A DNA stretch of 64,000 nt from Bactericera cockerelli (Eukaryota > Arthropoda > Insecta > Hemiptera > Triozidae). The position numbers were made by a program, and so were the translations under genes. The notes below the pieces were generated by a model. The model saw nothing but the letters and a program-made list of their open reading frames with translations, was not told the origin of the DNA and did not search any database. This document shows, in pieces, positions 1 to 64,000 of this stretch. The stretch's first letter is position 1. Each line of letters starts with the position of its first letter. The stretch lies in NCBI GenBank assembly GCA_024516035.1, contig CM044966.1, forward strand, positions 20,530,576 through 20,594,575, given 5' to 3'.

Positions 1-210
1 GCTTCCAGTTTGGTTAACCAAAATGGAAGTAGAAATTTTTTGCTTCCAGTTCTTTTATAGATTAAGTCCATTGTTTATCTTTAAAAGTACCGAAACGCAT
101 TTTTCTTTTACGAATGTGGTGAAGTTGACCTTGGAATAAAATGGAAATATTTGAAAATATCGAACCTGGAAAAAAAAATTATCCAAAAGAAAAATAGGCC
201 TCTAGTCTCA
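1..210 (+). repeat. Dispersed repeat, copy 1
   Basis: This stretch matches 37775-37985 over most of its length, including the shared phrases GGTTAACCAAAATGG and AAGTCCATTGTTTATCTTT. Two diverged copies in one window indicate an interspersed repeat. No coding potential or terminal repeats are visible. It lies in the PRDM-like gene downstream of the last visible exon. Confidence 0.55.
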
Positions 211-469
211 TATTATGAATATATAATTCTTACATATTGGATGTAAAACACTAGTTTTCAGTCTTATCTCGGCAGTATAAACAAGGGCCCTATTCGAATA
301 TACTACCCAAATTCTCCGAATCTCCCATTCTCCGTTTGAACCGTCAAAAATATCGTTCAAATATCGATATCAGAGAGTGCAATCGGAAAGTGAAAGAGGG
401 AGTTGAAATAGCTGTTCTGCGCATGACATTACGTCAAGGTATATTCTATTCTAATTAAATGAAAATTAC

Positions 470-3400
470 CCAGTTCCCGAGCGTGTTGCTGCGTCCGTCC
501 ACCTGGTACAGCATCTGCCGGGTCTTGGGGTGGAAGATGTACAGCACGTGTTCGGGTGGCTTCGCCCGGTCTTCCGAATCTTCGTGTGAGTCCGTGAGGT
601 CGACGCGCCCTCGGAAGGGCCCCATCACCACCCCGGCGGGCAGCGCCACCTTGCTCCACACGCCCAGCTGAACATCCGGGATCCCGGACTGGGCGACCAC
701 TGGGAAGGTATTGAAGCGAATTTGAATAAATTTGAATAAAGCGAATAAATGGGCGAATTTGAAGCGTGTTTTTTTAGTGAATAGATAAGTAGAGCGTAAT
801 TTTTATGTGAATAAATAAATAAAAATACATAAATGAATGAATAAATAAGTAAATAAATTAAGTAGGGGCAAAATTAAAGCGTATTTCTTATGTGAATAAA
901 TAAATAAAACTACATAAATGAATGAATAAATAAGTTAATAAATTAAGTAGGGGCAAAATTAGAGCGTATTTTTTTACTTTCCTTATACTATAATAAGGAA
1001 AGTATTGTATTCGTCGAAAATTTGACCTACCCAGCTTTTCACATTTCTGGACGAATCATAGCCTCAGGATACCAAAAAAGTGGTTTTCAGCCATTGGTCC
1101 GTGCGTCTGTCTGTGTGTGTGTGTGTGTGAACAGGATATCTCAAGAACGGTAAAAGCTAGAGACTTGAAATTTGGTATGGTAATTAATTTTATACACCAG
1201 ACGAACCATGAAACTTTTGGTTGAAATCGGCCGCATTCTGCGGCCGCAGGGCCGCAAATATTGGCCGCAAGCACCACTTCTTTGAATTGGTTAAAGATAC
1301 AAAAAAAGTTAGAGAACAACATTTGCTCAGATTAAAAAAATAATAGTGGTTCACTCTGATCATTTTTTTGATATCTTTAACTTTTTGGAAACCGGCCCCA
1401 ATTTACCGGTATTGTAGGGGGACCCGATTGGACTAACTTTTTTATTATTCATCCTAGATGGGGGTTGTGACATATCAAATTAAATGATTTTGAAGTGCTG
1501 ATCACGAATTTGGCATTGATTTTTAGTTATCTGTTACCGTTCACTCACCAGTGGCAGAATTCGACTCCTTTTTGGGAGATAAGGAAAGTCGTGTGATGTT
1601 TACACCAGATTTTTTAGTTAATAGAATAATAGATAAATGAAAATACATGAATGAATTAATAAATAAGTAAATAAATTAAGTAGGGGTGAAATTAGAGCGT
1701 ATTTTTTGAGTGAATAGATAAATAGAGCGTATTTTTAAGTGAAAAATCGGAGCAAAAATTTTTATTTTTTTTTTCACAAAAACGAACACAATGCTTCCGA
1801 TTTCTAATATTAGAAATTTCTCGGAAGTAAAATGAATATATAAATAAATAAGTAGATGAATTAATGAATAAATATGTTGATATATAGGTAAATAAGTATA
1901 TAAATAAATAAATGAATAAATAGATAAATAAATAAACGAGTAAATGAATTACTGAAAGAGTAAATAAATAAATGAATGAATGGATGAATGAATAGATGAA
2001 TGAATGATCGAACGAATAAATAGATAAATAAGTAAATAGATAAATTAATGTATGAATGGATAAATAAATAAATAAATAAACAAATGCAGAGAAAAACCAT
2101 ATAATTTTTAATAAAGTCTCAGTTTGCGCACTGTCTTGAATGGGGAAAATAAACGCTAAGCCCATGACTTAAGAACTCGGAGCCACATTATGAAACAGGA
2201 TTAGTACATAATTATAAGGTAGAAATAGCTTAGAGTATTTTCTACCAGGCGAGGTCCTGATTTTCTACCATAACCACCCGTATTAATGTTTTTGATAATT
2301 TTGCCCCGGAACCGATATACATTACTTCAGGGCTATTATTATTATGAAAAATAAATAAAAAAATATTATGATTGTTATGATTGTTATTATTATTGAAAGA
2401 AAATTTGTTTACCAAACTCGCGAGGACAAGAGAGCAGAGCGTTGTTGATTCTCATGTCTATAACAGCGTCCGCATCGTCCATTAGTTCTTTGTAGATGGT
2501 GATCTTAGGTCCATGCTCCATGGAGAACTGGAATAATAATATTTATTTATTTTTTATTTATTTATTTACACTTTATTAGGTAATAGGACATCTTCTTAAT
2601 AATATATAAATGTCAAAGTCACTGACTGACCACTGACTGATCATCGCTCTACAGCTCAAACCGTAAGTCCTAGGAAGCTGAAATTTGGTAGGTAGCTTTG
2701 TTCTTATAGTCTAGATGTGCAATAAGACGGGATTTTTCGAAACTCCCACTACAACACCTGCCATTGGCGAAAAAGGATTTTTTGCTTTCACGGCCATGCC
2801 TTGGCCCACAAAGCGGGCGACAGCCCGCTAGTAATATATAAATGTCAAAGTCACTGACTGACCACTGACTGACTGATCATCGCTCTACAGCCCAAACCGT
2901 AATACCTAGCGAGCTGAAATTTTGACACAACATTCCTTGCATACTGAATACGTGCAATATAAAAGGATTTTGCAAAATTCCAAACCGTTCCATAGATAGA
3001 GCCCTAAAAGTGCCTAAAACCATCGTGGCGAAGCACGGGTTAACTGCTAGTATTATATACAATACAAATAATTTCAAATGAAAATATAATAGAAGAAAAA
3101 AATAAAGAAAAAATAAATAAATATATAGATAATATATGTCCTAACTAAAGGTCGGGGTTATTGCCTTAGGCAATCTCTTCCACCCAACCCTGTCCATCAG
3201 TTCATCAGTTCCTTGCAGATGGTAATCTTAGGTCAAACGATGAAGATTTTCTGTTAGTTTGAGATTTATCTCCGCCCCGTTTATTGTGATATCAATATTA
3301 ATGTAAAATATGCCTACAAATAATAATAATAACACTCATTAGTAGAAGGTAACCACCAGGCGAGGTGAATGTTCAAAGCATTTTATACCACCTAACTCTC

Positions 3401-6400
3401 AGAGTCTCATTATTATATAGTCATAAACTCAAAGTAATGAGGAAAATTGCATACACTGGGTGGGATTTGAACCAACGGATCCCTACGCTACCTGGATTAC
3501 CAGACTAGCGCGTTAACCACCTGACTACTAGAGCACTTATATGTGGTAAAAATCCCAAATGGGAGGAAAACTTGTCATGTCCAGGCTGGGTTTCGAACTC
3601 GCGACCTCTGAAATATCTGGATTCACAGAGTGTCGCCTTTACCACTGAGCTACCGGGACACGTGTCTTCTGGGTGCTCAGTGATCGGCTGTCTCGACATC
3701 TTAACCAATGATGTTCAATTGTTCATATTAGTCACCTGTGGCGGCGCTTTTAATGATTTTTTCTGGGATATTTTTTTGTATCTTTTTTTCCGGCCACTTA
3801 ACCCAACTCCCCCCTCCCCCCTCTCCTCCATAACTTAAAAAAGAATGTCTGCGGCGCCATCAAATTTACTTATCTTGATGTTTTGGTCTGTTCTTCATGA
3901 CCTGTACAAGGGGGGAAAAAAACATCTGCGGCCACTTTCCCCCTTAACTTTGAAAAAAAATCGTCTGCGACGCCATCAAATTTACTTATCTTGATGTTTT
4001 GGATTGTTTTTCAAGACGTGCAAAAAAAAAAAAAAAAATGAACCAAGTACCTAATATGGTGGACACATTTCAGATCATTATTTTCAAAGAAAAATTATTT
4101 CCAAAAATTGTAACATAGACCGTTTTTTGAGACACGCATTCATTCAATCATGTTTCTTTTATTATCAGGTTTACTTGGTTGTTTAGCCTCCGTGGCGTAA
4201 CGGTTGTGACTACTGCCCGTAGTCCAGAGATCCTGAGTTCGATCCCCGGTCGGAGCAGATTTTTCACACAGAAAATTCTGTTCCCTCCGTACAGGTGAGG
4301 CTGGCATTTCCGGCCCTAGCCAGGCTGGGTGAGGTTAATGTGGGTAGCTGGTACGATTCCCAGCGAATGGAGGGTAAAACCCCCGTCCTAATCCAGGACG
4401 TTAAATCAAATAGAATCGTTGGCGATAGGAAGGGCATCCAGCCGTAAAAAAATGTGCCAAATCCAACCAACCTCAACCATGAGATTGAACAACGTCGACC
4501 CTGCTTAAGCGGGATAAGATAGAGTAAAAGAAGAAGAAGAAGACTTGGTTGTTTAGACAGCCACTCACAGCGATGGTCTCGGGTTCCAGTGTCGTGGTCA
4601 CCAGGTCCACAGGGGGGTGAGTTGTGCCCGCCCCCTCCTCCTCTCTCAGTGTCGTGGCGTTGGCAAACTTCCCCGCCATAGCTTCCCGTATCACCGCGTT
4701 GATGCGTCCCTGGTCCAGAAGAGTCTCGTTTGTTTGGCGTCCGCCTCCCTGTTGCTCGTTCAGCTCACTGAAATTTCATTGTTGAAATCTTTATATGTGT
4801 AAAGTTTTGCGCATCACTCTATCTGTCCCGGTAGCTCAGTGGTAAAGGCGGCACTCTGTGAATCCAAAGACTCCAGAAGTCGTGGGTTCGAAACCCAGCT
4901 GGGACATGACGTGTTATCCTCCCAATTGGGATTGTTACCACATAATAATATGTCTTGGGCTTACTGCTGGAATAATGGACTTTAATAGTTCTAATCGGGC
5001 CTTATAAATAAGGCGATATTATTATTATAAATTATTATTATGAATCTCTTTATTAGAAGAACATAAATATACAAACAAATAATGGTAAAAAATAAAATTT
5101 ACAAAATTAATATAAATAGGAGAACAAATGAACAAAATATATACATAATATGTCCTAACTAAAGGACGGGGTTATTACCTATGGCAATCTCTTCCACCCA
5201 ACACTTTATCTATAAAGTAATGGACACAGTGCCTTGTTCTTCGGACTTGGAGGGATTTTTTTATTTTTATAAATAGATAAATGTACATGTAAAAAATCTA
5301 TAAAGTTGAATTTTACTTATAATTTTTTAACCGGAATAGCACAAACATATTTACATGTTTGTGGTATTTGATTGGTTGAATATAAAGAAAATACACAGCC
5401 AATTATGGACATACATAATACTTCCTTGTGAATGGTAATCAATTTTTTTTTAACTTTTATAAAGTTAGTGGTCTGGCGCATGGTCTATATCACCAAGAAC
5501 CGCTAGTGCGAAGTTGATGAATTTAAAATGGGACCATTTAAAATACGTCTCCTGTATGTGTACACATTTCGTCGAAATCTGTTCAGTAGTTTCTGAGATT
5601 TGCGCGTTACAAGGTATGCATTTGCTCAGGGAGTTATGGAACGTCCAAAAATACGAAGAAAAAAAATTGAAATCAGAGCGAAAAATATTTTTATTAACAA
5701 AAACAAACAAAATACTTCCGATTTTTAATATTAGAAATTTCTTACGAGTAAAATCCACGAAATTTTAGAAAAAATAAAACACAACTCGTGTTGTGCATGG
5801 CGCATTGCATAAGTACTATGGATTCAAGGCGTGCATATAAAATAATATTAATTTATGTTTCGGGTTCCTGTAGTTCATGTTGATATAAAATCATTATGAT
5901 TTACCAAACTCAAAGTTTCGTGAAGTAAAGGATAGAATTCGGTTCCGAGCAAAAAATAGTTATAGAAAACGCAAGGGATAGAATTATCTCACTTGATGCG
6001 GGCTCGCATGGCCTCGATCTCTTCCGCCTTCATGAGGACCTCTGGTTTCATCATGGGCGTGGCCTCCACACCTCCTTCTTCGTGATGCTCCTCCTCCTCC
6101 TCTTCCTCTGAAATCAGAATTTGCATATTAAATTTAACCATTTATTTGCATCATTTTTTTTTTTTTTTGAAGGGAAATAGGTAGGTATTTGCTTTTCAAA
6201 CGAAGGTTTGTTGGTTTAACCTCCGAAAGGGTCTTTTCCCCTCTAAAAAAACTCCTCCTGATCCTTATTTTGATGGCCCTGGAACCGTTTTGTAACATTA
6301 CTTCAGGGCCCCTGTTTTGTGCATTTTTATAATGCTTCATCTTCATAGTATAATATTCTAATTGATGTAGATTGCATCAATTGAAAGTATGTAAACACAT

Positions 6401-9400
6401 GTATAATCACAAAATATAGATTTCAAATTGACCTGGAGAGGTTTGTTTTAATACACAAATGTCAAAGCACGGACTAATTTTATACAAATCAGAAGAATAC
6501 GTTATTTTGTTGTTTTCCGTGTGAATATGTTTAAAATAAGCAAATTTTCTCAAATATTTTATTCTGTTTTCACTTTTACAATACCTTACATAGTTTAAAA
6601 AAAAAAAATTAAAAGTGTGGGACACGGTACTTTGAAAATGACAAAAATTTCTCGTTTTTCCCGGCAATTTTCTTGTTTTTATTAAGGCTATATTAGGTTT
6701 AATAGTCCCTCGCCCACTGAATAACCCTTTTTTGTGTTGCAATTTAATTGAGAAACACCCTGCATATTGTCATATATTTCAAGAGCCTCAATGTGTTAAA
6801 TGTATCCACAACTAAAGTCTATTTATTAATACAACATGGCGACGAGGATCGGATGGATAATCAGTGATAAAGAATCGGTAGCGCGATGCGAGAAAGTGTA
6901 AAACTGCTGTGAGTGCTGTAATACTGTGAACCAATCGAAGCTGTAAGTTATTTTGCCGAAGCATTAAAACCAAACCTTAGCACTCAAACATTAAATATGT
7001 CAGGAAGCCAGGTACCAAAGTTCACAGGTGAAAGAATCACAAGTAAAGAAATATATGACACATATAAGCAAAACCTTTCACTACTCACCATATTCATCTT
7101 CCTCATCTTCGCAATAAAAACCTTTCACTACTCACCATATTCATCTTCCTCATCTTCGCCATAAAATCCTTTCACTACTCACCATATTCATCTTCCTCAT
7201 CTTCGCAATAAAAACCTTTCACTACTCACCATATTCATCTTCCTCATCTTCGCCATAAAAACCTTTCACTACTCACCATATTCATCTACCTCATCTTCGC
7301 AATAAAAACCTTTCACTACTCACCATATTCATCTTCCTCATCTTCGGCATAAAAACCTTTCACTACTCACCATATTCATCTTCCTCATCTTCGCCATAAA
7401 ATCCTTTCACTACTCACCATATTCATCTTCCTCATCTTCGCAATAAAAACCTTTCACTACTCACCATATTCATCTTCCTCATCTTCGCCATAAAAACCTT
7501 TCACTACTCACCATATTCATCTACCTCATCTTCGCCATAAAAACCTTTCACTACTCACCATATTCATCTACCTCATCTTCGCCATAAAAACCTTTTCATT
7601 ACTCACCATATTCATCTACCTCATCTTCGCCATAGAAACCTTTCACTACTCACCATATTCATCTTCCTCATCTTCGCCATTAAAACCTTTCACTACTCAC
7701 CATATTCATCTTCCTCATCTTCGCCATAAAAACCTTTCACTACTCACCATATTCATCTTCCTCATCTTCGCCATAAAAACCTTTCACTACTCACCATATT
7801 CATCTTCCTCATCCTCGCCATTAAAACCTTTCACTACTCACCATATTCATCTTCCTCATCTTCGCCATAAAAACCTTTCACTACTCACCATATTCATCTA
7901 CCTCATCTTCGCCATAAAAACCTTTCACTACTCACCATATTCATCTTCCTCATCTTCGCCATAAAAACCTTTCACTACTCACCATATTCTATCATCTTCC
8001 TCATCTTCGCAATAAAAACCTTTCACTACTCACCATATTCATCTTCCTCATCTTCGCATAAAAAACCTTTCACTACTCACCATATTCATCTTCCTCATCT
8101 TCGCCATAAAAACCTTTCACTACTCACCATATTCATCTACCTCATCTTCGCCATTAAAACCTTTCACTACTCACCATATTCATCTTCCTCATCTTCGCCA
8201 TAAAAACCTTTCACTACTCACCATATTCATCTACCTCATCTTCGCCATAAAAACCTTTCACTACTCACCATATTCATCTTCCTCATCTTCGCCATAAAAA
8301 CCTTTCACTACTCACCATATTCATCTTCCTCATCTTCGCATAAAAACCTTTCACTACTCACCATATTCATCTTCCTCATCTTCGCCATAAAAACCTTTCA
8401 CTTCTCACCATATTCATCTTCTTCATCTTCGCCATAAAAACCTTTCACTACTCACCATATTCATCTTCCTCATCTTCGCAATAAAAACCTTTCACTACTC
8501 ACCATATTCATCTTCCTCATCTTCCCATAAAAACCTTTCACTTCTCACCATATTCATCTTCCTCATCTTCGCCATAAAAACCTTTCACTACTCACCATAT
8601 TCATCTTCCTCATCTTCGCCATAAAAACCTTTCACTACTCACCATATTCATCTTCCTCATCTTCGCCATAAAAACCTTTCACTACTCACCATATTCATCT
8701 TCCTCATCTTCGCCATACTCATCCTCATCGTACTCATCATCCTCCGCCTCCATCTCAGCCAGGGACTTGGGACTGAGCGTCTTCAGGACACATCCCTGCA
8801 ACACACAATAATAATAATAATAACAGTTACGGAGTCAGGACACATCCCTGCAACACACAATAATAATAATAATAACAGTTACGGAGTCAGGACACATCCC
8901 TGCAACACACAACCATAATAATAATAACAGTTAGGGAGTTTCAACCAATTCAGGGAACTACAGTCCGACCAGTGAGGTACAGTGAAAGAGTTGGGTGGAA
9001 GAGATTGCCTTAGGCAATAGAGATATTGTACCGAATATCTTTATTTAAAAATGTTCAATTGAAATATTTTCTTCGCTGTCACTACTCTCTTTTCCAATGA
9101 TCAATGCCATCTTCATACCCCAACAACGACTCTCCACTCCGCCCTTTTAGTTAGTACATCATATTGTATTAATGTATTTTCATATTTTCTTGTTTTGATT
9201 ATCATCCATTTTGTAATTTATTTGTTTTCATTATTTGATCGTATTTTTTCCTTCTAATAAAGTATTCAATAATGATAATAGTAATAAGGTCTGAACTATC
9301 TTTGTCGTTACCTTATTTGATAATTTGGTACATAGTCTTCATTTTGTACAACAAAAAATAAGTGATATCTCCAAAAAATACACTTCGTGTTGAGAAAAGG

Positions 9401-10981
9401 AGAACGCCAAAAACTTCCTAGAAAATAAGTGATATCATGAGTAAACGTTTTTTTTCGTCTCTTGGAATCGACTTGTGAACCTCAGTCTTACCTTGGAATC
9501 GTCGTAGATGTGAGGATAGTGCACACACTTCGGATGCCAGTAGTCTTCGCAGTCATTGCAAACTGGAAAGAAAAAACACACTGTCAATAGACGCGTCACT
9601 TCTTCGCAATTTTATTTTCGTGAATACATTTAACTTTTCCGAGGGAAAAGTTAAATGTATTCCAAAATATAAAAAAATCTGGTGTAAACATCACACGACT
9701 TTCCTTATCATAATTATAAGGAATTGGAACAGGACCAAAAGCCACTGGTGACTCAAAGGTAACATTTAGCTAAAAATCAATATCAAATTCGTTGGATTTG
9801 ATATGTCACAACCCCCATCTACGATAAATAATAAAAAAGTTAATCAAAGCGGGTCCCCCCCAAAATACCGGTAAATTGGGGCCGAGGTCCAAAAAGTTCA
9901 AGATATCAAAAAAATGATCAGAAGAGACCCCTATTATTTTTTTAATCTAAGACATAATTGTTCTCTAATATTTTTTTGTATCTTTAACCAATTCAAAGAA
10001 GCGGTACTTGCGGCCAATATTTGCGGTCCTGCGGCCGCAGTCTGCGGCCGATTGCAACCAAAAGTTTCGTGGTTCGTCTGGTGTATAATTATAATTAGCA
10101 TACCAAATTTCAAGTCTCTAGCTCTTACCGTTCTCGAGATATCCTGTTTACACACAGACAGACAGACAGACAGACAGACGCACGGACCAATGGCTGAAAA
10201 CAACTTTTTTGGGGTATCCTGAGGCTATAATTCGTCCAGAAATGTGAAAAACTGGGTAGGTCAAATTTTCGACGAATACAATACTTTCCTTATTATAGGA
10301 TAAGGAAAGTAAAAAAACAACTAAAACGAACAGAATACAGTCATAATCCGAGAAACTACTAGGAGGTAAAAATAACTGAAAACACAAGGCAACAAAGCAG
10401 TAAACTGGAGGGCGGTGGTTCGAATCCCAAGGTCGGCAAATTTTAGTAAGGCGCGGGTTTAAGTAGGTAATTGATCATTGTGACTAAACAAGATACAACT
10501 AATGATATTTTAAAAATATAATACAGGCGAATCTTGATAAACAATAATAATATCGCCTTATTAATACTGTCCGATTAGGACCATTAAAGTCCCATTATTC
10601 CAGCAGTAAGCCCAAGACGTATTATTATATGGTAAATATCCCTAATGGGAGGATAACTCGTCAAGTCCCGGCTGGGTTTCGAACCCAGGAAATCAGGAAT
10701 CTCTGGATTTTTAATTTAATGTTTTATTTGTACATAAAATATTCAGGTGAATGTTGTACAAAGTCAATAAATACTAAGTTATATACAATTAAAGTTAAAA
10801 AGTACTTAAAAACAGGTGAGCAAAGAAAAATTAAGAGAGAGAGAGATAAAGGTTTAAGAAGAGGAAGAGAAAAAAAGTAAGAAAGTATATATACGTACAT
10901 GTACATCTAGTACAACTTCTCACTTTTCAGTCTATACCGATACTGACATACACATACCCATATCTACACGCATACGCACAC

Positions 10982-11041
<60 letters not shown>

Positions 11042-14000
11042 GTGACACTGCATGAGAGAGACAAAGAGAAAATATTTTATAGTTGCAGGATATTTGGTAA
11101 TGCAGGACAAACACAATTTGGTAAATAAAGTAAAAATGACTCTGTAGTATTAAGGGGGGGGGGGGGGGGGGGAATGATAATTGTGTGTGAGTGAATCAAA
11201 CTATTGTCAATTTTATATATTTTATATTTAGTTATTGTTATTTTGCCTTTCTTTGGTGCTAAGAGTGACTGATTTGAGAATTATCATGGCCTCTTCATGT
11301 GAGTAAGGAGCCCCTTTGGTAAGTGATGTTTTCAAGTTATTTCTAAATTCTTGATAGTTTAGGGATCTTATTGGATGTGGTAGTGTATTGAAGATTTTGA
11401 TGCCGTTGATGATAAAAGAATTGGCGAATTTTATGTGTTGGGGCATTACAATGTTATCACAGTGGCGGGTGTTATAAGAGTGTATCTGATTGTGTGTTTT
11501 GAGTTTATCTGTGATTTTGTGTATGGTGCAGCATATTTCAGTGTAGTAAATTGCATAGTATGTAGGAATGGTCTGTTCTGTAAATATGGGGCGACATGAA
11601 TCTCTGTATTTCATGGAAAAGACAGAACGCAGGGCTTTTTTTTGTAGAACAAAAATCTCTTTGTCTCTGGTCTCACATGTTCCTGCCCAGAATGGGATCC
11701 CGTATCTTAGCTTACTTTGGAAATGAGAATGAAAGGTAAGTAGGGCCAGCTGGATGTTGTATCTTTTCTTGACTGATTTTATCAAGTAGATTGAAGAACT
11801 TAATTTCCTTTGTAAATTATCAATATGTGGGATCCATGTCAGACAGTAGTCAAGGGTGACTCCAAGAAACTTTGTTGAGTGCCCTGATTTTATTGAAGCA
11901 TTGTACCTGTTGATCAATATGTCTTGGTTTAGGTGAGGAGATCTTGGTGACTTAAAGAACATGAAAACTGTTTTATCGTAGTTAAGTACAAGCTCCTTGC
12001 CTGCAAACCAGGTTATAAGGTCTTCTAGTATTTTATGTGCGTCGTTCCACAAAGTCTGAAAGTTGTCTCCCGACAGTAGGATGGATGTGTCATCGGCAAA
12101 GAGAGTGAAAAGGGCAGGTATGTTTGAACATGATTTAATGTCGTTAATGTATAGTAAGAAAAGGAGTGGCCCCAAAATACTGCCTTGGGGCACGCCCCTT
12201 TTCACCTCCCTCTTTTCCGACAGCACATGGTGACATACCCCATCTGGGTCCAGGGTTTCAATGGAAACTTGTTGAGTTCGACCCTCCAGGTAAGAGACAA
12301 ACCAATTTAGGGCTTTTCCTTGAATGCCATATGTTTTTAGTTTTTTAATTAAGTGGGCGTGTCCTACACAGTCAAATGCTTTGCTTAGGTCGCAAAAAAC
12401 ACCTATTGCAGATTTGCCTTCATATATTTTCAGGTATAGCTCAGACAAGAAATTGGATATGGCATCCGATGTTGAGCGGTCATTCATGAACCCAAACTGA
12501 ATGTCACATAAAAAGTTATATTTTTGTAGGTATGCGATTAGTCTTTTATGCATAAGTTTCTCGAATATTTTTGACAATGTGTTTAAAAGAGATATTGGTC
12601 TATAATTTTGGGGTTGATTTCTCTCGTCTTTCTTGAATAGTGGAAGAATGATGGCATTTTTGAAATTATGTGGGAATATACCTGCTTCAAGGGAGTTATT
12701 AAAAATACTACTTAGGGGTTCAGCGATGAGTTCAATACAATCTTGAATGACAGATAGTGGTATTTCATCTTCTCCTTTGGCTGTTTTGTTTTTTAGTTGT
12801 TTGGAGACCTCAATGATTTCATCTGGCGTTGATAGATAGAGTTTGAACTGAATGGTTGGTGTATGTGATGATTGTGTGGGATGTATTGTTGAATTGTTAA
12901 GTTGTAGGTTAAATGGCTCTGATTCAGCTGATAAACGATGGTTTGGATGTATATGGTGAGTGTTTGCTGAATCGGATGAATCTTGTATGTGAGTGTTATC
13001 GTGGGTTGTGGGAGAGTTATCTATTGTTGTTATGTCTGGTGATTGTGAGTTATTGAGTGTATTGCTCTGTGATAATTGCTTTATGCATTCATCAGCGATG
13101 TTTTGAAGATGAGCATTAAAGTGTTCGGCCACCTGATTGCCTTGAGTTACAGGAATATTGTTTATATTCAGTTCTATGGGTTTATGTATTTGCTTCAATG
13201 ATGTTATGCAGGGTTTGATAAGGTTCCATTGGTGTTTGTTTTTGCTTGGAAGGTTCTAGTTTTTTTAATTCCTGTAGTTTGTGTTGTGTTTTAGCGTTGT
13301 GAACTATTTTGTTGTGCATTCTTTTAAATTCAAGATAATTAGTTTCTGCCAAAGGGTTTATTGAGTGAATTGATAGTTCATACAGTTCACGTTTTCTCTT
13401 ACATGAGGCTCTCACTTCTGTAGTAATCCATTTTTTTGGTGGTATTCTGTTTGTAGCTATGGGTTTTTTAGGAAAAGCGTTGTTGAAGTGATGGCTCAAG
13501 ATATTTTGAAATTTTGAGCACATGTCGTTTATTCCTTCACCTGTTAGCACGTTAGACCAGGATTCCTTTCTAATAGCATCTACAAAGTGGCATCGGTTTT
13601 TGTCAGTGATTTTGCGAATGTATTTTTTGTTGACCGTTGAAGAAGTTTTTTTAGGGATTATAGTGAGGATTTGTGAGTAATTGTGGTCTGAGATACCACT
13701 GAATATGTTATGAGCTGTGTATCTATGATCTTGTGCATTTGTAAAGATGTTGTCGAGCTGTGATGATGTATCTCTTGTAACTCTAGTGGGTGAGGTAAGT
13801 TTAGATGTCATGTTGTATGTGTTAAATATACGAATAATACGTTTGTGTAATATGTTTTCAGATTCAAAGTGTATGTTATAGTCACCGGCTATGATTATGT
13901 CTTGGGTTTGTGGTAGTTTTTCTAGGAGGGATTCTAATTTTTTAAAGAATGTTTCTGTGTTGGAAAGTTGTGGATGATTAGATCTGTAAATACACATAAT

Positions 14001-16714
14001 GATCAAATTTTGTTCTTTCGATCTAATTGCTGTGTATTCAAATGAAAGCTCAGATGGTGTTATTGAGTATTTTACAGGTGAAAATCCCAGATTCTTTTTG
14101 ACAAATATAGAAACTCCACCGTGTATGTGGTGGGTTCGTACAAAACTGTTGCATGGGTAGTAGCCTTCAATATTTATTGTTGCAACCGTATCTGATTTGC
14201 ACCATGTTTCAGAGAGGCAGAGTATGTCAGGTATTATGTTATGGTGAGTCTCAAGATCGGAAAGGTATAGTTCAAGAGATTCAATTTTATTGGAAATGGC
14301 TTGCACATTTTGATGGAGGATGTTTAGTTTTGTAGGTACGTCTTTTTTTGTTTGTGAATTATTATTTTTACATGTGTTGCTTGTTGATACTCTCAGATCT
14401 TTGTAATCAATTTTTTTGCGTGTTTTTTTTTGTAGTCTTAATTCAGGTATTTTTACGGGTAGCTGTGGAGTCAGGTGTACTGCTGTTTTGTATAGATCCG
14501 GGATTTTAGTATGGTTGGGATGATGTATGTTAGTTTGAGAGTTGACATATTCATGTATTGCATATTCGAGACTACATGCTAAGTTAGTATTGTCCCATAC
14601 TCTGCTGTAAAATTTATTTTCGTCATTTTGAATGTTTTGTGTGTGAGTGCTTGTATCTGTTGATCCTGCAGATTTGTTTGTGTCATTTTCAGTGTGTAAT
14701 GTGTTGTCTGAAGTGGTATTCCGCTTTGTTTCAGCACATTTTGTGCACGTCAGTGGTTTAGAAAAAACACAGTGTTATTTTCATAAGGAAAATTTGTGTT
14801 TCCATTAATCATGTTTGATCCACAGGAGTTGCATTTCGAAGAAGTGGCCATTGTTCTAGTGTTCACTGGTGCTCTACATTGTGTTCCATAATGTTCTTGC
14901 TGGTGTTGATGTTGTTGTACTTGGAGCTCCTGTTGTATTGGTAGTTTCAGGGATGGTTGTTCTGGTAGTAATATTTGATGTTGCTGATGTAGTTGTTGTT
15001 GTGGGTGGTGTTTTTGTTGTGTGTGTTGTTGTTGTGGGTGGTGATATTGTTGTTGTGCGTGTTGTTGTTGTGTGTGTAGTTGTTGTATGTGTTGTTGTTG
15101 TGTGTGTAGTTGTTGTATGTGTTGTTGTTGTTGATGTTGTGTGTGTTGTTGTGGGTGTTGTGTGTGTTGTTGTGGGTGTTGTTGTTGTGGGTGTTGTTGT
15201 TGTGTGTGTTGTTGTTGTGTGTGTTGTTGTTGTGAGTGCTGTTGTTGTTGATGATGAGTTTGTTGCTGATAATGATACCATTGCTGTTGTTGTTTTTGCT
15301 CTTGTTGAAGTTGATGTATATGTTTGTGAGAGTGAAGTGAAGGAAGAGTATAGTGTACTAGGTTCTGTTGTTCTGGTGTTGAGAGTACATTTTGATTTTG
15401 GGCTTGTGCTGGCCTATCAACTGTTGGTTGATGATGAGGAAGTTGTTGTTGCATTTGAGTCAATTCTGGTTTGTGTATCAGATTTTGTTGCAGTTGCCGT
15501 TGTCGAGATATCAACTGTGTTTGAGTTTCATGGTATTTTGTTTGATATTGTTGTTCATGTTGATAAGCAGTCTGCCTACTTTGATCAGGTTGACCTATTG
15601 GATGTTGCTCTTGCTCCAGTAGTTGGTTTTTAGAAGTTTTGGAGGTGTTGTTTCTTTGGAGTGTTGTTTTTTGTTTTTGTTGGTCTCGCATGAATTGTTT
15701 TTGTTTATGCTCATTTTGCTGATGATTGTATGTTTTACTGTGGTGATCTGATGACTGATTCTGCCGTCGTTTTTGTTGAGTTATCATATTTTTATTCAAG
15801 GAAATTTCAAATTGTTTTTCTAATGTGTGGGATTTTATTGTTGGTTGATTTTTAGGTTGACGCTCATTATTTTCATTACTTGCAGTTTGCAGTACGTCTA
15901 AGTGATGGTTTGTAGCATTTAGCTGTTCATGAATGGAAATGTTTTTGACAGCTTCAGTTATTTTTTTACAGAGATAATTCTTTCCTTTCCTACCAAGATG
16001 TATTCCATACCAAGATGTATTCCTACCAAGATGGATTCACAGAGTGCGACTTTATCATTGACTTTGGTAAGATGGTAAGTAGAAAACCTATGTAAACTGA
16101 AGAAAAAAAAAAAACTTGTGGTCCTTATAGAGGTTTCCTCCAAGACCACCCTGTACCTACTTACTTTACTTACTTTCCGTGTCCATGTGTGATGTCATGG
16201 TGGTGGAAGGATTGATATGGGTGAACCCTTTGGACGCCCAGAACCAGTGTTCTGGGCTCCTTCCGTGTCCAGTGTGAAGTATGTGTAAAAAATTGCATTT
16301 AAAACCACCCTGTAGAAATACTCACATCGCTTGAACTCGGGCTCGACATAGAGGGTGGACTTAAAAAATTGCATTTAAAACCACCCTGTAGAAATACTCA
16401 CATCGCTTGAACTCGGGCTCGACATACAGGGTGGACGCATTACTCTTCTCCGTGATCGGGTACTCGGGCCCAAACTCTATCCGGTGCTCGAACCGCTTCA
16501 GATATTCGGGCCTCACTTTGGTGGTCCACTCGTACTCCGCCTCCTCTTCCTCCTCAACCTCCGTGGGCTTATTGACCTCGGGGTCGAGTGGTGCCTTGAC
16601 CTCTGTGACCTTGGGGGCGGCGTGGACAAGGCCGGGATCCGAAGCTCTCGCGAGGCCACAGAGAAGTGGGAGGAGCCAATGTAGAGGGAGGAGTCTGTTG
16701 ACTGGAAGAAGCAT
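470..16714 (-). CDS. PR/SET-domain (PRDM-like) protein, seven exons, 3' end outside window
   Basis: Exons on the minus strand, in transcription order: 16714-16402, 9562-9492, 8795-8690, 6107-5993, 4767-4569, 2527-2413, 699-470. All have AG/GT borders and consistent phases (1,0,1,2,0,1,0), giving 383 codons in frame. The protein has an acidic N-terminal region, a short Cys-rich knuckle in exon 2 (CNDC..YWHPKC), Asp/Glu runs in exons 3-4, and the first half of a PR/SET domain in exon 7 (SGIPDVQLGVW, GVVMGPFRGRV, DGRSNTLGNW). The exon ends at the NW position where PRDM genes often have an intron. The order knuckle then PR domain resembles PRDM9/PRDM11-type histone methyltransferases; the rest of the PR domain and any zinc fingers lie left of base 1. 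The ATG at 16714 has an in-frame stop just upstream, but a pyrimidine-rich acceptor at TTCTTCCAG (exon starting near 16702) could make this an internal exon. The family is fairly sure, the subtype is not. Confidence 0.75.
969..1617 (+). mobile_element. 640-bp dispersed element, full copy
   Basis: It begins with TTTACTTTCCTTATACTATA, contains a hairpin around AAGGAAAG, a CTGTCTGTGTGTG stretch, and a GCGGCCGC-rich block, and ends near GATAAGGAAAGTCGTGTGATG. The same sequence occurs inverted at 9668-10318 and truncated at 44929-45040. The ends share the inverted core CTTTCC/GGAAAG. It has no credible ORF, so it is probably a non-autonomous element of unknown class. Confidence 0.6.
1735..1835 (+). 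repeat. Fragment of hairpin-ended dispersed repeat
   Basis: This is a 3' fragment of the family whose longest copy is 29020-29755. It ends with the hairpin core TTCTAATATTAGAA inside CTTCCGATTT...CTCGGAAG. Confidence 0.5.
1850..2085. repeat. AAAT/GAAT-type simple repeat tract
   Basis: Degenerate AAATAAATGAATAAAT-like low-complexity DNA. Open frames on the minus strand here encode only Phe/Ile/Tyr/Leu-rich nonsense and are not genes. Similar shorter tracts occur at 790-960. Confidence 0.8.
2600..2831 (+). mobile_element. Helitron-like non-autonomous repeat (subfamily A)
   Basis: It starts near ATATATAAATGTCAAAGTC, lacks terminal inverted repeats, and ends with a GCGGG/CCCGC hairpin followed by CTAG. 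Hairpin plus CTRR is the expected 3' end of Helitrons. Further copies are at 42019-42259, 42260-42482, 62045-62267 and, inverted, 28149-28391. Class assignment rests only on the end structure. Confidence 0.55.
2832..3050 (+). mobile_element. Helitron-like repeat (subfamily B), head-to-tail with copy A
   Basis: It begins immediately after the CTAG of the preceding copy with the same 5' end (ATATATAAATGTC). It diverges after about 65 bp and ends TTAACTGCTAG. Two subfamilies therefore sit head to tail, inserted next to PRDM exon 6. Confidence 0.5.
3050..3195 (-). repeat. Dispersed repeat ending GGTTGGGTGGAAGAG
   Basis: Read on the minus strand it starts GGGTTGGGTGGAAGAGATTG, continues with a GGCAATAACCCCGCC-like block and TTAGTTAGGACATAT, then runs into AT-rich sequence with AATAAAGTGTAAA-like ends. 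Related copies: 5040-5210, 8995-9260, 23500-23640, 28395-28555, 49722-50297 (interrupted) and 59835-59960. Class unknown. Confidence 0.55.
3195..3236 (-). pseudogene. Short degenerate copy of PRDM exon 6 segment
   Basis: TTAGTTCTTTGTAGATGGTG in exon 6 is echoed here as CAGTTCCTTGCAGATGGTAA, followed by the shared ATCTTAGGTC. About 35 bp match, without splice sites. It looks like a remnant of a partial exon duplication about 700 bp from its source. Confidence 0.5.
3328..3536 (-). mobile_element. tRNA-like SINE, family 2
   Basis: Read on the minus strand the head is a tRNA-like pol III promoter (GTGGTTAACGCGCTAGTCTG for box A, GGTTCAAATCC for box B). An unrelated body ending in CCTCGCCTGGTGGTTACC follows. 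Other copies are at 18670-19000 and 47690-47886. It is not a functional tRNA gene because the head lacks a closed acceptor stem. Confidence 0.65.
3539..3660 (-). mobile_element. tRNA-like SINE, family 1, truncated
   Basis: The minus strand reads TCCCGGTAGCTCAGTGGTAA (box A), then a GGTTCGAAACCC-like box B and the family tail CATGACAAGTT..CCTCCCATTTGGG. Only the head and proximal body remain. It abuts the family 2 SINE at 3328-3536. Confidence 0.65.
4184..4542 (+). mobile_element. tRNA-like SINE, family 3, full length with (AAG)n tail
   Basis: The head GCCTCCGTGGCGTAACGGTT (box A) and GAGTTCGATCCCC (box B) is followed by a roughly 270-bp body including GGCTGGGTGAGGTTAATGTG. It ends in AGAAGAAGAAGAAG. 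A second full copy is at 48148-48508; truncated copies, mostly inverted, occur at 19013, 34860, 39628, 49264 and 53437. It lies directly beside PRDM exon 5. Confidence 0.7.
4829..5041 (+). mobile_element. tRNA-like SINE, family 1, full length
   Basis: TCCCGGTAGCTCAGTGGTAA and GGGTTCGAAACCCAGC form clear A and B boxes. The body includes TGTCTTGGGCTTACTGCTGG and ends in GGCGATATTATTATTA. This is one of the best-preserved copies and defines the family at about 210 bp. Confidence 0.75.
5040..5210 (-). repeat. Copy of the GGTTGGGTGGAAGAG dispersed repeat
   Basis: Same family as 3050-3195, inserted next to the (ATT)n tail of the preceding SINE. Confidence 0.5.
5397..5768 (+). repeat. Hairpin-ended dispersed repeat, partial copy
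   Basis: It matches 29030-29755 over the AATTATGGACA start, the AAAATGGGACCAT block, TTTCTGAGATTTGCGCGTTA and the terminal TTCCGATTTTTAATATTAG hairpin. It lacks the GACAGACGGAC-type run of the longer copy. Open frames on either strand are repeat-encoded and not genes. Confidence 0.55.
6640..7071 (+). mobile_element. Truncated LTR-retrotransposon fragment (gag start)
   Basis: The motif ACATGGCGACGAGGATCGG near 6834-6852 resembles the LTR edge and primer-binding region of arthropod Gypsy-type elements. About 145 bp downstream an ATG at 6997 opens a short frame starting MSGSQVPKF, gag-like in position and style. The frame is cut at about 7071 by the 46-bp array. The left limit is a guess; no second LTR or pol is present. 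Confidence 0.45.
7070..8716 (-). repeat. 46-bp tandem array (about 36 copies) carrying the PRDM exon 3 donor
   Basis: On the minus strand each unit contains the last ~30 nt of PRDM exon 3 (codons for GEDEEDEY), the splice donor G|GTGAGTAG and ~14 nt of intron. The genuine exon 3 donor (8688-8689) belongs to the unit at the upstream edge of the array. Variants include CGCAAT for CGCCAT, ATCTACC for ATCTTCC, and a few 1-6 bp indels. Use of any downstream donor would read into an in-frame TAG two codons past the normal junction, truncating the protein ahead of the PR domain. Confidence 0.9.
8800..8940. repeat. Three-copy short tandem repeat at PRDM exon 3 acceptor
   Basis: A unit of about 59 bp (CAGGACACATCCCTGCAACA plus AATAATAATAATAACAGTTA-like sequence and CGGAGT) is repeated starting at 8785, 8837 and 8888. 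It contains the first bases of exon 3 and its acceptor TTGCAG|GGATGTGTCC. Exon 3 therefore has duplications at both borders. Confidence 0.8.
8995..9260 (+). repeat. Copy of the GGTTGGGTGGAAGAG dispersed repeat, long form
   Basis: It begins GAGTTGGGTGGAAGAGATTG and continues with AT-rich sequence ending in TCTAATAAAGTATTC, which includes an AATAAA hexamer. The end suggests derivation from a polyadenylated transcript or a retroelement 3' end. Confidence 0.45.
9622..9662. repeat. Perfect 19-bp inverted repeat with 3-nt loop
   Basis: GAATACATTTAACTTTTCC is followed by GAG and then its exact reverse complement. It lies 60 bp upstream (in transcription sense) of PRDM exon 2. A transcribed RNA would form a stable hairpin near the acceptor. 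It could be a very short foldback element. Confidence 0.8.
9668..10318 (-). mobile_element. 640-bp dispersed element, inverted full copy
   Basis: Reverse-oriented relative of 969-1617, carrying the GCGGCCGCAG block, a (CAGA)n run and GGAAAG-containing ends. Internal open frames are repeat-derived. Confidence 0.6.
10400..10510 (+). mobile_element. tRNA-like box B fragment (SINE relic)
   Basis: GGCGGTGGTTCGAATCCCAA resembles a tRNA T-arm/box B, but box A is degenerate. The tail resembles no well-defined family in the window except a loose likeness to family 4. Confidence 0.35.
10545..10690 (-). mobile_element. tRNA-like SINE, family 1, 5'-truncated
   Basis: Minus-strand copy retaining box B and the whole tail (GGGCTTACTGCTGGAATAAT). 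Confidence 0.65.
10980..11040. repeat. (CA)n microsatellite
   Basis: About 60 bp of CA dinucleotide repeat with single interruptions by G. Confidence 0.95.
11153..11172. repeat. Poly(G) run
   Basis: Twenty consecutive G residues just beyond the 3' side of the non-LTR element. Similar G runs are at 50397-50412 and 57949-57967. Such runs can be real (potential quadruplexes) or sequencing-length errors. Confidence 0.9.
11228..13198 (-). CDS. Non-LTR reverse transcriptase ORF
   Basis: An uninterrupted frame of about 656 residues with the canonical RT blocks in order: a linker rich in polar residues, [18 protein letters not shown] (finger/template-contact block), [12 protein letters not shown] (block A with catalytic Asp), [20 protein letters not shown] (block B), and [10 protein letters not shown] (catalytic FADD). 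A C-terminal connection/thumb region ends in a short Asn run. No ATG is needed because the frame continues from the endonuclease, from which it is separated by one frameshift. Intact RT blocks suggest recent activity, although the frameshift makes this copy non-autonomous as assembled. Confidence 0.9.
   Translation of the reverse strand: [656 protein letters not shown]
13182..14750 (-). CDS. Non-LTR endonuclease (EEP/AP-like) region
   Basis: The frame from 14306 encodes about 374 residues of an endonuclease/exonuclease/phosphatase domain. Typical landmarks are visible: an N-terminal QNVQAISNKI-like block just upstream of the first ATG, LSETWC (catalytic Glu block), HGGVSIFVK, IAGDYNIHF (GDxN catalytic motif), SQLDNIFTN and SDHNYSQ (catalytic Asp-His). 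The same frame stays open upstream to about 14750 and includes CTKC. It ends at 13182, overlapping the RT frame by 17 nt in another phase, which marks a frameshift in what should be one ORF2. Confidence 0.85.
   Translation of the reverse strand, partial: TCTKCAETKRNTTSDNTLHTENDTNKSAGSTDTSTHTQNIQNDENKFYSRVWDNTNLACSLEYAIHEYVNSQTNIHHPNHTKIPDLYKTAVHLTPQLPVKIPELRLQKKTRKKIDYKDLRVSTSNTCKNNNSQTKKDVPTKLNILHQNVQAISNKIESLELYLSDLETHHNIIPDILCLSETWCKSDTVATINIEGYYPCNSFVRTHHIHGGVSIFVKKNLGFSPVKYSITPSELSFEYTAIRSKEQNLIIMCIYRSNHPQLSNTETFFKKLESLLEKLPQTQDIIIAGDYNIHFESENILHKRIIRIFNTYNMTSKLTSPTRVTRDTSSQLDNIFTNAQDHRYTAHNIFSGISDHNYSQILTIIPKKTSSTVNKKYIRKITDKNRCHFVDAIRKESWSNVLTGEGINDMCSKFQNILSHHFNNAFPKKPIATNRIPPKKWITTEVRASCKRKRELYELSIHSINPLAETNYLEFKRMHNKIVHNAKTQHKLQELKKLEPSKQKQTPMEPYQTLHNIIEANT
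14750..15965 (-). CDS. Gln/His-rich ORF1-like region with Cys motif
   Basis: A frame open from about 15965 to 14750, first ATG at 15799. The N-terminal part continues from GIHLGRKGK near 16000, which resembles the last conserved block (D/G-x-HL) of the SGNH/esterase domain in CR1/L2-type ORF1 proteins. It then runs through about 200 residues of Gln/His repeats (CAA/CAC microsatellite) and ends with CNSCGSN. The matching CTKC lies one frame away at a T6 run, so the Cys pairs were probably contiguous before a frameshift. The Val/Thr-rich open frames on either strand at 14869-15633 are by-products of this repeat. Confidence 0.6.
16285..16436 (-). repeat. 77-bp tandem duplication spanning the PRDM exon 1 donor
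   Basis: The block AAAAAATTGCATTTAAAACC...GACATACAGGGTGGAC occurs twice in tandem (about 16285-16361 and 16362-16436). Each copy carries the last ~40 nt of exon 1 and the donor CGAT|GTGAGT, so there are two identical donors 77 nt apart. The upstream donor (16401/16400) gives the correct phase into exon 2. Confidence 0.85.
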
Positions 16715-16800
16715 GGCAGGTGGGCGGGACTAGATGGGGGTGGAATTTATTGAAGGTGTGTAGAACCTCTGTGGTCTGGTTTTTGAGTAGGTATCGTTTG

Positions 16801-16905
16801 AAGTTTTGAGAAAATCAGGTGATTACTCAAACTGATGTGGCCGATTTTGTTTGATATTTTGAGAAAATCAGGTGATTACTTAAACTGATGTGGCCGATTT
16901 TGTTT
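16801..16905. repeat. Two-copy 54-bp tandem repeat
   Basis: TTTTGAGAAAATCAGGTGAT... is repeated once with one or two mismatches just upstream of PRDM exon 1. No function is evident. Confidence 0.85.
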
Positions 16906-17840
16906 ATTTTCGTTCGAGTTGACGAAATTGATTCACAAGTTGTGAATCAATATTTGATGCTCCTCCTCATTCATGTTCATGAATAACGATCTTAGCCGGT
17001 GTTACACGATTTCTGCCGATGTTGAGCGATCTTTATCGATGTTTACGACATTTTTTACGAAGTTTATGTGATTTTCTGTTGAGATTATTCGATGTTCCTG
17101 GGGTCTATTTCCAAGTTATTCGATGACCTTTATCATGTTTTCAGTGTTTTGTGGGGTTCCTGGGTGATTTTGCGACTTTATTTGACTTCTTGTGACTTAA
17201 ATTTATCGTTTTGCATTTTCTTTTTTCTTAATATTTTTTTATCAAGTCGTAATCTGTGTCTGTGTTGCTGTAAGCTTTATAGAAATTTATTGAAGTTGCG
17301 ACTGTTTCTATGTAGTTGTGAATTTTTAGGACAAAAGGACACCTTGAAGATGAGTTCTGGGCTTATTAGCTATATTTATTTATGTTTTGCTTTTGTTAGA
17401 TCATCTACCTACTTATTTTTATTGTGATTTTCAAAAGATTGTCGATATTTTACAATGTTGCATATTTTTGGCTCGATTTGCAGGTTGTAAAGCTAAAGCG
17501 ACTGAGTTATTTGAAGATGTTGAAAATCTTTGAACCAATGTGTAAACTTTTAGAATAATGAACTTTTGAAAGTTGAATATGTTGAATATTTTCAGCTCAC
17601 AAGAAACTTTTATTACCCCACAATCGATAGTAAATTTTAGGTTTAGTTCTCTTCTTCAATTACTTTTATTTAATTTTTTTTAAAGAAAAAAACAAATGCA
17701 CAAGATACTTTCGTAAAAAATGAGGGTTTTTGGTTTAAAACAAAAGCGCACGGCACGTGAGAAATACGCTACGTGAAATATTCGAACACACTATGATGTC
17801 ACGAAGCGTGGCGCTAAGGTGTGCTACCTCAAATTGATGA
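16906..17840. other. Non-repetitive AT-rich stretch, no gene seen
   Basis: Upstream flank of the first recognisable PRDM exon. A 111-codon plus-strand frame at 17092-17427 encodes a Leu/Phe/Cys-rich peptide with no recognisable domain and no splice context; I treat it as chance. If the exon ending at 16402 is the first coding exon, the promoter could lie here, but no TATA or initiator motif stands out. Confidence 0.5.
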
Positions 17841-17844
<4 letters not shown>

Positions 17845-17900
<56 letters not shown>

Positions 17901-17921
17901 AGAGAGAGAGAGAAAGAGAGC

Positions 17922-17955
<34 letters not shown>
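17845..17955. repeat. (GA)n microsatellite
   Basis: About 110 bp of GA repeats with a few A or C interruptions. Open frames through it (Arg-Glu or Leu-Ser repeats) are not genes. Confidence 0.95.
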
Positions 17956-17957
<2 letters not shown>

Positions 17958-18029
17958 AATGGATGAGTCTTGCTGTTGATTCTTATCACTCCTCAGAGCT
18001 CAGGGTATTTTTCATGGACCCCAGTAGCC

Positions 18030-18190
18030 CATTCCAGAAACAATCTTCACACTCAAAATCCTCGAATCTCCGTTTCAACAGTCACACAACGCACTCTGAT
18101 TGGTTATTGCGTTCAAATTAACCAATCAGAGTGCGTTGTGTGATAGTTGACAGGGAGATTCGGAGATTGTGAGAGTGTTTCTGGAACGCG
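18030..18190. mobile_element. Palindromic MITE-like element
   Basis: Arms of about 75 nt are imperfect reverse complements. The inner part, CACAACGCACTCTGATTGGT, is matched by ACCAATCAGAGTGCGTTGTG around a 15-nt centre, and the outer ends are ATTCCAGAAAC and GTTTCTGGAAC. No target duplication was identified. Confidence 0.75.
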
Positions 18191-18229
18191 GTCCTTACCA
18201 GGCTCTTTAGGTCGCCTGACCATAGTTGT

Positions 18230-18615
18230 TTAGGTCGCCCAGTGGTGAAGGCGTCTGTTTGGTTTAATACTCGTCATAGGGTGGCGTCATCGTGAACGAT
18301 GGTAGCCAGACAGTGGAGGAATGACTCAGCACTTCTACCACTGTCTTTACAAGGAGGCTAATAATTGACAAGGGCCCCTCGAACCAAGCCAATGCTGGTC
18401 TATTCCCTGTTTATAGTCCCCCAGCCAGACTGCCTGTCTACTCCCTGTTTATAGTCCCCCAGCCATACTGCTAGTCTACTCCCTGGTTTATAGTCCCCTA
18501 GCCAGACTGCTGGTCTACTCTCTGTTTATAGTCCCCCAGCCACACTGCTGGTCTACTCCCTGTTTATAGTTCCCTAGCCAGACTGCTGGTCTACTCCCTA
18601 TTTATAGTCCTAGCT
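18230..18615 (+). repeat. Dispersed repeat with internal 41-bp tandem units
   Basis: The left part (GGTGGCGTCATCGTGAACGA..GGAGGCTAATAATTGACAAG) recurs inverted at 45750-45935. Here the right part is expanded into about six units of CTGGTCTACTCCCTGTTTAT-AGTCCCCCAGCCAGACTG. The beginning, GTCGCCCAGTGGTGAAGGCG, looks like a degenerate tRNA-type box A. Confidence 0.65.
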
Positions 18616-18669
18616 TTAAATAAATCCATAATATTTCAGCGATCATCCAATTTTTTTCAAGTAAGCAGG

Positions 18670-19000
18670 GTTCAGTGCTGGTTAACGCGCTAGTCTGGTA
18701 ATCCAGGTAGCATAGGGATCCGTTGGTTCGAATCCCACCCAGTGCATGAATTTTTCCTCATCAATTTGAGTTTGTGGCCACACTGGCCACATAATAATAA
18801 GACTCTGATATTTATTAAAAACATCAGTTAAAGACTTATTAAAAATAAATATATACCAAGTTTTTAACTCGGTTCACCACTAAAAAAAAAAATAAAAAAA
18901 AATAAAAAAAAAAAAAATAAAGACTCTGAGGGTTAGGTGGTAGAAAACATTTTGAGCATTAACCTCGCCTCGAGGTTACCTTCCACTAGAGTGTTATTAT
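18670..19000 (+). mobile_element. tRNA-like SINE, family 2, interrupted
   Basis: The head has GTGCTGGTTAACGCGCTAGT and GGTTCGAATCCCACCC. The body is split at about 18790-18910 by AT-rich sequence, then resumes at GACTCTGAGGGTTAGGTGGT to the end. Confidence 0.65.
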
Positions 19001-19012
19001 TTTTTTTTTTTT

Positions 19013-19165
19013 TGGTTTATGTTAGTTTCAAGTGCACGGTTATATTGGTCGTATCACGACGGGGGTTTTACACTCTATTCACTGGAAATTCACAAACCAG
19101 CTACTCACATTAACCTCACCCGGCCTCAGAGGTCCCGGGAATAGCCAGCACAACGAGGGTTCGAA
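19013..19165 (-). mobile_element. SINE family 3, truncated inverted fragment
   Basis: Contains CTACTCACATTAACCTCACC, the reverse of the family 3 body. Degenerate. Confidence 0.5.
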
Positions 19166-19840
19166 TGTCACAACGAGGACTCTAACTTAAAAAAAAAAAA
19201 AACTTACTCTAACTTACCGGGTGGTATCGAAAACGGACAATTGCACAAAAAATATTTAAATAAAAACAACACATTTGAACATTTTATAGCATTTTAACAA
19301 ATGTCGGCCAAATTGGCGCCAAGTTTTGGTTATTTCTGATCATGATTCTATTTGAAAATCCTGTGATGACAAGACATAAGACAATTTATGAAAATAGTAA
19401 AATTCAAACATAATGATAGACATTGTATTAACAAGAATCAAGGCAATAAGTGTATTAAAAAAAGAAAATACTATGAAATACATTGGAGTATTTTTTTAAA
19501 GTAATTTTTACATTGGAGTATTTTTTTATATTTTTTTAAAGAAAAAAAAAGATAATTTTTTTTTTTACAAAAACGAACAAAATCCGATTTCTTATTTAGA
19601 AATTTTAGGAGGTAAAAAAAAAAAAAAAAAAAAATACATTGGAAAACACAGTGTTACAAATTTCTATCAAATTCAACACCTCACCCTTTGGGTTTTGAAG
19701 ATCACATTTCATTTTGAACTTCAGTTGTGAAAATATAGGCATAATCAATGGGGGCAAACGCATAAGAACATCTACTATCATGTAAAACCATCAAAAATCA
19801 CTTTCTTTTCGTTACGAAACAAATGTTCATTTGATTTGAC

Positions 19841-19865
19841 CGGATCACTTGAATGATTCACACAG
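19841..19865. repeat. Isolated piece of the 91-bp array, left flank of the inserted retroelement
   Basis: CCGGATCACTTGAATGATTC followed by ACACAGGCTCCT is array unit sequence (see 21356-23370). It is separated from the rest of the array by the RT element, so the element landed in, or at the edge of, the array. Confidence 0.8.
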
Positions 19866-21228
19866 GCTCCTAAACTTTAGACCTATATCAGTATTGCCAA
19901 TATTTTCAAAAGTTGTAGAAAAAGTCGTAAAACAACAAATTGTTCGCTATTTTGAACATAATAACCTCTTTACAAAGTCTCAATATGGTTTCAGGCAAGG
20001 CATTTCCACAACAGATGCCATAATGAAACTTATTTCTGAAATTGGCTCAGCTTTTGAAAGCAAAGAGTATGCCTCTACGTTGCTTTGTGACGTAAGTAAG
20101 GCATTTGACGTCCTACATCATGATACCTTAGTAAACAAACTGGCCAAATATAAATTTGATGAACAAAGTTTGAAATTTATTCGATCATATCTTGTAAATA
20201 GACAGCAGAGTGTCAGAATCACGAAATCCTCAGGCGTAAATAGTCCCCGTGCCACTTCGATGCTCGGTGATGACGGCAGTGGCGTATCCATCACCTCACT
20301 ACCCAATCAAGATATTATATCATCTCCGTCCATGATAACCAGTGGCGTACCGCAAGGTTCTGTATTGGGGCCGTTGTTATTTCTCATTTATATAAATGAT
20401 TTACCTGGGTACATGGACGAAGAGGAATCTGCCATTTTTGCTGATGACTCCACTTTTACAAGAAAATTTAAAGAACTTGAAAATTGTAACACTGTCTTCA
20501 GTAACATGGAAAAGAAAGCAGAAAATTGGTTCACATGCAATAAACTTTATCTAAATAAAAATAAGACTGAAAAAATACTATTTTCCCTGAGAGACATGAG
20601 CTCATTCAATAATCCTGAATCTGTAACTTTATTAGGGGCCAGATTACAGCCTAATTTATGTTGGGATGATCATGTTGAGCATGTAGCAAATAAAATAAAT
20701 AAGAGTGTTTTTTTACTACGAAATCTTGCTCCCATTGTTTCTCAAGAAACCCTAAAGGTGGCATATTATGGACTAGTGCATTCCCAATTAAGTTATGCTC
20801 TTCTAGCTTGGGGTCACTCATCTGCTAAAAATAGAGCATTTGGACTACAGAGAAAGGCCATACGAGTGTTAAATTACTTATCTTATAGGGCACCTTGTAA
20901 AGAAGCTTTTATATCACTTGAAATTCTTACCCTTCCATGTATGTATATTTATGAGTGCTTAAGGTTTGCCAGAAAAAACTTACAACATTTTGAAACAAGC
21001 GCTGATATACATTCATATGATACAAGACATAAAAACGACTACAGATCGCCTTTCATTCGGCTACAGAAAAACCAAAATGGCCCAAATTTTTGGACATTCA
21101 AATTTTACAACAAGCTGCCCCTAAAAATAAAATTGTCATCAGAAAGAGAATTTCAAAGGAACATTAAAAGTTTTCTATTGAATAAGGCTTACTATTCATT
21201 TGAAGAATATTTAGATGATAATTTTTAA
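19849..21228 (+). CDS. Non-LTR reverse transcriptase, 5'-truncated, ORF intact
   Basis: A 459-residue frame starts at an ATG that belongs to the flanking array; the first eight or so codons are array-derived and RT sequence begins at FRPISVLPIFSKVVEKV. Landmarks: CDVSKAFDVLHH (block A), GVPQGSVLGPLLFLIYINDL (block B), FADDSTF (catalytic FADD), then the thumb region. An insertion of about 35 residues, ending in TSG, sits ahead of block B. The endonuclease is missing, so this is a classic 5'-truncated insertion. It is a different family from the element at 11.2-16 kb, with more AT-rich codons. Confidence 0.85.
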   Translation: MNDSHRLLNFRPISVLPIFSKVVEKVVKQQIVRYFEHNNLFTKSQYGFRQGISTTDAIMKLISEIGSAFESKEYASTLLCDVSKAFDVLHHDTLVNKLAKYKFDEQSLKFIRSYLVNRQQSVRITKSSGVNSPRATSMLGDDGSGVSITSLPNQDIISSPSMITSGVPQGSVLGPLLFLIYINDLPGYMDEEESAIFADDSTFTRKFKELENCNTVFSNMEKKAENWFTCNKLYLNKNKTEKILFSLRDMSSFNNPESVTLLGARLQPNLCWDDHVEHVANKINKSVFLLRNLAPIVSQETLKVAYYGLVHSQLSYALLAWGHSSAKNRAFGLQRKAIRVLNYLSYRAPCKEAFISLEILTLPCMYIYECLRFARKNLQHFETSADIHSYDTRHKNDYRSPFIRLQKNQNGPNFWTFKFYNKLPLKIKLSSEREFQRNIKSFLLNKAYYSFEEYLDDNF

Positions 21229-21355
21229 TAACTTATTATTTATCTTACCTATATGTATTGTAAATTGTGTACTTTTACTTTTATACCATTGACGTTGTAT
21301 GAAGCCCTTGGGCATTATATGCAATAAAAATAAATCTTATCTTATCTTATCTATC
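19866..21355 (+). mobile_element. 5'-truncated non-LTR element inserted in the cyclin-Q 3' array
   Basis: The left junction is GGCTCCT|AAACTTTAGACC. The right end is a (TCTTA)n microsatellite tail at 21334-21355, followed directly by ATCGCCTGTAACATG of the array. Within the array GGCTCCTGTATCGCC is continuous, so the insertion replaced about two bases and made no long target duplication. A short A/T microsatellite tail in place of poly(A) is typical of CR1/L2-like elements. Confidence 0.8.
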
Positions 21356-23370
21356 GCCTGTAACATGTTCATGATACTGTTCAACATCTCTCTCGACTCA
21401 GATCCGGATCACTTGAATGATTCACACTGGCTCCTGTATCGTTTGTTTGTTGTACATGTTCATGATACTGTTCAACATCTCTCTCGACTCAGATCCGGAT
21501 CACTTGAATGATTCACACTGGCTCCTGTATCGCCTGTGTGTTGTACATGTTCATGATACTGTCCAACATCTCTCTCGACTCAGATCCGGATCACTTGAAT
21601 GATTCACACTGGCTCCTGTATCGCCTGTTTGTTGTACATGTTCATGATACTGTTCAACATCTCTCGCGACTCAGATCCGGATCACTTGAATGATTCACAC
21701 TGACTCCTGTATCGCCTGTTTGTTGTTCATGATACTCTCCAACATCTCTCTCGACTCAGATCCGGATCACTTGAATGATTCACACTGGCTCCTGTATCGC
21801 CTGTTTGTTGTACATGTTCATGATACTGTTCAACATCTCTCTCGCCTCAGATCCGGATCACTTGAATGATTCACACTGGCTCCTGTATCGCCTGTTTGTT
21901 GTACATGTTCATGATACTGTCTAGCATCTCTCTCGACTCAGATCCGGATCACTTGAATGATTCACACTGGCTCCTGTATCGCCTGTTTGTTGTACATGTT
22001 CATGATACTGTCTAGCATCTCTCTCGACTCAGATCCGGATCACTTGAATGATTCACACTGGCTCCTGTATCGCCTGTTTGTTGTACATGTTCATAATACT
22101 ATCCAACATCTCTCTCGACTCAGATCCGGATCACTTGAATGATTCACACTGGCTCCTGTATCGCCTGTTTGTTGTACATGTTCATGATACTGTTCAACAT
22201 CTCTCTCGACTCAGATCCGGATCACTTGAATGATTCACACTGACTCCTGTATCGCCTGTAACATGTTCATGATACTGTTCAACATGTCTCTCGACTCAGA
22301 TCCGGATCACTTGAATGATTCACACTGGCTCCTGTATCGCCTGTTTGTTGTACATATTCATGATACTGTTCAACATCTCTCTCGACTCAGATCCAGTACA
22401 CTTGAATGATTCACACTGGCTCCTGTATCACCTGTAACATGTTCATGATACTATCCAACATCTCTCTCGACTCAGATCCGGATCACTTGAATGATTCACA
22501 CTGGCTCCTGTATCGCCTGTTTGTTGTACATGTTCATGATACTCTCCACCATCTCTCTCGACTCAGATCCGGATCACTTGAATGATTCACACTGGCTCCT
22601 GTATCGACTGTTTGTTGTACATGTTCATGATACTGTCCAACATCTCTCTAAACTCAGATCCGGATCACTTGAATGATTCACACTGGCTCCTGTTTCGCCT
22701 GTTTGTTGTACATGTTCATGATACTGTTCAACATCTCTCTCGACTCAGATCCGGATCACTTGAATGATTCACACTGGCTCCTGTATCGCCTGTTTGTTGT
22801 ACATGTTCATGATACATCTCTCTCGACTCAGATCCGGATCACTTGAATGATTCACACTGGCTCCTGTATCGCCTGTTTGTTGTACATGTTCATATTGTTC
22901 ATGATACTGTTCAACATCTCTCTCGACTCAGATCCGGATCTCTTGAATGATTCACACTGGCTCCTGTATCACTTGTTTGTTGTACATGTTCATGATACTG
23001 TTCAAACATCTCACTCGACTCAGATCCGAATCACACTTGAATGATTCACACCGACTCTTGTATCGCCTGTTTGTTGTACATGTTCATGATGCTATCCAAC
23101 AACTCTCTCAACTCAGATCCGCATCATTTGAATAATTCTCACCGGATCACTTGAATGATTCACACTAGCTCCTGTATCGCCTGTTTGTTGTACATGTTCA
23201 TGATGCTATCCAACAACTCTCTCAACTCAGATCCGCATCATTTGAATAATTCTCACCGGATCACTTGAATGATTCACACCGGCTCCTGTATCGCCTGTTT
23301 GTTGTACATGCTCATGATACTGTCCAACATCTCCCACAGTTTCTCTCGGCTCAGATCCGGATCGAACACC
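21356..23370 (-). repeat. 91-bp tandem array (about 22 copies) of the cyclin-Q terminal exon
   Basis: Each unit, on the minus strand, contains most of the last cyclin-Q exon: codons for DPDLSRE, then MYNKQAIQEPV and the stop codon TGA, joined to the next unit by TCATTCAAGTGATCC. The working exon (23369-23274) is the copy at the upstream edge and alone keeps the acceptor and the HPTVS-coding stretch of the opposite strand. Units vary by single substitutions, two forms with GTAACATG replacing TTTGTTGTACATG, and small indels. Short frames of about 61 residues on the plus strand recur with the period and are not genes. Confidence 0.92.
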
Positions 23371-25210
23371 TGAAAAAGAAACAGTCATTATAATAATACG
23401 AAAAGAGTGCCTATTCTACATATTTGCAGCCAGATCGAGATAGAAGAGAAAAATATTCGTTTTATTCACTTTATTTGTTATTTTTTTCGATTTTTTTTTT
23501 TAAATTCCATTTAAAATATTCATATAAAACAATATTCGCTTAATGTATACAATAAAAAGGAAAAAGAACAGAAAAATATACATAAACTAACTAAAAAGCG
23601 GGGTTATGGCGATCTCTTCCACCCAACCTTCCACATATTAATCACATGACGCAAAAACCAATGCAAAAAAGACGACGTGTTACCCACTTACCGAGGTTAT
23701 TGTCTATGGCAATCTCTTCCACCCAACTTTCCACATGTTAATCGCATTGTACCAAAAACCAGTAAGTCATAAAAACAGTAATAATAAGATTTAGATTATA
23801 TATTTTAAAGTGAAAAATATAATTACAATCAGTAAGTAGGTAGGTAGGTGCATTTGTTTTGTTCTGTTCTTTTTTTTTAGCTGTAAGTTTTTTTTTATGT
23901 ATAGATTTAAGTGTAATTGTATTAATGGGGACTCATCCTCGTCAATCAAATCGGTTTCGTTCCGTCGTAACGGGTCGATGGACGAAGCCTCTCTACCATA
24001 GTCTATTATTATATTTCTGATCCCTCTCGATTACTTCTAGAGTAAACCCTCTCTTTTCTATATCTGATTTCAGATTGTCTTTGTAACGATGTCTGGGTCT
24101 TCCTCGTGGTCTTTTTCCTTGAACTTTCTTTTCATACATTTGTTAAGGGATACCTTGCGGTGCGCTCGTGTTGACCCAGCACCTAAATGGGAAGTATTGT
24201 GTCACTTCTCGCCCATCAGAGGGGAGGCATACTACGGGATGGGCAGGCTACAACACAGACCACAAGCGCCTACAGTAGCTCCTGTTTCATGACTACGAAA
24301 TAAAAAAGGTTGTGAAACACTCATCTTTAAAAAAAAAAAAAAAAAATCGGTAATTTAATTTCATTCATCCTCATAATGTCCAAACCATTTCAAAAAAACC
24401 AATACAAAAAACCCACTTACTTACCGAGTACCAGAGGGTGCCATCCTCTTCATCTGTGTAGGGCACCTGTACCCCATACACCTGTAGGGCGAGGGTGTTA
24501 CCCACTTACTTACCGAGTACCAGAGGGTGTGTCCCACTTACTTACCGAGTACCAGAGGGTGTGTCCCACTTACTTACCGAGTACCAGAGGGTGTGTCCCA
24601 CTTACTTCCCGAGTACCAGAGGGTGTGTCCCACTTACTTACCGAGTACCAGAGAGTGCCATCCTCTTCATCTGTGTAGGGCACCTGTACCCCATACACCT
24701 GTAGGGCGAGGGTGTTAGCCACTTACTTACCGAGTACCAGAGGGTGTGTCCCACTTACTTACCGAGTACCAGAGGGTGTGTCCCACTTAATTACCGAGTA
24801 CCAGAGGGTGTGTCCCACTTACTTACCGAGTACCACAGGGTGCCATCCTCTTCATCTGTGCAGGGCACCTGTACCCCATACACCTGTAGGGCGAGGGTGT
24901 GTCCCACTTACTTACCGAGTACCACAGGGTGTTACCCACTTACTTACCGAGTACCAGAGGGTGTGTCCCACTTACTTACCGAGTACCACAGGGTGCCATC
25001 CTCTTCATCTGTATAGGGCACCTGTACCCCATACACCTGTAGGGCGAGGTAGAGACACGCGATGGCGATCTGATGAGCCCTGTAGTTGAGAATGGAGGGG
25101 TCGTGGTGGAAATCCTGCGGGGAATTGAATTGAAAAATCAATTTTTTTTTAATTATTTGGATTGAATAATTCAATTTCTTTTATTCAATTGAATAATTTC
25201 ATGAATTATC

Positions 25211-25241
<31 letters not shown>

Positions 25242-28200
25242 CGAATGATTGAATTGAAAAATCAATTATTCAATTTCACTTATTCAATTGGGTGTTCTTA
25301 AAAGAATTGAATTGAAAAAAAAAAATTGTTGTGAAGAACGGATCCCTACGCTACCTGGATACCAGACTAGTTCTTGAGAACTTAAAGAAAAGGAGGAACT
25401 TACGTGTAGAAAGGCGTAGGCTGCCTTGAGCACGGGGACACTCTGCAGGTCTGTCGGGTGGATCCAGGTCCTCAGCGAGTTGTAGTAGGTCATTAGGTAC
25501 TTGTGGGGGAGCTCATGTGCCTCTATGTTGAACCTCATGAACCTGCAAGTACAAGAGAGGCATCAGATACTTGTGAGGAAGCTCATGGGCCTCTATGTTG
25601 AACCTCATGAACCTGCAAGTACAAGAGAGGCATCAGATACTTGTGAGGGAGCTCATGTTGAACCTCATGAACCTGCAAGTACAAGAGAGGCATCAGATAC
25701 TTGTGAGGGAGCTTATGTTGAACCTGCAAGTACAAGAGAGGCATCAGATACTTGTGAGGGAGCTTATGGGCCTCTATGTTGAACCTCATGAACCTGCAAG
25801 TACAAGAGAGGCATCAGATACTTGTGAGGGAGCTCATGGGCCTCTATGTTGAACCTCATGAACCTGCAAGTACAAGAGAGGCATCAGATACTTGTGAGGG
25901 AGCTCATGTTGAACCTGCAAGTACAAGAGAGGCATCAGATACTTGTAAGGGAGCTCATGGGCCTCTATGTTGAACCTCATGAACCTGCAAGTACAAGAGA
26001 GGCATCAGATACTTGTGAGGGAGCTCATGTTGAACCTGCAAGTACAAGAGAGGCATCAGATACTTGTGAGGAAGCTTATGGGCCTCTATGTTGAACCTCA
26101 TGAACCTGCAAGTACAAGAGAGGCATCAGATACTTGTGAGGGAGCTTATGGGCCTCTATGTTGAACCTCATGAACCTGCAAGTACAAGAGAGGCATCAGA
26201 TACTTGTGAGGGAGCTCATGGGCCTCTATGTTGAACCTCATGAACCTGCAAGTACAAGAGAGGCATCAGATACTTGTGAGGGAGCTCATGTTGAACCTGC
26301 AAGTACAAGAGAGGCATCAGATACTTGTGAGGAAGCTCATGTTGAACATGCAAGTACAAGAGAGGCATCAGATACTTGTGAGGGAGCTCATGGGCCTCTA
26401 TGTTGAACCTCATGAACCTGCAAGTACAAGAGAGGCATCAGATACTTGTGAGGAAGCTTATGGGCCTCTATGTTGAACCTCATGAACCTGCAAGTACAAG
26501 AGAGGCATCAGATACTTGTGAGGGAGCTCATGTTGAACCTGCAAGTACAAGAGAGGCATCAGATACTTGTGAGGGAGCTCATGGGCCTCTATGTTGAACC
26601 TCATGAACCTGCAAGTACAAGAGAGGCATCAGATACTTGTGAGGAAGCTCATGTTGAACATGCAAGTACAAGAGAGGCATCAGATACTTGTGAGGGAGCT
26701 CATGGGCCTCTATGTTGAACCTCATGAACCTGCAAGTACAAGAGAGGCATCAGATACTTGTAAGGGAGCTCATGTTGAACCTCATGAACCTGCAAGTACA
26801 AGAGAGGCATCAGATACTTGTGAGGGAGCTCATGTTGAACCTGCAAGTACAAGAGAGGCATCAGATACTTGTGAGGGAGCTCATGTTGAACCTGCAAGTA
26901 CAAGAGAGGCATCAGATACTTGTGAGGGAGCTCATGTTGAACCTGCAAGTACAAGAGAGGCATCAGATACTTGTGAGGGAGCTCATGTTGAACCTGCAAG
27001 TACAAGAGAGGCATCAGATACTTGTGAGGAAGCTCATGGGCCTCTATGTTGAACCTCATGAACCTGCAAGTACAAGAGAGGCATCAGATACTTGTGAGGG
27101 AGCTCATGTTGAACCTCATGAACCTGCAAGTACAAGAGAGGCATCAGATACTTGTGAGGAAGCTCATGTTGAACCTCATGAACCTGCAAGTACAAGAGAG
27201 GCATCAGATACTTGTGAGGAAGCTCATGGGCCTCTATGTTGAACCTCATGAACCTGCAAGTACAAGAGAGGCATCAGATACTTGTGAGGGAGCTCATGTT
27301 GAACCTGCAAGTACAAGAGAGGCATCAGATACTTGTGAGGGAGCTCATGTTGAACCTCATGAACCTGCAAGTACAAGAGAGGCATCAGATACTTGTGAGG
27401 GAGCTCATGTTGAACCTGCAAGTACAAGAGAGGCATCAGATACTTGTGGGGGAGCTCATGTTGAACCTGCAAGTACAAGAGAGGCATCAGATACTTGTGG
27501 GGGAGCTCATGTTGAACCTGCAAGTACAAGAGAGGCATCAGATACTTGTGGGGGAGCTCATGTTGAACCTGCAAGTACAAGAGAGGCATCAGATACTTGT
27601 GAGGGAGCTCATGTTGAACCTGCAAGTACAAGAGAGGCATCAGATACTTGTGGGGGAGCTCATGTTGAACCTGCAAGTACAAGAGAGGCATCAGATACTT
27701 GTGGGGGAGCTCATGTTGAACCTGCAAGTACAAGAGAGGCATCAGATACTTGTGGGGGAGCTCATGTTGAACCTGCAAGTACAAGAGAGGCATCAGATAC
27801 TTGTGAGGGAGCTCATGTTGAACCTCATGAACCTGCAAGTACAAGAGAGGCATCAGATACTTGTGAGGGAGCTCATGTTGAACCTCATGAACCTGCAAGT
27901 ACAAGAGAGGCATCAGATACTTGTGGGGGAGCTCATGTTGAACCTGCAAGTACAAGAGAGGCATCAGATACTTGTGGGGGAGCTCATGTTGAACCTGCAA
28001 GTACAAGAGAGGCATCAGATACTTGTGGGGGAGCTCATGTTGAACCTGCAAGTACAAGAGAGGCATCAGATACTTGTGGGGGAGCTCATGTGCCTCTATG
28101 TTGAACCTCATGAACCTGCAAGTACAAGGTGTATTTTTTTTTTCTTTACTAGCGGGCTGTCGTTCGCTTTGCGGGCCGAGGCATGGCCCGCAGAGCAAAA

Positions 28201-31200
28201 AATCCTTTTTCGCCAATGGCAGGGTTGTAGTGGGAATTTCCAAAAAATATTGTCTTATTGCACATTTAGACTATAAGACAAAGCTACTTACCAAATTTTA
28301 GCTTCCTAGGACTTACCAGTTCGGAGAAACAGTAATGAATCAGTGAGTGAGTCAGTCAGTCAGTGAGTGAAACTCTCTTTTATAAGTATAGATTTACACT
28401 TTATTAATAAAACATATTATATACAACACAAATAATTACAAATTAAAATACAATATAATGGAAGAAAAAATAAATAAATAAATATATACATAATTTGTGT
28501 CCTAACTAAAAGGCGGGGTTATTGCCTTTGGCAATCTCTTCCACCCAACCATTATTTTTTAATTTGGGGTTGACGTTTTTCTTAATTTTTTTTAAATTGG
28601 TTTTAATGTCTTTTTTAATGGTTTGGTTTTATTTTTTTTCTAATTTGTGGTTAACGTCTTTCTTAATTTTTTTTGTAAATTGGTTTTAATGCCTTTTTTA
28701 ATGGCTTGGTTTTAATTTTTTTCTAATTTGGAGTTAACATCTTTTTTATTTTATTTTTTAATTTGGTTTTAATGCCTTTTTTAATTTGAGGTGAGGTAAC
28801 CTCTTCTTACCCAATGTACATGGAAATGCACATTTTTTTTTAAAATGCTATCCTCCCAAGCAAAATTTTTACTTTGTAGTGCGCCAATGTAACCAAAACA
28901 GTATTCTGTGTTGATTAAAAACTTCTCTGTGTAGGATTCGTTCACATTGACTATCAAAACTCGTAAACATTAATTGTGCATTTATTTAGATGCACATGGG
29001 GCGTTTTCACTACAAAAAAAAAAACACTGCCAATTATGGACACAATATTTCCTCGTGATTGTTTCACTTTGTTAACACGTGCCAATTTTGAGATTTTATA
29101 CAAAATTAATTGTATCTCCAAAACGACTGAACCGATTTTCTTCAAATTTAATTTATATGGTAGAAAACTGTTTTTTCTACATTCTAGATTCCACAAAAAA
29201 ATTCTGTATCGGCAAGTCGTGGTCCTTATTTTTTGACTTTTTTGTCCAAAATTTCGGATTTTCTTATATATCAGAGTCAAATTATAATTAATTTAAAAAT
29301 AAATATAAATAACTTAAGTATAACAGTAATATGCATATTCTTACAAAATTTCATCAAAATCGGGTGTACCGTTCACGAGATATAAGCGTTTAAGTAAAAA
29401 GTTAGTGGTCAGGCGCATGGTCTTTTTCACCCAGAACCGCTGGTATGAATTCAATGAATTTAAAATGGGACCATCTACAGAATGTCTCCTAGATATGTGC
29501 AAAATTTCAACAAAATCGGTCGAGTAGTTTCTGAGATTTGCGCGTTACAAGGAATCGTTTTAACAGACCGACGGATCGACAGACCGACAGACAGACGGAC
29601 CGACAGACGGACACAAAACCAAATTTACTCAGTAGGTTATGAAACGTCCAGAAATATGAAAAAAATTGAAATCGGAGAAAAAAAATATTTTTTTTTACAA
29701 AAACGAACACAATACTTCCGATTTCTAATATTAGAAATTTCTCGGAAGTAAAACTTGACTCGGGAAGATACCATTACATTCTCAGTGTGCATTTAGATGT
29801 ACTTTGGGGTGATAACACTACATAACAAAAAAAGTGGTTGGGTAGGAAGAGGATTAAATCTCACCTCATCAGCAGCAGTTCCCCCTGGGTGATGCCATCC
29901 TGCATGGCGTAGAACTTCTCATTGTTGGACAGGGGGCCCGCTCCCTGGTGCAGAGTGACGTGGGCCACGTTCACAATGTTTTTCATTTTTAATTTGGGTT
30001 TGACGTCTTTCTTAATTTTTTTTTTAAATTCGTTTTAATGCCTTTTTTAATGGTTCGGTTTTATTTTTTTTCTAATTTGGGTTTGACGTCTTTCTTAATT
30101 TTTTTTTTAAATTCGTTTTAATGCCTTTTTTAATGGTTCGGTTTTATTTTTTTTCTAATTTGGGGTTAACGTCTTTCTTAATTTTTTGTAAATTGGTTTT
30201 AATGCCTTTTTTAATGGTTTGGTTTTCATTTTTTCTCTAATTTGGGGTCAACGTTTTTTTTATTATTATTTTTTTTTAAATTTGGTTTTAATGCCTTTTT
30301 TAATGGTTTGGTTTTATTTTTGTTTAATTTGGGGATAACGTTTTTCTTATTATTATTTTTTTTTTAAATTGGTTTTAATGCCTTTTTTAATGGTTTGGTT
30401 TTCATTTTTCTCTAATTTGGGGTTAACGTTTTTTTTATTATTATTTTTTTTTTTAAATTTGGTTTTAATGCCTTTTTTAATGGTTTGGTTTCAATTTTTT
30501 ATAATTTGGGGTTAACGTCTTTTTTATTTAATTTGTTTTAAATGCCTTTTTTAATTTTTTTCTAATTTGGGGTTAACGTCTTTTTTATTCAATTTGGTTT
30601 TAATGTCGTTTTTAAGGTTTTGGTTTTAATTTTTTCTAATTTTGGGATAATGTCTTTTTTATTCTTTTTTTTAAATGGTTTTAATCTCTTTTTTAATGGC
30701 TTGGTTTTTTATTTTATTTTTTTAATTTGGTTCTAATGCCTTTTAAATCGCGTATTCTTTAAATCTCACCTCATCAGCAGCAGTTCCCCCTGGGTGATGC
30801 CATCCTGCATGGCGTAGAACTTCTCATTGTTGGACAGGGGGCCCGCTCCCTGGTGCAGAGTGACGTGGGCCACGTTCACAATATCGCGCAGGTCAATGTG
30901 AGACTCGTTCTGAACTTTGCTCGCCAGGGACATACACGAGGACCCCATGGACTGAGAAAGAGAGGGGAAAAAAGGTGATACGCATCTTCAAAAGATAAAA
31001 AAAAAATAGTTTTTTTTTTTTAATCAGGAGAGTTTAATTTGTCCATAAATGTTATTTATATGGGTATTTTTAATCATAAGATTTTTTTCATCATGTAAAT
31101 AGACCTTATAATAACTTTTGTAGACTGAGAAAGAGAGGGGAAAAAAAGTTATACGCATCTTCAAAAGATAAAAAAAAAATATATTTTTTTTTTTGAAATC

Positions 31201-32854
31201 AGGAGAGTCTAATTTGTCCATAAATGTTATTTATATAGGTAGGTATTTCTAATTATAAGATTTTTTTCTCTCACAAATAATTTATCTATTATTTTAGTTT
31301 TATATTTACACAAAAAACATCATGTAAATAGACCTTATAATAAGGTTTTTTTTATTCAGGAGAGTTTAATCTGTCCATAAATGTTATTTATATAGGCATT
31401 TCTAATTATATGATTTTTTTCTCTCACAAATAATTTATCTATTATTTTAGTTTCATATTTATACAGAGAGTCTAATTTGTCCATAAATGTTATTTATATA
31501 GGTATTTTTAATTATAAGATTTTTTTCTCTCACAAATAATTTATCTATTATTTTAGTTTTATATCAATACAAAAAGACCTTATAATAAGGCTCTATCTTT
31601 TCAATAAATAAATAAATTATCAGATCAATTTCGAAAAAAACAAAAACTTGAAAAAAATTCTAAAAAAAAAAAAGGTTTCCAACCTCTTTTGTGAGCAAAT
31701 GCTCAATTGGATTAATATATGGTAGCTAGTATTTATTTTTATGTATTATAATAATTTGTTTTTGTACTGTCATATATTAATAAATGTGTTTCTTTGTGTT
31801 ATTATATCACAATTTTTAATGGGTAGCGCAGAACTATAGAACAAAAATAGTATTTTTTTTATATAAATACATATTTAGCAAAAACAGAAGCAAACTTACA
31901 TAGAAATCATAATGGTTTCGTTGGGTTTCTCCTTTGAAAAATCTGTGAAATATGATGGCAGCTGTGGAGATCGTCAGTGGTTTCACTTTCAACTTGAAGC
32001 CTGGTGACAGACAAAATATTTTCAATTTTAATTTATTCTTTACAACGGGTCAAGCCCAATGTACATTGACTACCTCATCCTGCATATTGCAATTGCAGGA
32101 TAAAAATTCAAAGGGTCAATAGCTCGAGCATCAGAGGCACGCTTCCTCTCGGTAGTGAGCTTGAATAAATATTTTACCTTTGAAATATACGTTCAGTAGT
32201 GGCTATCCACTAAAATTTTGCAATTGCTATACAGAGAGGTAATGCTGTGAGTATTAGAAGAAGTCTCCCAACCTCTGAAAAATTGGAGGAAATCTTTTAC
32301 TTGTAAGATGTTGTTCATGTTGTGCTTTTTTATCATTAAAACTGAGTTACTTTCTTTTATATCTTAAACATGGAAATAAATTTATAGTAAATAAATAATC
32401 CTTTATGTGTAATAAATTAGGTACAAATTACAATTTAAAAAAATAAAAATAAATAAATAAATTTGTTTCTTTACGTTATTATATCACAATTTTAGTGGGT
32501 AGCACAGAATTATAGAACTTTACAGAATTATAGGACTTTACAGAATCATTGTTATCCTAATATCTTATTTTTGCCTATAATTTTGCCACTGATTGCTGCT
32601 CACGTTAAAGCAGCTACTCATTTTTCCTCACGAGGTTTGAGTGGACCCCAAACACCCAAGTACATACCTATTTCAAATGTTAGATACATACCTATTTCAA
32701 ATAGAAACCGCACTCCGTTGAAAACAGAAATATTGTTCACGTAGTCCACTCTGGTAATATACTTCACAGGTTTCTCCACCACCTCAACAGGTGTGTCATT
32801 GACCGTTGCAATCTCCGCCAGATTATTTGTAGCTGCTGGTTCAGCCTCCATCAT
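23274..32854 (-). CDS. CCNQ: Cyclin-Q (CCNQ/FAM58-type cyclin), complete six-exon gene
   Basis: Exons in transcription order: 32854-32692 (ATG), 32000-31900, 30951-30770, 25542-25404, 25114-24980, 23369-23274 (stop TGA). Lengths 163, 101, 182, 139, 135 and 96 nt join in phase to 271 residues plus stop; human cyclin-Q is close to 250. Family landmarks: RFLFEIGFKLKVKPLTISTA and IIFHRFF (first cyclin-box helices), CMSLASKV, the QGELLLMRFMRF helix, PHKYLM, and AHQIAIACLYLALQVYGVQV. Cyclin-Q is the activating partner of CDK10, a nuclear kinase; this is known for the family and not shown here. The first ATG pair (MM) is used. A 5'-UTR acceptor TTTTCAG lies at about 32875, implying an upstream non-coding exon. 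Nearly every exon has partial copies beside it. Exon codons are GC-rich compared with the introns. Confidence 0.93.
23500..23640 (-). repeat. Copy of the GGTTGGGTGGAAGAG dispersed repeat
   Basis: Lies in the last cyclin-Q intron, and a second short partial copy of its end follows at 23690-23750. Confidence 0.5.
24128..24300 (+). mobile_element. SINE family 6, 5'-truncated
   Basis: Shares GGTGCGCTCGTGTTGACCCA and TACAGTAGCTCCTGTTTCAT with the full copy on the minus strand at 63565-63838. The tRNA-like head is absent. Confidence 0.55.
24413..24979 (-). repeat. 32-bp and longer tandem units carrying the cyclin-Q exon 5 donor
   Basis: On the minus strand the short unit reads CTGGTACTCG|GTAAGTAAGT plus GGGACACACCCT. 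Including the genuine one there are 13 donor copies, at least 10 with a perfect site. At about 24436, 24655 and 24840 a longer unit adds ~60 nt more of exon 5, coding for YGVQVPYTDEEDG. The short unit is not a multiple of three, and reading past the real donor gives SVSKWDTPSGTR and a stop, so distal donors would truncate the protein. Confidence 0.9.
25205..25240. repeat. Poly(A) run inside a foldback of AATTGAATAATT-type sequence
   Basis: A run of about 30 A lies between two related ATTGAATTGAAAAATCAATT blocks (25124-25200 and 25245-25320) in intron 4 of cyclin-Q. Nothing else is recognised here. Confidence 0.7.
25543..28131 (-). repeat. 51/60/70-bp tandem array (about 45 copies) carrying the cyclin-Q exon 4 acceptor
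   Basis: On the minus strand each unit holds the acceptor TACTTGCAG|GTTCA, the first ~35 nt of exon 4 (codons ending ELPHKYLM) and a short spacer CCTCTCTTGTACTTGCAG. Three unit lengths interleave: 51 bp, 60 bp (extra CATGAGGTT) and 70 bp (extra AGAGGCC segment). The units adjacent to 28100 and the genuine exon share GTGGGGGAGC; the rest mostly have GTGAGGGAGC. Because 51 and 60 are multiples of three, frames of 330-350 codons stay open on both strands; they are artefacts of the repeat. Confidence 0.93.
28149..28391 (-). mobile_element. Helitron-like non-autonomous repeat, inverted copy
   Basis: Starts CTAGCGGGCTGTCG on the plus strand (3' end hairpin side) and ends in AAGTATAGA. It abuts the end of the exon 4 array. 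Confidence 0.55.
28395..28555 (-). repeat. Copy of the GGTTGGGTGGAAGAG dispersed repeat
   Basis: Same family as 3050-3195, with ATTTACACTTTATTAATAAA at its far end. Confidence 0.5.
28553..28830. repeat. T-rich tandem repeat, part 1
   Basis: About three units of 85-90 bp built from AATTTGGGGTTAACGTCTTT and GGTTTTAATGCCTTTTTTAA. The same repeat continues at 29983-30747. Confidence 0.8.
29020..29755 (+). mobile_element. Hairpin-ended dispersed repeat, longest copy
   Basis: Runs from AATTATGGACACAATATTTC through TTTCTGAGATTTGCGCGTTA and a (GACAGACGGACC)-like run to the terminal hairpin TTCTAATATTAGAA. Other pieces lie at 1735, 5397, 34553 and 47888. It sits between the two parts of the T-rich array in cyclin-Q intron 3. 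Class unknown; the layout resembles the 640-bp element, which also has a CAGA-type run. Confidence 0.5.
29863..29982 (-). pseudogene. Partial duplicate of cyclin-Q exon 3 with its donor
   Basis: About 113 nt of exon 3 (VAHVTLHQGAGPL ... GELLLM) plus the donor ATGAG|GTGAG are repeated almost without change about 900 bp downstream of the working exon. It lacks an acceptor and the first ~70 nt of the exon and runs straight into the T-rich array. It cannot serve as an exon alone. Confidence 0.92.
29983..30747. repeat. T-rich tandem repeat, part 2
   Basis: About nine units of the 85-90 bp T-rich repeat fill the space between the partial and the genuine exon 3. The duplicated exon segment and the array together may be one large repeat that once included the exon border. 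Confidence 0.85.
30952..31580 (-). repeat. Tandem repeat of the intron side of the cyclin-Q exon 3 acceptor
   Basis: The acceptor region GACTGAGAAAGAGAGGGGAA is repeated at 31124 with its downstream 170 bp. The internal block AGGAGAGTTTAATTTGTCC recurs four times (31024, 31200, 31359 and 31466). Exon 3 thus has duplications at both borders. Confidence 0.8.
32661..32700 (-). repeat. 24-bp duplication creating two in-frame donors at cyclin-Q exon 1
   Basis: On the minus strand TTTGAAATAG|GTATGTA occurs twice, 24 nt apart (donor GT at 32691-32690 and at 32667-32666). Both would splice in the same phase to exon 2. The downstream site would add eight residues, GMYLTFEI, between FEI and GFKLK. Confidence 0.9.
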
Positions 32855-32914
32855 TTTAATCGGTTAAAACTTTTCTGAAAACAAAATAAAAACTTAATTT
32901 TACTAAATTGTACC

Positions 32915-33062
32915 AATCTCAGTAGCTTGATTGATAAGGCGGTGGACTTTTAACTTGGAGGTTGGTGGTTCAAGTTCAGGTTTCAGCTTAGATTTAGTAA
33001 AAGTGAGTTGAGTAACTGTGATATCACAAAAGTGATTAACACAAATATGATAACTTTATTAC
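32915..33062 (+). mobile_element. tRNA-like SINE, family 4
   Basis: The head has TAGCTTGATTGATAAGGCGG and a GGTTCAAGTTC box B, and the tail is GTGATTAACACAAATATGAT. Related copies: 45506-45655, 46026-46180 and 63380-63512. Confidence 0.6.
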
Positions 33063-33789
33063 AAAATTGTAACTGGGAAATTGTAACACATTTTTGTTTA
33101 CCTCTGGAAAGAATATTTAATAATTTTATTAATACACTAGAGCTAGAGTCTGAAGGGTAATATTAGAGGAATGCACAAGATGTTTTCCCATAAACCCCAT
33201 TTATTTCTATAATAAACCTATTTATTATTTCTTTTTTCTTTTTTTTTTTAACAAATTTGTCAGGGCTCTAGTAATGGGCTTGTCAAAGTTGACTATTTTC
33301 AATACTTCTCTGTTCTGTTTTGTTGGTTTAACATTGCTTTCAACTGCATGGTCATATCACGACACGTTTTTCTTCTCTAATATAATATTTGTATAGGATT
33401 TATAGTCAATCACATTAAAAGAATCATTCCAACTAGGAGCGGGAAGAGAAAACCTAAACATAGCATAATTTGTTCACTTAAACCTTGTTCTAAGAAAACT
33501 TGATTTCATGAAAACCTCATTATATACCTACATTATATATAATGCCATTTCCTTTTGGTTTTGTTACATCAAGGTTCTACTGTATTGTAATAATAATATT
33601 GCCTCATTCATACAGCTTAATTAGGAATTGAGTCCCATTAATCCAGTACTAAGCTCAAGACTAGTCATGAACAAATACCTACACAGATATTTATTATTAT
33701 AATATTTTCACAAGAATTAATACACACAAATAAATTAATTACGATGGAAAAGGGGAAGTTACATTGGTTTCTGAAAGTCAATTTATAGT
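33063..33789. other. Intergenic stretch upstream of cyclin-Q
   Basis: Mostly unique AT-rich sequence. A degenerate SINE family 3 piece lies at 33310-33365 and a degenerate SINE family 1 tail, inverted, at 33580-33700. No gene seen. Confidence 0.45.
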
Positions 33790-34041
33790 ATGAGAGATTA
33801 TAATAAAATGAGAGGCTACATATTCCAACCTGTTGCTGTGGAAACCATGGGTGCTTGGAGCGTGGAATCTAAAAAATGGTTAGACCATTTGGGAAAGAAA
33901 TTGATTGGAATTACGGGTGATCCGCGTTCCAATCATTTTCTTTACCAAAAAATTGGTCTTGCCATTCAAAGAGGAAATGCTTCTTGCATCCTCGGTTCCC
34001 TTCCAGAAGGACGGTCCCTGGGACAAGTTTTTTATATATAA
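33790..34041 (+). pseudogene. Fragment of retroelement polyprotein C-terminus
   Basis: An 83-residue frame with VAVETMGAWS, ITGDPRSNHFL and IGLAIQRGNASCILGSLPEG. This block (VETxG...TGDPRS...LAIQRGNA) is a common C-terminal signature of retroelement polyproteins in invertebrate genomes. There is no RT domain upstream, and the piece ends at a stop near GQVFYI followed by AATAAA-rich DNA. It is a 5'-truncated relic. Confidence 0.6.
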
Positions 34042-34552
34042 TAAAAAATAAATAAAACATTCCTCTTAAAAAAAATACTACAATTTATATTCATTGACTG
34101 AATGAAATTTGAGACATTATAATTTTACCAGTAGTGGCTTTGGTCGTGATGGACATTCTTGTAAATGTAAATTATGAGAGGCTATTTGGATTAGAGTATC
34201 TTCTCAGAGTCTCGGAGTTTTTTTACCTACCTAATTTAGCACATTTTCTTGCCAATATTCACAATTAAATACCTTCTCTAACTACTTCCTCTGTGATATA
34301 TATGCATTAAAAGTCTGAACATGATACTAGGGGTTACAGAAGAAATTAAATTTGTATTTCTCTTCAATTGTTCATACTACTCATACTTATTGTCCATGCC
34401 TTATCTTGCTCAGGTAGGATTGGCATTTTTAGATAGCAATCTTCAGTTGCCTTAGTTGTAATAACCCATGTAATATTGTACAAAAAAACAACACCACCAC
34501 TCAAAATTTAGAGCATGTAAACAAAATCAAGTACCTAGCTAAAAAAAAAAAA

Positions 34553-34613
34553 AAAAAAAAAACAAACAGAATATTTCCAATTTCTAATGTTAGAAGTTTC
34601 TTGGAAGTAAAAT
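34553..34613 (+). repeat. Fragment of hairpin-ended dispersed repeat
   Basis: Short terminal piece with TTTCTAATGTTAGAAG; see 29020-29755. Confidence 0.4.
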
Positions 34614-34734
34614 TAAAAAGAAATCAGCTGGAATATTTAAAATGCTGTTTTCAACTTTTATGTAATTTACCCAACCCCTGGGTTAATACCCAATTTTTGA
34701 TTACTTTCCGATGGGTATTTACCCCACACTACCC

Positions 34735-34850
34735 AAACCCAAGACATATTATCATGTGTTGTCAAATTGCAAATGGGAGGATAACTTGTCCTGGCTAGGT
34801 TTCCAACCCACCACTACTGAATTACCAGACAGACACTCCTGAACTACTCC
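34735..34850 (-). mobile_element. SINE family 1, degenerate inverted fragment
   Basis: Retains AAGACATATTATCATGTG, AAATGGGAGGATAACTTGTC and a decayed box B. Confidence 0.5.
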
Positions 34851-34859
34851 AGTGTTCAA

Positions 34860-35685
34860 CTTTACATTCAACAGTGAGGTTATCTTGAGATGGGATTGTT
34901 ACTCTCCATTCACTGGAAAAATACAAACCTGCTACTCACATTTAGGGATGGGTAAATATTGAGCGAGTCGACTCGAAGAGTCGACTATTTCTGAAGAGTC
35001 GTATGAATCGACTCTCGAAGTTCTAAAGAATCGACTATCGACTCACCGCTCATTTCCTTGTCTGGTTTAACCCACTAGCACTAGCCATTAGAAATAGGTC
35101 TGTTACCCACTGACGTCATCACTCAACATCTCATCGCATCGGTCCCGTCCTATAGGGACCGTCAGGGACGATTTAAGAATATAATCTTTCAAACTCTTGA
35201 ATAGGATTGACTATGGCTTTATCCATTGAAAACAAGTCTGTTACCCACTCAAAATTAATTTCTTTCTACTAGCTTCTTAATGTGATATCAGGGGATAAGT
35301 GAGAACTAGATGTAGGGGAGGGCAATATGAATATTCAGATGAATATTTAGTCGAACTGAGTCTAGTGTCTACAGAACCGAATATTCTAAACGAGTCGAGA
35401 ATCCCATCCATACTCCCTAGACTACCTACTGAATCGACTACCCCCATTATCTAAGGTGAAACAAATTATACAGAATTTCAAAGAACCGCGACTCTTAAAG
35501 AGTCGACTCACTGAGTCGACTACTTTTGATGAACTGAGTCTACTGAATCGAATATTCTAAACGAGTCGAGAATCCCATCCCTACTCACATTAACCTCTCC
35601 CAGCCTGGGTTTGGTAGGAATGCCAGCATCACAAAGTCCTTACCTTGCTGGACGTTGCTTTACTTTGGTGATCCTGCCGGAACCC
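34860..35685 (-). mobile_element. SINE family 3 fragment split by a hAT MITE
   Basis: Inverted family 3 body on both sides (34860-34942 and 35584-35685), interrupted by the element at 34943-35583. The nested order dates the SINE as older. Confidence 0.6.
34943..35583. mobile_element. hAT-type MITE with perfect 8-bp target duplication
   Basis: Terminal inverted repeats TAGGGATGGG and CCCATCCCTA. The 8-bp sequence CTCACATT lies directly outside both ends (34935-34942 and 35584-35591). TIRs beginning TAGGG and 8-bp duplications are the hAT signature. The 641-bp interior is rich in GAGTCGACTC-type repeats in both orientations and encodes nothing. Confidence 0.88.
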
Positions 35686-35689
35686 GTGC

Positions 35690-36790
35690 ATATAAATCTG
35701 GCTTAAGGGAATCACTTTTGGTGATTTGTGAGAATTAATGTTCTTCTAGTAATTAGGTAATTTAGGTTTTTTTTTGAGTACAAATAACTTGTATTACTTC
35801 GTCAATGAAAAAATCAGTTTCTTCTAATTTGAAATTTGATTAATTTTTTCATACTTAAATTTTCAAATTTTGGTGTCACTGGTGTCACAAGTTTGATTCG
35901 CCGCCCACAAAACAGTGGGAATTTATTTTTCTCTCAAAAACCCTTGCTAGGGTTTTTCGCTTCTTTCAAGAGATATCTGAATGCGCATTAGCACAGGCGC
36001 TTCAAACAAAAATGTCTCTGCATAACAAAATCAGCTGAAGGGACAAATGACCCAGGCATCCCCCTACAGTGAGGACTCTGCATACCACCCTAAGGAAATA
36101 GTCCAGTAAAAATATTGGAGCGAAATTAATAGACAAAATCGATATTTTAGTCAATTAGCATCGGTTTAAAATACTAATTAGTAAGTTAACTTATTCGAAA
36201 ATGAAAACATAGACTTGAATTTATCCTTGCAAAGCAAACGTTGAAACAAAGTTTCCTGCAAACGTTCTTCCAGCAAAACGTTTGATTCATTTCACGTGCG
36301 CAGCGAACGTACTACAAGTTTTCGGCTTACTTTCGCAAGCCTTTCTGTAAGCTTGTGCTTTTGAAGGAAACACGCACGAACAAGCGTGAAACGAACACGC
36401 TGCAAAAATGTTTTGTGCTATCTGGGATACATTGTTAGATCGAGTTGCAGAATTTTGACAAGCGGCGGGCGGAATTTGGCGCTAAAAAAATATGGAAATT
36501 GATTGCTACCCCCATTCTTCCGCCACTTTTATATTAGAAAAAAGTCAAATTACTCTCAAATTCTGCCACTGTGGTGACTAAACGATAACAGATAACGAAA
36601 AATTACTATCAAATTCCTGACTTATCAGCACCTCAATAGCATTGGTTATGACACAACCCCTATCAGAAAGTTATAGTTGAAACACTTGAATATTGAAGTG
36701 TCAAGACTGTCAAGTTGTGATTGTGAACCATAGTTGTGAACCATTTCAACCATTTGTGATTTATAACTGAAGAATTTTAAATAAATAAGT
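35690..36790. other. Intergenic, no feature recognised
   Basis: Unique AT-rich DNA with a moderately GC-rich patch at 36270-36480. No ORF, repeat pair or promoter motif could be supported. Confidence 0.4.
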
Positions 36791-37234
36791 CACTGAGATC
36801 ATATAACATAGAGAGATCCTTGCCTATCTCGAGTTGAACAAATTTATGCGTCCAACTGTGAATAGCTGATGGTCCCTCTTTCAACAAATCCCGGCTTCTG
36901 ATTGGTTCAATTTATTTGATTTTTTTGTTTACTTCTTGCAGTGGCGGATAACGAAATATCCTTAATTTTCACGTCACGTACCAAGACTTATATTACTATA
37001 TAATAAGTAGAAATTAATGAAAGTAAAAGAAGAAGAAAAGACAAAAATAACTAATATGTAAGTATGAAAAAAGTAAAAATATTATTTTAGAAGAATTAGG
37101 TAGTTTAGGTACCCGGTCCCTTCGCGAGAGAAAAATTACTAAAACTCCGGCACTGATTTTGAAAACAGCTGATGGTCCCTTTTGGACGCAAATCCTGATA
37201 CATTGGGTTCTCTCTATGTTATAAGATCTCAGTG
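36791..37234. mobile_element. MITE (CACTGAGATC family), copy 1, 8-bp target duplication
   Basis: TIRs CACTGAGATCATATAACATA and the inverse at the right end, with AAATAAGT duplicated on both sides (36783-36790 and 37235-37242). An 8-bp duplication suggests the hAT superfamily although CACTG is not the standard hAT terminus. A second copy is at 47038-47486. Confidence 0.85.
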
Positions 37235-37774
37235 AAATAAGTAGGTTGGTGGGATTATTCCCACGAAGTCTCACACGACGTTTAACAAAAATCCCACGAC
37301 AAATGGTACCTCGCGTTCTGCCCGGAGTCTTACCCCACTGCTTCTCGATATTACTTCCGAGTTCCAAAAGTTTCTAGAAATAGTAGAAATAGCATTACTT
37401 CACTTCGTAGTTATAGGTTTAAAGTTATAGTTAATAGTTATGCTTTTGTTTTCCACATCACCTTTCATTTTATTTAGAATAATAATTTCTTCGTATGATT
37501 GTATTAATTTTAAACGATCATTTAATATTTCAATCTGAGATGAAGAAAGTTGAATAATTTAAAATTTTGTCCGGTAAAACTCTACTCAAAAGCCTTGCTT
37601 TCATCTGAAAGTTATCTTCTCATATCACAGATCTGACAGTGTGACAACTCAATCTACAGGGTAGGTATTAATCGTCCATGGTTTTTCACAAGATTCTACA
37701 GTAGCCGTATTTTTCTTTCTAACCAAAGTGGATTCAACTGGAATAAAATGAACAAACTGGAAGAAAGTCATTTG

Positions 37775-37985
37775 AGGAAAAATCTTCTTCCAGCTTGGTT
37801 AACCAAAATGGATTTATAAAATTCTTGCTTTCATTCTTTTTATAGTTAAGTCCATTGTTTATCTTTGAAAGTAGGTACCAAAACGCATTTTTCTTTCACA
37901 AATAGTAGGGAAGCTCAACTGGAAATATTTGGAATAAAATGGAAATACCAAACCTGGATTTTTTTATCTGAAAGAAAAATACACC
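37775..37985 (+). repeat. Dispersed repeat, copy 2
   Basis: Partner of 1-210; shares GGTTAACCAAAATGG and GTCCATTGTTTATCTTTG. Confidence 0.55.
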
Positions 37986-38091
37986 TAGTATGTTCATTCA
38001 TAGATGGCCTAAAGTGTTGCTATAAAAACTCTTTCAACACATCAAAGTGATACATAATTATCTCACAAGCCCAGTCATTCAGCTAGAGTCA

Positions 38092-39215
38092 AATCAAATC
38101 AAATCAAATTATATTTATTCGTTTTCATTTTTTTTTTACAAAAATTATGAATATTGTCAATTTAAATTTAAATTATAGACAGGCACAGTGAAAATGAAAA
38201 TATATGTGCGTAAAGTAATTCTAATAATAATAATATAAAAATAAGCATTTTGCAATTCTTAGAAAATAAGGTTAAAGGTAAGTGACATCAGTGTTCCTCT
38301 AAATATTCATTTATGGAGTTAAATGGATGTAATAATAGATAGTCTTTTCATTGTTTTAGGAAGTATGTCTTCGATTTTGTTAAACAAGATTTTATTTCAG
38401 ATGGTACCTAATGCATTGAAGAAAATTTTGCCCATAGTGAATGGTCCTGTGGAAGTTTTATGGAAATGAAACGTATCTCTTTGAAAGTCATTTTTATTTC
38501 AGAGGTTATAAGATGTGATATCTTTAACACACTTGTGTTGTTTAAGATCATCTCTGAGTGCAAGTGTGATGACTTTATATATATAAAGGGAATAGATAGT
38601 GAGTAAGCCCTTCTCCTTAAAAATTAGACGTACTGATTGAAAGCGTTGTAGTTTGAAAGTATATCTAATCGCTTTTTTCTGCAAAATAAGAATACGTTCA
38701 GTGTAGGTATGGGGCGCTGATCCCCAAATTTCAATACCATAGCTCAACAAAGAGTAAAAAACTCCATAATGAACATTCAGAAGAACATCTTGAGGAAGAT
38801 AGTCAGACAATCTCCACAGTAAATAGGTACTAGAGGACAGTCTAGAGCAAAGATGTTCAATATGAACATCCCATCTAAGATGCTCATCAATGTGAACACC
38901 CAGCAACTTGACAGAATGAACTGCATGCAGCTCGTTCCCGCCCAGACTAAGGCGGAAGTCAACACTGTTTCGCAAGGTGAACTTAAGAATTTCACTTTTC
39001 TCGATATTTAAAACCATATTAAGAGATGACATATAGGAATTCACCTCTAGCAAAGTTGCTTCACATCTACTGACAAGATCCTCACAAGATCTTTCACTGA
39101 GGAGAAGTGAGGTATCATCCGCAAATGCAATAGCTAAAAGATTAAGCAATGTATCAAAAAGCAAGGGAAAATTATTTACGTATACAATAAAAAAGAGAGG
39201 CCCTAATATGGAGAC
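38092..39215 (-). mobile_element. 5'-truncated non-LTR element with (TTTGA)n tail
   Basis: The minus-strand frame around 39215-38499 carries ILGPLFF, AFADDTSLLLS (catalytic FADD) and about 190 residues of RT thumb/C-terminal region, then breaks at a stop and continues weakly in another frame. The 3' end is a TTTGA microsatellite at 38092-38112 (TCAAA on the plus strand). Blocks before the GxLGPLLF motif are missing. A third RT family in the window. Confidence 0.85.
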
Positions 39216-39395
39216 AAAGAGTCATAATAACAATGTGGCATAGGGTGCATGGTTGTGACAGGCAAAATAGGAGGACTAAGACAAGGTCTCCATGGTAATG
39301 TTAGTGCAACCTGTAAGGTTCATTTGCCCCACACAGTGATCAGCATGTTAGGCAACATTAAAATAATATCCATGGTAGATATCAGCTAAGTCTGT

Positions 39396-39602
39396 TCCGG
39401 TAGCTCAATGGTAAAGGTGGCACTCTGTGAATCCAGAGATTCCAGAGGTTGTGGGTTTGAAACCCAGCTAGGTCATGACAAGTTCTCCTCCCATTAAGGA
39501 TTTTTACAACATAATTATATGTCTTGTGCTTACTGCTGGAATAATGGAACTTCAATAGTCCTACTCAGCAGTATAAATAAGGTGATATCATTATTATATC
39601 AA
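39396..39602 (+). mobile_element. tRNA-like SINE, family 1
   Basis: Full-length but with base changes in both boxes (GGTAGCTCAATGG, GGGTTTGAAACCC). It lies about 300 bp upstream of the BTB coding exon. Confidence 0.65.
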
Positions 39603-39619
39603 AAACAATTTACTTTTTA

Positions 39620-39800
39620 TTCATTAGGGTTTAATGTTGCTTTCAACTGCATTGTATTATCACAAGGGGGGTGTTACCCTCCATTTTCCAGAAACAAACC
39701 TGCTACCCACATTAACTTCACCCAGCCTGGGTTGGGCCAAAATGCTAGCATCACAAAGTCTTCATCTTGCTCGACATTGCTTAACTTATGAGAACCGGTG
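39620..39800 (-). mobile_element. SINE family 3, inverted fragment
   Basis: Contains CTACCCACATTAACTTCACC and CCAGCCTGGG of the inverted body. Confidence 0.55.
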
Positions 39801-39909
39801 TGCTCAATGCACTATCAACTCTGGCTGAATCAATTTACAAACTACATAAATATTTGACAATAACCATAACAAACAAAGCAGTTCTTGAATTTCTTGTTTT
39901 TGTTGCAGC

Positions 39910-41628
39910 ATGGAAGACGTTGAGGATTATGTGTTGATAAATACCCAAGTCAGCAAGAAGCTCTTGAAAATGTGGAACAATGTGAAGTACAGTGACACAA
40001 AATTTCTCGTAAACCAGACTCAGTTCCACGCGAGCAGTCATCTTGTGACTGTATCAAGTGACGCACTGGAGTATCTGGTTGACAATCACTACGAGAATTG
40101 TAATGACAGAGAAATCACAATCCCTAGTGTGAAGCATGCAGAGAGCTTTGCGAATATTCTCAGATACATCTATGGCCTTGAGATCAACTTTACTCAGATG
40201 AGTAAAGCTGTCATGTGTGAAGTGCTGCATCTGAGTGATACCTACGAACTGCCTGAATTCTCCAAGGAACTGAAATCTTTTCTGGGAAAATTGGATTCTT
40301 TCCAAGTTGATTCTGCAGTAGTTCTGCTGAACACTGCAAAGAAGTTTCATCTGGATGAACTCTATGAAAAATTGACTGTATTTGCTTATAAAAACACAGA
40401 GCAGTTAGTGAAACACGAGAGCTTCAAACAGTTACAGTTTGATGTACTGCGTGATTTATTAAAATCAGATTTTTTTTGTGCACCAGAAATAAATATACTC
40501 ACTGGTGTACTGGTCTGGCATAATGATATGAATGAGGGTCCAAGGAGGGAGTTCTTGAACAAGGAGGAAGAGAGTGAAAGTGTTGCCGAGGACACAGATG
40601 TTTCTGATTGTGAAACTGACCTGGATGAATTGGTTGAAACTGAATCAGGCGATGAAAATGAAGACAATAATTCAGCCAATGAAGACTGTGCTGATTCTTC
40701 AAGTCAAATGGCCCATGGTAACATTGTAGGAATTGAGTCCAAATATTCTGTTCAAGCAGACAAATGTGCAGAATTGGTGCAAACATTCTCTCAAAATGTA
40801 CTCAAATCATTGCTCTCTCACATTAGAATCACACTAATTTCTGTGTTTGACTATATGGAAGCATACACATTGTTCAAGTATCAAAAGAATATATTGGCAA
40901 ATAAAAAACATTTTTCATCAAAGATTGAACCACGGAAAAGATATGACACATCTAATTCTATTAATGACAAAGTTCAACCAAGCAATATCTCCCCAGAAGT
41001 TCCCCAACGCCCCCCTGTTTCTGTAGCGGTGGCAAGGGTAGCAACACAGGTGCCCCCTGCCTCTGCATCAACATCAAGCCCTGTCTCCGATGTGCTCAGC
41101 AGTGTGGCTGGAGTTAGCACAGCTCACCCTGCATCTGCTAATCAACAACCCGTGGCAAACATAAGAGAGGATCCTGGACAAGTTGTTAAACTTTCCTCCA
41201 GCAGCATACCTGCACCACCTAGAGCAGATATTTACTGTGTAAAAAAGACTTTTACTGTGCAAACCAGTGAATGTAAAAATTGGTTGGAATCAGTGGAGGA
41301 ACACACCTTTAGTAACAAGAAATGGAAAATGTATTTAAGGGTTAGGGATAAAAAAACAATTGACATCAATTTGCACTGCAAATCTCATGAACTCCATTGG
41401 GAAACAACTGTACCGTGTTCTTTTAGTCTAAAGCCTAGTCCTTATTATTATAGATATCCGTGTGTAAGTTTACCAAGTGATGGATCATTCAAGTCAATCA
41501 CATTGACATCTCAACAACCATGTGTGTATTTTGGTGAGTTCAAAAGTGGTTACTCATGTGACATGTCTTACTACAATTATAATAGTCCTTTCACTGTAGA
41601 AGCTCATTTTCATGCTGAGGTGAACTAG
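39910..41628 (+). CDS. BTB/POZ-BACK domain protein, single coding exon
   Basis: A 572-residue frame. The splice acceptor TTTTTGTTGCAG ends one base before the ATG, so a 5'-UTR exon lies upstream. Residues ~25-105 form a BTB domain (YSDTKFLV, FHASSHLVTVSSDALEYLV, ILRYIYG). Residues ~130-220 begin a BACK-like region (AVVLLNTAKKFHLDELYEKL, FDVLRDLLKSDFF, VLVWH). An acidic insert (~220-265) follows, then LKSLLSHIRITLIS completes the BACK-type helices. A Pro/Ser linker precedes a C-terminal ~140-residue domain (WKMYLRV, IDINLHC, VYFGEF) with the look of a MATH/TRAF-like beta sandwich. BTB-BACK proteins usually recruit substrates to Cullin-3; that role is inference. Codons are AT-rich, unlike the GC-rich exons of neighbouring genes. 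No AATAAA stands near the stop. Confidence 0.88.
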   Translation: MEDVEDYVLINTQVSKKLLKMWNNVKYSDTKFLVNQTQFHASSHLVTVSSDALEYLVDNHYENCNDREITIPSVKHAESFANILRYIYGLEINFTQMSKAVMCEVLHLSDTYELPEFSKELKSFLGKLDSFQVDSAVVLLNTAKKFHLDELYEKLTVFAYKNTEQLVKHESFKQLQFDVLRDLLKSDFFCAPEINILTGVLVWHNDMNEGPRREFLNKEEESESVAEDTDVSDCETDLDELVETESGDENEDNNSANEDCADSSSQMAHGNIVGIESKYSVQADKCAELVQTFSQNVLKSLLSHIRITLISVFDYMEAYTLFKYQKNILANKKHFSSKIEPRKRYDTSNSINDKVQPSNISPEVPQRPPVSVAVARVATQVPPASASTSSPVSDVLSSVAGVSTAHPASANQQPVANIREDPGQVVKLSSSSIPAPPRADIYCVKKTFTVQTSECKNWLESVEEHTFSNKKWKMYLRVRDKKTIDINLHCKSHELHWETTVPCSFSLKPSPYYYRYPCVSLPSDGSFKSITLTSQQPCVYFGEFKSGYSCDMSYYNYNSPFTVEAHFHAEVN

Positions 41629-42018
41629 CACAAGCATCATCCCAACTTATCCTTCTCTAACTTTATTCACAATTTTCATTTTTACTTTCTGTCCAGATTA
41701 TAGTATAATAATAATACTATTAGTGGAAGGTAACCAACTGGCAAGGCTTGATGCATTCTCTTTTTTAAGTTGTTTATAGAGAAAGAAAAAAGTTTGCATA
41801 TGTTTAGTCACAATGAGTCATTAAAAAGAGATGAGTTTTACTGTTACACAGCTGTTTTTATTTCATAACCGTATAACAGGAGCTGGTCTGTGTTTTAGCA
41901 TAGCATGTTGATTTGTGGAAACCATCGTTCGCCGGCCTACATCTTTGCGTACTCAGCGCTAGTGTATCAAAGGAGTCTCCTCTCCCCGTCCCACACAATA
42001 TTTCTTCCCCTTATCAAA
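41629..42018. other. 3' flank of the BTB gene
   Basis: Contains a short piece of SINE family 2 tail (ATTAGTGGAAGGTAACCA near 41720) and otherwise unique sequence. No further gene seen. Confidence 0.4.
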
Positions 42019-42259
42019 TCTCTATATATAAATGTCAAAGTCACTCACTGACCACTAACCACTGACTGATCATCGCTCTACAGCCCAAACCGTAAGTCCT
42101 AGGAAGCTGAAATTTGGTAGGTAGCTTTGTCTTATAGTCTAGATGTGCAATAAGACGGGATTTTTCGAAACTCCCACTACAACACCTGCCATTGGCGAAA
42201 AAGGATTTTTTGCTTTCACGGCCATGCCTCGGCCCGCAAAGCGGGCGACAGCCCGCTAG
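42019..42259 (+). mobile_element. Helitron-like non-autonomous repeat, copy 2
   Basis: Subfamily A, ends GCGACAGCCCGCTAG. Directly followed by a second copy. Confidence 0.55.
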
Positions 42260-42482
42260 TCTTAATATATAAATGTCAAAGTCACTGACTGATCATCGCT
42301 CTACAGCCCAAACCGTAAGTCCTAGGAAGCTGAAATTTGGTAGGTAGCTTTGTCTTATAGTCTAGATGTGCAATAAGACGGGATTTTTCGAAATTCCCAC
42401 TACAACACCTGCCATTGGCGAAAAAGGATTTTTTGCTTTCACGGCCATGCCTCGGCCCGCAAAGCGGGCGACAGCCTGCTTG
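42260..42482 (+). mobile_element. Helitron-like non-autonomous repeat, copy 3
   Basis: Head-to-tail with the previous copy and nearly identical to it; the 3' end reads CCTGCTTG, a changed CTAG. As at 2600-3050, two copies lie in tandem. Confidence 0.55.
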
Positions 42483-42639
42483 TGTAAACATAAACATAAA
42501 TAGACCGCAAGAAATATTCTACTCCTTTGCAATGGTGTCGCGCTATGTGGCGTTTCCATGCAACTGGGGTTTGTTTTCTCACTTCTTAATTCTACACGCT
42601 ATGGTTTTAGTTTGCCCATCCTGCAGTATGCCTTCCTCT

Positions 42640-42720
42640 CTGATGCGCAAGAAGTGACACAATACTTCCTCATTAGGTGCTTGATCTACAAGTGTGGAAG
42701 AATACCCTTTCAAACAACTG
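42640..42720 (-). mobile_element. SINE family 6 fragment, inverted
   Basis: GTGACACAATACTTCC..CATTAGGTGCT matches the body of the copy at 63565-63838. Confidence 0.45.
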
Positions 42721-42943
42721 TAGAGAAATTTTTAATGAATTTTTTTTTGTTTTTCTACAAGGGATGCAATTATCTAACCTCTAACTGAAAAGAGTCATAA
42801 ACCAGTTACTTAATATGAGTAACAACCAGTTACGTGGCTGTGTGGACTTACTTTTGGTCCACTACCAAAAAAGAAAAGAAAAAAGAGTAACAAACGGCTT
42901 TGCCACTCATGTGTAGACGGCATAATAGTACAGTAGGTATAAT

Positions 42944-43147
42944 AATAATAATATCGCCTTATTTATACCGCTCGATTAGGACTATTAAAGTCTCATTATT
43001 CCAGCAGTAAGCCCAAGACATTTTATTATGTGGTAAAAATCCCAAATGGGAGGATAACTTGTCATGTCCCGGCTGGGGTTCGAACCCGCGACCTCTGGAA
43101 TCTCTTGATTCACCGAGTGACGCCTTTACCACGGAGCTACCGGGACA
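42944..43147 (-). mobile_element. tRNA-like SINE, family 1
   Basis: Complete inverted copy with intact box A and box B (minus strand GGTTCGAACCCC). Confidence 0.7.
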
Positions 43148-43222
43148 GACATGGTATAGTTGGTATACTCATATGTTTATTTATTAATGATACTGATAAT
43201 TTTTGTTGTACGACACATGTAA

Positions 43223-43445
43223 TCTTGCCGACCTCAGTGGTTAAGACGATTGGTTACTGACGCGGAGGTTGCGGGTTCGAATCCCGGCCGGAGCGGAAAA
43301 TTCTGACCGACTTTAGCCGTTTCTAAAAATCCAGAATGACATACGGGTGTAAAAGTAAAGTGTCCTGAGGTAATGCGAAAGCGGTTTCGGGGCACAATTA
43401 CCTTTAAAAAAGGTAATCTCGTAGCAGAAATAAATAATTCACTAA
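43223..43445 (+). mobile_element. tRNA-like SINE, family 5
   Basis: The head GCCGACCTCAGTGGTTAAGA with box B GGGTTCGAATCCCGGC is followed by a body not shared with other families (GGTGTAAAAGTAAAGTGTCC, then a GGTAAT..ATTACC hairpin-like part) and an AAATAAATAA end. Confidence 0.65.
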
Positions 43446-43567
43446 TCAATAATTTCAATACAAATCACAACTTTGAATACGGTGAAGTCACAAATTCGAC
43501 TTATCACAGAATCTTTATTTATCAAACCAATGAAAGGTAATAATGAGATAATAGTATTTCAACATAT

Positions 43568-43779
43568 CGTCAGCTGGAAGGTAAAACTGACCATCTCCAT
43601 TTGGTCATTGAAATCTCCACCAGTCTTTCAGGTAAAATTTGTTTTTTCGCTTTTTCCCGCGCAGATGTTTAAATACTACCGAACTTTTTAGCCAATAGTT
43701 AGGTTAATTTCCGACCAGATTAACGAAAAATCAAGAAATGACCAACTGTCACTTGGTCAGTTTTACCTTCTAGCCGACG
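43568..43779. mobile_element. MITE with ~25-bp terminal inverted repeats
   Basis: The left end CGTCAGCTGGAAGGTAAAAC and the right end GTTTTACCTTCTAGCCGACG are imperfect inverses, both continuing with TGACCA / TGGTCA. 212 bp, no ORF. Confidence 0.75.
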
Positions 43780-44027
43780 ATAAATGGTTCTGATTTGATA
43801 TCGAAGTGATTGGGCCGTATTCATAAAAAGAAACAAAAGCTTTTACTTCCTAAATTTGAAGTAATTGCTTCAGTTGGTATTCATAAAGTTTTGAGAACAA
43901 AAGCTTTTACTTCCTAAATTTGAAGTAATTGCTTCAGTCGGTATTCATAAAGTTTTGAGAGGAGAAGCTTTTCTTTCTTTGGAAGAAAATGGTACTTGGG
44001 TTTTCATAAAGGTGACCCATTCAGTTC

Positions 44028-44240
44028 ATCCCGATTGCTCAGTGGTCAAGGCGTCCGTCTGGTAATCCTGAGTTCGCGGGTTCAAAGCCCAGCCGGGACA
44101 TGACAAGTTATCCTCCCATTTGGGATTACGAACACATAATAATACGTCTTGGGCTTACTGCTGGAATAATGGGACTCAATAGTCTAAATCGGGTAGTACA
44201 CGCCTTGCTTGTACATTATTAGATTATTCTCTGGGCGATA
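44028..44240 (+). mobile_element. tRNA-like SINE, family 1 variant head
   Basis: The head reads GATTGCTCAGTGGTCAAGGC with box B GGGTTCAAAGCCC, followed by the standard family 1 tail. It could be a chimaera of another tRNA head with this body. Confidence 0.6.
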
Positions 44241-44253
44241 TTATTATTATTAT

Positions 44254-44444
44254 GTCTGTCTCGGTAGCTCAGTGGTAAAGGCGGCACTGTGTAAATCCAG
44301 AGATTGTGGGTTCGAAAACAACCCGGGACATGACAAGTTATCCTCCCATTTGGGATTACGACCACATAATAATACGTCTTGGGCTTACTGCTAGAATCCT
44401 ATTAGTCTAAATCTTGCAGTATAAATAAGGCGATATTATTATTC
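44254..44444 (+). mobile_element. tRNA-like SINE, family 1
   Basis: Second copy in the same MITE, with a shortened head (the CCAGAGATTCC part is partly deleted). Confidence 0.65.
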
Positions 44445-44928
44445 TTTTTTATAATAGATCCTCCAACTTCAACATGGAACTATTGCTAACGAGTAAAAAC
44501 AAATGTTTATGAATACGAAAATGATCAAATATGCTTTTACTTCTACCTTTTTCTCACGAGCCATTTCTTCATTTTTATGAATACGGCCCCTTATCAACGC
44601 CTTCTCAAACAAACAAAAACCAATCTTCATAAATAATTTAAGGACAATTTTTTTTTGTTATGACAGAGCGAGAAAAAATATGTTTATGAAATAATATGAA
44701 GATACATATGAAGATACATAACTTGAGGATACATTTCATATCTTGTATGAAGGTACAATCTTTTTCTTGTATGAAGATATTGAAGATACATTTTTTATCT
44801 TTTATGAAGATACAAGATACATTTCATATCTTCTATAAAGATATTATAGAATTTTTAGTAAAACTATATTAAAGTTTTACTAAAAAGAAAAAGATACATA
44901 ACTTAAAAATTTATTTGGGGCTGTTTTT

Positions 44929-45040
44929 TACTTTCCTTATACTGTAATAAGGAAAGTATTGTAGGTATTCGTCGAAAATTTGACCTACCCAGTTTTTCAC
45001 ATTTCTGGACGAATCATAGCGTCAGGACACCAAAAAAGTT
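44929..45040 (+). repeat. 640-bp dispersed element, 5' fragment
   Basis: Starts TTTACTTTCCTTATACTGTA as in 969-1617 and breaks off at CACCAAAAAAGTTATT. Confidence 0.6.
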
Positions 45041-45144
45041 ATTCTTGTTGTTCAAGATCCTCTAAGAGAATAATTCTCTAGTGAAAAGTAACCAGGTAAC
45101 CATGCACCAAGCGAGGTTACTGCTCAAAGCACTTTCTACCACCT

Positions 45145-45345
45145 AACCTAGCGGTAGCATGCTCGGCTTGCACTCCAGGTGACCCGGGTTCGAATCCCGG
45201 CGGGGTCGGAATTTTTTCAGCTCTGTACTTTGGATGTCCGGGCCTACCCTAGCCTCGTGAGGACAGTTATAGAGTAGAGAGGGCAACAACCAGTGGCGGC
45301 ATTACGAGATAGATATTGGAATATGATGGTTGGTTGGAGATATTT
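45145..45345 (+). mobile_element. tRNA-like SINE, family 7
   Basis: The head CTAGCGGTAGCATGCTCGGC with GGGTTCGAATCCCGGC looks close to a tRNA 3' half, then changes to CTCTGTACTTTGGATGTCCG and GATGGTTGGTTGGAG. The acceptor stem cannot be closed, so it is not called a tRNA gene. A fragment of SINE family 2 precedes it (45065-45145). Confidence 0.55.
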
Positions 45346-45505
45346 TTCAAAAAGTACTTAAGTACTTATAGTGAAACACAACAAGAAAAAGATAATGTAA
45401 TCTTAATAAAATAAAACTTATTATTACTATACATAATATGATGCATTAGCATTAGTCAACGCTACCCACTAAAAATTGTGAAATAATAATACAAATAACT
45501 AGCAA

Positions 45506-45655
45506 TCGACCTCGGTAGTTTGAACGATAAGGCGGTGAACTTGTAATCTGGAGGTCGGTGGTTCCAGTCCCAAGTTAATCAAAAATTTGGAAAAGCCAGT
45601 TATTGGAGTAGTTGTGATGTCACGATTGAGATTAACACAAATATGAGAACTTTCA
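45506..45655 (+). mobile_element. tRNA-like SINE, family 4
   Basis: CGATAAGGCGGTGAACTTGT and GAGATTAACACAAATATGAG identify the family. Confidence 0.55.
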
Positions 45656-45749
45656 TACGAGTATAAGTATAAGTAGTGCTTTATTTAGACTGTCAGCGCA
45701 AGACAGGTAGTCCCATTGTGCCAACAGTTTAACAGAGCATCTCTCCATT

Positions 45750-45935
45750 TCTTTGAGTATAAATACACACAGCCTGGCTGAGGGACTATAAACAGGGAGT
45801 AGACTAGCATTGGCTTGGTTCTGGGGGCCCTTGTCAATTATTAGCCTCCTTCTATAGACAATGGTAGAAGTGCTGAGTCATTCCTCTACTGCCTAGCTAC
45901 CATCGTTCACGATGACGCCAACCTATGATGATAAA
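45750..45935 (-). repeat. Inverted copy of the 18.2-kb dispersed repeat
   Basis: Carries a single CCTGGCTGAGGGACTATAAA unit where 18390-18615 has about six. Confidence 0.6.
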
Positions 45936-45950
45936 TACACTTTATTTATA

Positions 45951-45956
45951 CTCAAA
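45951..45956 (-). promoter_or_regulatory. Candidate polyadenylation signal for the PLA2G15-like gene
   Basis: AATAAA on the minus strand about 520 nt past the stop codon. Another is at about 45681-45686. Several repeats lie in between, so the true 3' end is undecided. Confidence 0.25.
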
Positions 45957-46025
45957 TGAGCTTTAGTTCTCGTAATGTCGATGCTACCCACTAAAAATTG
46001 TGACATAATAACACAAAAAACTAGC

Positions 46026-46185
46026 TCTTATAACCGACTTCAGTAGCTTGATCGATAAGGCGGCGGACTTGTAACCTGGAGGTCGGTGGTTCAAGTCCCG
46101 GTTTCAGAGTAGTTTTAGTAAAGGGAGTTTGAATAGTTGTGACATCACGAAAGTGATTAACACAAATATGATACCTTAACTTAAC
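46026..46185 (+). mobile_element. tRNA-like SINE, family 4
   Basis: Best-preserved copy: AGTAGCTTGATCGATAAGGC, GGTGGTTCAAGTCCCGG, then GTGATTAACACAAATATGAT. Confidence 0.65.
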
Positions 46186-46199
46186 TAGCTCTTATAACC

Positions 46200-46246
46200 A
46201 CTCGAGGGCTACAGATGGAACAGCTACCTCACCCGCCTGAGTAGTC
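46200..46246 (-). pseudogene. Partial duplicate of the PLA2G15-like terminal exon end
   Basis: GAGGGCTACAGATGGAACAG..CACCCGCCTGAG repeats the last ~33 nt of coding sequence and the stop codon of the terminal exon, 270 bp further on. The SINE at 46248 lies between the two copies. Confidence 0.85.
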
Positions 46247-46247
46247 T

Positions 46248-46459
46248 GTCCCGTTAGCTCAGTGGTAAAGGCGACACTCTGGGAATCCAGAGATTCCAGA
46301 GGTCGTGGGTTCGAAACCCAGCCGGGACATGACAAGTTATCCTCCCATATGGGATTTTTACCACATAATAATATGTCTTGGGCTTACTGCTGGAATAGTG
46401 GGACTTTAATAGTCTTAATCGGGCAGTATAAATAAGGCGATATTATTATTATTATTATA
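46248..46459 (+). mobile_element. tRNA-like SINE, family 1, in the PLA2G15-like 3' UTR
   Basis: Full length with near-consensus boxes. It lies antisense to the gene and starts 17 nt beyond the stop codon, so it must form part of the 3' UTR. Confidence 0.75.
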
Positions 46460-46475
46460 GAGGCGGGTGGAGGGG

Positions 46476-49400
46476 CTACAGATGGAACAGCTGCCTCACC
46501 CGCCTGAGCAGGGACGGACGCGGCTGGGGCAGACGGAGCAACTCGGTCAGGTAGCTGAGCAGCGCTTTGTCCCCGAGGAGACTCATGTGGTCCGCGCCTG
46601 GGAACTCCCGGTGGAACAGGGGCGGACTCTGGCGGCCCGCCCAGGCGAGGCAGCCTCGTAGGGAGCGCAGGTTCACCGTGCCGTCCCCGTCATCCATCTC
46701 GTACTGGGGGGAGGCGGGGAACTTGCCCGCGCTGCTGTACACGAGCCTGAGTAGTATATAATATGGTGTTATCGCGAAATACGTGCCCATTTTTTTCAAA
46801 GCTCCGTGTGCGCGTGGGTGAGTAAGTGTGTGTGAGCAACAGATTGTGCAGTGGTAAAAAAGTAATATATGAATAGTTGTCTAGAAGAACCACCTATGTG
46901 TTTTTGGGCACTTTTCAGTAGGGTACTTTTAGTAATACCATTATTGCAGCACCCAAATGCTCTGTTTTGACGAAAAAAGACGAATAAAAACGAGTAGGAA
47001 CAAAATTTTTGTATGCTGACTTCTCTAGTGATTCAAGCACTGAGATCATAATTATAACATAGAGGGAACCCGATGTATCAAGATTTGCGTCCAAGAGGGA
47101 CCATCAGCTGATTTCAAAATCAGTGCCGGAGTTGTAGTAATTTTTCTCTCGCGAAAGAGTGGGTACCTAAACGTCCTGATTCTTCTAAAATAATAATTTT
47201 ACTTTTTTCATACTTACATAATTTAGTTATTTTTGTCTTTGCTTCCTCTTTTACTTTTCTTATTTTCTACTTATTATGTAGTAATATAAGATTTGGTATC
47301 TTACGTGAAAATTAAGGATGTTTAGAAATCCGCCATTGCATGAGGTAAACAAAAAATTCAAATAAATTGAACCAATCAGAAGCGGGGATTTGTTGAAAGA
47401 GGGACCATCAGCTGTTCAAAGTTGGACGCATAAATTTGTTCAACTCGAGATAGGCAAGGTTCCCTCTATGTTATATGATCTCAGTGGGTCAAAAGGTAAT
47501 TAATCTATGTCTTTTTATATGTAATGTGTGTAATAATAATAATAATATTTTTTAATTTCATTTATTTATTAAAGTGTATACAACAAAACAGTTGGAGTTC
47601 AACTTATAACATTGTGGCACACCCTATAGAAAACAATTTAAGGGTATGAAAAAACAAAGCTTGAAGTAATAATAATAATAATTATCTTTAGTGGAACTTA
47701 ACCACCAGGCGAGGTTAATGCTCAAAGCATTTTCTGCCACCCAACCCTCAGAGTCTTATTATTATGTGTGGTCACAAATCAAATTAATGAGGAAAAATTC
47801 ATGCACTGGGTGGGATTCGAACCAACGGATCTCTGCGCTACCTGGATTACCAGACTAGCGCGTTAACCACTTAACTACCAGTGCACGTTAAAATATGAAA
47901 AAAATTGAAATCGGAGCAAAAAATATTTTTTTTTCTACAAAAACGAACACAATACTTCCGATTTCTAATATTAGAAATTTCTCGGAAGTAATTAATCTTG
48001 TTCTTTATTTTACTGCACATATTTCTAAGTTTTATTTTAAATTTCTGTTATTAATTTGTTGTTGTTGATTGTTTTGTAAAAAATAAATAAAGTGTAAATA
48101 AATAAAAGATTAAAAATTAAATAAGGGAAAGTGAAAGAAGAAGAATACCAGCCTCCGTGGCGTAAACGGTTGTGACTACTGCCCGTAGTCCAGAGTTCCC
48201 GAGTTCAACTCCCGGCTGGGGCAGACTTTTCGAAGAAAATTCTGTTCCATCCAAACACGTGAGGCTGGCATTTCCGGCCTTCCCAGGCTGGGTGAGGTTA
48301 ATGTGGGTAGATGGTACGATTCCCAGCGAATGGAGGGTAAAACCCCCGTCCTAATCCAGGACGTTAAATCAAATAAAATCGTTGGCGCTAGGAAGGGCAT
48401 CCAGCTGTAAAAAAATGTGCCAAAACCAATCAACCTCAACCATGAGGTTGAACAACGTCGACCCTGCTTGAGCGGGATAAGACAGAGTAAAAGAAGAAGA
48501 AGAAGAATACTCACTTCTTGGGCGTGCTCACATGGAGTCCATGCAAACAGTGCACCTCCACTCCCGGGGGTCTCAAGTCCAGCGCGTACTGCTCCACATC
48601 TTGCCGCATCTCCCAGCCCTGCATGTTGTCCAGGTCCCTGCGGGGACAGAGGAGCGAAAGGGTCAAACATAGTGTAGTCATAAGTATTTTTTTAGGCTAT
48701 ATAGTCATAAGTGTTTTTTTTTTTTTTTTTTAGTTCTAGTCATAAGTGTTTAATATTATTGTGTTTTTTTTTTGTATTTTATTGTAAAAATGGGCTTAAC
48801 TCGTAAACTTGTAAAAAAAAAAAAAAAAAAATATAGTTCATTCAGGCGCGGCCGGAGGGAAATTATAATAATAATAAGACTGAAAATAGTTTTAGTGAGA
48901 TAGACTGAAATGTCTCCTCACTATTAACTTAGAAGCAAAAAACAGTGTATCTACCTCGAAATAATAATAATAAATCATTTGTTTTATTTTTTATATATTT
49001 TTTTTTTTGTTTACAGAGGACCCATCCTAATCCATTTTTTTGGCTTCTAAGAAATTGTTTTGGGGATATGCTTTCCCCCAGACCAAAAAAGGGATTTAAA
49101 GAGTCACCAGAGCGTACTGCTCCACGTCCTGTCGCATCTCCCAGCCCTGCATGTTGTCCAGGTCCCTGCGGGGACAGAGGAGCGAAAGGGTCAAACATAG
49201 TTCAGACGGGGACAGAGGAGCGAAAGGGTCAAACACAGTTCAGACGCGGCCGGAGGGAAATTCTTCTTCTTCTTTTACTCTGTCTTATCCCGCTCAAGCA
49301 GGGTCGACGTTGTTCAACCTCATGGTTGAGGTTCATTGGTTTTGGCACATTTTTTAGGCTGGACGACCTTCCTAACGCCAACGATTCTATTTGATTTAAC

Positions 49401-50549
49401 TAAACTCGTATTATAGTTAGGAGGGAAATTATAATAATAATAATAAATCCTTTGTTTTATTTTTTATATTTTTTTTTGTTTACAGAGGACCCATCCTAAT
49501 CCATTTTTTTTGGCTTCTAAGAAATTGTTTTGGGGATACTTTCCCCCAGACCAAAAAAGGGATTTAAAGAGTCACTCTTTTAGTTCCTAAAGAGTCTGAG
49601 TAAAACCAGTTCTCGTAGGATCACCGGAGTTAAGCAAAGTCCAGCGAGGTGAAGACTTCGTGTCACACATTATTATTGAAAGTCACAGAGTAAGAACTCA
49701 CTGGAAGTAGTTTCTCATTAAGGGTTGGGTGGAGGAGATTGCCACAGGCAATAACCCCGCCCTTTAGTTAGGACATATATTACGTATAAATTTATTTATT
49801 TTTTCTTTATTTTTTTTATTCTATTATATGTATTGTATTTTATTTTGTAATTATTTGTGTTGTATATAATATAAGGGCTCTAGTATCAAAACCGGCTCTC
49901 TTCACTTTTTCTAATTTTACAGGATGGGCAAAAAAACATATTGAACGATAACCTTTAATCAATTTATTTGATTGTGGAGAAAGAACAGTTTGAAAATGAA
50001 CGCATATTTTACAACAGAATTACTATGGGAGAGAGTAGGTTTTGAGATGTTATGTCCTTTAATCAATTTATTTGATTGTGGAGAGAGAACAGTTTGAAAA
50101 TTAACGCATATTTTACAACAGAATTACTATGGGAGAGAGAGTAGGTTTTGAGATGTAATGTTTTTTTCAGTCTATGCGACTTTAAAAAGAGATTCCAGGG
50201 GTACCACAACCTCATTTTCAATTTTTTTTGGAGAGAGCCGGTTTTGATACTAGAGCCCTATGTCCTATTAATAAAGTGTAAAAAAAAAAAAAAAAATTCA
50301 CAGAGTAAGAACTCACTGGAAGTAGTCTCTCATTAAGAAAGTCATAGAGTAAGAACTCACTAGAAGTAGTCTCTCATAAAAAGAAGAAGAAAAATGGGGG
50401 GGGGGGGGGGGGAAATTATGTGGCACTGCAAAATAATAGCATGTAGTAATTGTTTTTTTTTAAATTTATTATGTAAAGTAAAATTTATTTAAAAATAAAA
50501 AAAATAAAAAAATTATTGTTCAACTATCTTTTTTATTCTATTCTATTCA

Positions 50550-50591
<42 letters not shown>

Positions 50592-53500
50592 AAAAAAAGA
50601 AAAAAGAAAGTCACAGAGTAAGAACTCACTGGAAGTAGTCTCTCAAGTTGGCCATCGTGTAATTCTTCTCCGGAGTCTCCACCAGCACCTCCTCCGGACT
50701 CCAGAAGTGTGGGGAGGGCAGCAGCCAGGCTTGTTTTTATTTTTATTTTAGACCATAAAGTTTTAATGAAGCAGCACCTATCGATTTACGAGTTTATCTG
50801 CCAGTCCACCTCGATATTTTTTTATTTTTTTTTTTTTCATCTTGTGTATGATAGATACCAAAATTTTCAGAAATGGACCCTAAAGTAAGTATTATGTTGT
50901 TTGGGGCCCTTTCCCCTTCTTTTTGAAAAGGAAAAAAAAAAATCAATTGTTGAATAGTACAAGTATGTTTATAAAAAAAGAAAAAAAAGTAAGAACTCTA
51001 ATGTATATTATATTTAATGTTTAATGTATATTATGTAAAATTAAAATAAATAAAGAGTATTTTGTTGAAAAAAAAAAAAAAACTCACTGGAAGTAGTCTC
51101 TCAAGTTGGCCATGGTGTAATTCTTCTCCGGCGTCTCCACCAGCACCTCCTCCGGACTCCAGAAGTGTGGGGAGGGCAGCAGCCAGGCAGTGGAGGGACA
51201 CGTGACCTGGTACACCTTGAGAGTGGACTTGGACAGGACGTACACGCCTAGATCATCCCCTGGGGGTTGAGATAATTTAATTAAATGTATATTTTAGTTA
51301 ATTAAATGTATATATCATTTAAATGCATTTTTTTGTTAATTTATCATTTATTTAAAAATATATATAATTTAATTAAAAGCATTTATCTGTTAATTTATCA
51401 TTAATTAAATATATATATAATTTAATTAAATGCATTTTTTTGTTAATTTATCATTTATCTAAATATATATATAATTTAATTAAAAACATTTATCTGTTAA
51501 TTTATCATTTATTTAAATATATATATAATTTAATTAAATGCATTTATCTGTTAATTTATCATTTAATTAAATATATATATCATTTAATTAAATGCATTTA
51601 TCTGTTAATTTATCATTTAATTATATATATATAATTTAATTATATATATATATAATTTAATTCTTCTCCGGAGTCTCCACCAGCACCTCCTCCGGACTCC
51701 AGAAGTGTGGGGAGGGCAGCAGCCAGGCAGTGGAGGGACACGTGACCTGGTACACCTTGAGGGTGGCCTTCGAAAGGACGTACACGCCTAGATCATCCCC
51801 TGGGGGTTGAGAATTAAATGCATTTATATGTTAATTTATCATTTATATCAATTTAACATGGAAGATGGAGCAGGGGTGCCTTACCATGAAGTTAAAAAAA
51901 AAAAAAAAAAATGAAACCAGAGCAAATCCTTTTCAAAGATGTTTTAATTATTGTTGAAAAAATAAATAAATAAATGTTTGTTCAAAAAAAAATTAATTAA
52001 ATGTATATGTCATTTATCTACCCCTTAGATTTGTTAATTAAATTATGAGGGATAGAATGTTGATAATTCAATGATTTAATCTGTGAGGGATAGAATATTG
52101 ATAGTTAAATTAATTAATCTGTGAGGGATAGAATATTGATAGTTAAATTAATTAATCTGTGAGGGATAGAATATTGATAGTTAAATGAATTAATCTGTGA
52201 GGGATAGAATATTGATGGTTAAATTAATTAATCTGTGAGGGATAGAATATAGATAGCTAAATTAATTAATCTGTGAGGGATAGAATATTGATAGTTAAAT
52301 TAATTAATCTGTGAGGGATAGAATATTGATAGTTAAATTAATTAATCTGTGAGGGATAGAATATAGATAGCTAAATTAATTAATCTGTGAGGGATTAGAA
52401 TATTGTATAGTTTAAATTAATTAATCTGTGAGGGATAGAATATAGATAGCTAAATTAATTAATTTGTGAGGGATAGAAATTAGATAGCTAAATTAATTAA
52501 TCTGTGAGGGATAGAAAGTGTGGGGAGGGCAGCAGCCAGGCAGTGGAGGGACACGTGACCTGGTACACCTTGAGGGTGGCCTTCGAAAGGACGTACACGC
52601 CTAGATCATCCCCTGGGGGTCGAGATAATTTAATTAAATGTATATATTATCATTTAATTAAATGCATTTTTCTATTAATTTATCATTTATTTAAAAATAT
52701 ATATAATTTAATTAAAAGCATTTATCTGTTAATTTATCATTAATTAAATATACAGTATGTTTCAGAAAAGGTGGCCACCCCCTCGTAATTTTTGAACGCG
52801 ACGGAATTTTTCAATTCTGTAAAGTCCTAAGTATAGGAAGTGCCCTATGGCCCATCCTGTGGTCATATTTATTTTTGGCCCCGGTCGGCCCTTCCGGCTT
52901 TTAGGCCATATTTTTTCATTTTTCTCGAGAATTTTAAATGGAATGCTATATTTTTTATTCCTGTTAATTAAAATCCAAGTTAGGCTGAGTATAATAAGCT
53001 TTTAAAATTTTCAAAAACCTTATCAGGGGCGGAGCTAGTAGGGTGCAAGGTTCAAAACTGTTACACGCTGTATTTCAGCGTTAGTTAGATTTTTTAGTAC
53101 TTTTTCTATTTTCATTGGTTCAAAATATTGTTTTACACCATATGAAATCAAAAAAATATTCTTGTTTACATGTAATCAGGGTCATAGTAAGGTTTTTGTA
53201 AAAGTACTTTTTTTCTGACGTCAATTTTTCCGTAAATTTATGGTGTTCTCGAAATTGGCATTTTTAGAGGTGAAAGTCTGCAGTGACATATGTTTTTTAT
53301 GATTGAAACCAAAAGAAAACTTAACGGAGAAGCGATTAAGATCATAAAAAAAGCCATTTAACCTGCTAGTTTTTTCAGGACAGTGTCCGGTAAAGTGGGT
53401 GAATTTCGTATTGGATTTTTTGTTGTTGAAATTTTGGTTTAATATCGCGTTTCAACTGCATGGTCATATCACCCTCCATTCGCAGGAAACTCACCAACCT

Positions 53501-56500
53501 GCTAAACACATTTATCTCACCCAGCCCGAGTTAGGCCGGAATGCCAGCATCACGAAGTCTTCAACTCGCTGGACGTTGCTTAACTTCGGTGATCCTACAA
53601 GAATCGTTGCATTCAAAGCGCCATCGGACTGACTCCAGAATGATTGACAATGTGTTTTCTACAGATTTTACCAACTTACCAACTAAAATTGTTTCAAGAG
53701 GGGACCCTAGGCCGACTTTAGAAGTAGCATTATCCGATAACTATTTTTGATACAACTTGAACTTTGAAAAGTGAAAAAGAGAGAGAGAGAGAGAAAAAAA
53801 AAAATATCCGGCACTGATTTAGAAGAAATAATTCTCATTTATATTCGCATTTAGTTATGTTTATTGAAGTATTATTCCGTTATTAGGTATTATTTATTTT
53901 CTATGCCAATTGTGTTTCCTCAACAACAAAAAATCCAATACGAAATTCACCCACTTTACCGGACACTGTCCTGAAAAAACTAGCAGGTTAAATGGCTTTT
54001 TTTATGATCTTAATCGCTTCTCCGTTAAGTTTTCTTTTGGTTTCAATCATAAAAAACATATGTCACTGCAGACTTTCACCTCTAAAAATGCCAATTTCGA
54101 GAACACCATGAATTTACGGAAAAATTGACGTGAGAAAAAAAGTACTTTTACAAAAACCTTACTATGACCCTGATTACATGTAAACAAGAATATTTTTTTG
54201 ATTTCATATGGTGTAAAACAATATTTTGAACCAATGAAAATAGAAAAAGTACTAAAAAATCTAACTAACGCTGAAATACAGCGTGTAACAGTTTTGAACC
54301 TTGCACCCTACTAGCTCCGCCCCTGATAAGGTTTTTGAAAATTTTAAAAGCTTATTATACTCAGCCTAACTTGGACTTTAATTAACAGGAATAAAAAATA
54401 TAGCATTCCATTTAAAATTCTCGAGAAAAATGAAAAAAATATGGCCTAAAAGCCGGAAGGGCCGACCGGGGCCAAAAATAAATATAACCACAGGATGGGC
54501 CATAGGGCACTTCCTATACTTAGGACTTTACAGAATTGAAAAATTCCGTCGCGTTCAAAAGTTACGAGGGGGTGGCCACCTTTTCTGAAACATACTGTAT
54601 ATATAATTTAATTAAATGCATTTTTTTGTTAATTTATCATTTATTTAAAATATATATATAATTTAATTAAAAACATTTATCTGTTAATTTATCATTTAAT
54701 TAAATATATATATAATTTAATTAAATGCATTTATCTGTTAATTTATCATTTAATTAAATATATATATAATTTAATTAAATGCATTTATCTGTTAATTTAT
54801 CATTTAATTAAATATATATATAATTTAATTAAATGCATTTATCTGTTAATTTATCATTTAATTAAATATATATATAATTTAATTAAATGCATTTATCTGT
54901 TAATTTATCATTTAATTAAATGTTTATATCATTTAATTAAATGCATTTATTTGTTAATTTATCATTTAATTAAATGTTTATATCATTTAATTAAATGCAT
55001 TTATCTGTTAATTTATCATTTAATTAAATATATATACATATAATTTAATTAAATGCATTTATCTGTTAATTTATCATTTAATTAAATGTTTATATCATTT
55101 AATTATATGTATATATAATTTATTTTTATAATATCTTAAAAAAAAAAATTATATTTTTTTAAAGAAGCAAAAGTGTTACAAAAAACCTCTCACCTACAGC
55201 AAACACCTTGACCGCCTTCACCGAGCCCCCCCAGGGCGCCGCCAGAGTGACCAGGGACCGGATGAACTTGCTCTTCCACGCGGCGCTCTGCCGCTGCAGG
55301 AAGTAGAGACACATGAGGGAGCCCATGCTGTGGGCGAGCAGTACCACCGGGGTGGACCCGTTCAGGTCGTACGTCTCCTCGATGAGGGCTTTCAGATTCA
55401 CGAAGTACGAGGAGTGCTCGTCTGAAGAGATTGAAAAATAAATGTGAATTCGCCTGGTGCAAACACGTGGAAAAACAACAGAAAAAAAAAAAAACCAATT
55501 GTTTGTCTAAAGGGGGAATTCTAAGGTCGGGTTCTACGAAAAACACCTGAAAAACACAAAAAACGTTAGTTCCAAAGGATTCGTCAAGATAGCGCCAGTA
55601 GAGTTTAGAGTAAAAGAGTTTAGAGCAAAACTCTACTGGTGCTATCTTGACGAATCCATTGGAACTAACGTTTTTCGTGTTTTTCAGGTGTTTTTTAGGT
55701 TAGGTGTTTTTCGTAGAACCCGACCTAATTGTTTGTCTAAAGGGGGAATTCTAATGGTTGTGGATTATATTTATATTTTCACAATGTACATAGATAGTAG
55801 GTTTTTTTATGAATTAAACATAGATAGTAGGTTTTTTTAAGGCGAATCAATGTGTTTACAAAAGTTGTTAATTAAATATTTGAGTGTAGTAATTAAAAAC
55901 ACCGCTAGCGCTGCTCCGCCGCTGCAGGAAGTAGAGACACATGAGGGAGCCCATGCTGTGGGCGAGCAGTACCACCGGGGTGGACCCGTTCAGGTCGTAC
56001 GTCTCCTCGATGAGGGCTTTCAGATTCACGAAGTACGAGGTGTGCTCGTCTGAAGAGATTGGAAAATACATGTGAATTCGCTTTTTTTTATTAGGAGGAC
56101 AAAGTACAGGTAACAGTATAAAATAAAGAAAAGAAGAAGAAAAAAAAAAAAAAAAACAAACAAACAACAACAAACAAATGACAAAATAAATAAGTAAAAA
56201 AAAAAGAAAATAAAACAAAACTCTACTGGCGCTATCTTGACGAATCCTTTGGAACGAACGTTTTTCGTGTTTTTCAGGTGTTTTTTAGGTTGGGTGTTTT
56301 TCGTAGAACCCGACCTAATTGTTTGTCTAAAGGGGGAATTCTAATAATTGTGGATTATATTTATATTTTCACAATGTACATAGTTATGAATTAAACATAG
56401 ATAGTAGGTTTTCTTTAAGGCGAATCAATGTGTTTACAAAAGTTACTAATTAAATATTTGAGTGTAGTAATTAAAAACACCGCCAGCGCCGCTCTGCCGC

Positions 56501-57444
56501 TGCAGGAAGTAGAGACACATGAGGGAGCCCATGCTGTGGGCGAGCAGTACCACCGGGGTGGACCCGTTCAGGTCGTACGTCTCCTCGATGAGGGCTTTCA
56601 GATTCACGAAGTACGAGGTGTGCTCGTCTGAAGAGATTGAAAAATAAATGTGAATTCGCCTGGTGCAAACACGTGGACGAACAACAGAAAAAATAAAAAC
56701 TAATTATAATAATAATTTCTTTTCTTTTCTCTCGCTTTTCAAAGGCTTTAATTTAAATAATTATTCTTGTTTGAACTATAATATTATACTGCTATTTATT
56801 TTTTTAGTTATTATGTAATAATTGTAGTTTATGTTTGTAAAAAAATGTTGTATTTTCGCATTATTTTATGCCAACCTTTGTAAAATCATATTACAATAAA
56901 ATAAAATTGAATTGAATAATAATAATAGTTTATTTATTTATTTTCTTTATAAAGAAACATTTATACAAAGGTACTTCTACTAAGCTTTGAAGAGCTTCTA
57001 AGAGAATTGTTTGTCTAACGGGGAATTCTAATGGTTGTGGATTATATTTATATTTTCACAATGTACATAGTTATGAATTAAACATAGATAGAAGTTCTTT
57101 TAAGGCGAATCAAGGTGTTTACAAAAGTTATTAATTAAATATTTCAGTCTAGTAATTAAATACACCTCGCCCAACTTTCGGCCCATTTCCTAAAGTTAAA
57201 AATGTAGGTCACGTGTTTACAAAAGTTATTAATTAAATATTTGAGTGTAGTAATTAAAAACACCGCTAGCGCTGCTCTGCCGCTGCAGGAAGTAGAGACA
57301 CATGAGGGAGCCCATGCTGTGGGCGAGCAGTACCACCGGGGTGGACCCGTTCAGGTCGTACGTCTCCTCGATGAGGGCTTTCAGATTCACGAAGTACGAG
57401 GAGTGCTCGTCTGAAGAGATTGAAAAATAAATGAATAGTTGTCT

Positions 57445-57478
<34 letters not shown>

Positions 57479-60400
57479 CATTTCAAAAATTGAACCTATG
57501 TGTAAATCTTGAATCACTAGAGAAGTCAGCATACAAAATTTTTGTTCCTACTCGTTTTTATTTGTATTTTTTCGTCAAAACAGAGCAGAAGAAATCTCAG
57601 GTAAAACTACCTATGTGCACTTGTTGAACTAAAATCAGTCTCGCCACGTTGGGGCATAGGATAAGAAGATAGTTGCGCGTGATGGTATTACTAAAAGTAC
57701 CCTACTGAAAAGTGTATTATTAAAAGTGCTGCATTAATGGTATTACTAAAAGTACCCTACTGAAAAGTGCCCTAAAACACATAGGTGGTTCTTCTAGACA
57801 ACTATTCAAATGTGTGTTTTTATTTTTTATTGTTCCTTTAGAATTTAATGTTTTTATAACATGTTTGTATATAATTTGTAAAAAGGTATTCCGTTAATAA
57901 ATGATAAATGTACCTGAATACCGGGCATTATTATTATTAAAAAAAAAGGGGGGGGGGGGGGGGGGGGAGATGGTTTTCAGTTTCCAAAATTCAGTCCAAA
58001 TAAAGCTTGATCCAAATGTTTATAAATAAAAAATAGGGTTGGCCTCTAGAGAAAGTTCATTTTGTTTGTTTGTTTTTCTTTAATTAATTATGTATTTAAA
58101 AAAAAAAAATATTATTAAGGTAGGATCACACTATATGGCACAGATGCCATATTTTCTATGGCGAGAAAAAAAAAACGAATGGCACAAATAATATATGGCA
58201 CTCACACAATGCCATATTATAATGTGGCAAAAAACTCTATGGCATTGTATGCCTTCCCCCTTGCCTTAGACAAGCCTGCCAGTCCTCACCATATCATATT
58301 GTAGACCATGTGTGTGATGAAGCACTCACACAAATGCCAAAGATCCTGCCATACGTCTATGGCACCATAGAAAAAACTTGTCGCCATAAACCTATGGTTC
58401 TATGGTCATGTAAAAAAAGACCGATCACACGCTATGGCAAGGGAGATTGCCATATTATATGTTGCTCTGCCATATCGCGTGATCCTACCTTTAGAATAAA
58501 AATTTGATATTATTACTATTTCTGTTTTATTTCTCATATTATACATGGTAACAATTAACATCATCTATGGGCTAGGATATAGCAAACATAGAAGGATTAC
58601 AATGTTGTTAAGGAGATTTGAGGAGATGAGATATTATGAAGAGGATGAGTGAGAGAGGAATCTTCTGAGCAGGCGACAGTTTTCCAGGAGGACGGATTTC
58701 TGGATTTTGTAGACTAGATTCTGTGGCAGTTGTATTTTCTTTGTATGGACATAGAAGCTGGAATGTATCAGCCCATTTGTTGACATGACTACAGGGACAA
58801 CTTCAACATTGGTCATGTTCCACATGCAGGTGATTTCTGTGGCGAGGTCTTGATATTTGTGGATCTTGGTTGCTGTGGTGTTGAGAATGTTGTGATCTGC
58901 AGGATGGGCGATGTCAATGAGTTTCACAGTTTTTTGTATTTTGTCAATTAGTACAATGTCAGGTCTGTTAGCCTGGATGTTGCGGTCTGTGATTACAGTT
59001 GAGTCCCAGTATAGCTTCATGTTTTCATTTTCAAGTATAGGTTCTGGGTGATACTTATAGTACTCTGTTTTGTCTTTTGTCAGGTTGAATTTCAAGGCTA
59101 GGTACTGGTGAACAATCTTGGCGGAAGAATTGTGTCTCTGGAGATAGTCAGAGTTGGCGAGTATCGAGCAGCTGGACGTGATATGTTGGATGATATGTTA
59201 TTATTATTATTATTATTTAGCATTTAAATATACCTACATTCTTGTATATTATTAATTATCGATGTTTTTAATCATTAATAAAAAATAATTCGAAATTATT
59301 TCAAAAAAACCAAACGAAATCAAAACTTTATAAATATATACATTATAGTTAATAGAAAGTGAAAAACATAAAATTGTAGTCACTATACGAGTAGTTCATA
59401 GGACTTTTTCTTTTTATTTAATTACTGTGCATTATTTGCACTTGTATGGATTCTATACTTATGGATTCTTATTTGCACTTTTCATGCACATCTAGTACAA
59501 CTTCTCACTTTTCTGTTGATACTGTATAAAATAGAGAGATTAGTTGATGGCATGGATATACAGAACTATTACCTGCTGATGAGAGTAAATAAGCTCGAAG
59601 CAGCTGTCAAGGTGTGTTCTGATATTTATGTACATCTAGTACAACCTCTCACTTTTCTGTTGATACTATAGCACTTACTTGGAGCTTTACGGAAGTCATA
59701 CGGGGCACCTCGCAGTGACAGGTCCCTCTCATAGGAGAGTTTACTCAGGGCGTCGGCTATGGGCGAGAAGTAGGACCCTACCCGGAGCTGGGGCGTTCAC
59801 CCGTGGACGCCCCAGCGCAGCTCAAGAAGGCAGATGTTCGGTTGGGTGGAAGAGATTGCCATTGGCAATAACCCCGCCCTTTAGTTAGGACATATGTATA
59901 TATATATATTTTTTTCTTGTTTATATTATTAATACTGTCAATTTTATATTTAATTTTTACCATTGTTTGTCTGTATACAGGGTGTCCCACCAAACTTGGA
60001 CACCTCAAATTACTCGGCCCCTGAAAGAGTTTTTGAAAAATAAAAAAATCTAGGGTACATGTGCTAATTATGCAGTTTCAGTTATGAAATTTTTTTTATA
60101 CAGGGTGGTTCAAAAGTCAGAAATTGAGGTGTCAACTTTCGATTTTTAAATGGATCGACCTGAATTTTATTTGATAATTTTACTTCTAAATGATTCCTGA
60201 GTACTTTTTTAAACAAAAATATTACATACAGGGTGGTTTTTTTTCGACCAATTTTTTTTCTTAATCTTGAATAACTCAAGTTCGGTTAATTTTTTCGATA
60301 ACAAGAATAGAATGTGTTTGTGTAATGAATACACGCACTTTCAATTGGCATCAAAAAAAATTATACAGGGTGGTTCACAAGTGAAATAATGACTTGATTT

Positions 60401-63093
60401 TTTTTAAAACCGAGTTTTTTTAATTTTTTATTTAGGATTAATAATTCTCGTCTAATTTTACACATTTTTCGTCAGTCATATCGAAAAACAAAACTAAAGT
60501 GTTGTACAGGGTGAGACATAATTTTTTTGTAACACCCTGTATATGGGCAGTCAAAGAGACGCAAAATTAAACATAAAGACTAAATATGCAAGAAAAACTT
60601 TGATTTTTAATTAAACTAAAAAGTTATGGTGTTTTAACTAATATTGTCGCATGGACCACCCTGTAGATATTTTCTTAAACCATCATATGGGTAGTCGAAA
60701 CTGTCTAAAATTCAACGAGGAGTCCAAATCTGAAAGAAAAAAAATGAATTTCAAAAGCCATGTTCAATTTTGTGTCAACACCTACCTACTTTTTATTTCA
60801 AGTTTTAAAATCATTCAGTGTGGACACCAAATTGAAAATGGCTTCAAATTAGTGTTTTTTACTTGTTTTTCCCACATGATTCGAAGTGTTCGTTGAATTT
60901 TATACAACTTAGAGTACCTACATGATAGTTTAAGAAAATATCTACAGGGTGGTCCATGCGACAATATTAGTTAAAACACCATAACTTTTTAGTTTAATTA
61001 AAAATCAAAGTTTTTCTTGCATATTTAGTCTTTATGTTTAATTTTGCGTCTCTTTGACTGCCCATATACAGGGTGTTACAAAAAAATTATGTCTCACCCT
61101 GTACAACACTTTAGTTTTGTTTTTCGATATGACTGACGAAAAATGTGTAAAATTAGACGAGAATTAATAATCCTAAATAAAAAATTAAAAAAACTCGGTT
61201 TTAAAAAAAATCAAGTCATTATTTCACTTGTGAACCACCCTGTATAAATTTTTTTGATGCCAATTGAAAGTGCGTGTATTCATTACACAAACACATTCTA
61301 TTCTTGTTATCGAAAAAATTAACCGAACTTGAGTTATTCAAGATTTAGAAAAAAAATTGGTCGAAAAAAAACCACCCTGTATGTAATATTTATGTTTAAA
61401 AAAGTACTCAAGCATCATTTAGAAGTAAAATTATCAAATAAAATTCAGGTCGATCCATTTAAAAATCGAAAGTTGACACCTCAATTTCTGACTTTTGAAC
61501 CACCCTGTATAAAAAAAAATTCATAACTGAAACCGCATAATTAGCACATGTACCCTAGATTTTTTTATTTTTCAAAAACTCTTTCAGGGGCCGAGAAATT
61601 TGAGGTGTCCAAGTTTGGTGGGACACCCTGTATATTATGTTCTGCTAATAAAGAGTTTCTAAATAAATAAATAAAATGTTGAAGAATGGGATCGGATGTC
61701 CCAAGAATTAGTTCAGAAGCTCATCCAAAGCATGCCGAAGCGATTGGACACCCTACTTGGTGTTAGAGGATGCAATAAAAGGTATTGAGCCCACGTATTC
61801 CAGAAATTTTTCAAAATCGCGAAATTTTAAATCTTTGTTTTTTGTCACTTTTTTTGACATTGTGTGATAATTGTCAAAAAATAAAGTTTTCCCTTTGAAG
61901 TAGCCCAAAAAAATGACTTGTTTCATGTTCCCTACAAAAATACCTATCTTTCACATCATGTTTCATCAAAACAATTTATACAGGTCAAGGTGAAAAACAG
62001 GGTTAAAAAAGCGTTCCCCTAATTGTGGTCCCCAGTGTACATTATCTTAATATATAAATGTCAAAGTCACTGACTGATCATCGCTCTACAGCCTAAACCG
62101 TAAGTCCTAGGAAGCTGAAATTTGGTAGGTAGCTTTGTCTTATAGTCTAGATGTGCAATAAGACGGGATTTTTCGAAATTCCCACTACAACACCTGCCAT
62201 TGGCGAAAAAGGATTTTTTGCTTTCACGGCCATGCCTCGGGTCGCAAAGCGGGCGACAGCCCGGTAGTAGTTAATAGAAAGTGAAAAACATAAAATTGTA
62301 CAGTCACTATAGTTCATAATAGCACTTACTTGGAGCTTTACGGAAGTCATACGGGGCACCTCGCAGTGACAGGTCCCTCTCATAGGAGAGTTTACTCAGG
62401 GCAGTGACAGGTCCCTCTCATAGGAGAGTTTACTCAGGGCGTCGGCTATGGGCGAGAAGTAGGATCCTACCCGGACCGAAGGATCCAGATTCTCACAGAT
62501 TTTTAATTTTATTTATTTTTTGTGTTTTTTTTTTCTTATATTTTTTGCCTTGGGCAACAGTATTTTTTCAAATTTTCCATATACCTTTCTTTCATGATTT
62601 ATTTTCCAATAATCATGTACTTTTTGATTTATTTTTTTCAGAAACTGCTTCTCATATCGTTTTTTCGCTATACCCATCACCTATAATTTTTATTTAACTT
62701 AACTACTTCAAGCTGTTCTATTATTTATTTTCAATTATTCTATATATATAATCAATTATTTGCTTCTATGTATAATTGTATATATTTTATTTTTATTGCC
62801 AACCTTTTGTAACATAACATTACAAATAAAACGCTTATTCTATTCTATAGTTCATAGCACTTACTTGGAGCTTTACGGAAGTCATACGGGGCACCTCGCA
62901 GTGACAGGTCCCTCTCATAGGAGAGTTTACTCAGGGCGTCGGCTATGGGCGAGAAGTAGGAGCCTACCCGGACCGAAGGATCCAGCCACTCCACGGCATC
63001 TGTGTGGCCAAACCCGGGGATGCGGATGGAGACACCCGGGGAGTTGGAGGTGGTGCGTGTCACATTGTTATAGGTGAGTCGGAGATTGTCAAT
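46476..63093 (-). CDS. PLA2G15: Lysosomal phospholipase A2 (PLA2G15)/LCAT-like, last five exons
   Basis: Exons in transcription order: 63093-62865, 55421-55194, 51259-51088, 48637-48515, 46746-46476 (stop TAG). Phases 0,1,1,2,2 fit at every junction and give 340 residues. Vertebrate PLA2G15 is slightly over 400, so the N-terminus with signal peptide lies right of the window. Family landmarks: IDNLRLTYNN, RIPGFG, GSYF, RGAPYDFRKAPNE (oxyanion side), LLAHSMGS with nucleophile Ser, LAAPWGG, WLLPSPHFWSPEEV, GWEMRQD, PPGVEVHCLHG, DDGDGTVNLRS with catalytic Asp, and GADHMSL with catalytic His. The product is expected to be a soluble, N-glycosylated acyl hydrolase/transacylase of lysosomes or secretions; NVT and NYT sequons are present. 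PLA2G15 is preferred over LCAT by the motif set. Every exon has at least one partial copy in neighbouring introns or 3' flank. Confidence 0.92.
46870..47037 (-). mobile_element. Fragment of the GAATAGTTGTCTAGA MITE
   Basis: Shares GAATAGTTGTCTAGA, AACCACCTATGTG and TTTGTATGCTGACTTCTCTA with 57433-57807 in inverted order. It is cut on the right by the MITE at 47038. Confidence 0.65.
47038..47486. mobile_element. MITE (CACTGAGATC family), copy 2
   Basis: Same TIRs as 36791-37234 with the interior in the opposite orientation. Flanks do not show a clean target duplication (GATTCAAG left, GGTCAAAA right). It is nested in the MITE fragment above. Confidence 0.8.
47690..47886 (-). mobile_element. 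tRNA-like SINE, family 2
   Basis: Minus-strand head GGTTAACGCGCTAGTCTGGT, box B GGTTCGAATCCC. Confidence 0.65.
47888..47992 (+). repeat. Terminal fragment of the hairpin-ended repeat
   Basis: Nearly identical to the last 100 bp of 29020-29755. Confidence 0.55.
48148..48508 (+). mobile_element. tRNA-like SINE, family 3, full length
   Basis: Complete copy ending in (AAG)n. Its tail stops about six bases before the exon 4-type donor (48514/48513) of the PLA2G15-like gene, so the intron's 5' end is almost directly SINE. Confidence 0.75.
49105..49260 (-). pseudogene. Partial duplicate of the PLA2G15-like GWEMRQD exon with acceptor
   Basis: About 57 nt of exon (QDLDNMQGWEMRQDVEQYA-coding) plus the acceptor CGCAG|GGACC and 40 nt of intron are repeated about 500 bp upstream of the working exon. 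The intron part GGGGACAGAGGAGCGAAAGG is repeated once more in tandem at 49207. The exon part has synonymous differences (GACGTG for GATGTG). Confidence 0.88.
49264..49400 (-). mobile_element. SINE family 3, 3' fragment, inverted
   Basis: (CTT)n then ACTCTGTCTTATCCCGCTCA, the reverse of the family 3 tail. Confidence 0.6.
49695..49725 (-). pseudogene. Short copy of exon end and donor of the PLA2G15-like NLRDYFQ exon
   Basis: AACTCACTGGAAGTAGT is the last ~15 nt of the exon with its donor. Two further such copies are at 50306-50336 and 50347-50377, all preceded by the same intron text CAGAGTAAG. They mark the scatter of this exon border. Confidence 0.7.
49722..50297 (+). repeat. GGTTGGGTGGAAGAG repeat split by a MITE
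   Basis: Left part 49722-49873, right part 50260-50297 ending TTAATAAAGTGTAAAAAAAA. The AATAAA followed 6 nt later by poly(A) shows the family ends like a polyadenylated retrotranscript. Confidence 0.6.
49874..50259. mobile_element. MITE with 26-bp terminal inverted repeats
   Basis: Left AGGGCTCTAGTATCAAAACC(GGCTCTC) and right inverse (GAGAGCC)GGTTTTGATACTAGAGCCCT, flanked by TA. The interior holds a 109-bp tandem duplication (TCAATTTATTTGATTGTGGA unit at 49958 and 50058). Confidence 0.85.
50397..50412. repeat. Poly(G) run
   Basis: A G run of 16 in intron 4; see 11153-11172. Confidence 0.9.
50611..50730 (-). pseudogene. PLA2G15-like exon 3-type duplicate, 3' part with donor
   Basis: About 100 nt of the WLLPSPHFWSPEE..NYT exon with its donor TTCCA|GTGAGT. 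It ends abruptly at GCCAGGC|TTG without an acceptor. Differences from the working exon include a synonymous ACG/ACT change and Met/Ile at the NYTM codon. Confidence 0.9.
51280..51660. repeat. AT-rich ~48-52-bp tandem array, part 1
   Basis: Units of TTTAATTAAATGCATTTATC..TGTTAATTTATCATT. The same array continues at 52620-52750 and, beyond the palindrome, 54600-55130. Confidence 0.9.
51661..51799 (-). pseudogene. PLA2G15-like exon 3-type duplicate, 5' part with acceptor
   Basis: About 139 nt of exon with the acceptor CCCCCAG|GGGATG but no donor. It shares with 52515-52612 the changes CTT TCG AAG GCC ACC for CTG TCC AAG TCC ACT, four of five silent, with one Ser to Ala. Confidence 0.9.
52036..52516. 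repeat. 38-bp tandem array (about 12 copies)
   Basis: Unit CTGTGAGGGATAGAATATTG..ATAGTTAAATTAATTAAT with few variants. It abuts the exon duplicate at 52515. Confidence 0.9.
52515..52612 (-). pseudogene. PLA2G15-like exon 3-type duplicate, 5' part, second copy
   Basis: About 98 nt of exon plus acceptor, joined at GGATAGA|AAGTGTGGGG to the 38-bp array. It carries the same substitutions as 51661-51799, so one was copied from the other or from a common diverged source. Confidence 0.9.
52753..54597. mobile_element. 1.85-kb foldback element with ~677-bp arms, TA-flanked
   Basis: The arms 52753-53429 and 53920-54597 are almost perfect inverse copies. The ends are CAGTATGTTTCAGAAAAGG and the inverse, with TA on both sides (52751-52752, 54598-54599). 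CAGT ends at a TA target suit the Tc1/mariner superfamily. The centre (53430-53919) contains an inverted SINE family 3 fragment. The element interrupts the AT-rich array. Confidence 0.9.
53437..53610 (-). mobile_element. SINE family 3 fragment in the palindrome centre
   Basis: Shares CACCCAGCC and GGAATGCCAGCATCACGAAG with other inverted copies. Confidence 0.55.
54600..55130. repeat. AT-rich tandem array, part 2
   Basis: About ten units of the 48-52-bp repeat seen at 51280-51660. The two parts flank the foldback element. Confidence 0.9.
55497..55754. mobile_element. Palindromic MITE flanked by a 28-bp direct repeat
   Basis: The palindrome runs from GGTCGGGTTCTACGAAAAAC to GTAGAACCCGACC with arms of ~90 nt around AGAGTAAAAGAGTTTAGAGC. 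AATTGTTTGTCTAAAGGGGG(AATTCTAA) occurs on both sides (55497-55524 and 55727-55754). That is too long for a normal target duplication and fits local segment duplication. Half of the palindrome recurs at 56218-56330. Confidence 0.8.
55915..56049 (-). pseudogene. PLA2G15-like nucleophile exon duplicate 1
   Basis: Contains the acceptor and first ~135 nt of the exon, including the AHSMGS codons, then diverges before any donor (reads RRSSASGVF). Part of a ~600-bp segment repeated three times together with flanking intron DNA. Confidence 0.9.
56482..56627 (-). pseudogene. PLA2G15-like nucleophile exon duplicate 2
   Basis: Same breakpoint as duplicate 1 and the same upstream text GTGTAGTAATTAAAAACACC, confirming copying of a common unit. 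Confidence 0.9.
57262..57410 (-). pseudogene. PLA2G15-like nucleophile exon duplicate 3
   Basis: Third copy, with the GGAGTGCTCG form of the working exon where copies 1 and 2 have GGTGTGCTCG. The MITE at 57433 starts 20 bp past its acceptor. Confidence 0.9.
57433..57807. mobile_element. MITE with GAATAGTTGTCTAGA ends
   Basis: 15-bp perfect terminal inverted repeats. Contains a poly(T) run near the left end and an internal repeat of ACTAAAAGTACCCTACTGAA. Confidence 0.75.
57949..57967. repeat. Poly(G) run
   Basis: 19 G residues following an A-run. Confidence 0.9.
58118..58490. mobile_element. PIF/Harbinger-like MITE with TTA target duplication
   Basis: TIRs AGGTAGGATCAC and GTGATCCTACCT, flanked by TTA on both sides (58115-58117, 58491-58493). 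Three-base TWA duplications are typical of PIF/Harbinger. The interior is built from ATATGGCA/TGCCATAT motifs in both orientations. Confidence 0.82.
58620..59200 (-). pseudogene. C-terminal fragment of a retroelement polyprotein (endonuclease-like)
   Basis: The 153-residue frame has KLYWDSTVITDRNI, NRPDIVLIDKIQK, KLIDIAHPADHNI, KYQDLATEI and VVPVVMSTNG. The RPD...IDIA pattern resembles the restriction-like endonuclease at the C-terminus of R2/RTE-annotated polyproteins. The frame continues weakly upstream to about 59200 and no RT is present. A 5'-truncated relic in PLA2G15 intron 1. Confidence 0.6.
59679..59787 (-). pseudogene. Duplicate of PLA2G15-like RGAPYDFRKAP exon, 3' part with donor
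   Basis: About 108 nt of exon ending in the donor CTCCAA|GTAAGTG. It lacks the acceptor and the IDNLRLTYNN part and changes to unrelated GC-rich sequence at CCGGAGCTGG. Confidence 0.9.
59835..59960 (+). repeat. Copy of the GGTTGGGTGGAAGAG dispersed repeat
   Basis: Begins GGTTGGGTGGAAGAGATTGC and contains GGCAATAACCCCGCCC. Confidence 0.55.
59978..61630. mobile_element. 1.65-kb palindrome built of CAGGGTG modules, TA-flanked
   Basis: The ends are CAGGGTGTCCCACCAAACTT and its inverse, with TA outside both (59976-59977, 61631-61632). The arms pair over about 740 nt (59978-60717 with 60889-61630) and weakly through most of the loop. ACAGGGTGG or its inverse recurs inside each arm about every 100-150 bp, as if MITE ends had been stacked. 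No ORF. Confidence 0.9.
62045..62267 (+). mobile_element. Helitron-like non-autonomous repeat, copy 4
   Basis: Subfamily A; the 3' end reads GCCCGGTAG with one change in the CTAG terminus. Confidence 0.5.
62330..62490 (-). pseudogene. Two fused partial duplicates of the RGAPYDFRKAP exon
   Basis: 62330-62401 is exon end plus donor. At 62402 the sequence jumps back by ~40 nt and repeats AGTGACAGGTCCCTCTCATA through GGACCGAAGGATCCAG. The flanking text is the same as in front of the working exon (AGTTCATA..GCACTTAC). Confidence 0.9.
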
Positions 63094-63379
63094 CTAAGAA
63101 AAAGTTCAAGTAATGATATTTTTCGGTTCCAGGTGCGGTTAGCTCTTTGAGAAGGTGGGTTTTATAGTGGGTGGAAATCCCACACCCCAAGTCAGGATGA
63201 CCTGGGTGTCTTTAAAAGATTTTTTCCTGCCTTCAAAAAAAAAAAAAAAAGTGAACATTTGTTATATTGCATTTTTATATATTTTTATTTATTTATATTT
63301 TTCCATTTTTAGTATGACTTTTTACCACATCGAAAGATATTTTGTACAAATAAATAAATAAATTACAAAATTACGAAAT

Positions 63380-63512
63380 TTGCTGACCTCAATAGCTTCA
63401 TCGATAAAGTGACGGATTTATAATGTTGAGGTCAGTGGTTCAATCCCGGATTCAACATAATTTTTTTGAAGGAAGTTTGAATAGTTGTAAGTTGTAATAT
63501 CACAAAATTGAT
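63380..63512 (+). mobile_element. tRNA-like SINE, family 4, degenerate
   Basis: TAGCTTCATCGATAAAGTGA and GGTTCAATCCCGG remain recognisable. Confidence 0.5.
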
Positions 63513-63564
63513 TGCAAATTAAGGAAAACAAAAGAAGAGTTGCATTTGCTGTTCATATTTTTTT

Positions 63565-63838
63565 TTTTTTTTATTTCGTAGCCATGAAACAGGAGCTACT
63601 GTAGACGCTTGTGGTCTGTTTGTAGCCTACTCATCCCGTAGTGTGCCTCCCCTCCGATGGGCGAGAAGTGACACAATACTTCCCAATTAGGTGCTGGGTC
63701 AACACGAGCGCACCGGAAGGTATCCCTTACAAACAATTGTAACCAAATTAAGAATACAAATTTTTGTCGGCACGGGGGATCGAACCCGGGACCTTCCGCA
63801 TGGCAAGCGAGTGCTTAACCACTGAGCTAATCGCGCGC
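63565..63838 (-). mobile_element. tRNA-like SINE, family 6, full length
   Basis: On the minus strand the head GCGCGATTAGCTCAGTGGTT (box A) and GGGTTCGATCCCC (box B) closely resembles a tRNA. The body includes TGTGTCACTTCTCGCCCATC and the end is GCTACGAAATAAAAAAAA. The head has an extended variable region (GGAAGGTCCC) and no separate terminator, so it is read as a SINE. Confidence 0.7.
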
Positions 63839-64000
63839 TCTTTTATTTTATGAGGATCTGCAAGAAAAACTGATTTAAACATATTGGAGAAATTTTCAGG
63901 AAGAGTGATTGTGGAGATATCTTCAGATAACCTAGCTAGACGTATAACATGATGCTGTCCAAAAACTATAAAGCAAATTCAAGTATGAATGGAACATACC

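Follow-up and report, generated by a model that had tools for sequence, protein, structure and literature searches.

In this work, we analyzed a 64,000-bp stretch of the Bactericera cockerelli genome (hereafter the window; C12:20530576-20594575 of a 565-Mb assembly of 1032 contigs), in which sequence spanning exon-intron borders is repeatedly duplicated beside the exons of three genes. Such splice-border repeats are real, they are frequent among the exons that we sampled, and they are of a known kind, the mirages described in lancelets, here in a new lineage. Border-crossing copies (the parts of real exons included) total 9.1 kb, or 14% of the window, and 13 of 16 border motifs are repeated in the window, in a second copy of the region or in both. 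The explanation that we favor, with a probability of roughly 0.7, is a local tandem duplication that leans toward GC-rich DNA and occurs everywhere, is purged in exons, persists where it crosses a border and then grows as a minisatellite.

Results

Border copies in the PRDM-like, cyclin-Q and PLA2G15 genes

The three genes all lie on the minus strand, as do the copies and arrays of their exons. PLA2G15, which matched PDB 4x90, is 77% identical to its homologue in Diaphorina citri and 76% to that in Cacopsylla; for cyclin-Q the identities to these psyllid homologues are 75% and 79%. The PRDM-like gene was modeled by reading only, and the frame of its PR-domain exon lies at 458..799 (PF21549, E 5.3e-8). 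Between the cyclin-Q and PLA2G15 genes there is a long open frame with BTB and BACK domains (39889-41628). The evidence for copies came from a tandem repeat search (TRF), self-comparison, tblastn with homologues, the raw sequence and motif counts, the latter tolerating 1-4 mismatches and including the real exon's own border. Exons are labeled p (PRDM-like), q (cyclin-Q) and A-E (PLA2G15). Counts are given as window/second region, the second region being C12:20.06-20.14 Mb, which is collinear with the window and mostly 88-97% identical to it in the blocks outside the arrays. The set of 16 borders was drawn from 18 motifs, leaving out the q6 body, since it is no border, and the E acceptor, since it had no match in the second region.

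The original prediction, that partial copies or tandem arrays sit beside most exons of these genes, was borne out for most of the exons that it named. In the PRDM-like gene, exon 3 in its numbering (8690..8796, edges located and sequence read) is copied at both sides, as claimed. The exon end and its donor GTGAGT form an array of 34-35 units of 47 bp at 7070..8717 (TRF 35.0 copies, 96% match; donor motifs 34/14), and the acceptor with the first exon bases is present in three 52-bp copies at 8783..8939 (3/1). The exon ending at 16402 is likewise copied, its end and donor standing in two 75/76-bp copies at 16286..16436 (p1 donor, 2/1). In contrast to the prediction, a search of 104 kb gave no copy of the exon at ~470-700. 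The window also contains LINE reverse transcriptase frames, of which one separates the PRDM-like exons at 8.8 and 16.4 kb.

For cyclin-Q, copying had been claimed at exons 1, 3 (both sides), 4, 5 and 6. The donors of q1, q3 and q5 and the acceptor of q4 are indeed repeated. A 17-bp duplication lies over the q1 donor at 32660..32710 (2/2), and a partial q3 copy at 29854..29992 carries the donor without the acceptor (donor 2/4). The q4 acceptor and first exon bases make up a 2.6-kb array of 51/70-bp units at 25491..28128 (45/45), and the q5 exon end with its donor GTAAGT is repeated at 24411..25049 (13/27). The claim is weaker on the acceptor side of q3, where the copy has 59 bp with 2-3 exon bases only (motif 1/1), and it takes another form in q6, the last coding exon, whose array at 21352..23333 has a 91-bp unit of exon body and downstream sequence with no splice border (body motifs 22/21). 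No copy was seen at q2, the q4 donor or the q5 acceptor. A LINE reverse transcriptase frame (PF00078) lies at 19839-21228, and its first ~33 bp match the q6 array, as if the element were inside it.

All five PLA2G15 exons were predicted to be copied, and this held for A to D. Partial exon A copies with the donor lie at 62319..62494, and an additional one was found at 59668..59793 by self-comparison, tblastn with homologues and motif count (donor 3/1). Three partial exon B copies at 55832..57470 have the acceptor and no donor (acceptor 4/7). Exon C is copied on both sides, with the acceptor in two partial copies at 51663..52625 (3/3) and with the donor in one at 50629..50730 (5/16). Exon D has a partial copy with the acceptor at 49099..49201 (2/1), and its donor, single in the window, has five motifs in the second region (1/5). 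There was no copy of the exon B donor or the exon A acceptor in the window or the second region (1/1 each). The border of exon E is without a copy (acceptor motif 1/0), the sole match being a 36-bp copy of its 3' part. Two large inverted repeats also lie in this part of the window, one at 59974-61634 (757-bp arms, 97% complementary, 147 bp between them), which also matches C12:20.050 Mb at 97%, and one at 52872-54477 (558-bp arms, 96%).

The prediction that copies keep a donor or an acceptor and rarely both was confirmed, and no copy with both borders exists for p3, q3, A, B, C or D, the six exons for which both border motifs were counted. The copies found lie within ~3.2 kb and carry intron sequence beside the exon part.

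The second copy of the region

Copy number is unlike between the window and the second region at 10 of the 16 borders, five of which are single in one of the two. Alignments of the states before and after duplication could be made for two young cases, the 52-bp duplication at the p3 acceptor and the 76-bp one at the p1 donor, both single in the second region, and their junction homology, as read, is 1 bp and 0-1 bp, respectively. A 6.4-kb block (window 51078-57433) is 99.8% identical to the second region, which suggests a recent exchange or conversion.

Kinase matches, used for the sample described below, are often paired on one contig in either orientation (by eye, among the matches listed). 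This pairing makes it likely that, for many loci, both haplotypes are present in the assembly. The two region copies may be haplotypes too, a segmental duplication being the alternative.

Frequency at exons sampled elsewhere

We further sampled 44 kinase exons elsewhere in the assembly, chosen without regard to repeats, with ~1 kb on each side. They were picked by eye among the 134 matches listed (131 of 747 candidates scored), each being a partial domain, one per apparent pair, with no in-frame stop (exception: L049, with one TGA); the sample is a subset of the matches meeting these criteria, and several of its exons belong to one gene. Splice sites were predicted with a simple frequency matrix, the domain edge being used where there was no good site, and 'intron' in this test means all sequence around the exon in its 2.2-2.8 kb locus.

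Edge-crossing copies were found at 9 of the 44 exons and at 12 of the 88 edges; among these 12, the domain edge stands in for the acceptor of L044 and L050, and the acceptor of L060 is counted at a 6-base margin and drops out at 8. The affected loci lie on six contigs (C2, C3, C4, C5, C11 and C12), and three of the nine exons (L043, L050 and L060) have arrays at both edges, above the expectation for independent edges (P 0.019). In the first 40 exons, acceptors and donors are crossed equally often (6 of 40 each), which speaks against a step bound to a single splice site. Inverted local copies are few in the same 40 exons (1 of 80 edges, 1.6% of flanking bases).

In these 40 exons, local copies cover 17.6% of the flanking bases and 0.6% of the 6573 bases of exon interiors, taken as lying more than 60 bp from an edge. 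Among the three options of the original prediction, this gives the clearest support to the one in which selection decides where copies are tolerated. Flanking coverage rises with GC content from 1.9% at 0.1-0.2 through 6.7%, 10.4% and 17.1% to 19.9% at 0.5-0.6 and 49.9% at 0.6-0.7; the trend fails at the extremes, with 11.4% of 219 bases covered below 0.1 and about none of 331 bases at 0.7 and above. Averaged over the kinase loci, coverage is 0.166, compared with 0.266 for the window. It is patchy: three 10-kb stretches taken arbitrarily, one of them at the end of a contig, range from 0 to 0.24 per 2.25-kb piece, and six stretches close to the window or to the second region range from 0 to 0.82.

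A myosin gene on C8 (L070, C8:7839700-7841800) has two partial copies of an exon start with its acceptor, upstream of the full exon, and the matching place at 8.83 Mb of C8 has one match among the matches listed (65 of 167 candidates scored). The L070 copies are joined to a TATTC simple repeat, so that a single array combines repeat expansion with exon-edge copying. Partial myosin matches on C11 were left out of the count, given that alternative exons occur in insect muscle myosin.

Placement of copies relative to exon edges

The original prediction started from the premise that random intronic repeats would not often sit on exon edges. This is too strong, because local duplications are so common in these loci. 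Local copies (at most 2 kb away, at least 28 bp) take in 10 of 21 edges in the window vs 24.5% of its noncoding positions (circular-shift P 0.036), and over 12 settings the result runs from 4 to 11 of the 21 edges, with P from 0.03 to 0.53. This test is biased upward because three of the edges are PRDM edges chosen since the prediction had named them, and we rejected a claim of enrichment from the window alone, the sample being biased and the effect weak (4 of 21, P 0.53 at other settings).

In the kinase sample, the tests of edge targeting disagree. Base by base there is no edge excess (12 of 80 edges vs the 17.6% of flanking bases, 40 exons), and when whole arrays are rotated, 11 of 44 families cross an edge vs 9.8 expected (P 0.38). 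Rotation may, in our view, mask edge effects, since the end of an array on the exon side stays fixed while the array grows away from it. With a null built on the length of the founding unit, 12 of 48 families cross an edge vs 4.0 expected for uniform placement (44 exons, P 0.0002) and 5.2 for GC-weighted placement (P 0.002, ~2.3-fold); this null was added after the rotation result had been seen, and its GC weights were taken from the same loci. Exon-proximal ends of copies also pile up just within exons, where the first 60 exonic bp hold 14 of them vs an average of 5.75 for each of the first eight 60-bp bins of intron (40 exons, Poisson P 0.0025). Pairs involving an exon edge could stay detectable for longer, and such a divergence bias may contribute; under identity cut-offs, 9 of 80 edges vs 10.8% of flanking bases remain at 95% identity or more, and 6 of 80 vs 5.0% at 98%.

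Discussion

Taken together, these results point towards duplication that is largely indifferent to exon edges and is sorted afterwards by selection. This reading builds on direct observations (the copies, their single splice sites, their near absence in exons, an increase with GC that holds between the extremes, and the differing copy numbers of the two region copies), and it would proceed as follows. A local tandem duplication would double a stretch of ~50-110 bp, at times of several hundred bp, striking introns and exon edges alike and leaning to GC-richer DNA. The first duplication may arise by end joining or template switching. Both young cases, as read, have next to no homology at their junctions (0-1 bp). 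Where the duplication falls in an exon or takes in a whole exon, it would be removed by selection because the protein is altered; where it crosses a border, it would be tolerated because the exon with its splice site stays whole, and the extra copies would end up in the intron and persist. There they would expand and contract as a minisatellite, possibly by unequal exchange or slippage, and splicing would presumably ignore them. In agreement with intact exons, the cyclin-Q and PLA2G15 proteins of Diaphorina citri align exon by exon to the window, without additional residues where borders are repeated. Besides the failure of the GC trend at its extremes, three observations speak against this reading, being unpredicted unless loci differ in rate: the excess under the founder-length null, the pile-up of ends within exons and the exons with both edges affected.

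Those three observations are what a duplication process directed at exon edges would account for, in which breaks or template switching would occur where transcription, splicing or a step in GC stalls replication, and selection would only trim the outcome. In its quantitative form, an active process in psyllids would duplicate exon edges 2-3 times more than GC-matched intron, often at both edges, and lengthen introns with spare splice sites. We regard this as the main rival and, in either wording, as rather unlikely. Such a process, which the original prediction had proposed, is not needed to explain coverage, although the ~2.3-fold excess of families remains. Coverage of the edges is not above that of the flanks, there is no excess when whole arrays are rotated, acceptors and donors are affected equally, and the sample has 44 exons with predicted splice sites.

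It is much harder to maintain that the copies are kept for a function, as decoy, alternative or recursive splicing sites. The GT or AG is intact in nearly all units of four arrays (34/34 for the p3 donor, 43/45 for the q4 acceptor, 12/13 and 26/27), as a function would have it. These dinucleotides are, however, preserved slightly better than the remaining positions in one array only and not clearly so in the other three, which gives no clear sign of use. Besides, counts swing from 1 to 5 or from 34 to 14 between the region copies, and with units of 32, 47, 52, 70, 76 and 91 bp many copies would shift the frame if used. A functional role is thus very improbable in our estimation.

The original prediction also considered that the assembly had introduced the copies. 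An assembly that apparently retains both haplotypes at many loci is imperfectly resolved, which would favor such errors. The misassembled genes mentioned in passages of the Diaphorina citri curation paper (PMC5502364) do not, in those passages, concern splice borders. We nevertheless hold this explanation to be equally implausible, because the diverged second region carries arrays of the same kinds in other numbers and with base differences of its own; moreover, like arrays occur at kinase exons on the six contigs and at the myosin exon on C8.

Least probable of all is an origin through RNA or mobile elements (retrocopies or Helitron-like capture), for which LINE reverse transcriptase frames in the window, one of them between PRDM-like exons, could speak, and against which stand the intron sequence beside the exon part, the short distance between copies, the confinement of all 14 genome matches of the PLA2G15 family to the two regions, the almost uniformly direct orientation at kinase loci and the plain tandem nature of the two datable duplications.

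The psyllid arrays resemble ordinary intronic minisatellites, whose tandem units measure some tens of bp, are homogenized and vary in copy number; what sets the psyllid arrays apart is that exon sequence and a splice site form part of the unit. This is the situation described for lancelet mirages in the Adh3, globin, troponin C and PGBD5 genes (PMC3087553, PMC3902484; PGBD5 and troponin C in PMC3902484). As these papers describe them, the repeat unit spans the intron-exon border at the 5' or 3' side, the AG or GT signals are repeated and copy number varies between haplotypes; regular splicing is reported to be undisturbed, with RT-PCR on lancelet genes (PMC3087553), and somatic instability has been reported for the Adh3 mirage. 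In the same way, psyllid units span the exon-intron border in the three genes, the kinase loci and the myosin gene L070; they occur at 5' and 3' borders alike, at both in L043, L050 and L060, and mostly keep the AG or GT. A possible counterpart to the variation between lancelet haplotypes is the difference at 10 of 16 borders between the region copies, which may themselves be haplotypes. The kind is therefore known already, and the new mode of intron growth that had been proposed reduces to the mirage of lancelets.

Several features are nonetheless particular to the psyllid. It is an insect; mirages were sampled exon by exon away from the original locus (9 of 44); arrays reach 45 copies and occur along with partial copies spaced 0.5-3 kb apart; and the near absence within exons was measured. 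Lancelet splicing was assayed by RT-PCR, whereas the psyllid repeats are known here from genomic sequence. No insect mirage is named in the titles and abstract openings of the literature searched, which at that level included PMC3296678 (Drosophila intron gain) and PMC4202315 (Daphnia). A related process is intron gain by tandem genomic duplication, in which a short duplication reportedly carries a splice signal (PMC3443670, PMC4974935). The psyllid's short tandem duplications also carry a splice signal, but here it is existing introns that become longer.

Were the kinase sample representative of other exons, mirages would be common in an insect. They would then be a tractable source of intron growth, their number differing between two copies of one locus, and, following the proposal made for lancelet globins, of intron gain. 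They would also lead to wrong exon counts when genes are annotated, and would provide many natural cases of the spliceosome choosing a single site from dozens that are nearly identical.
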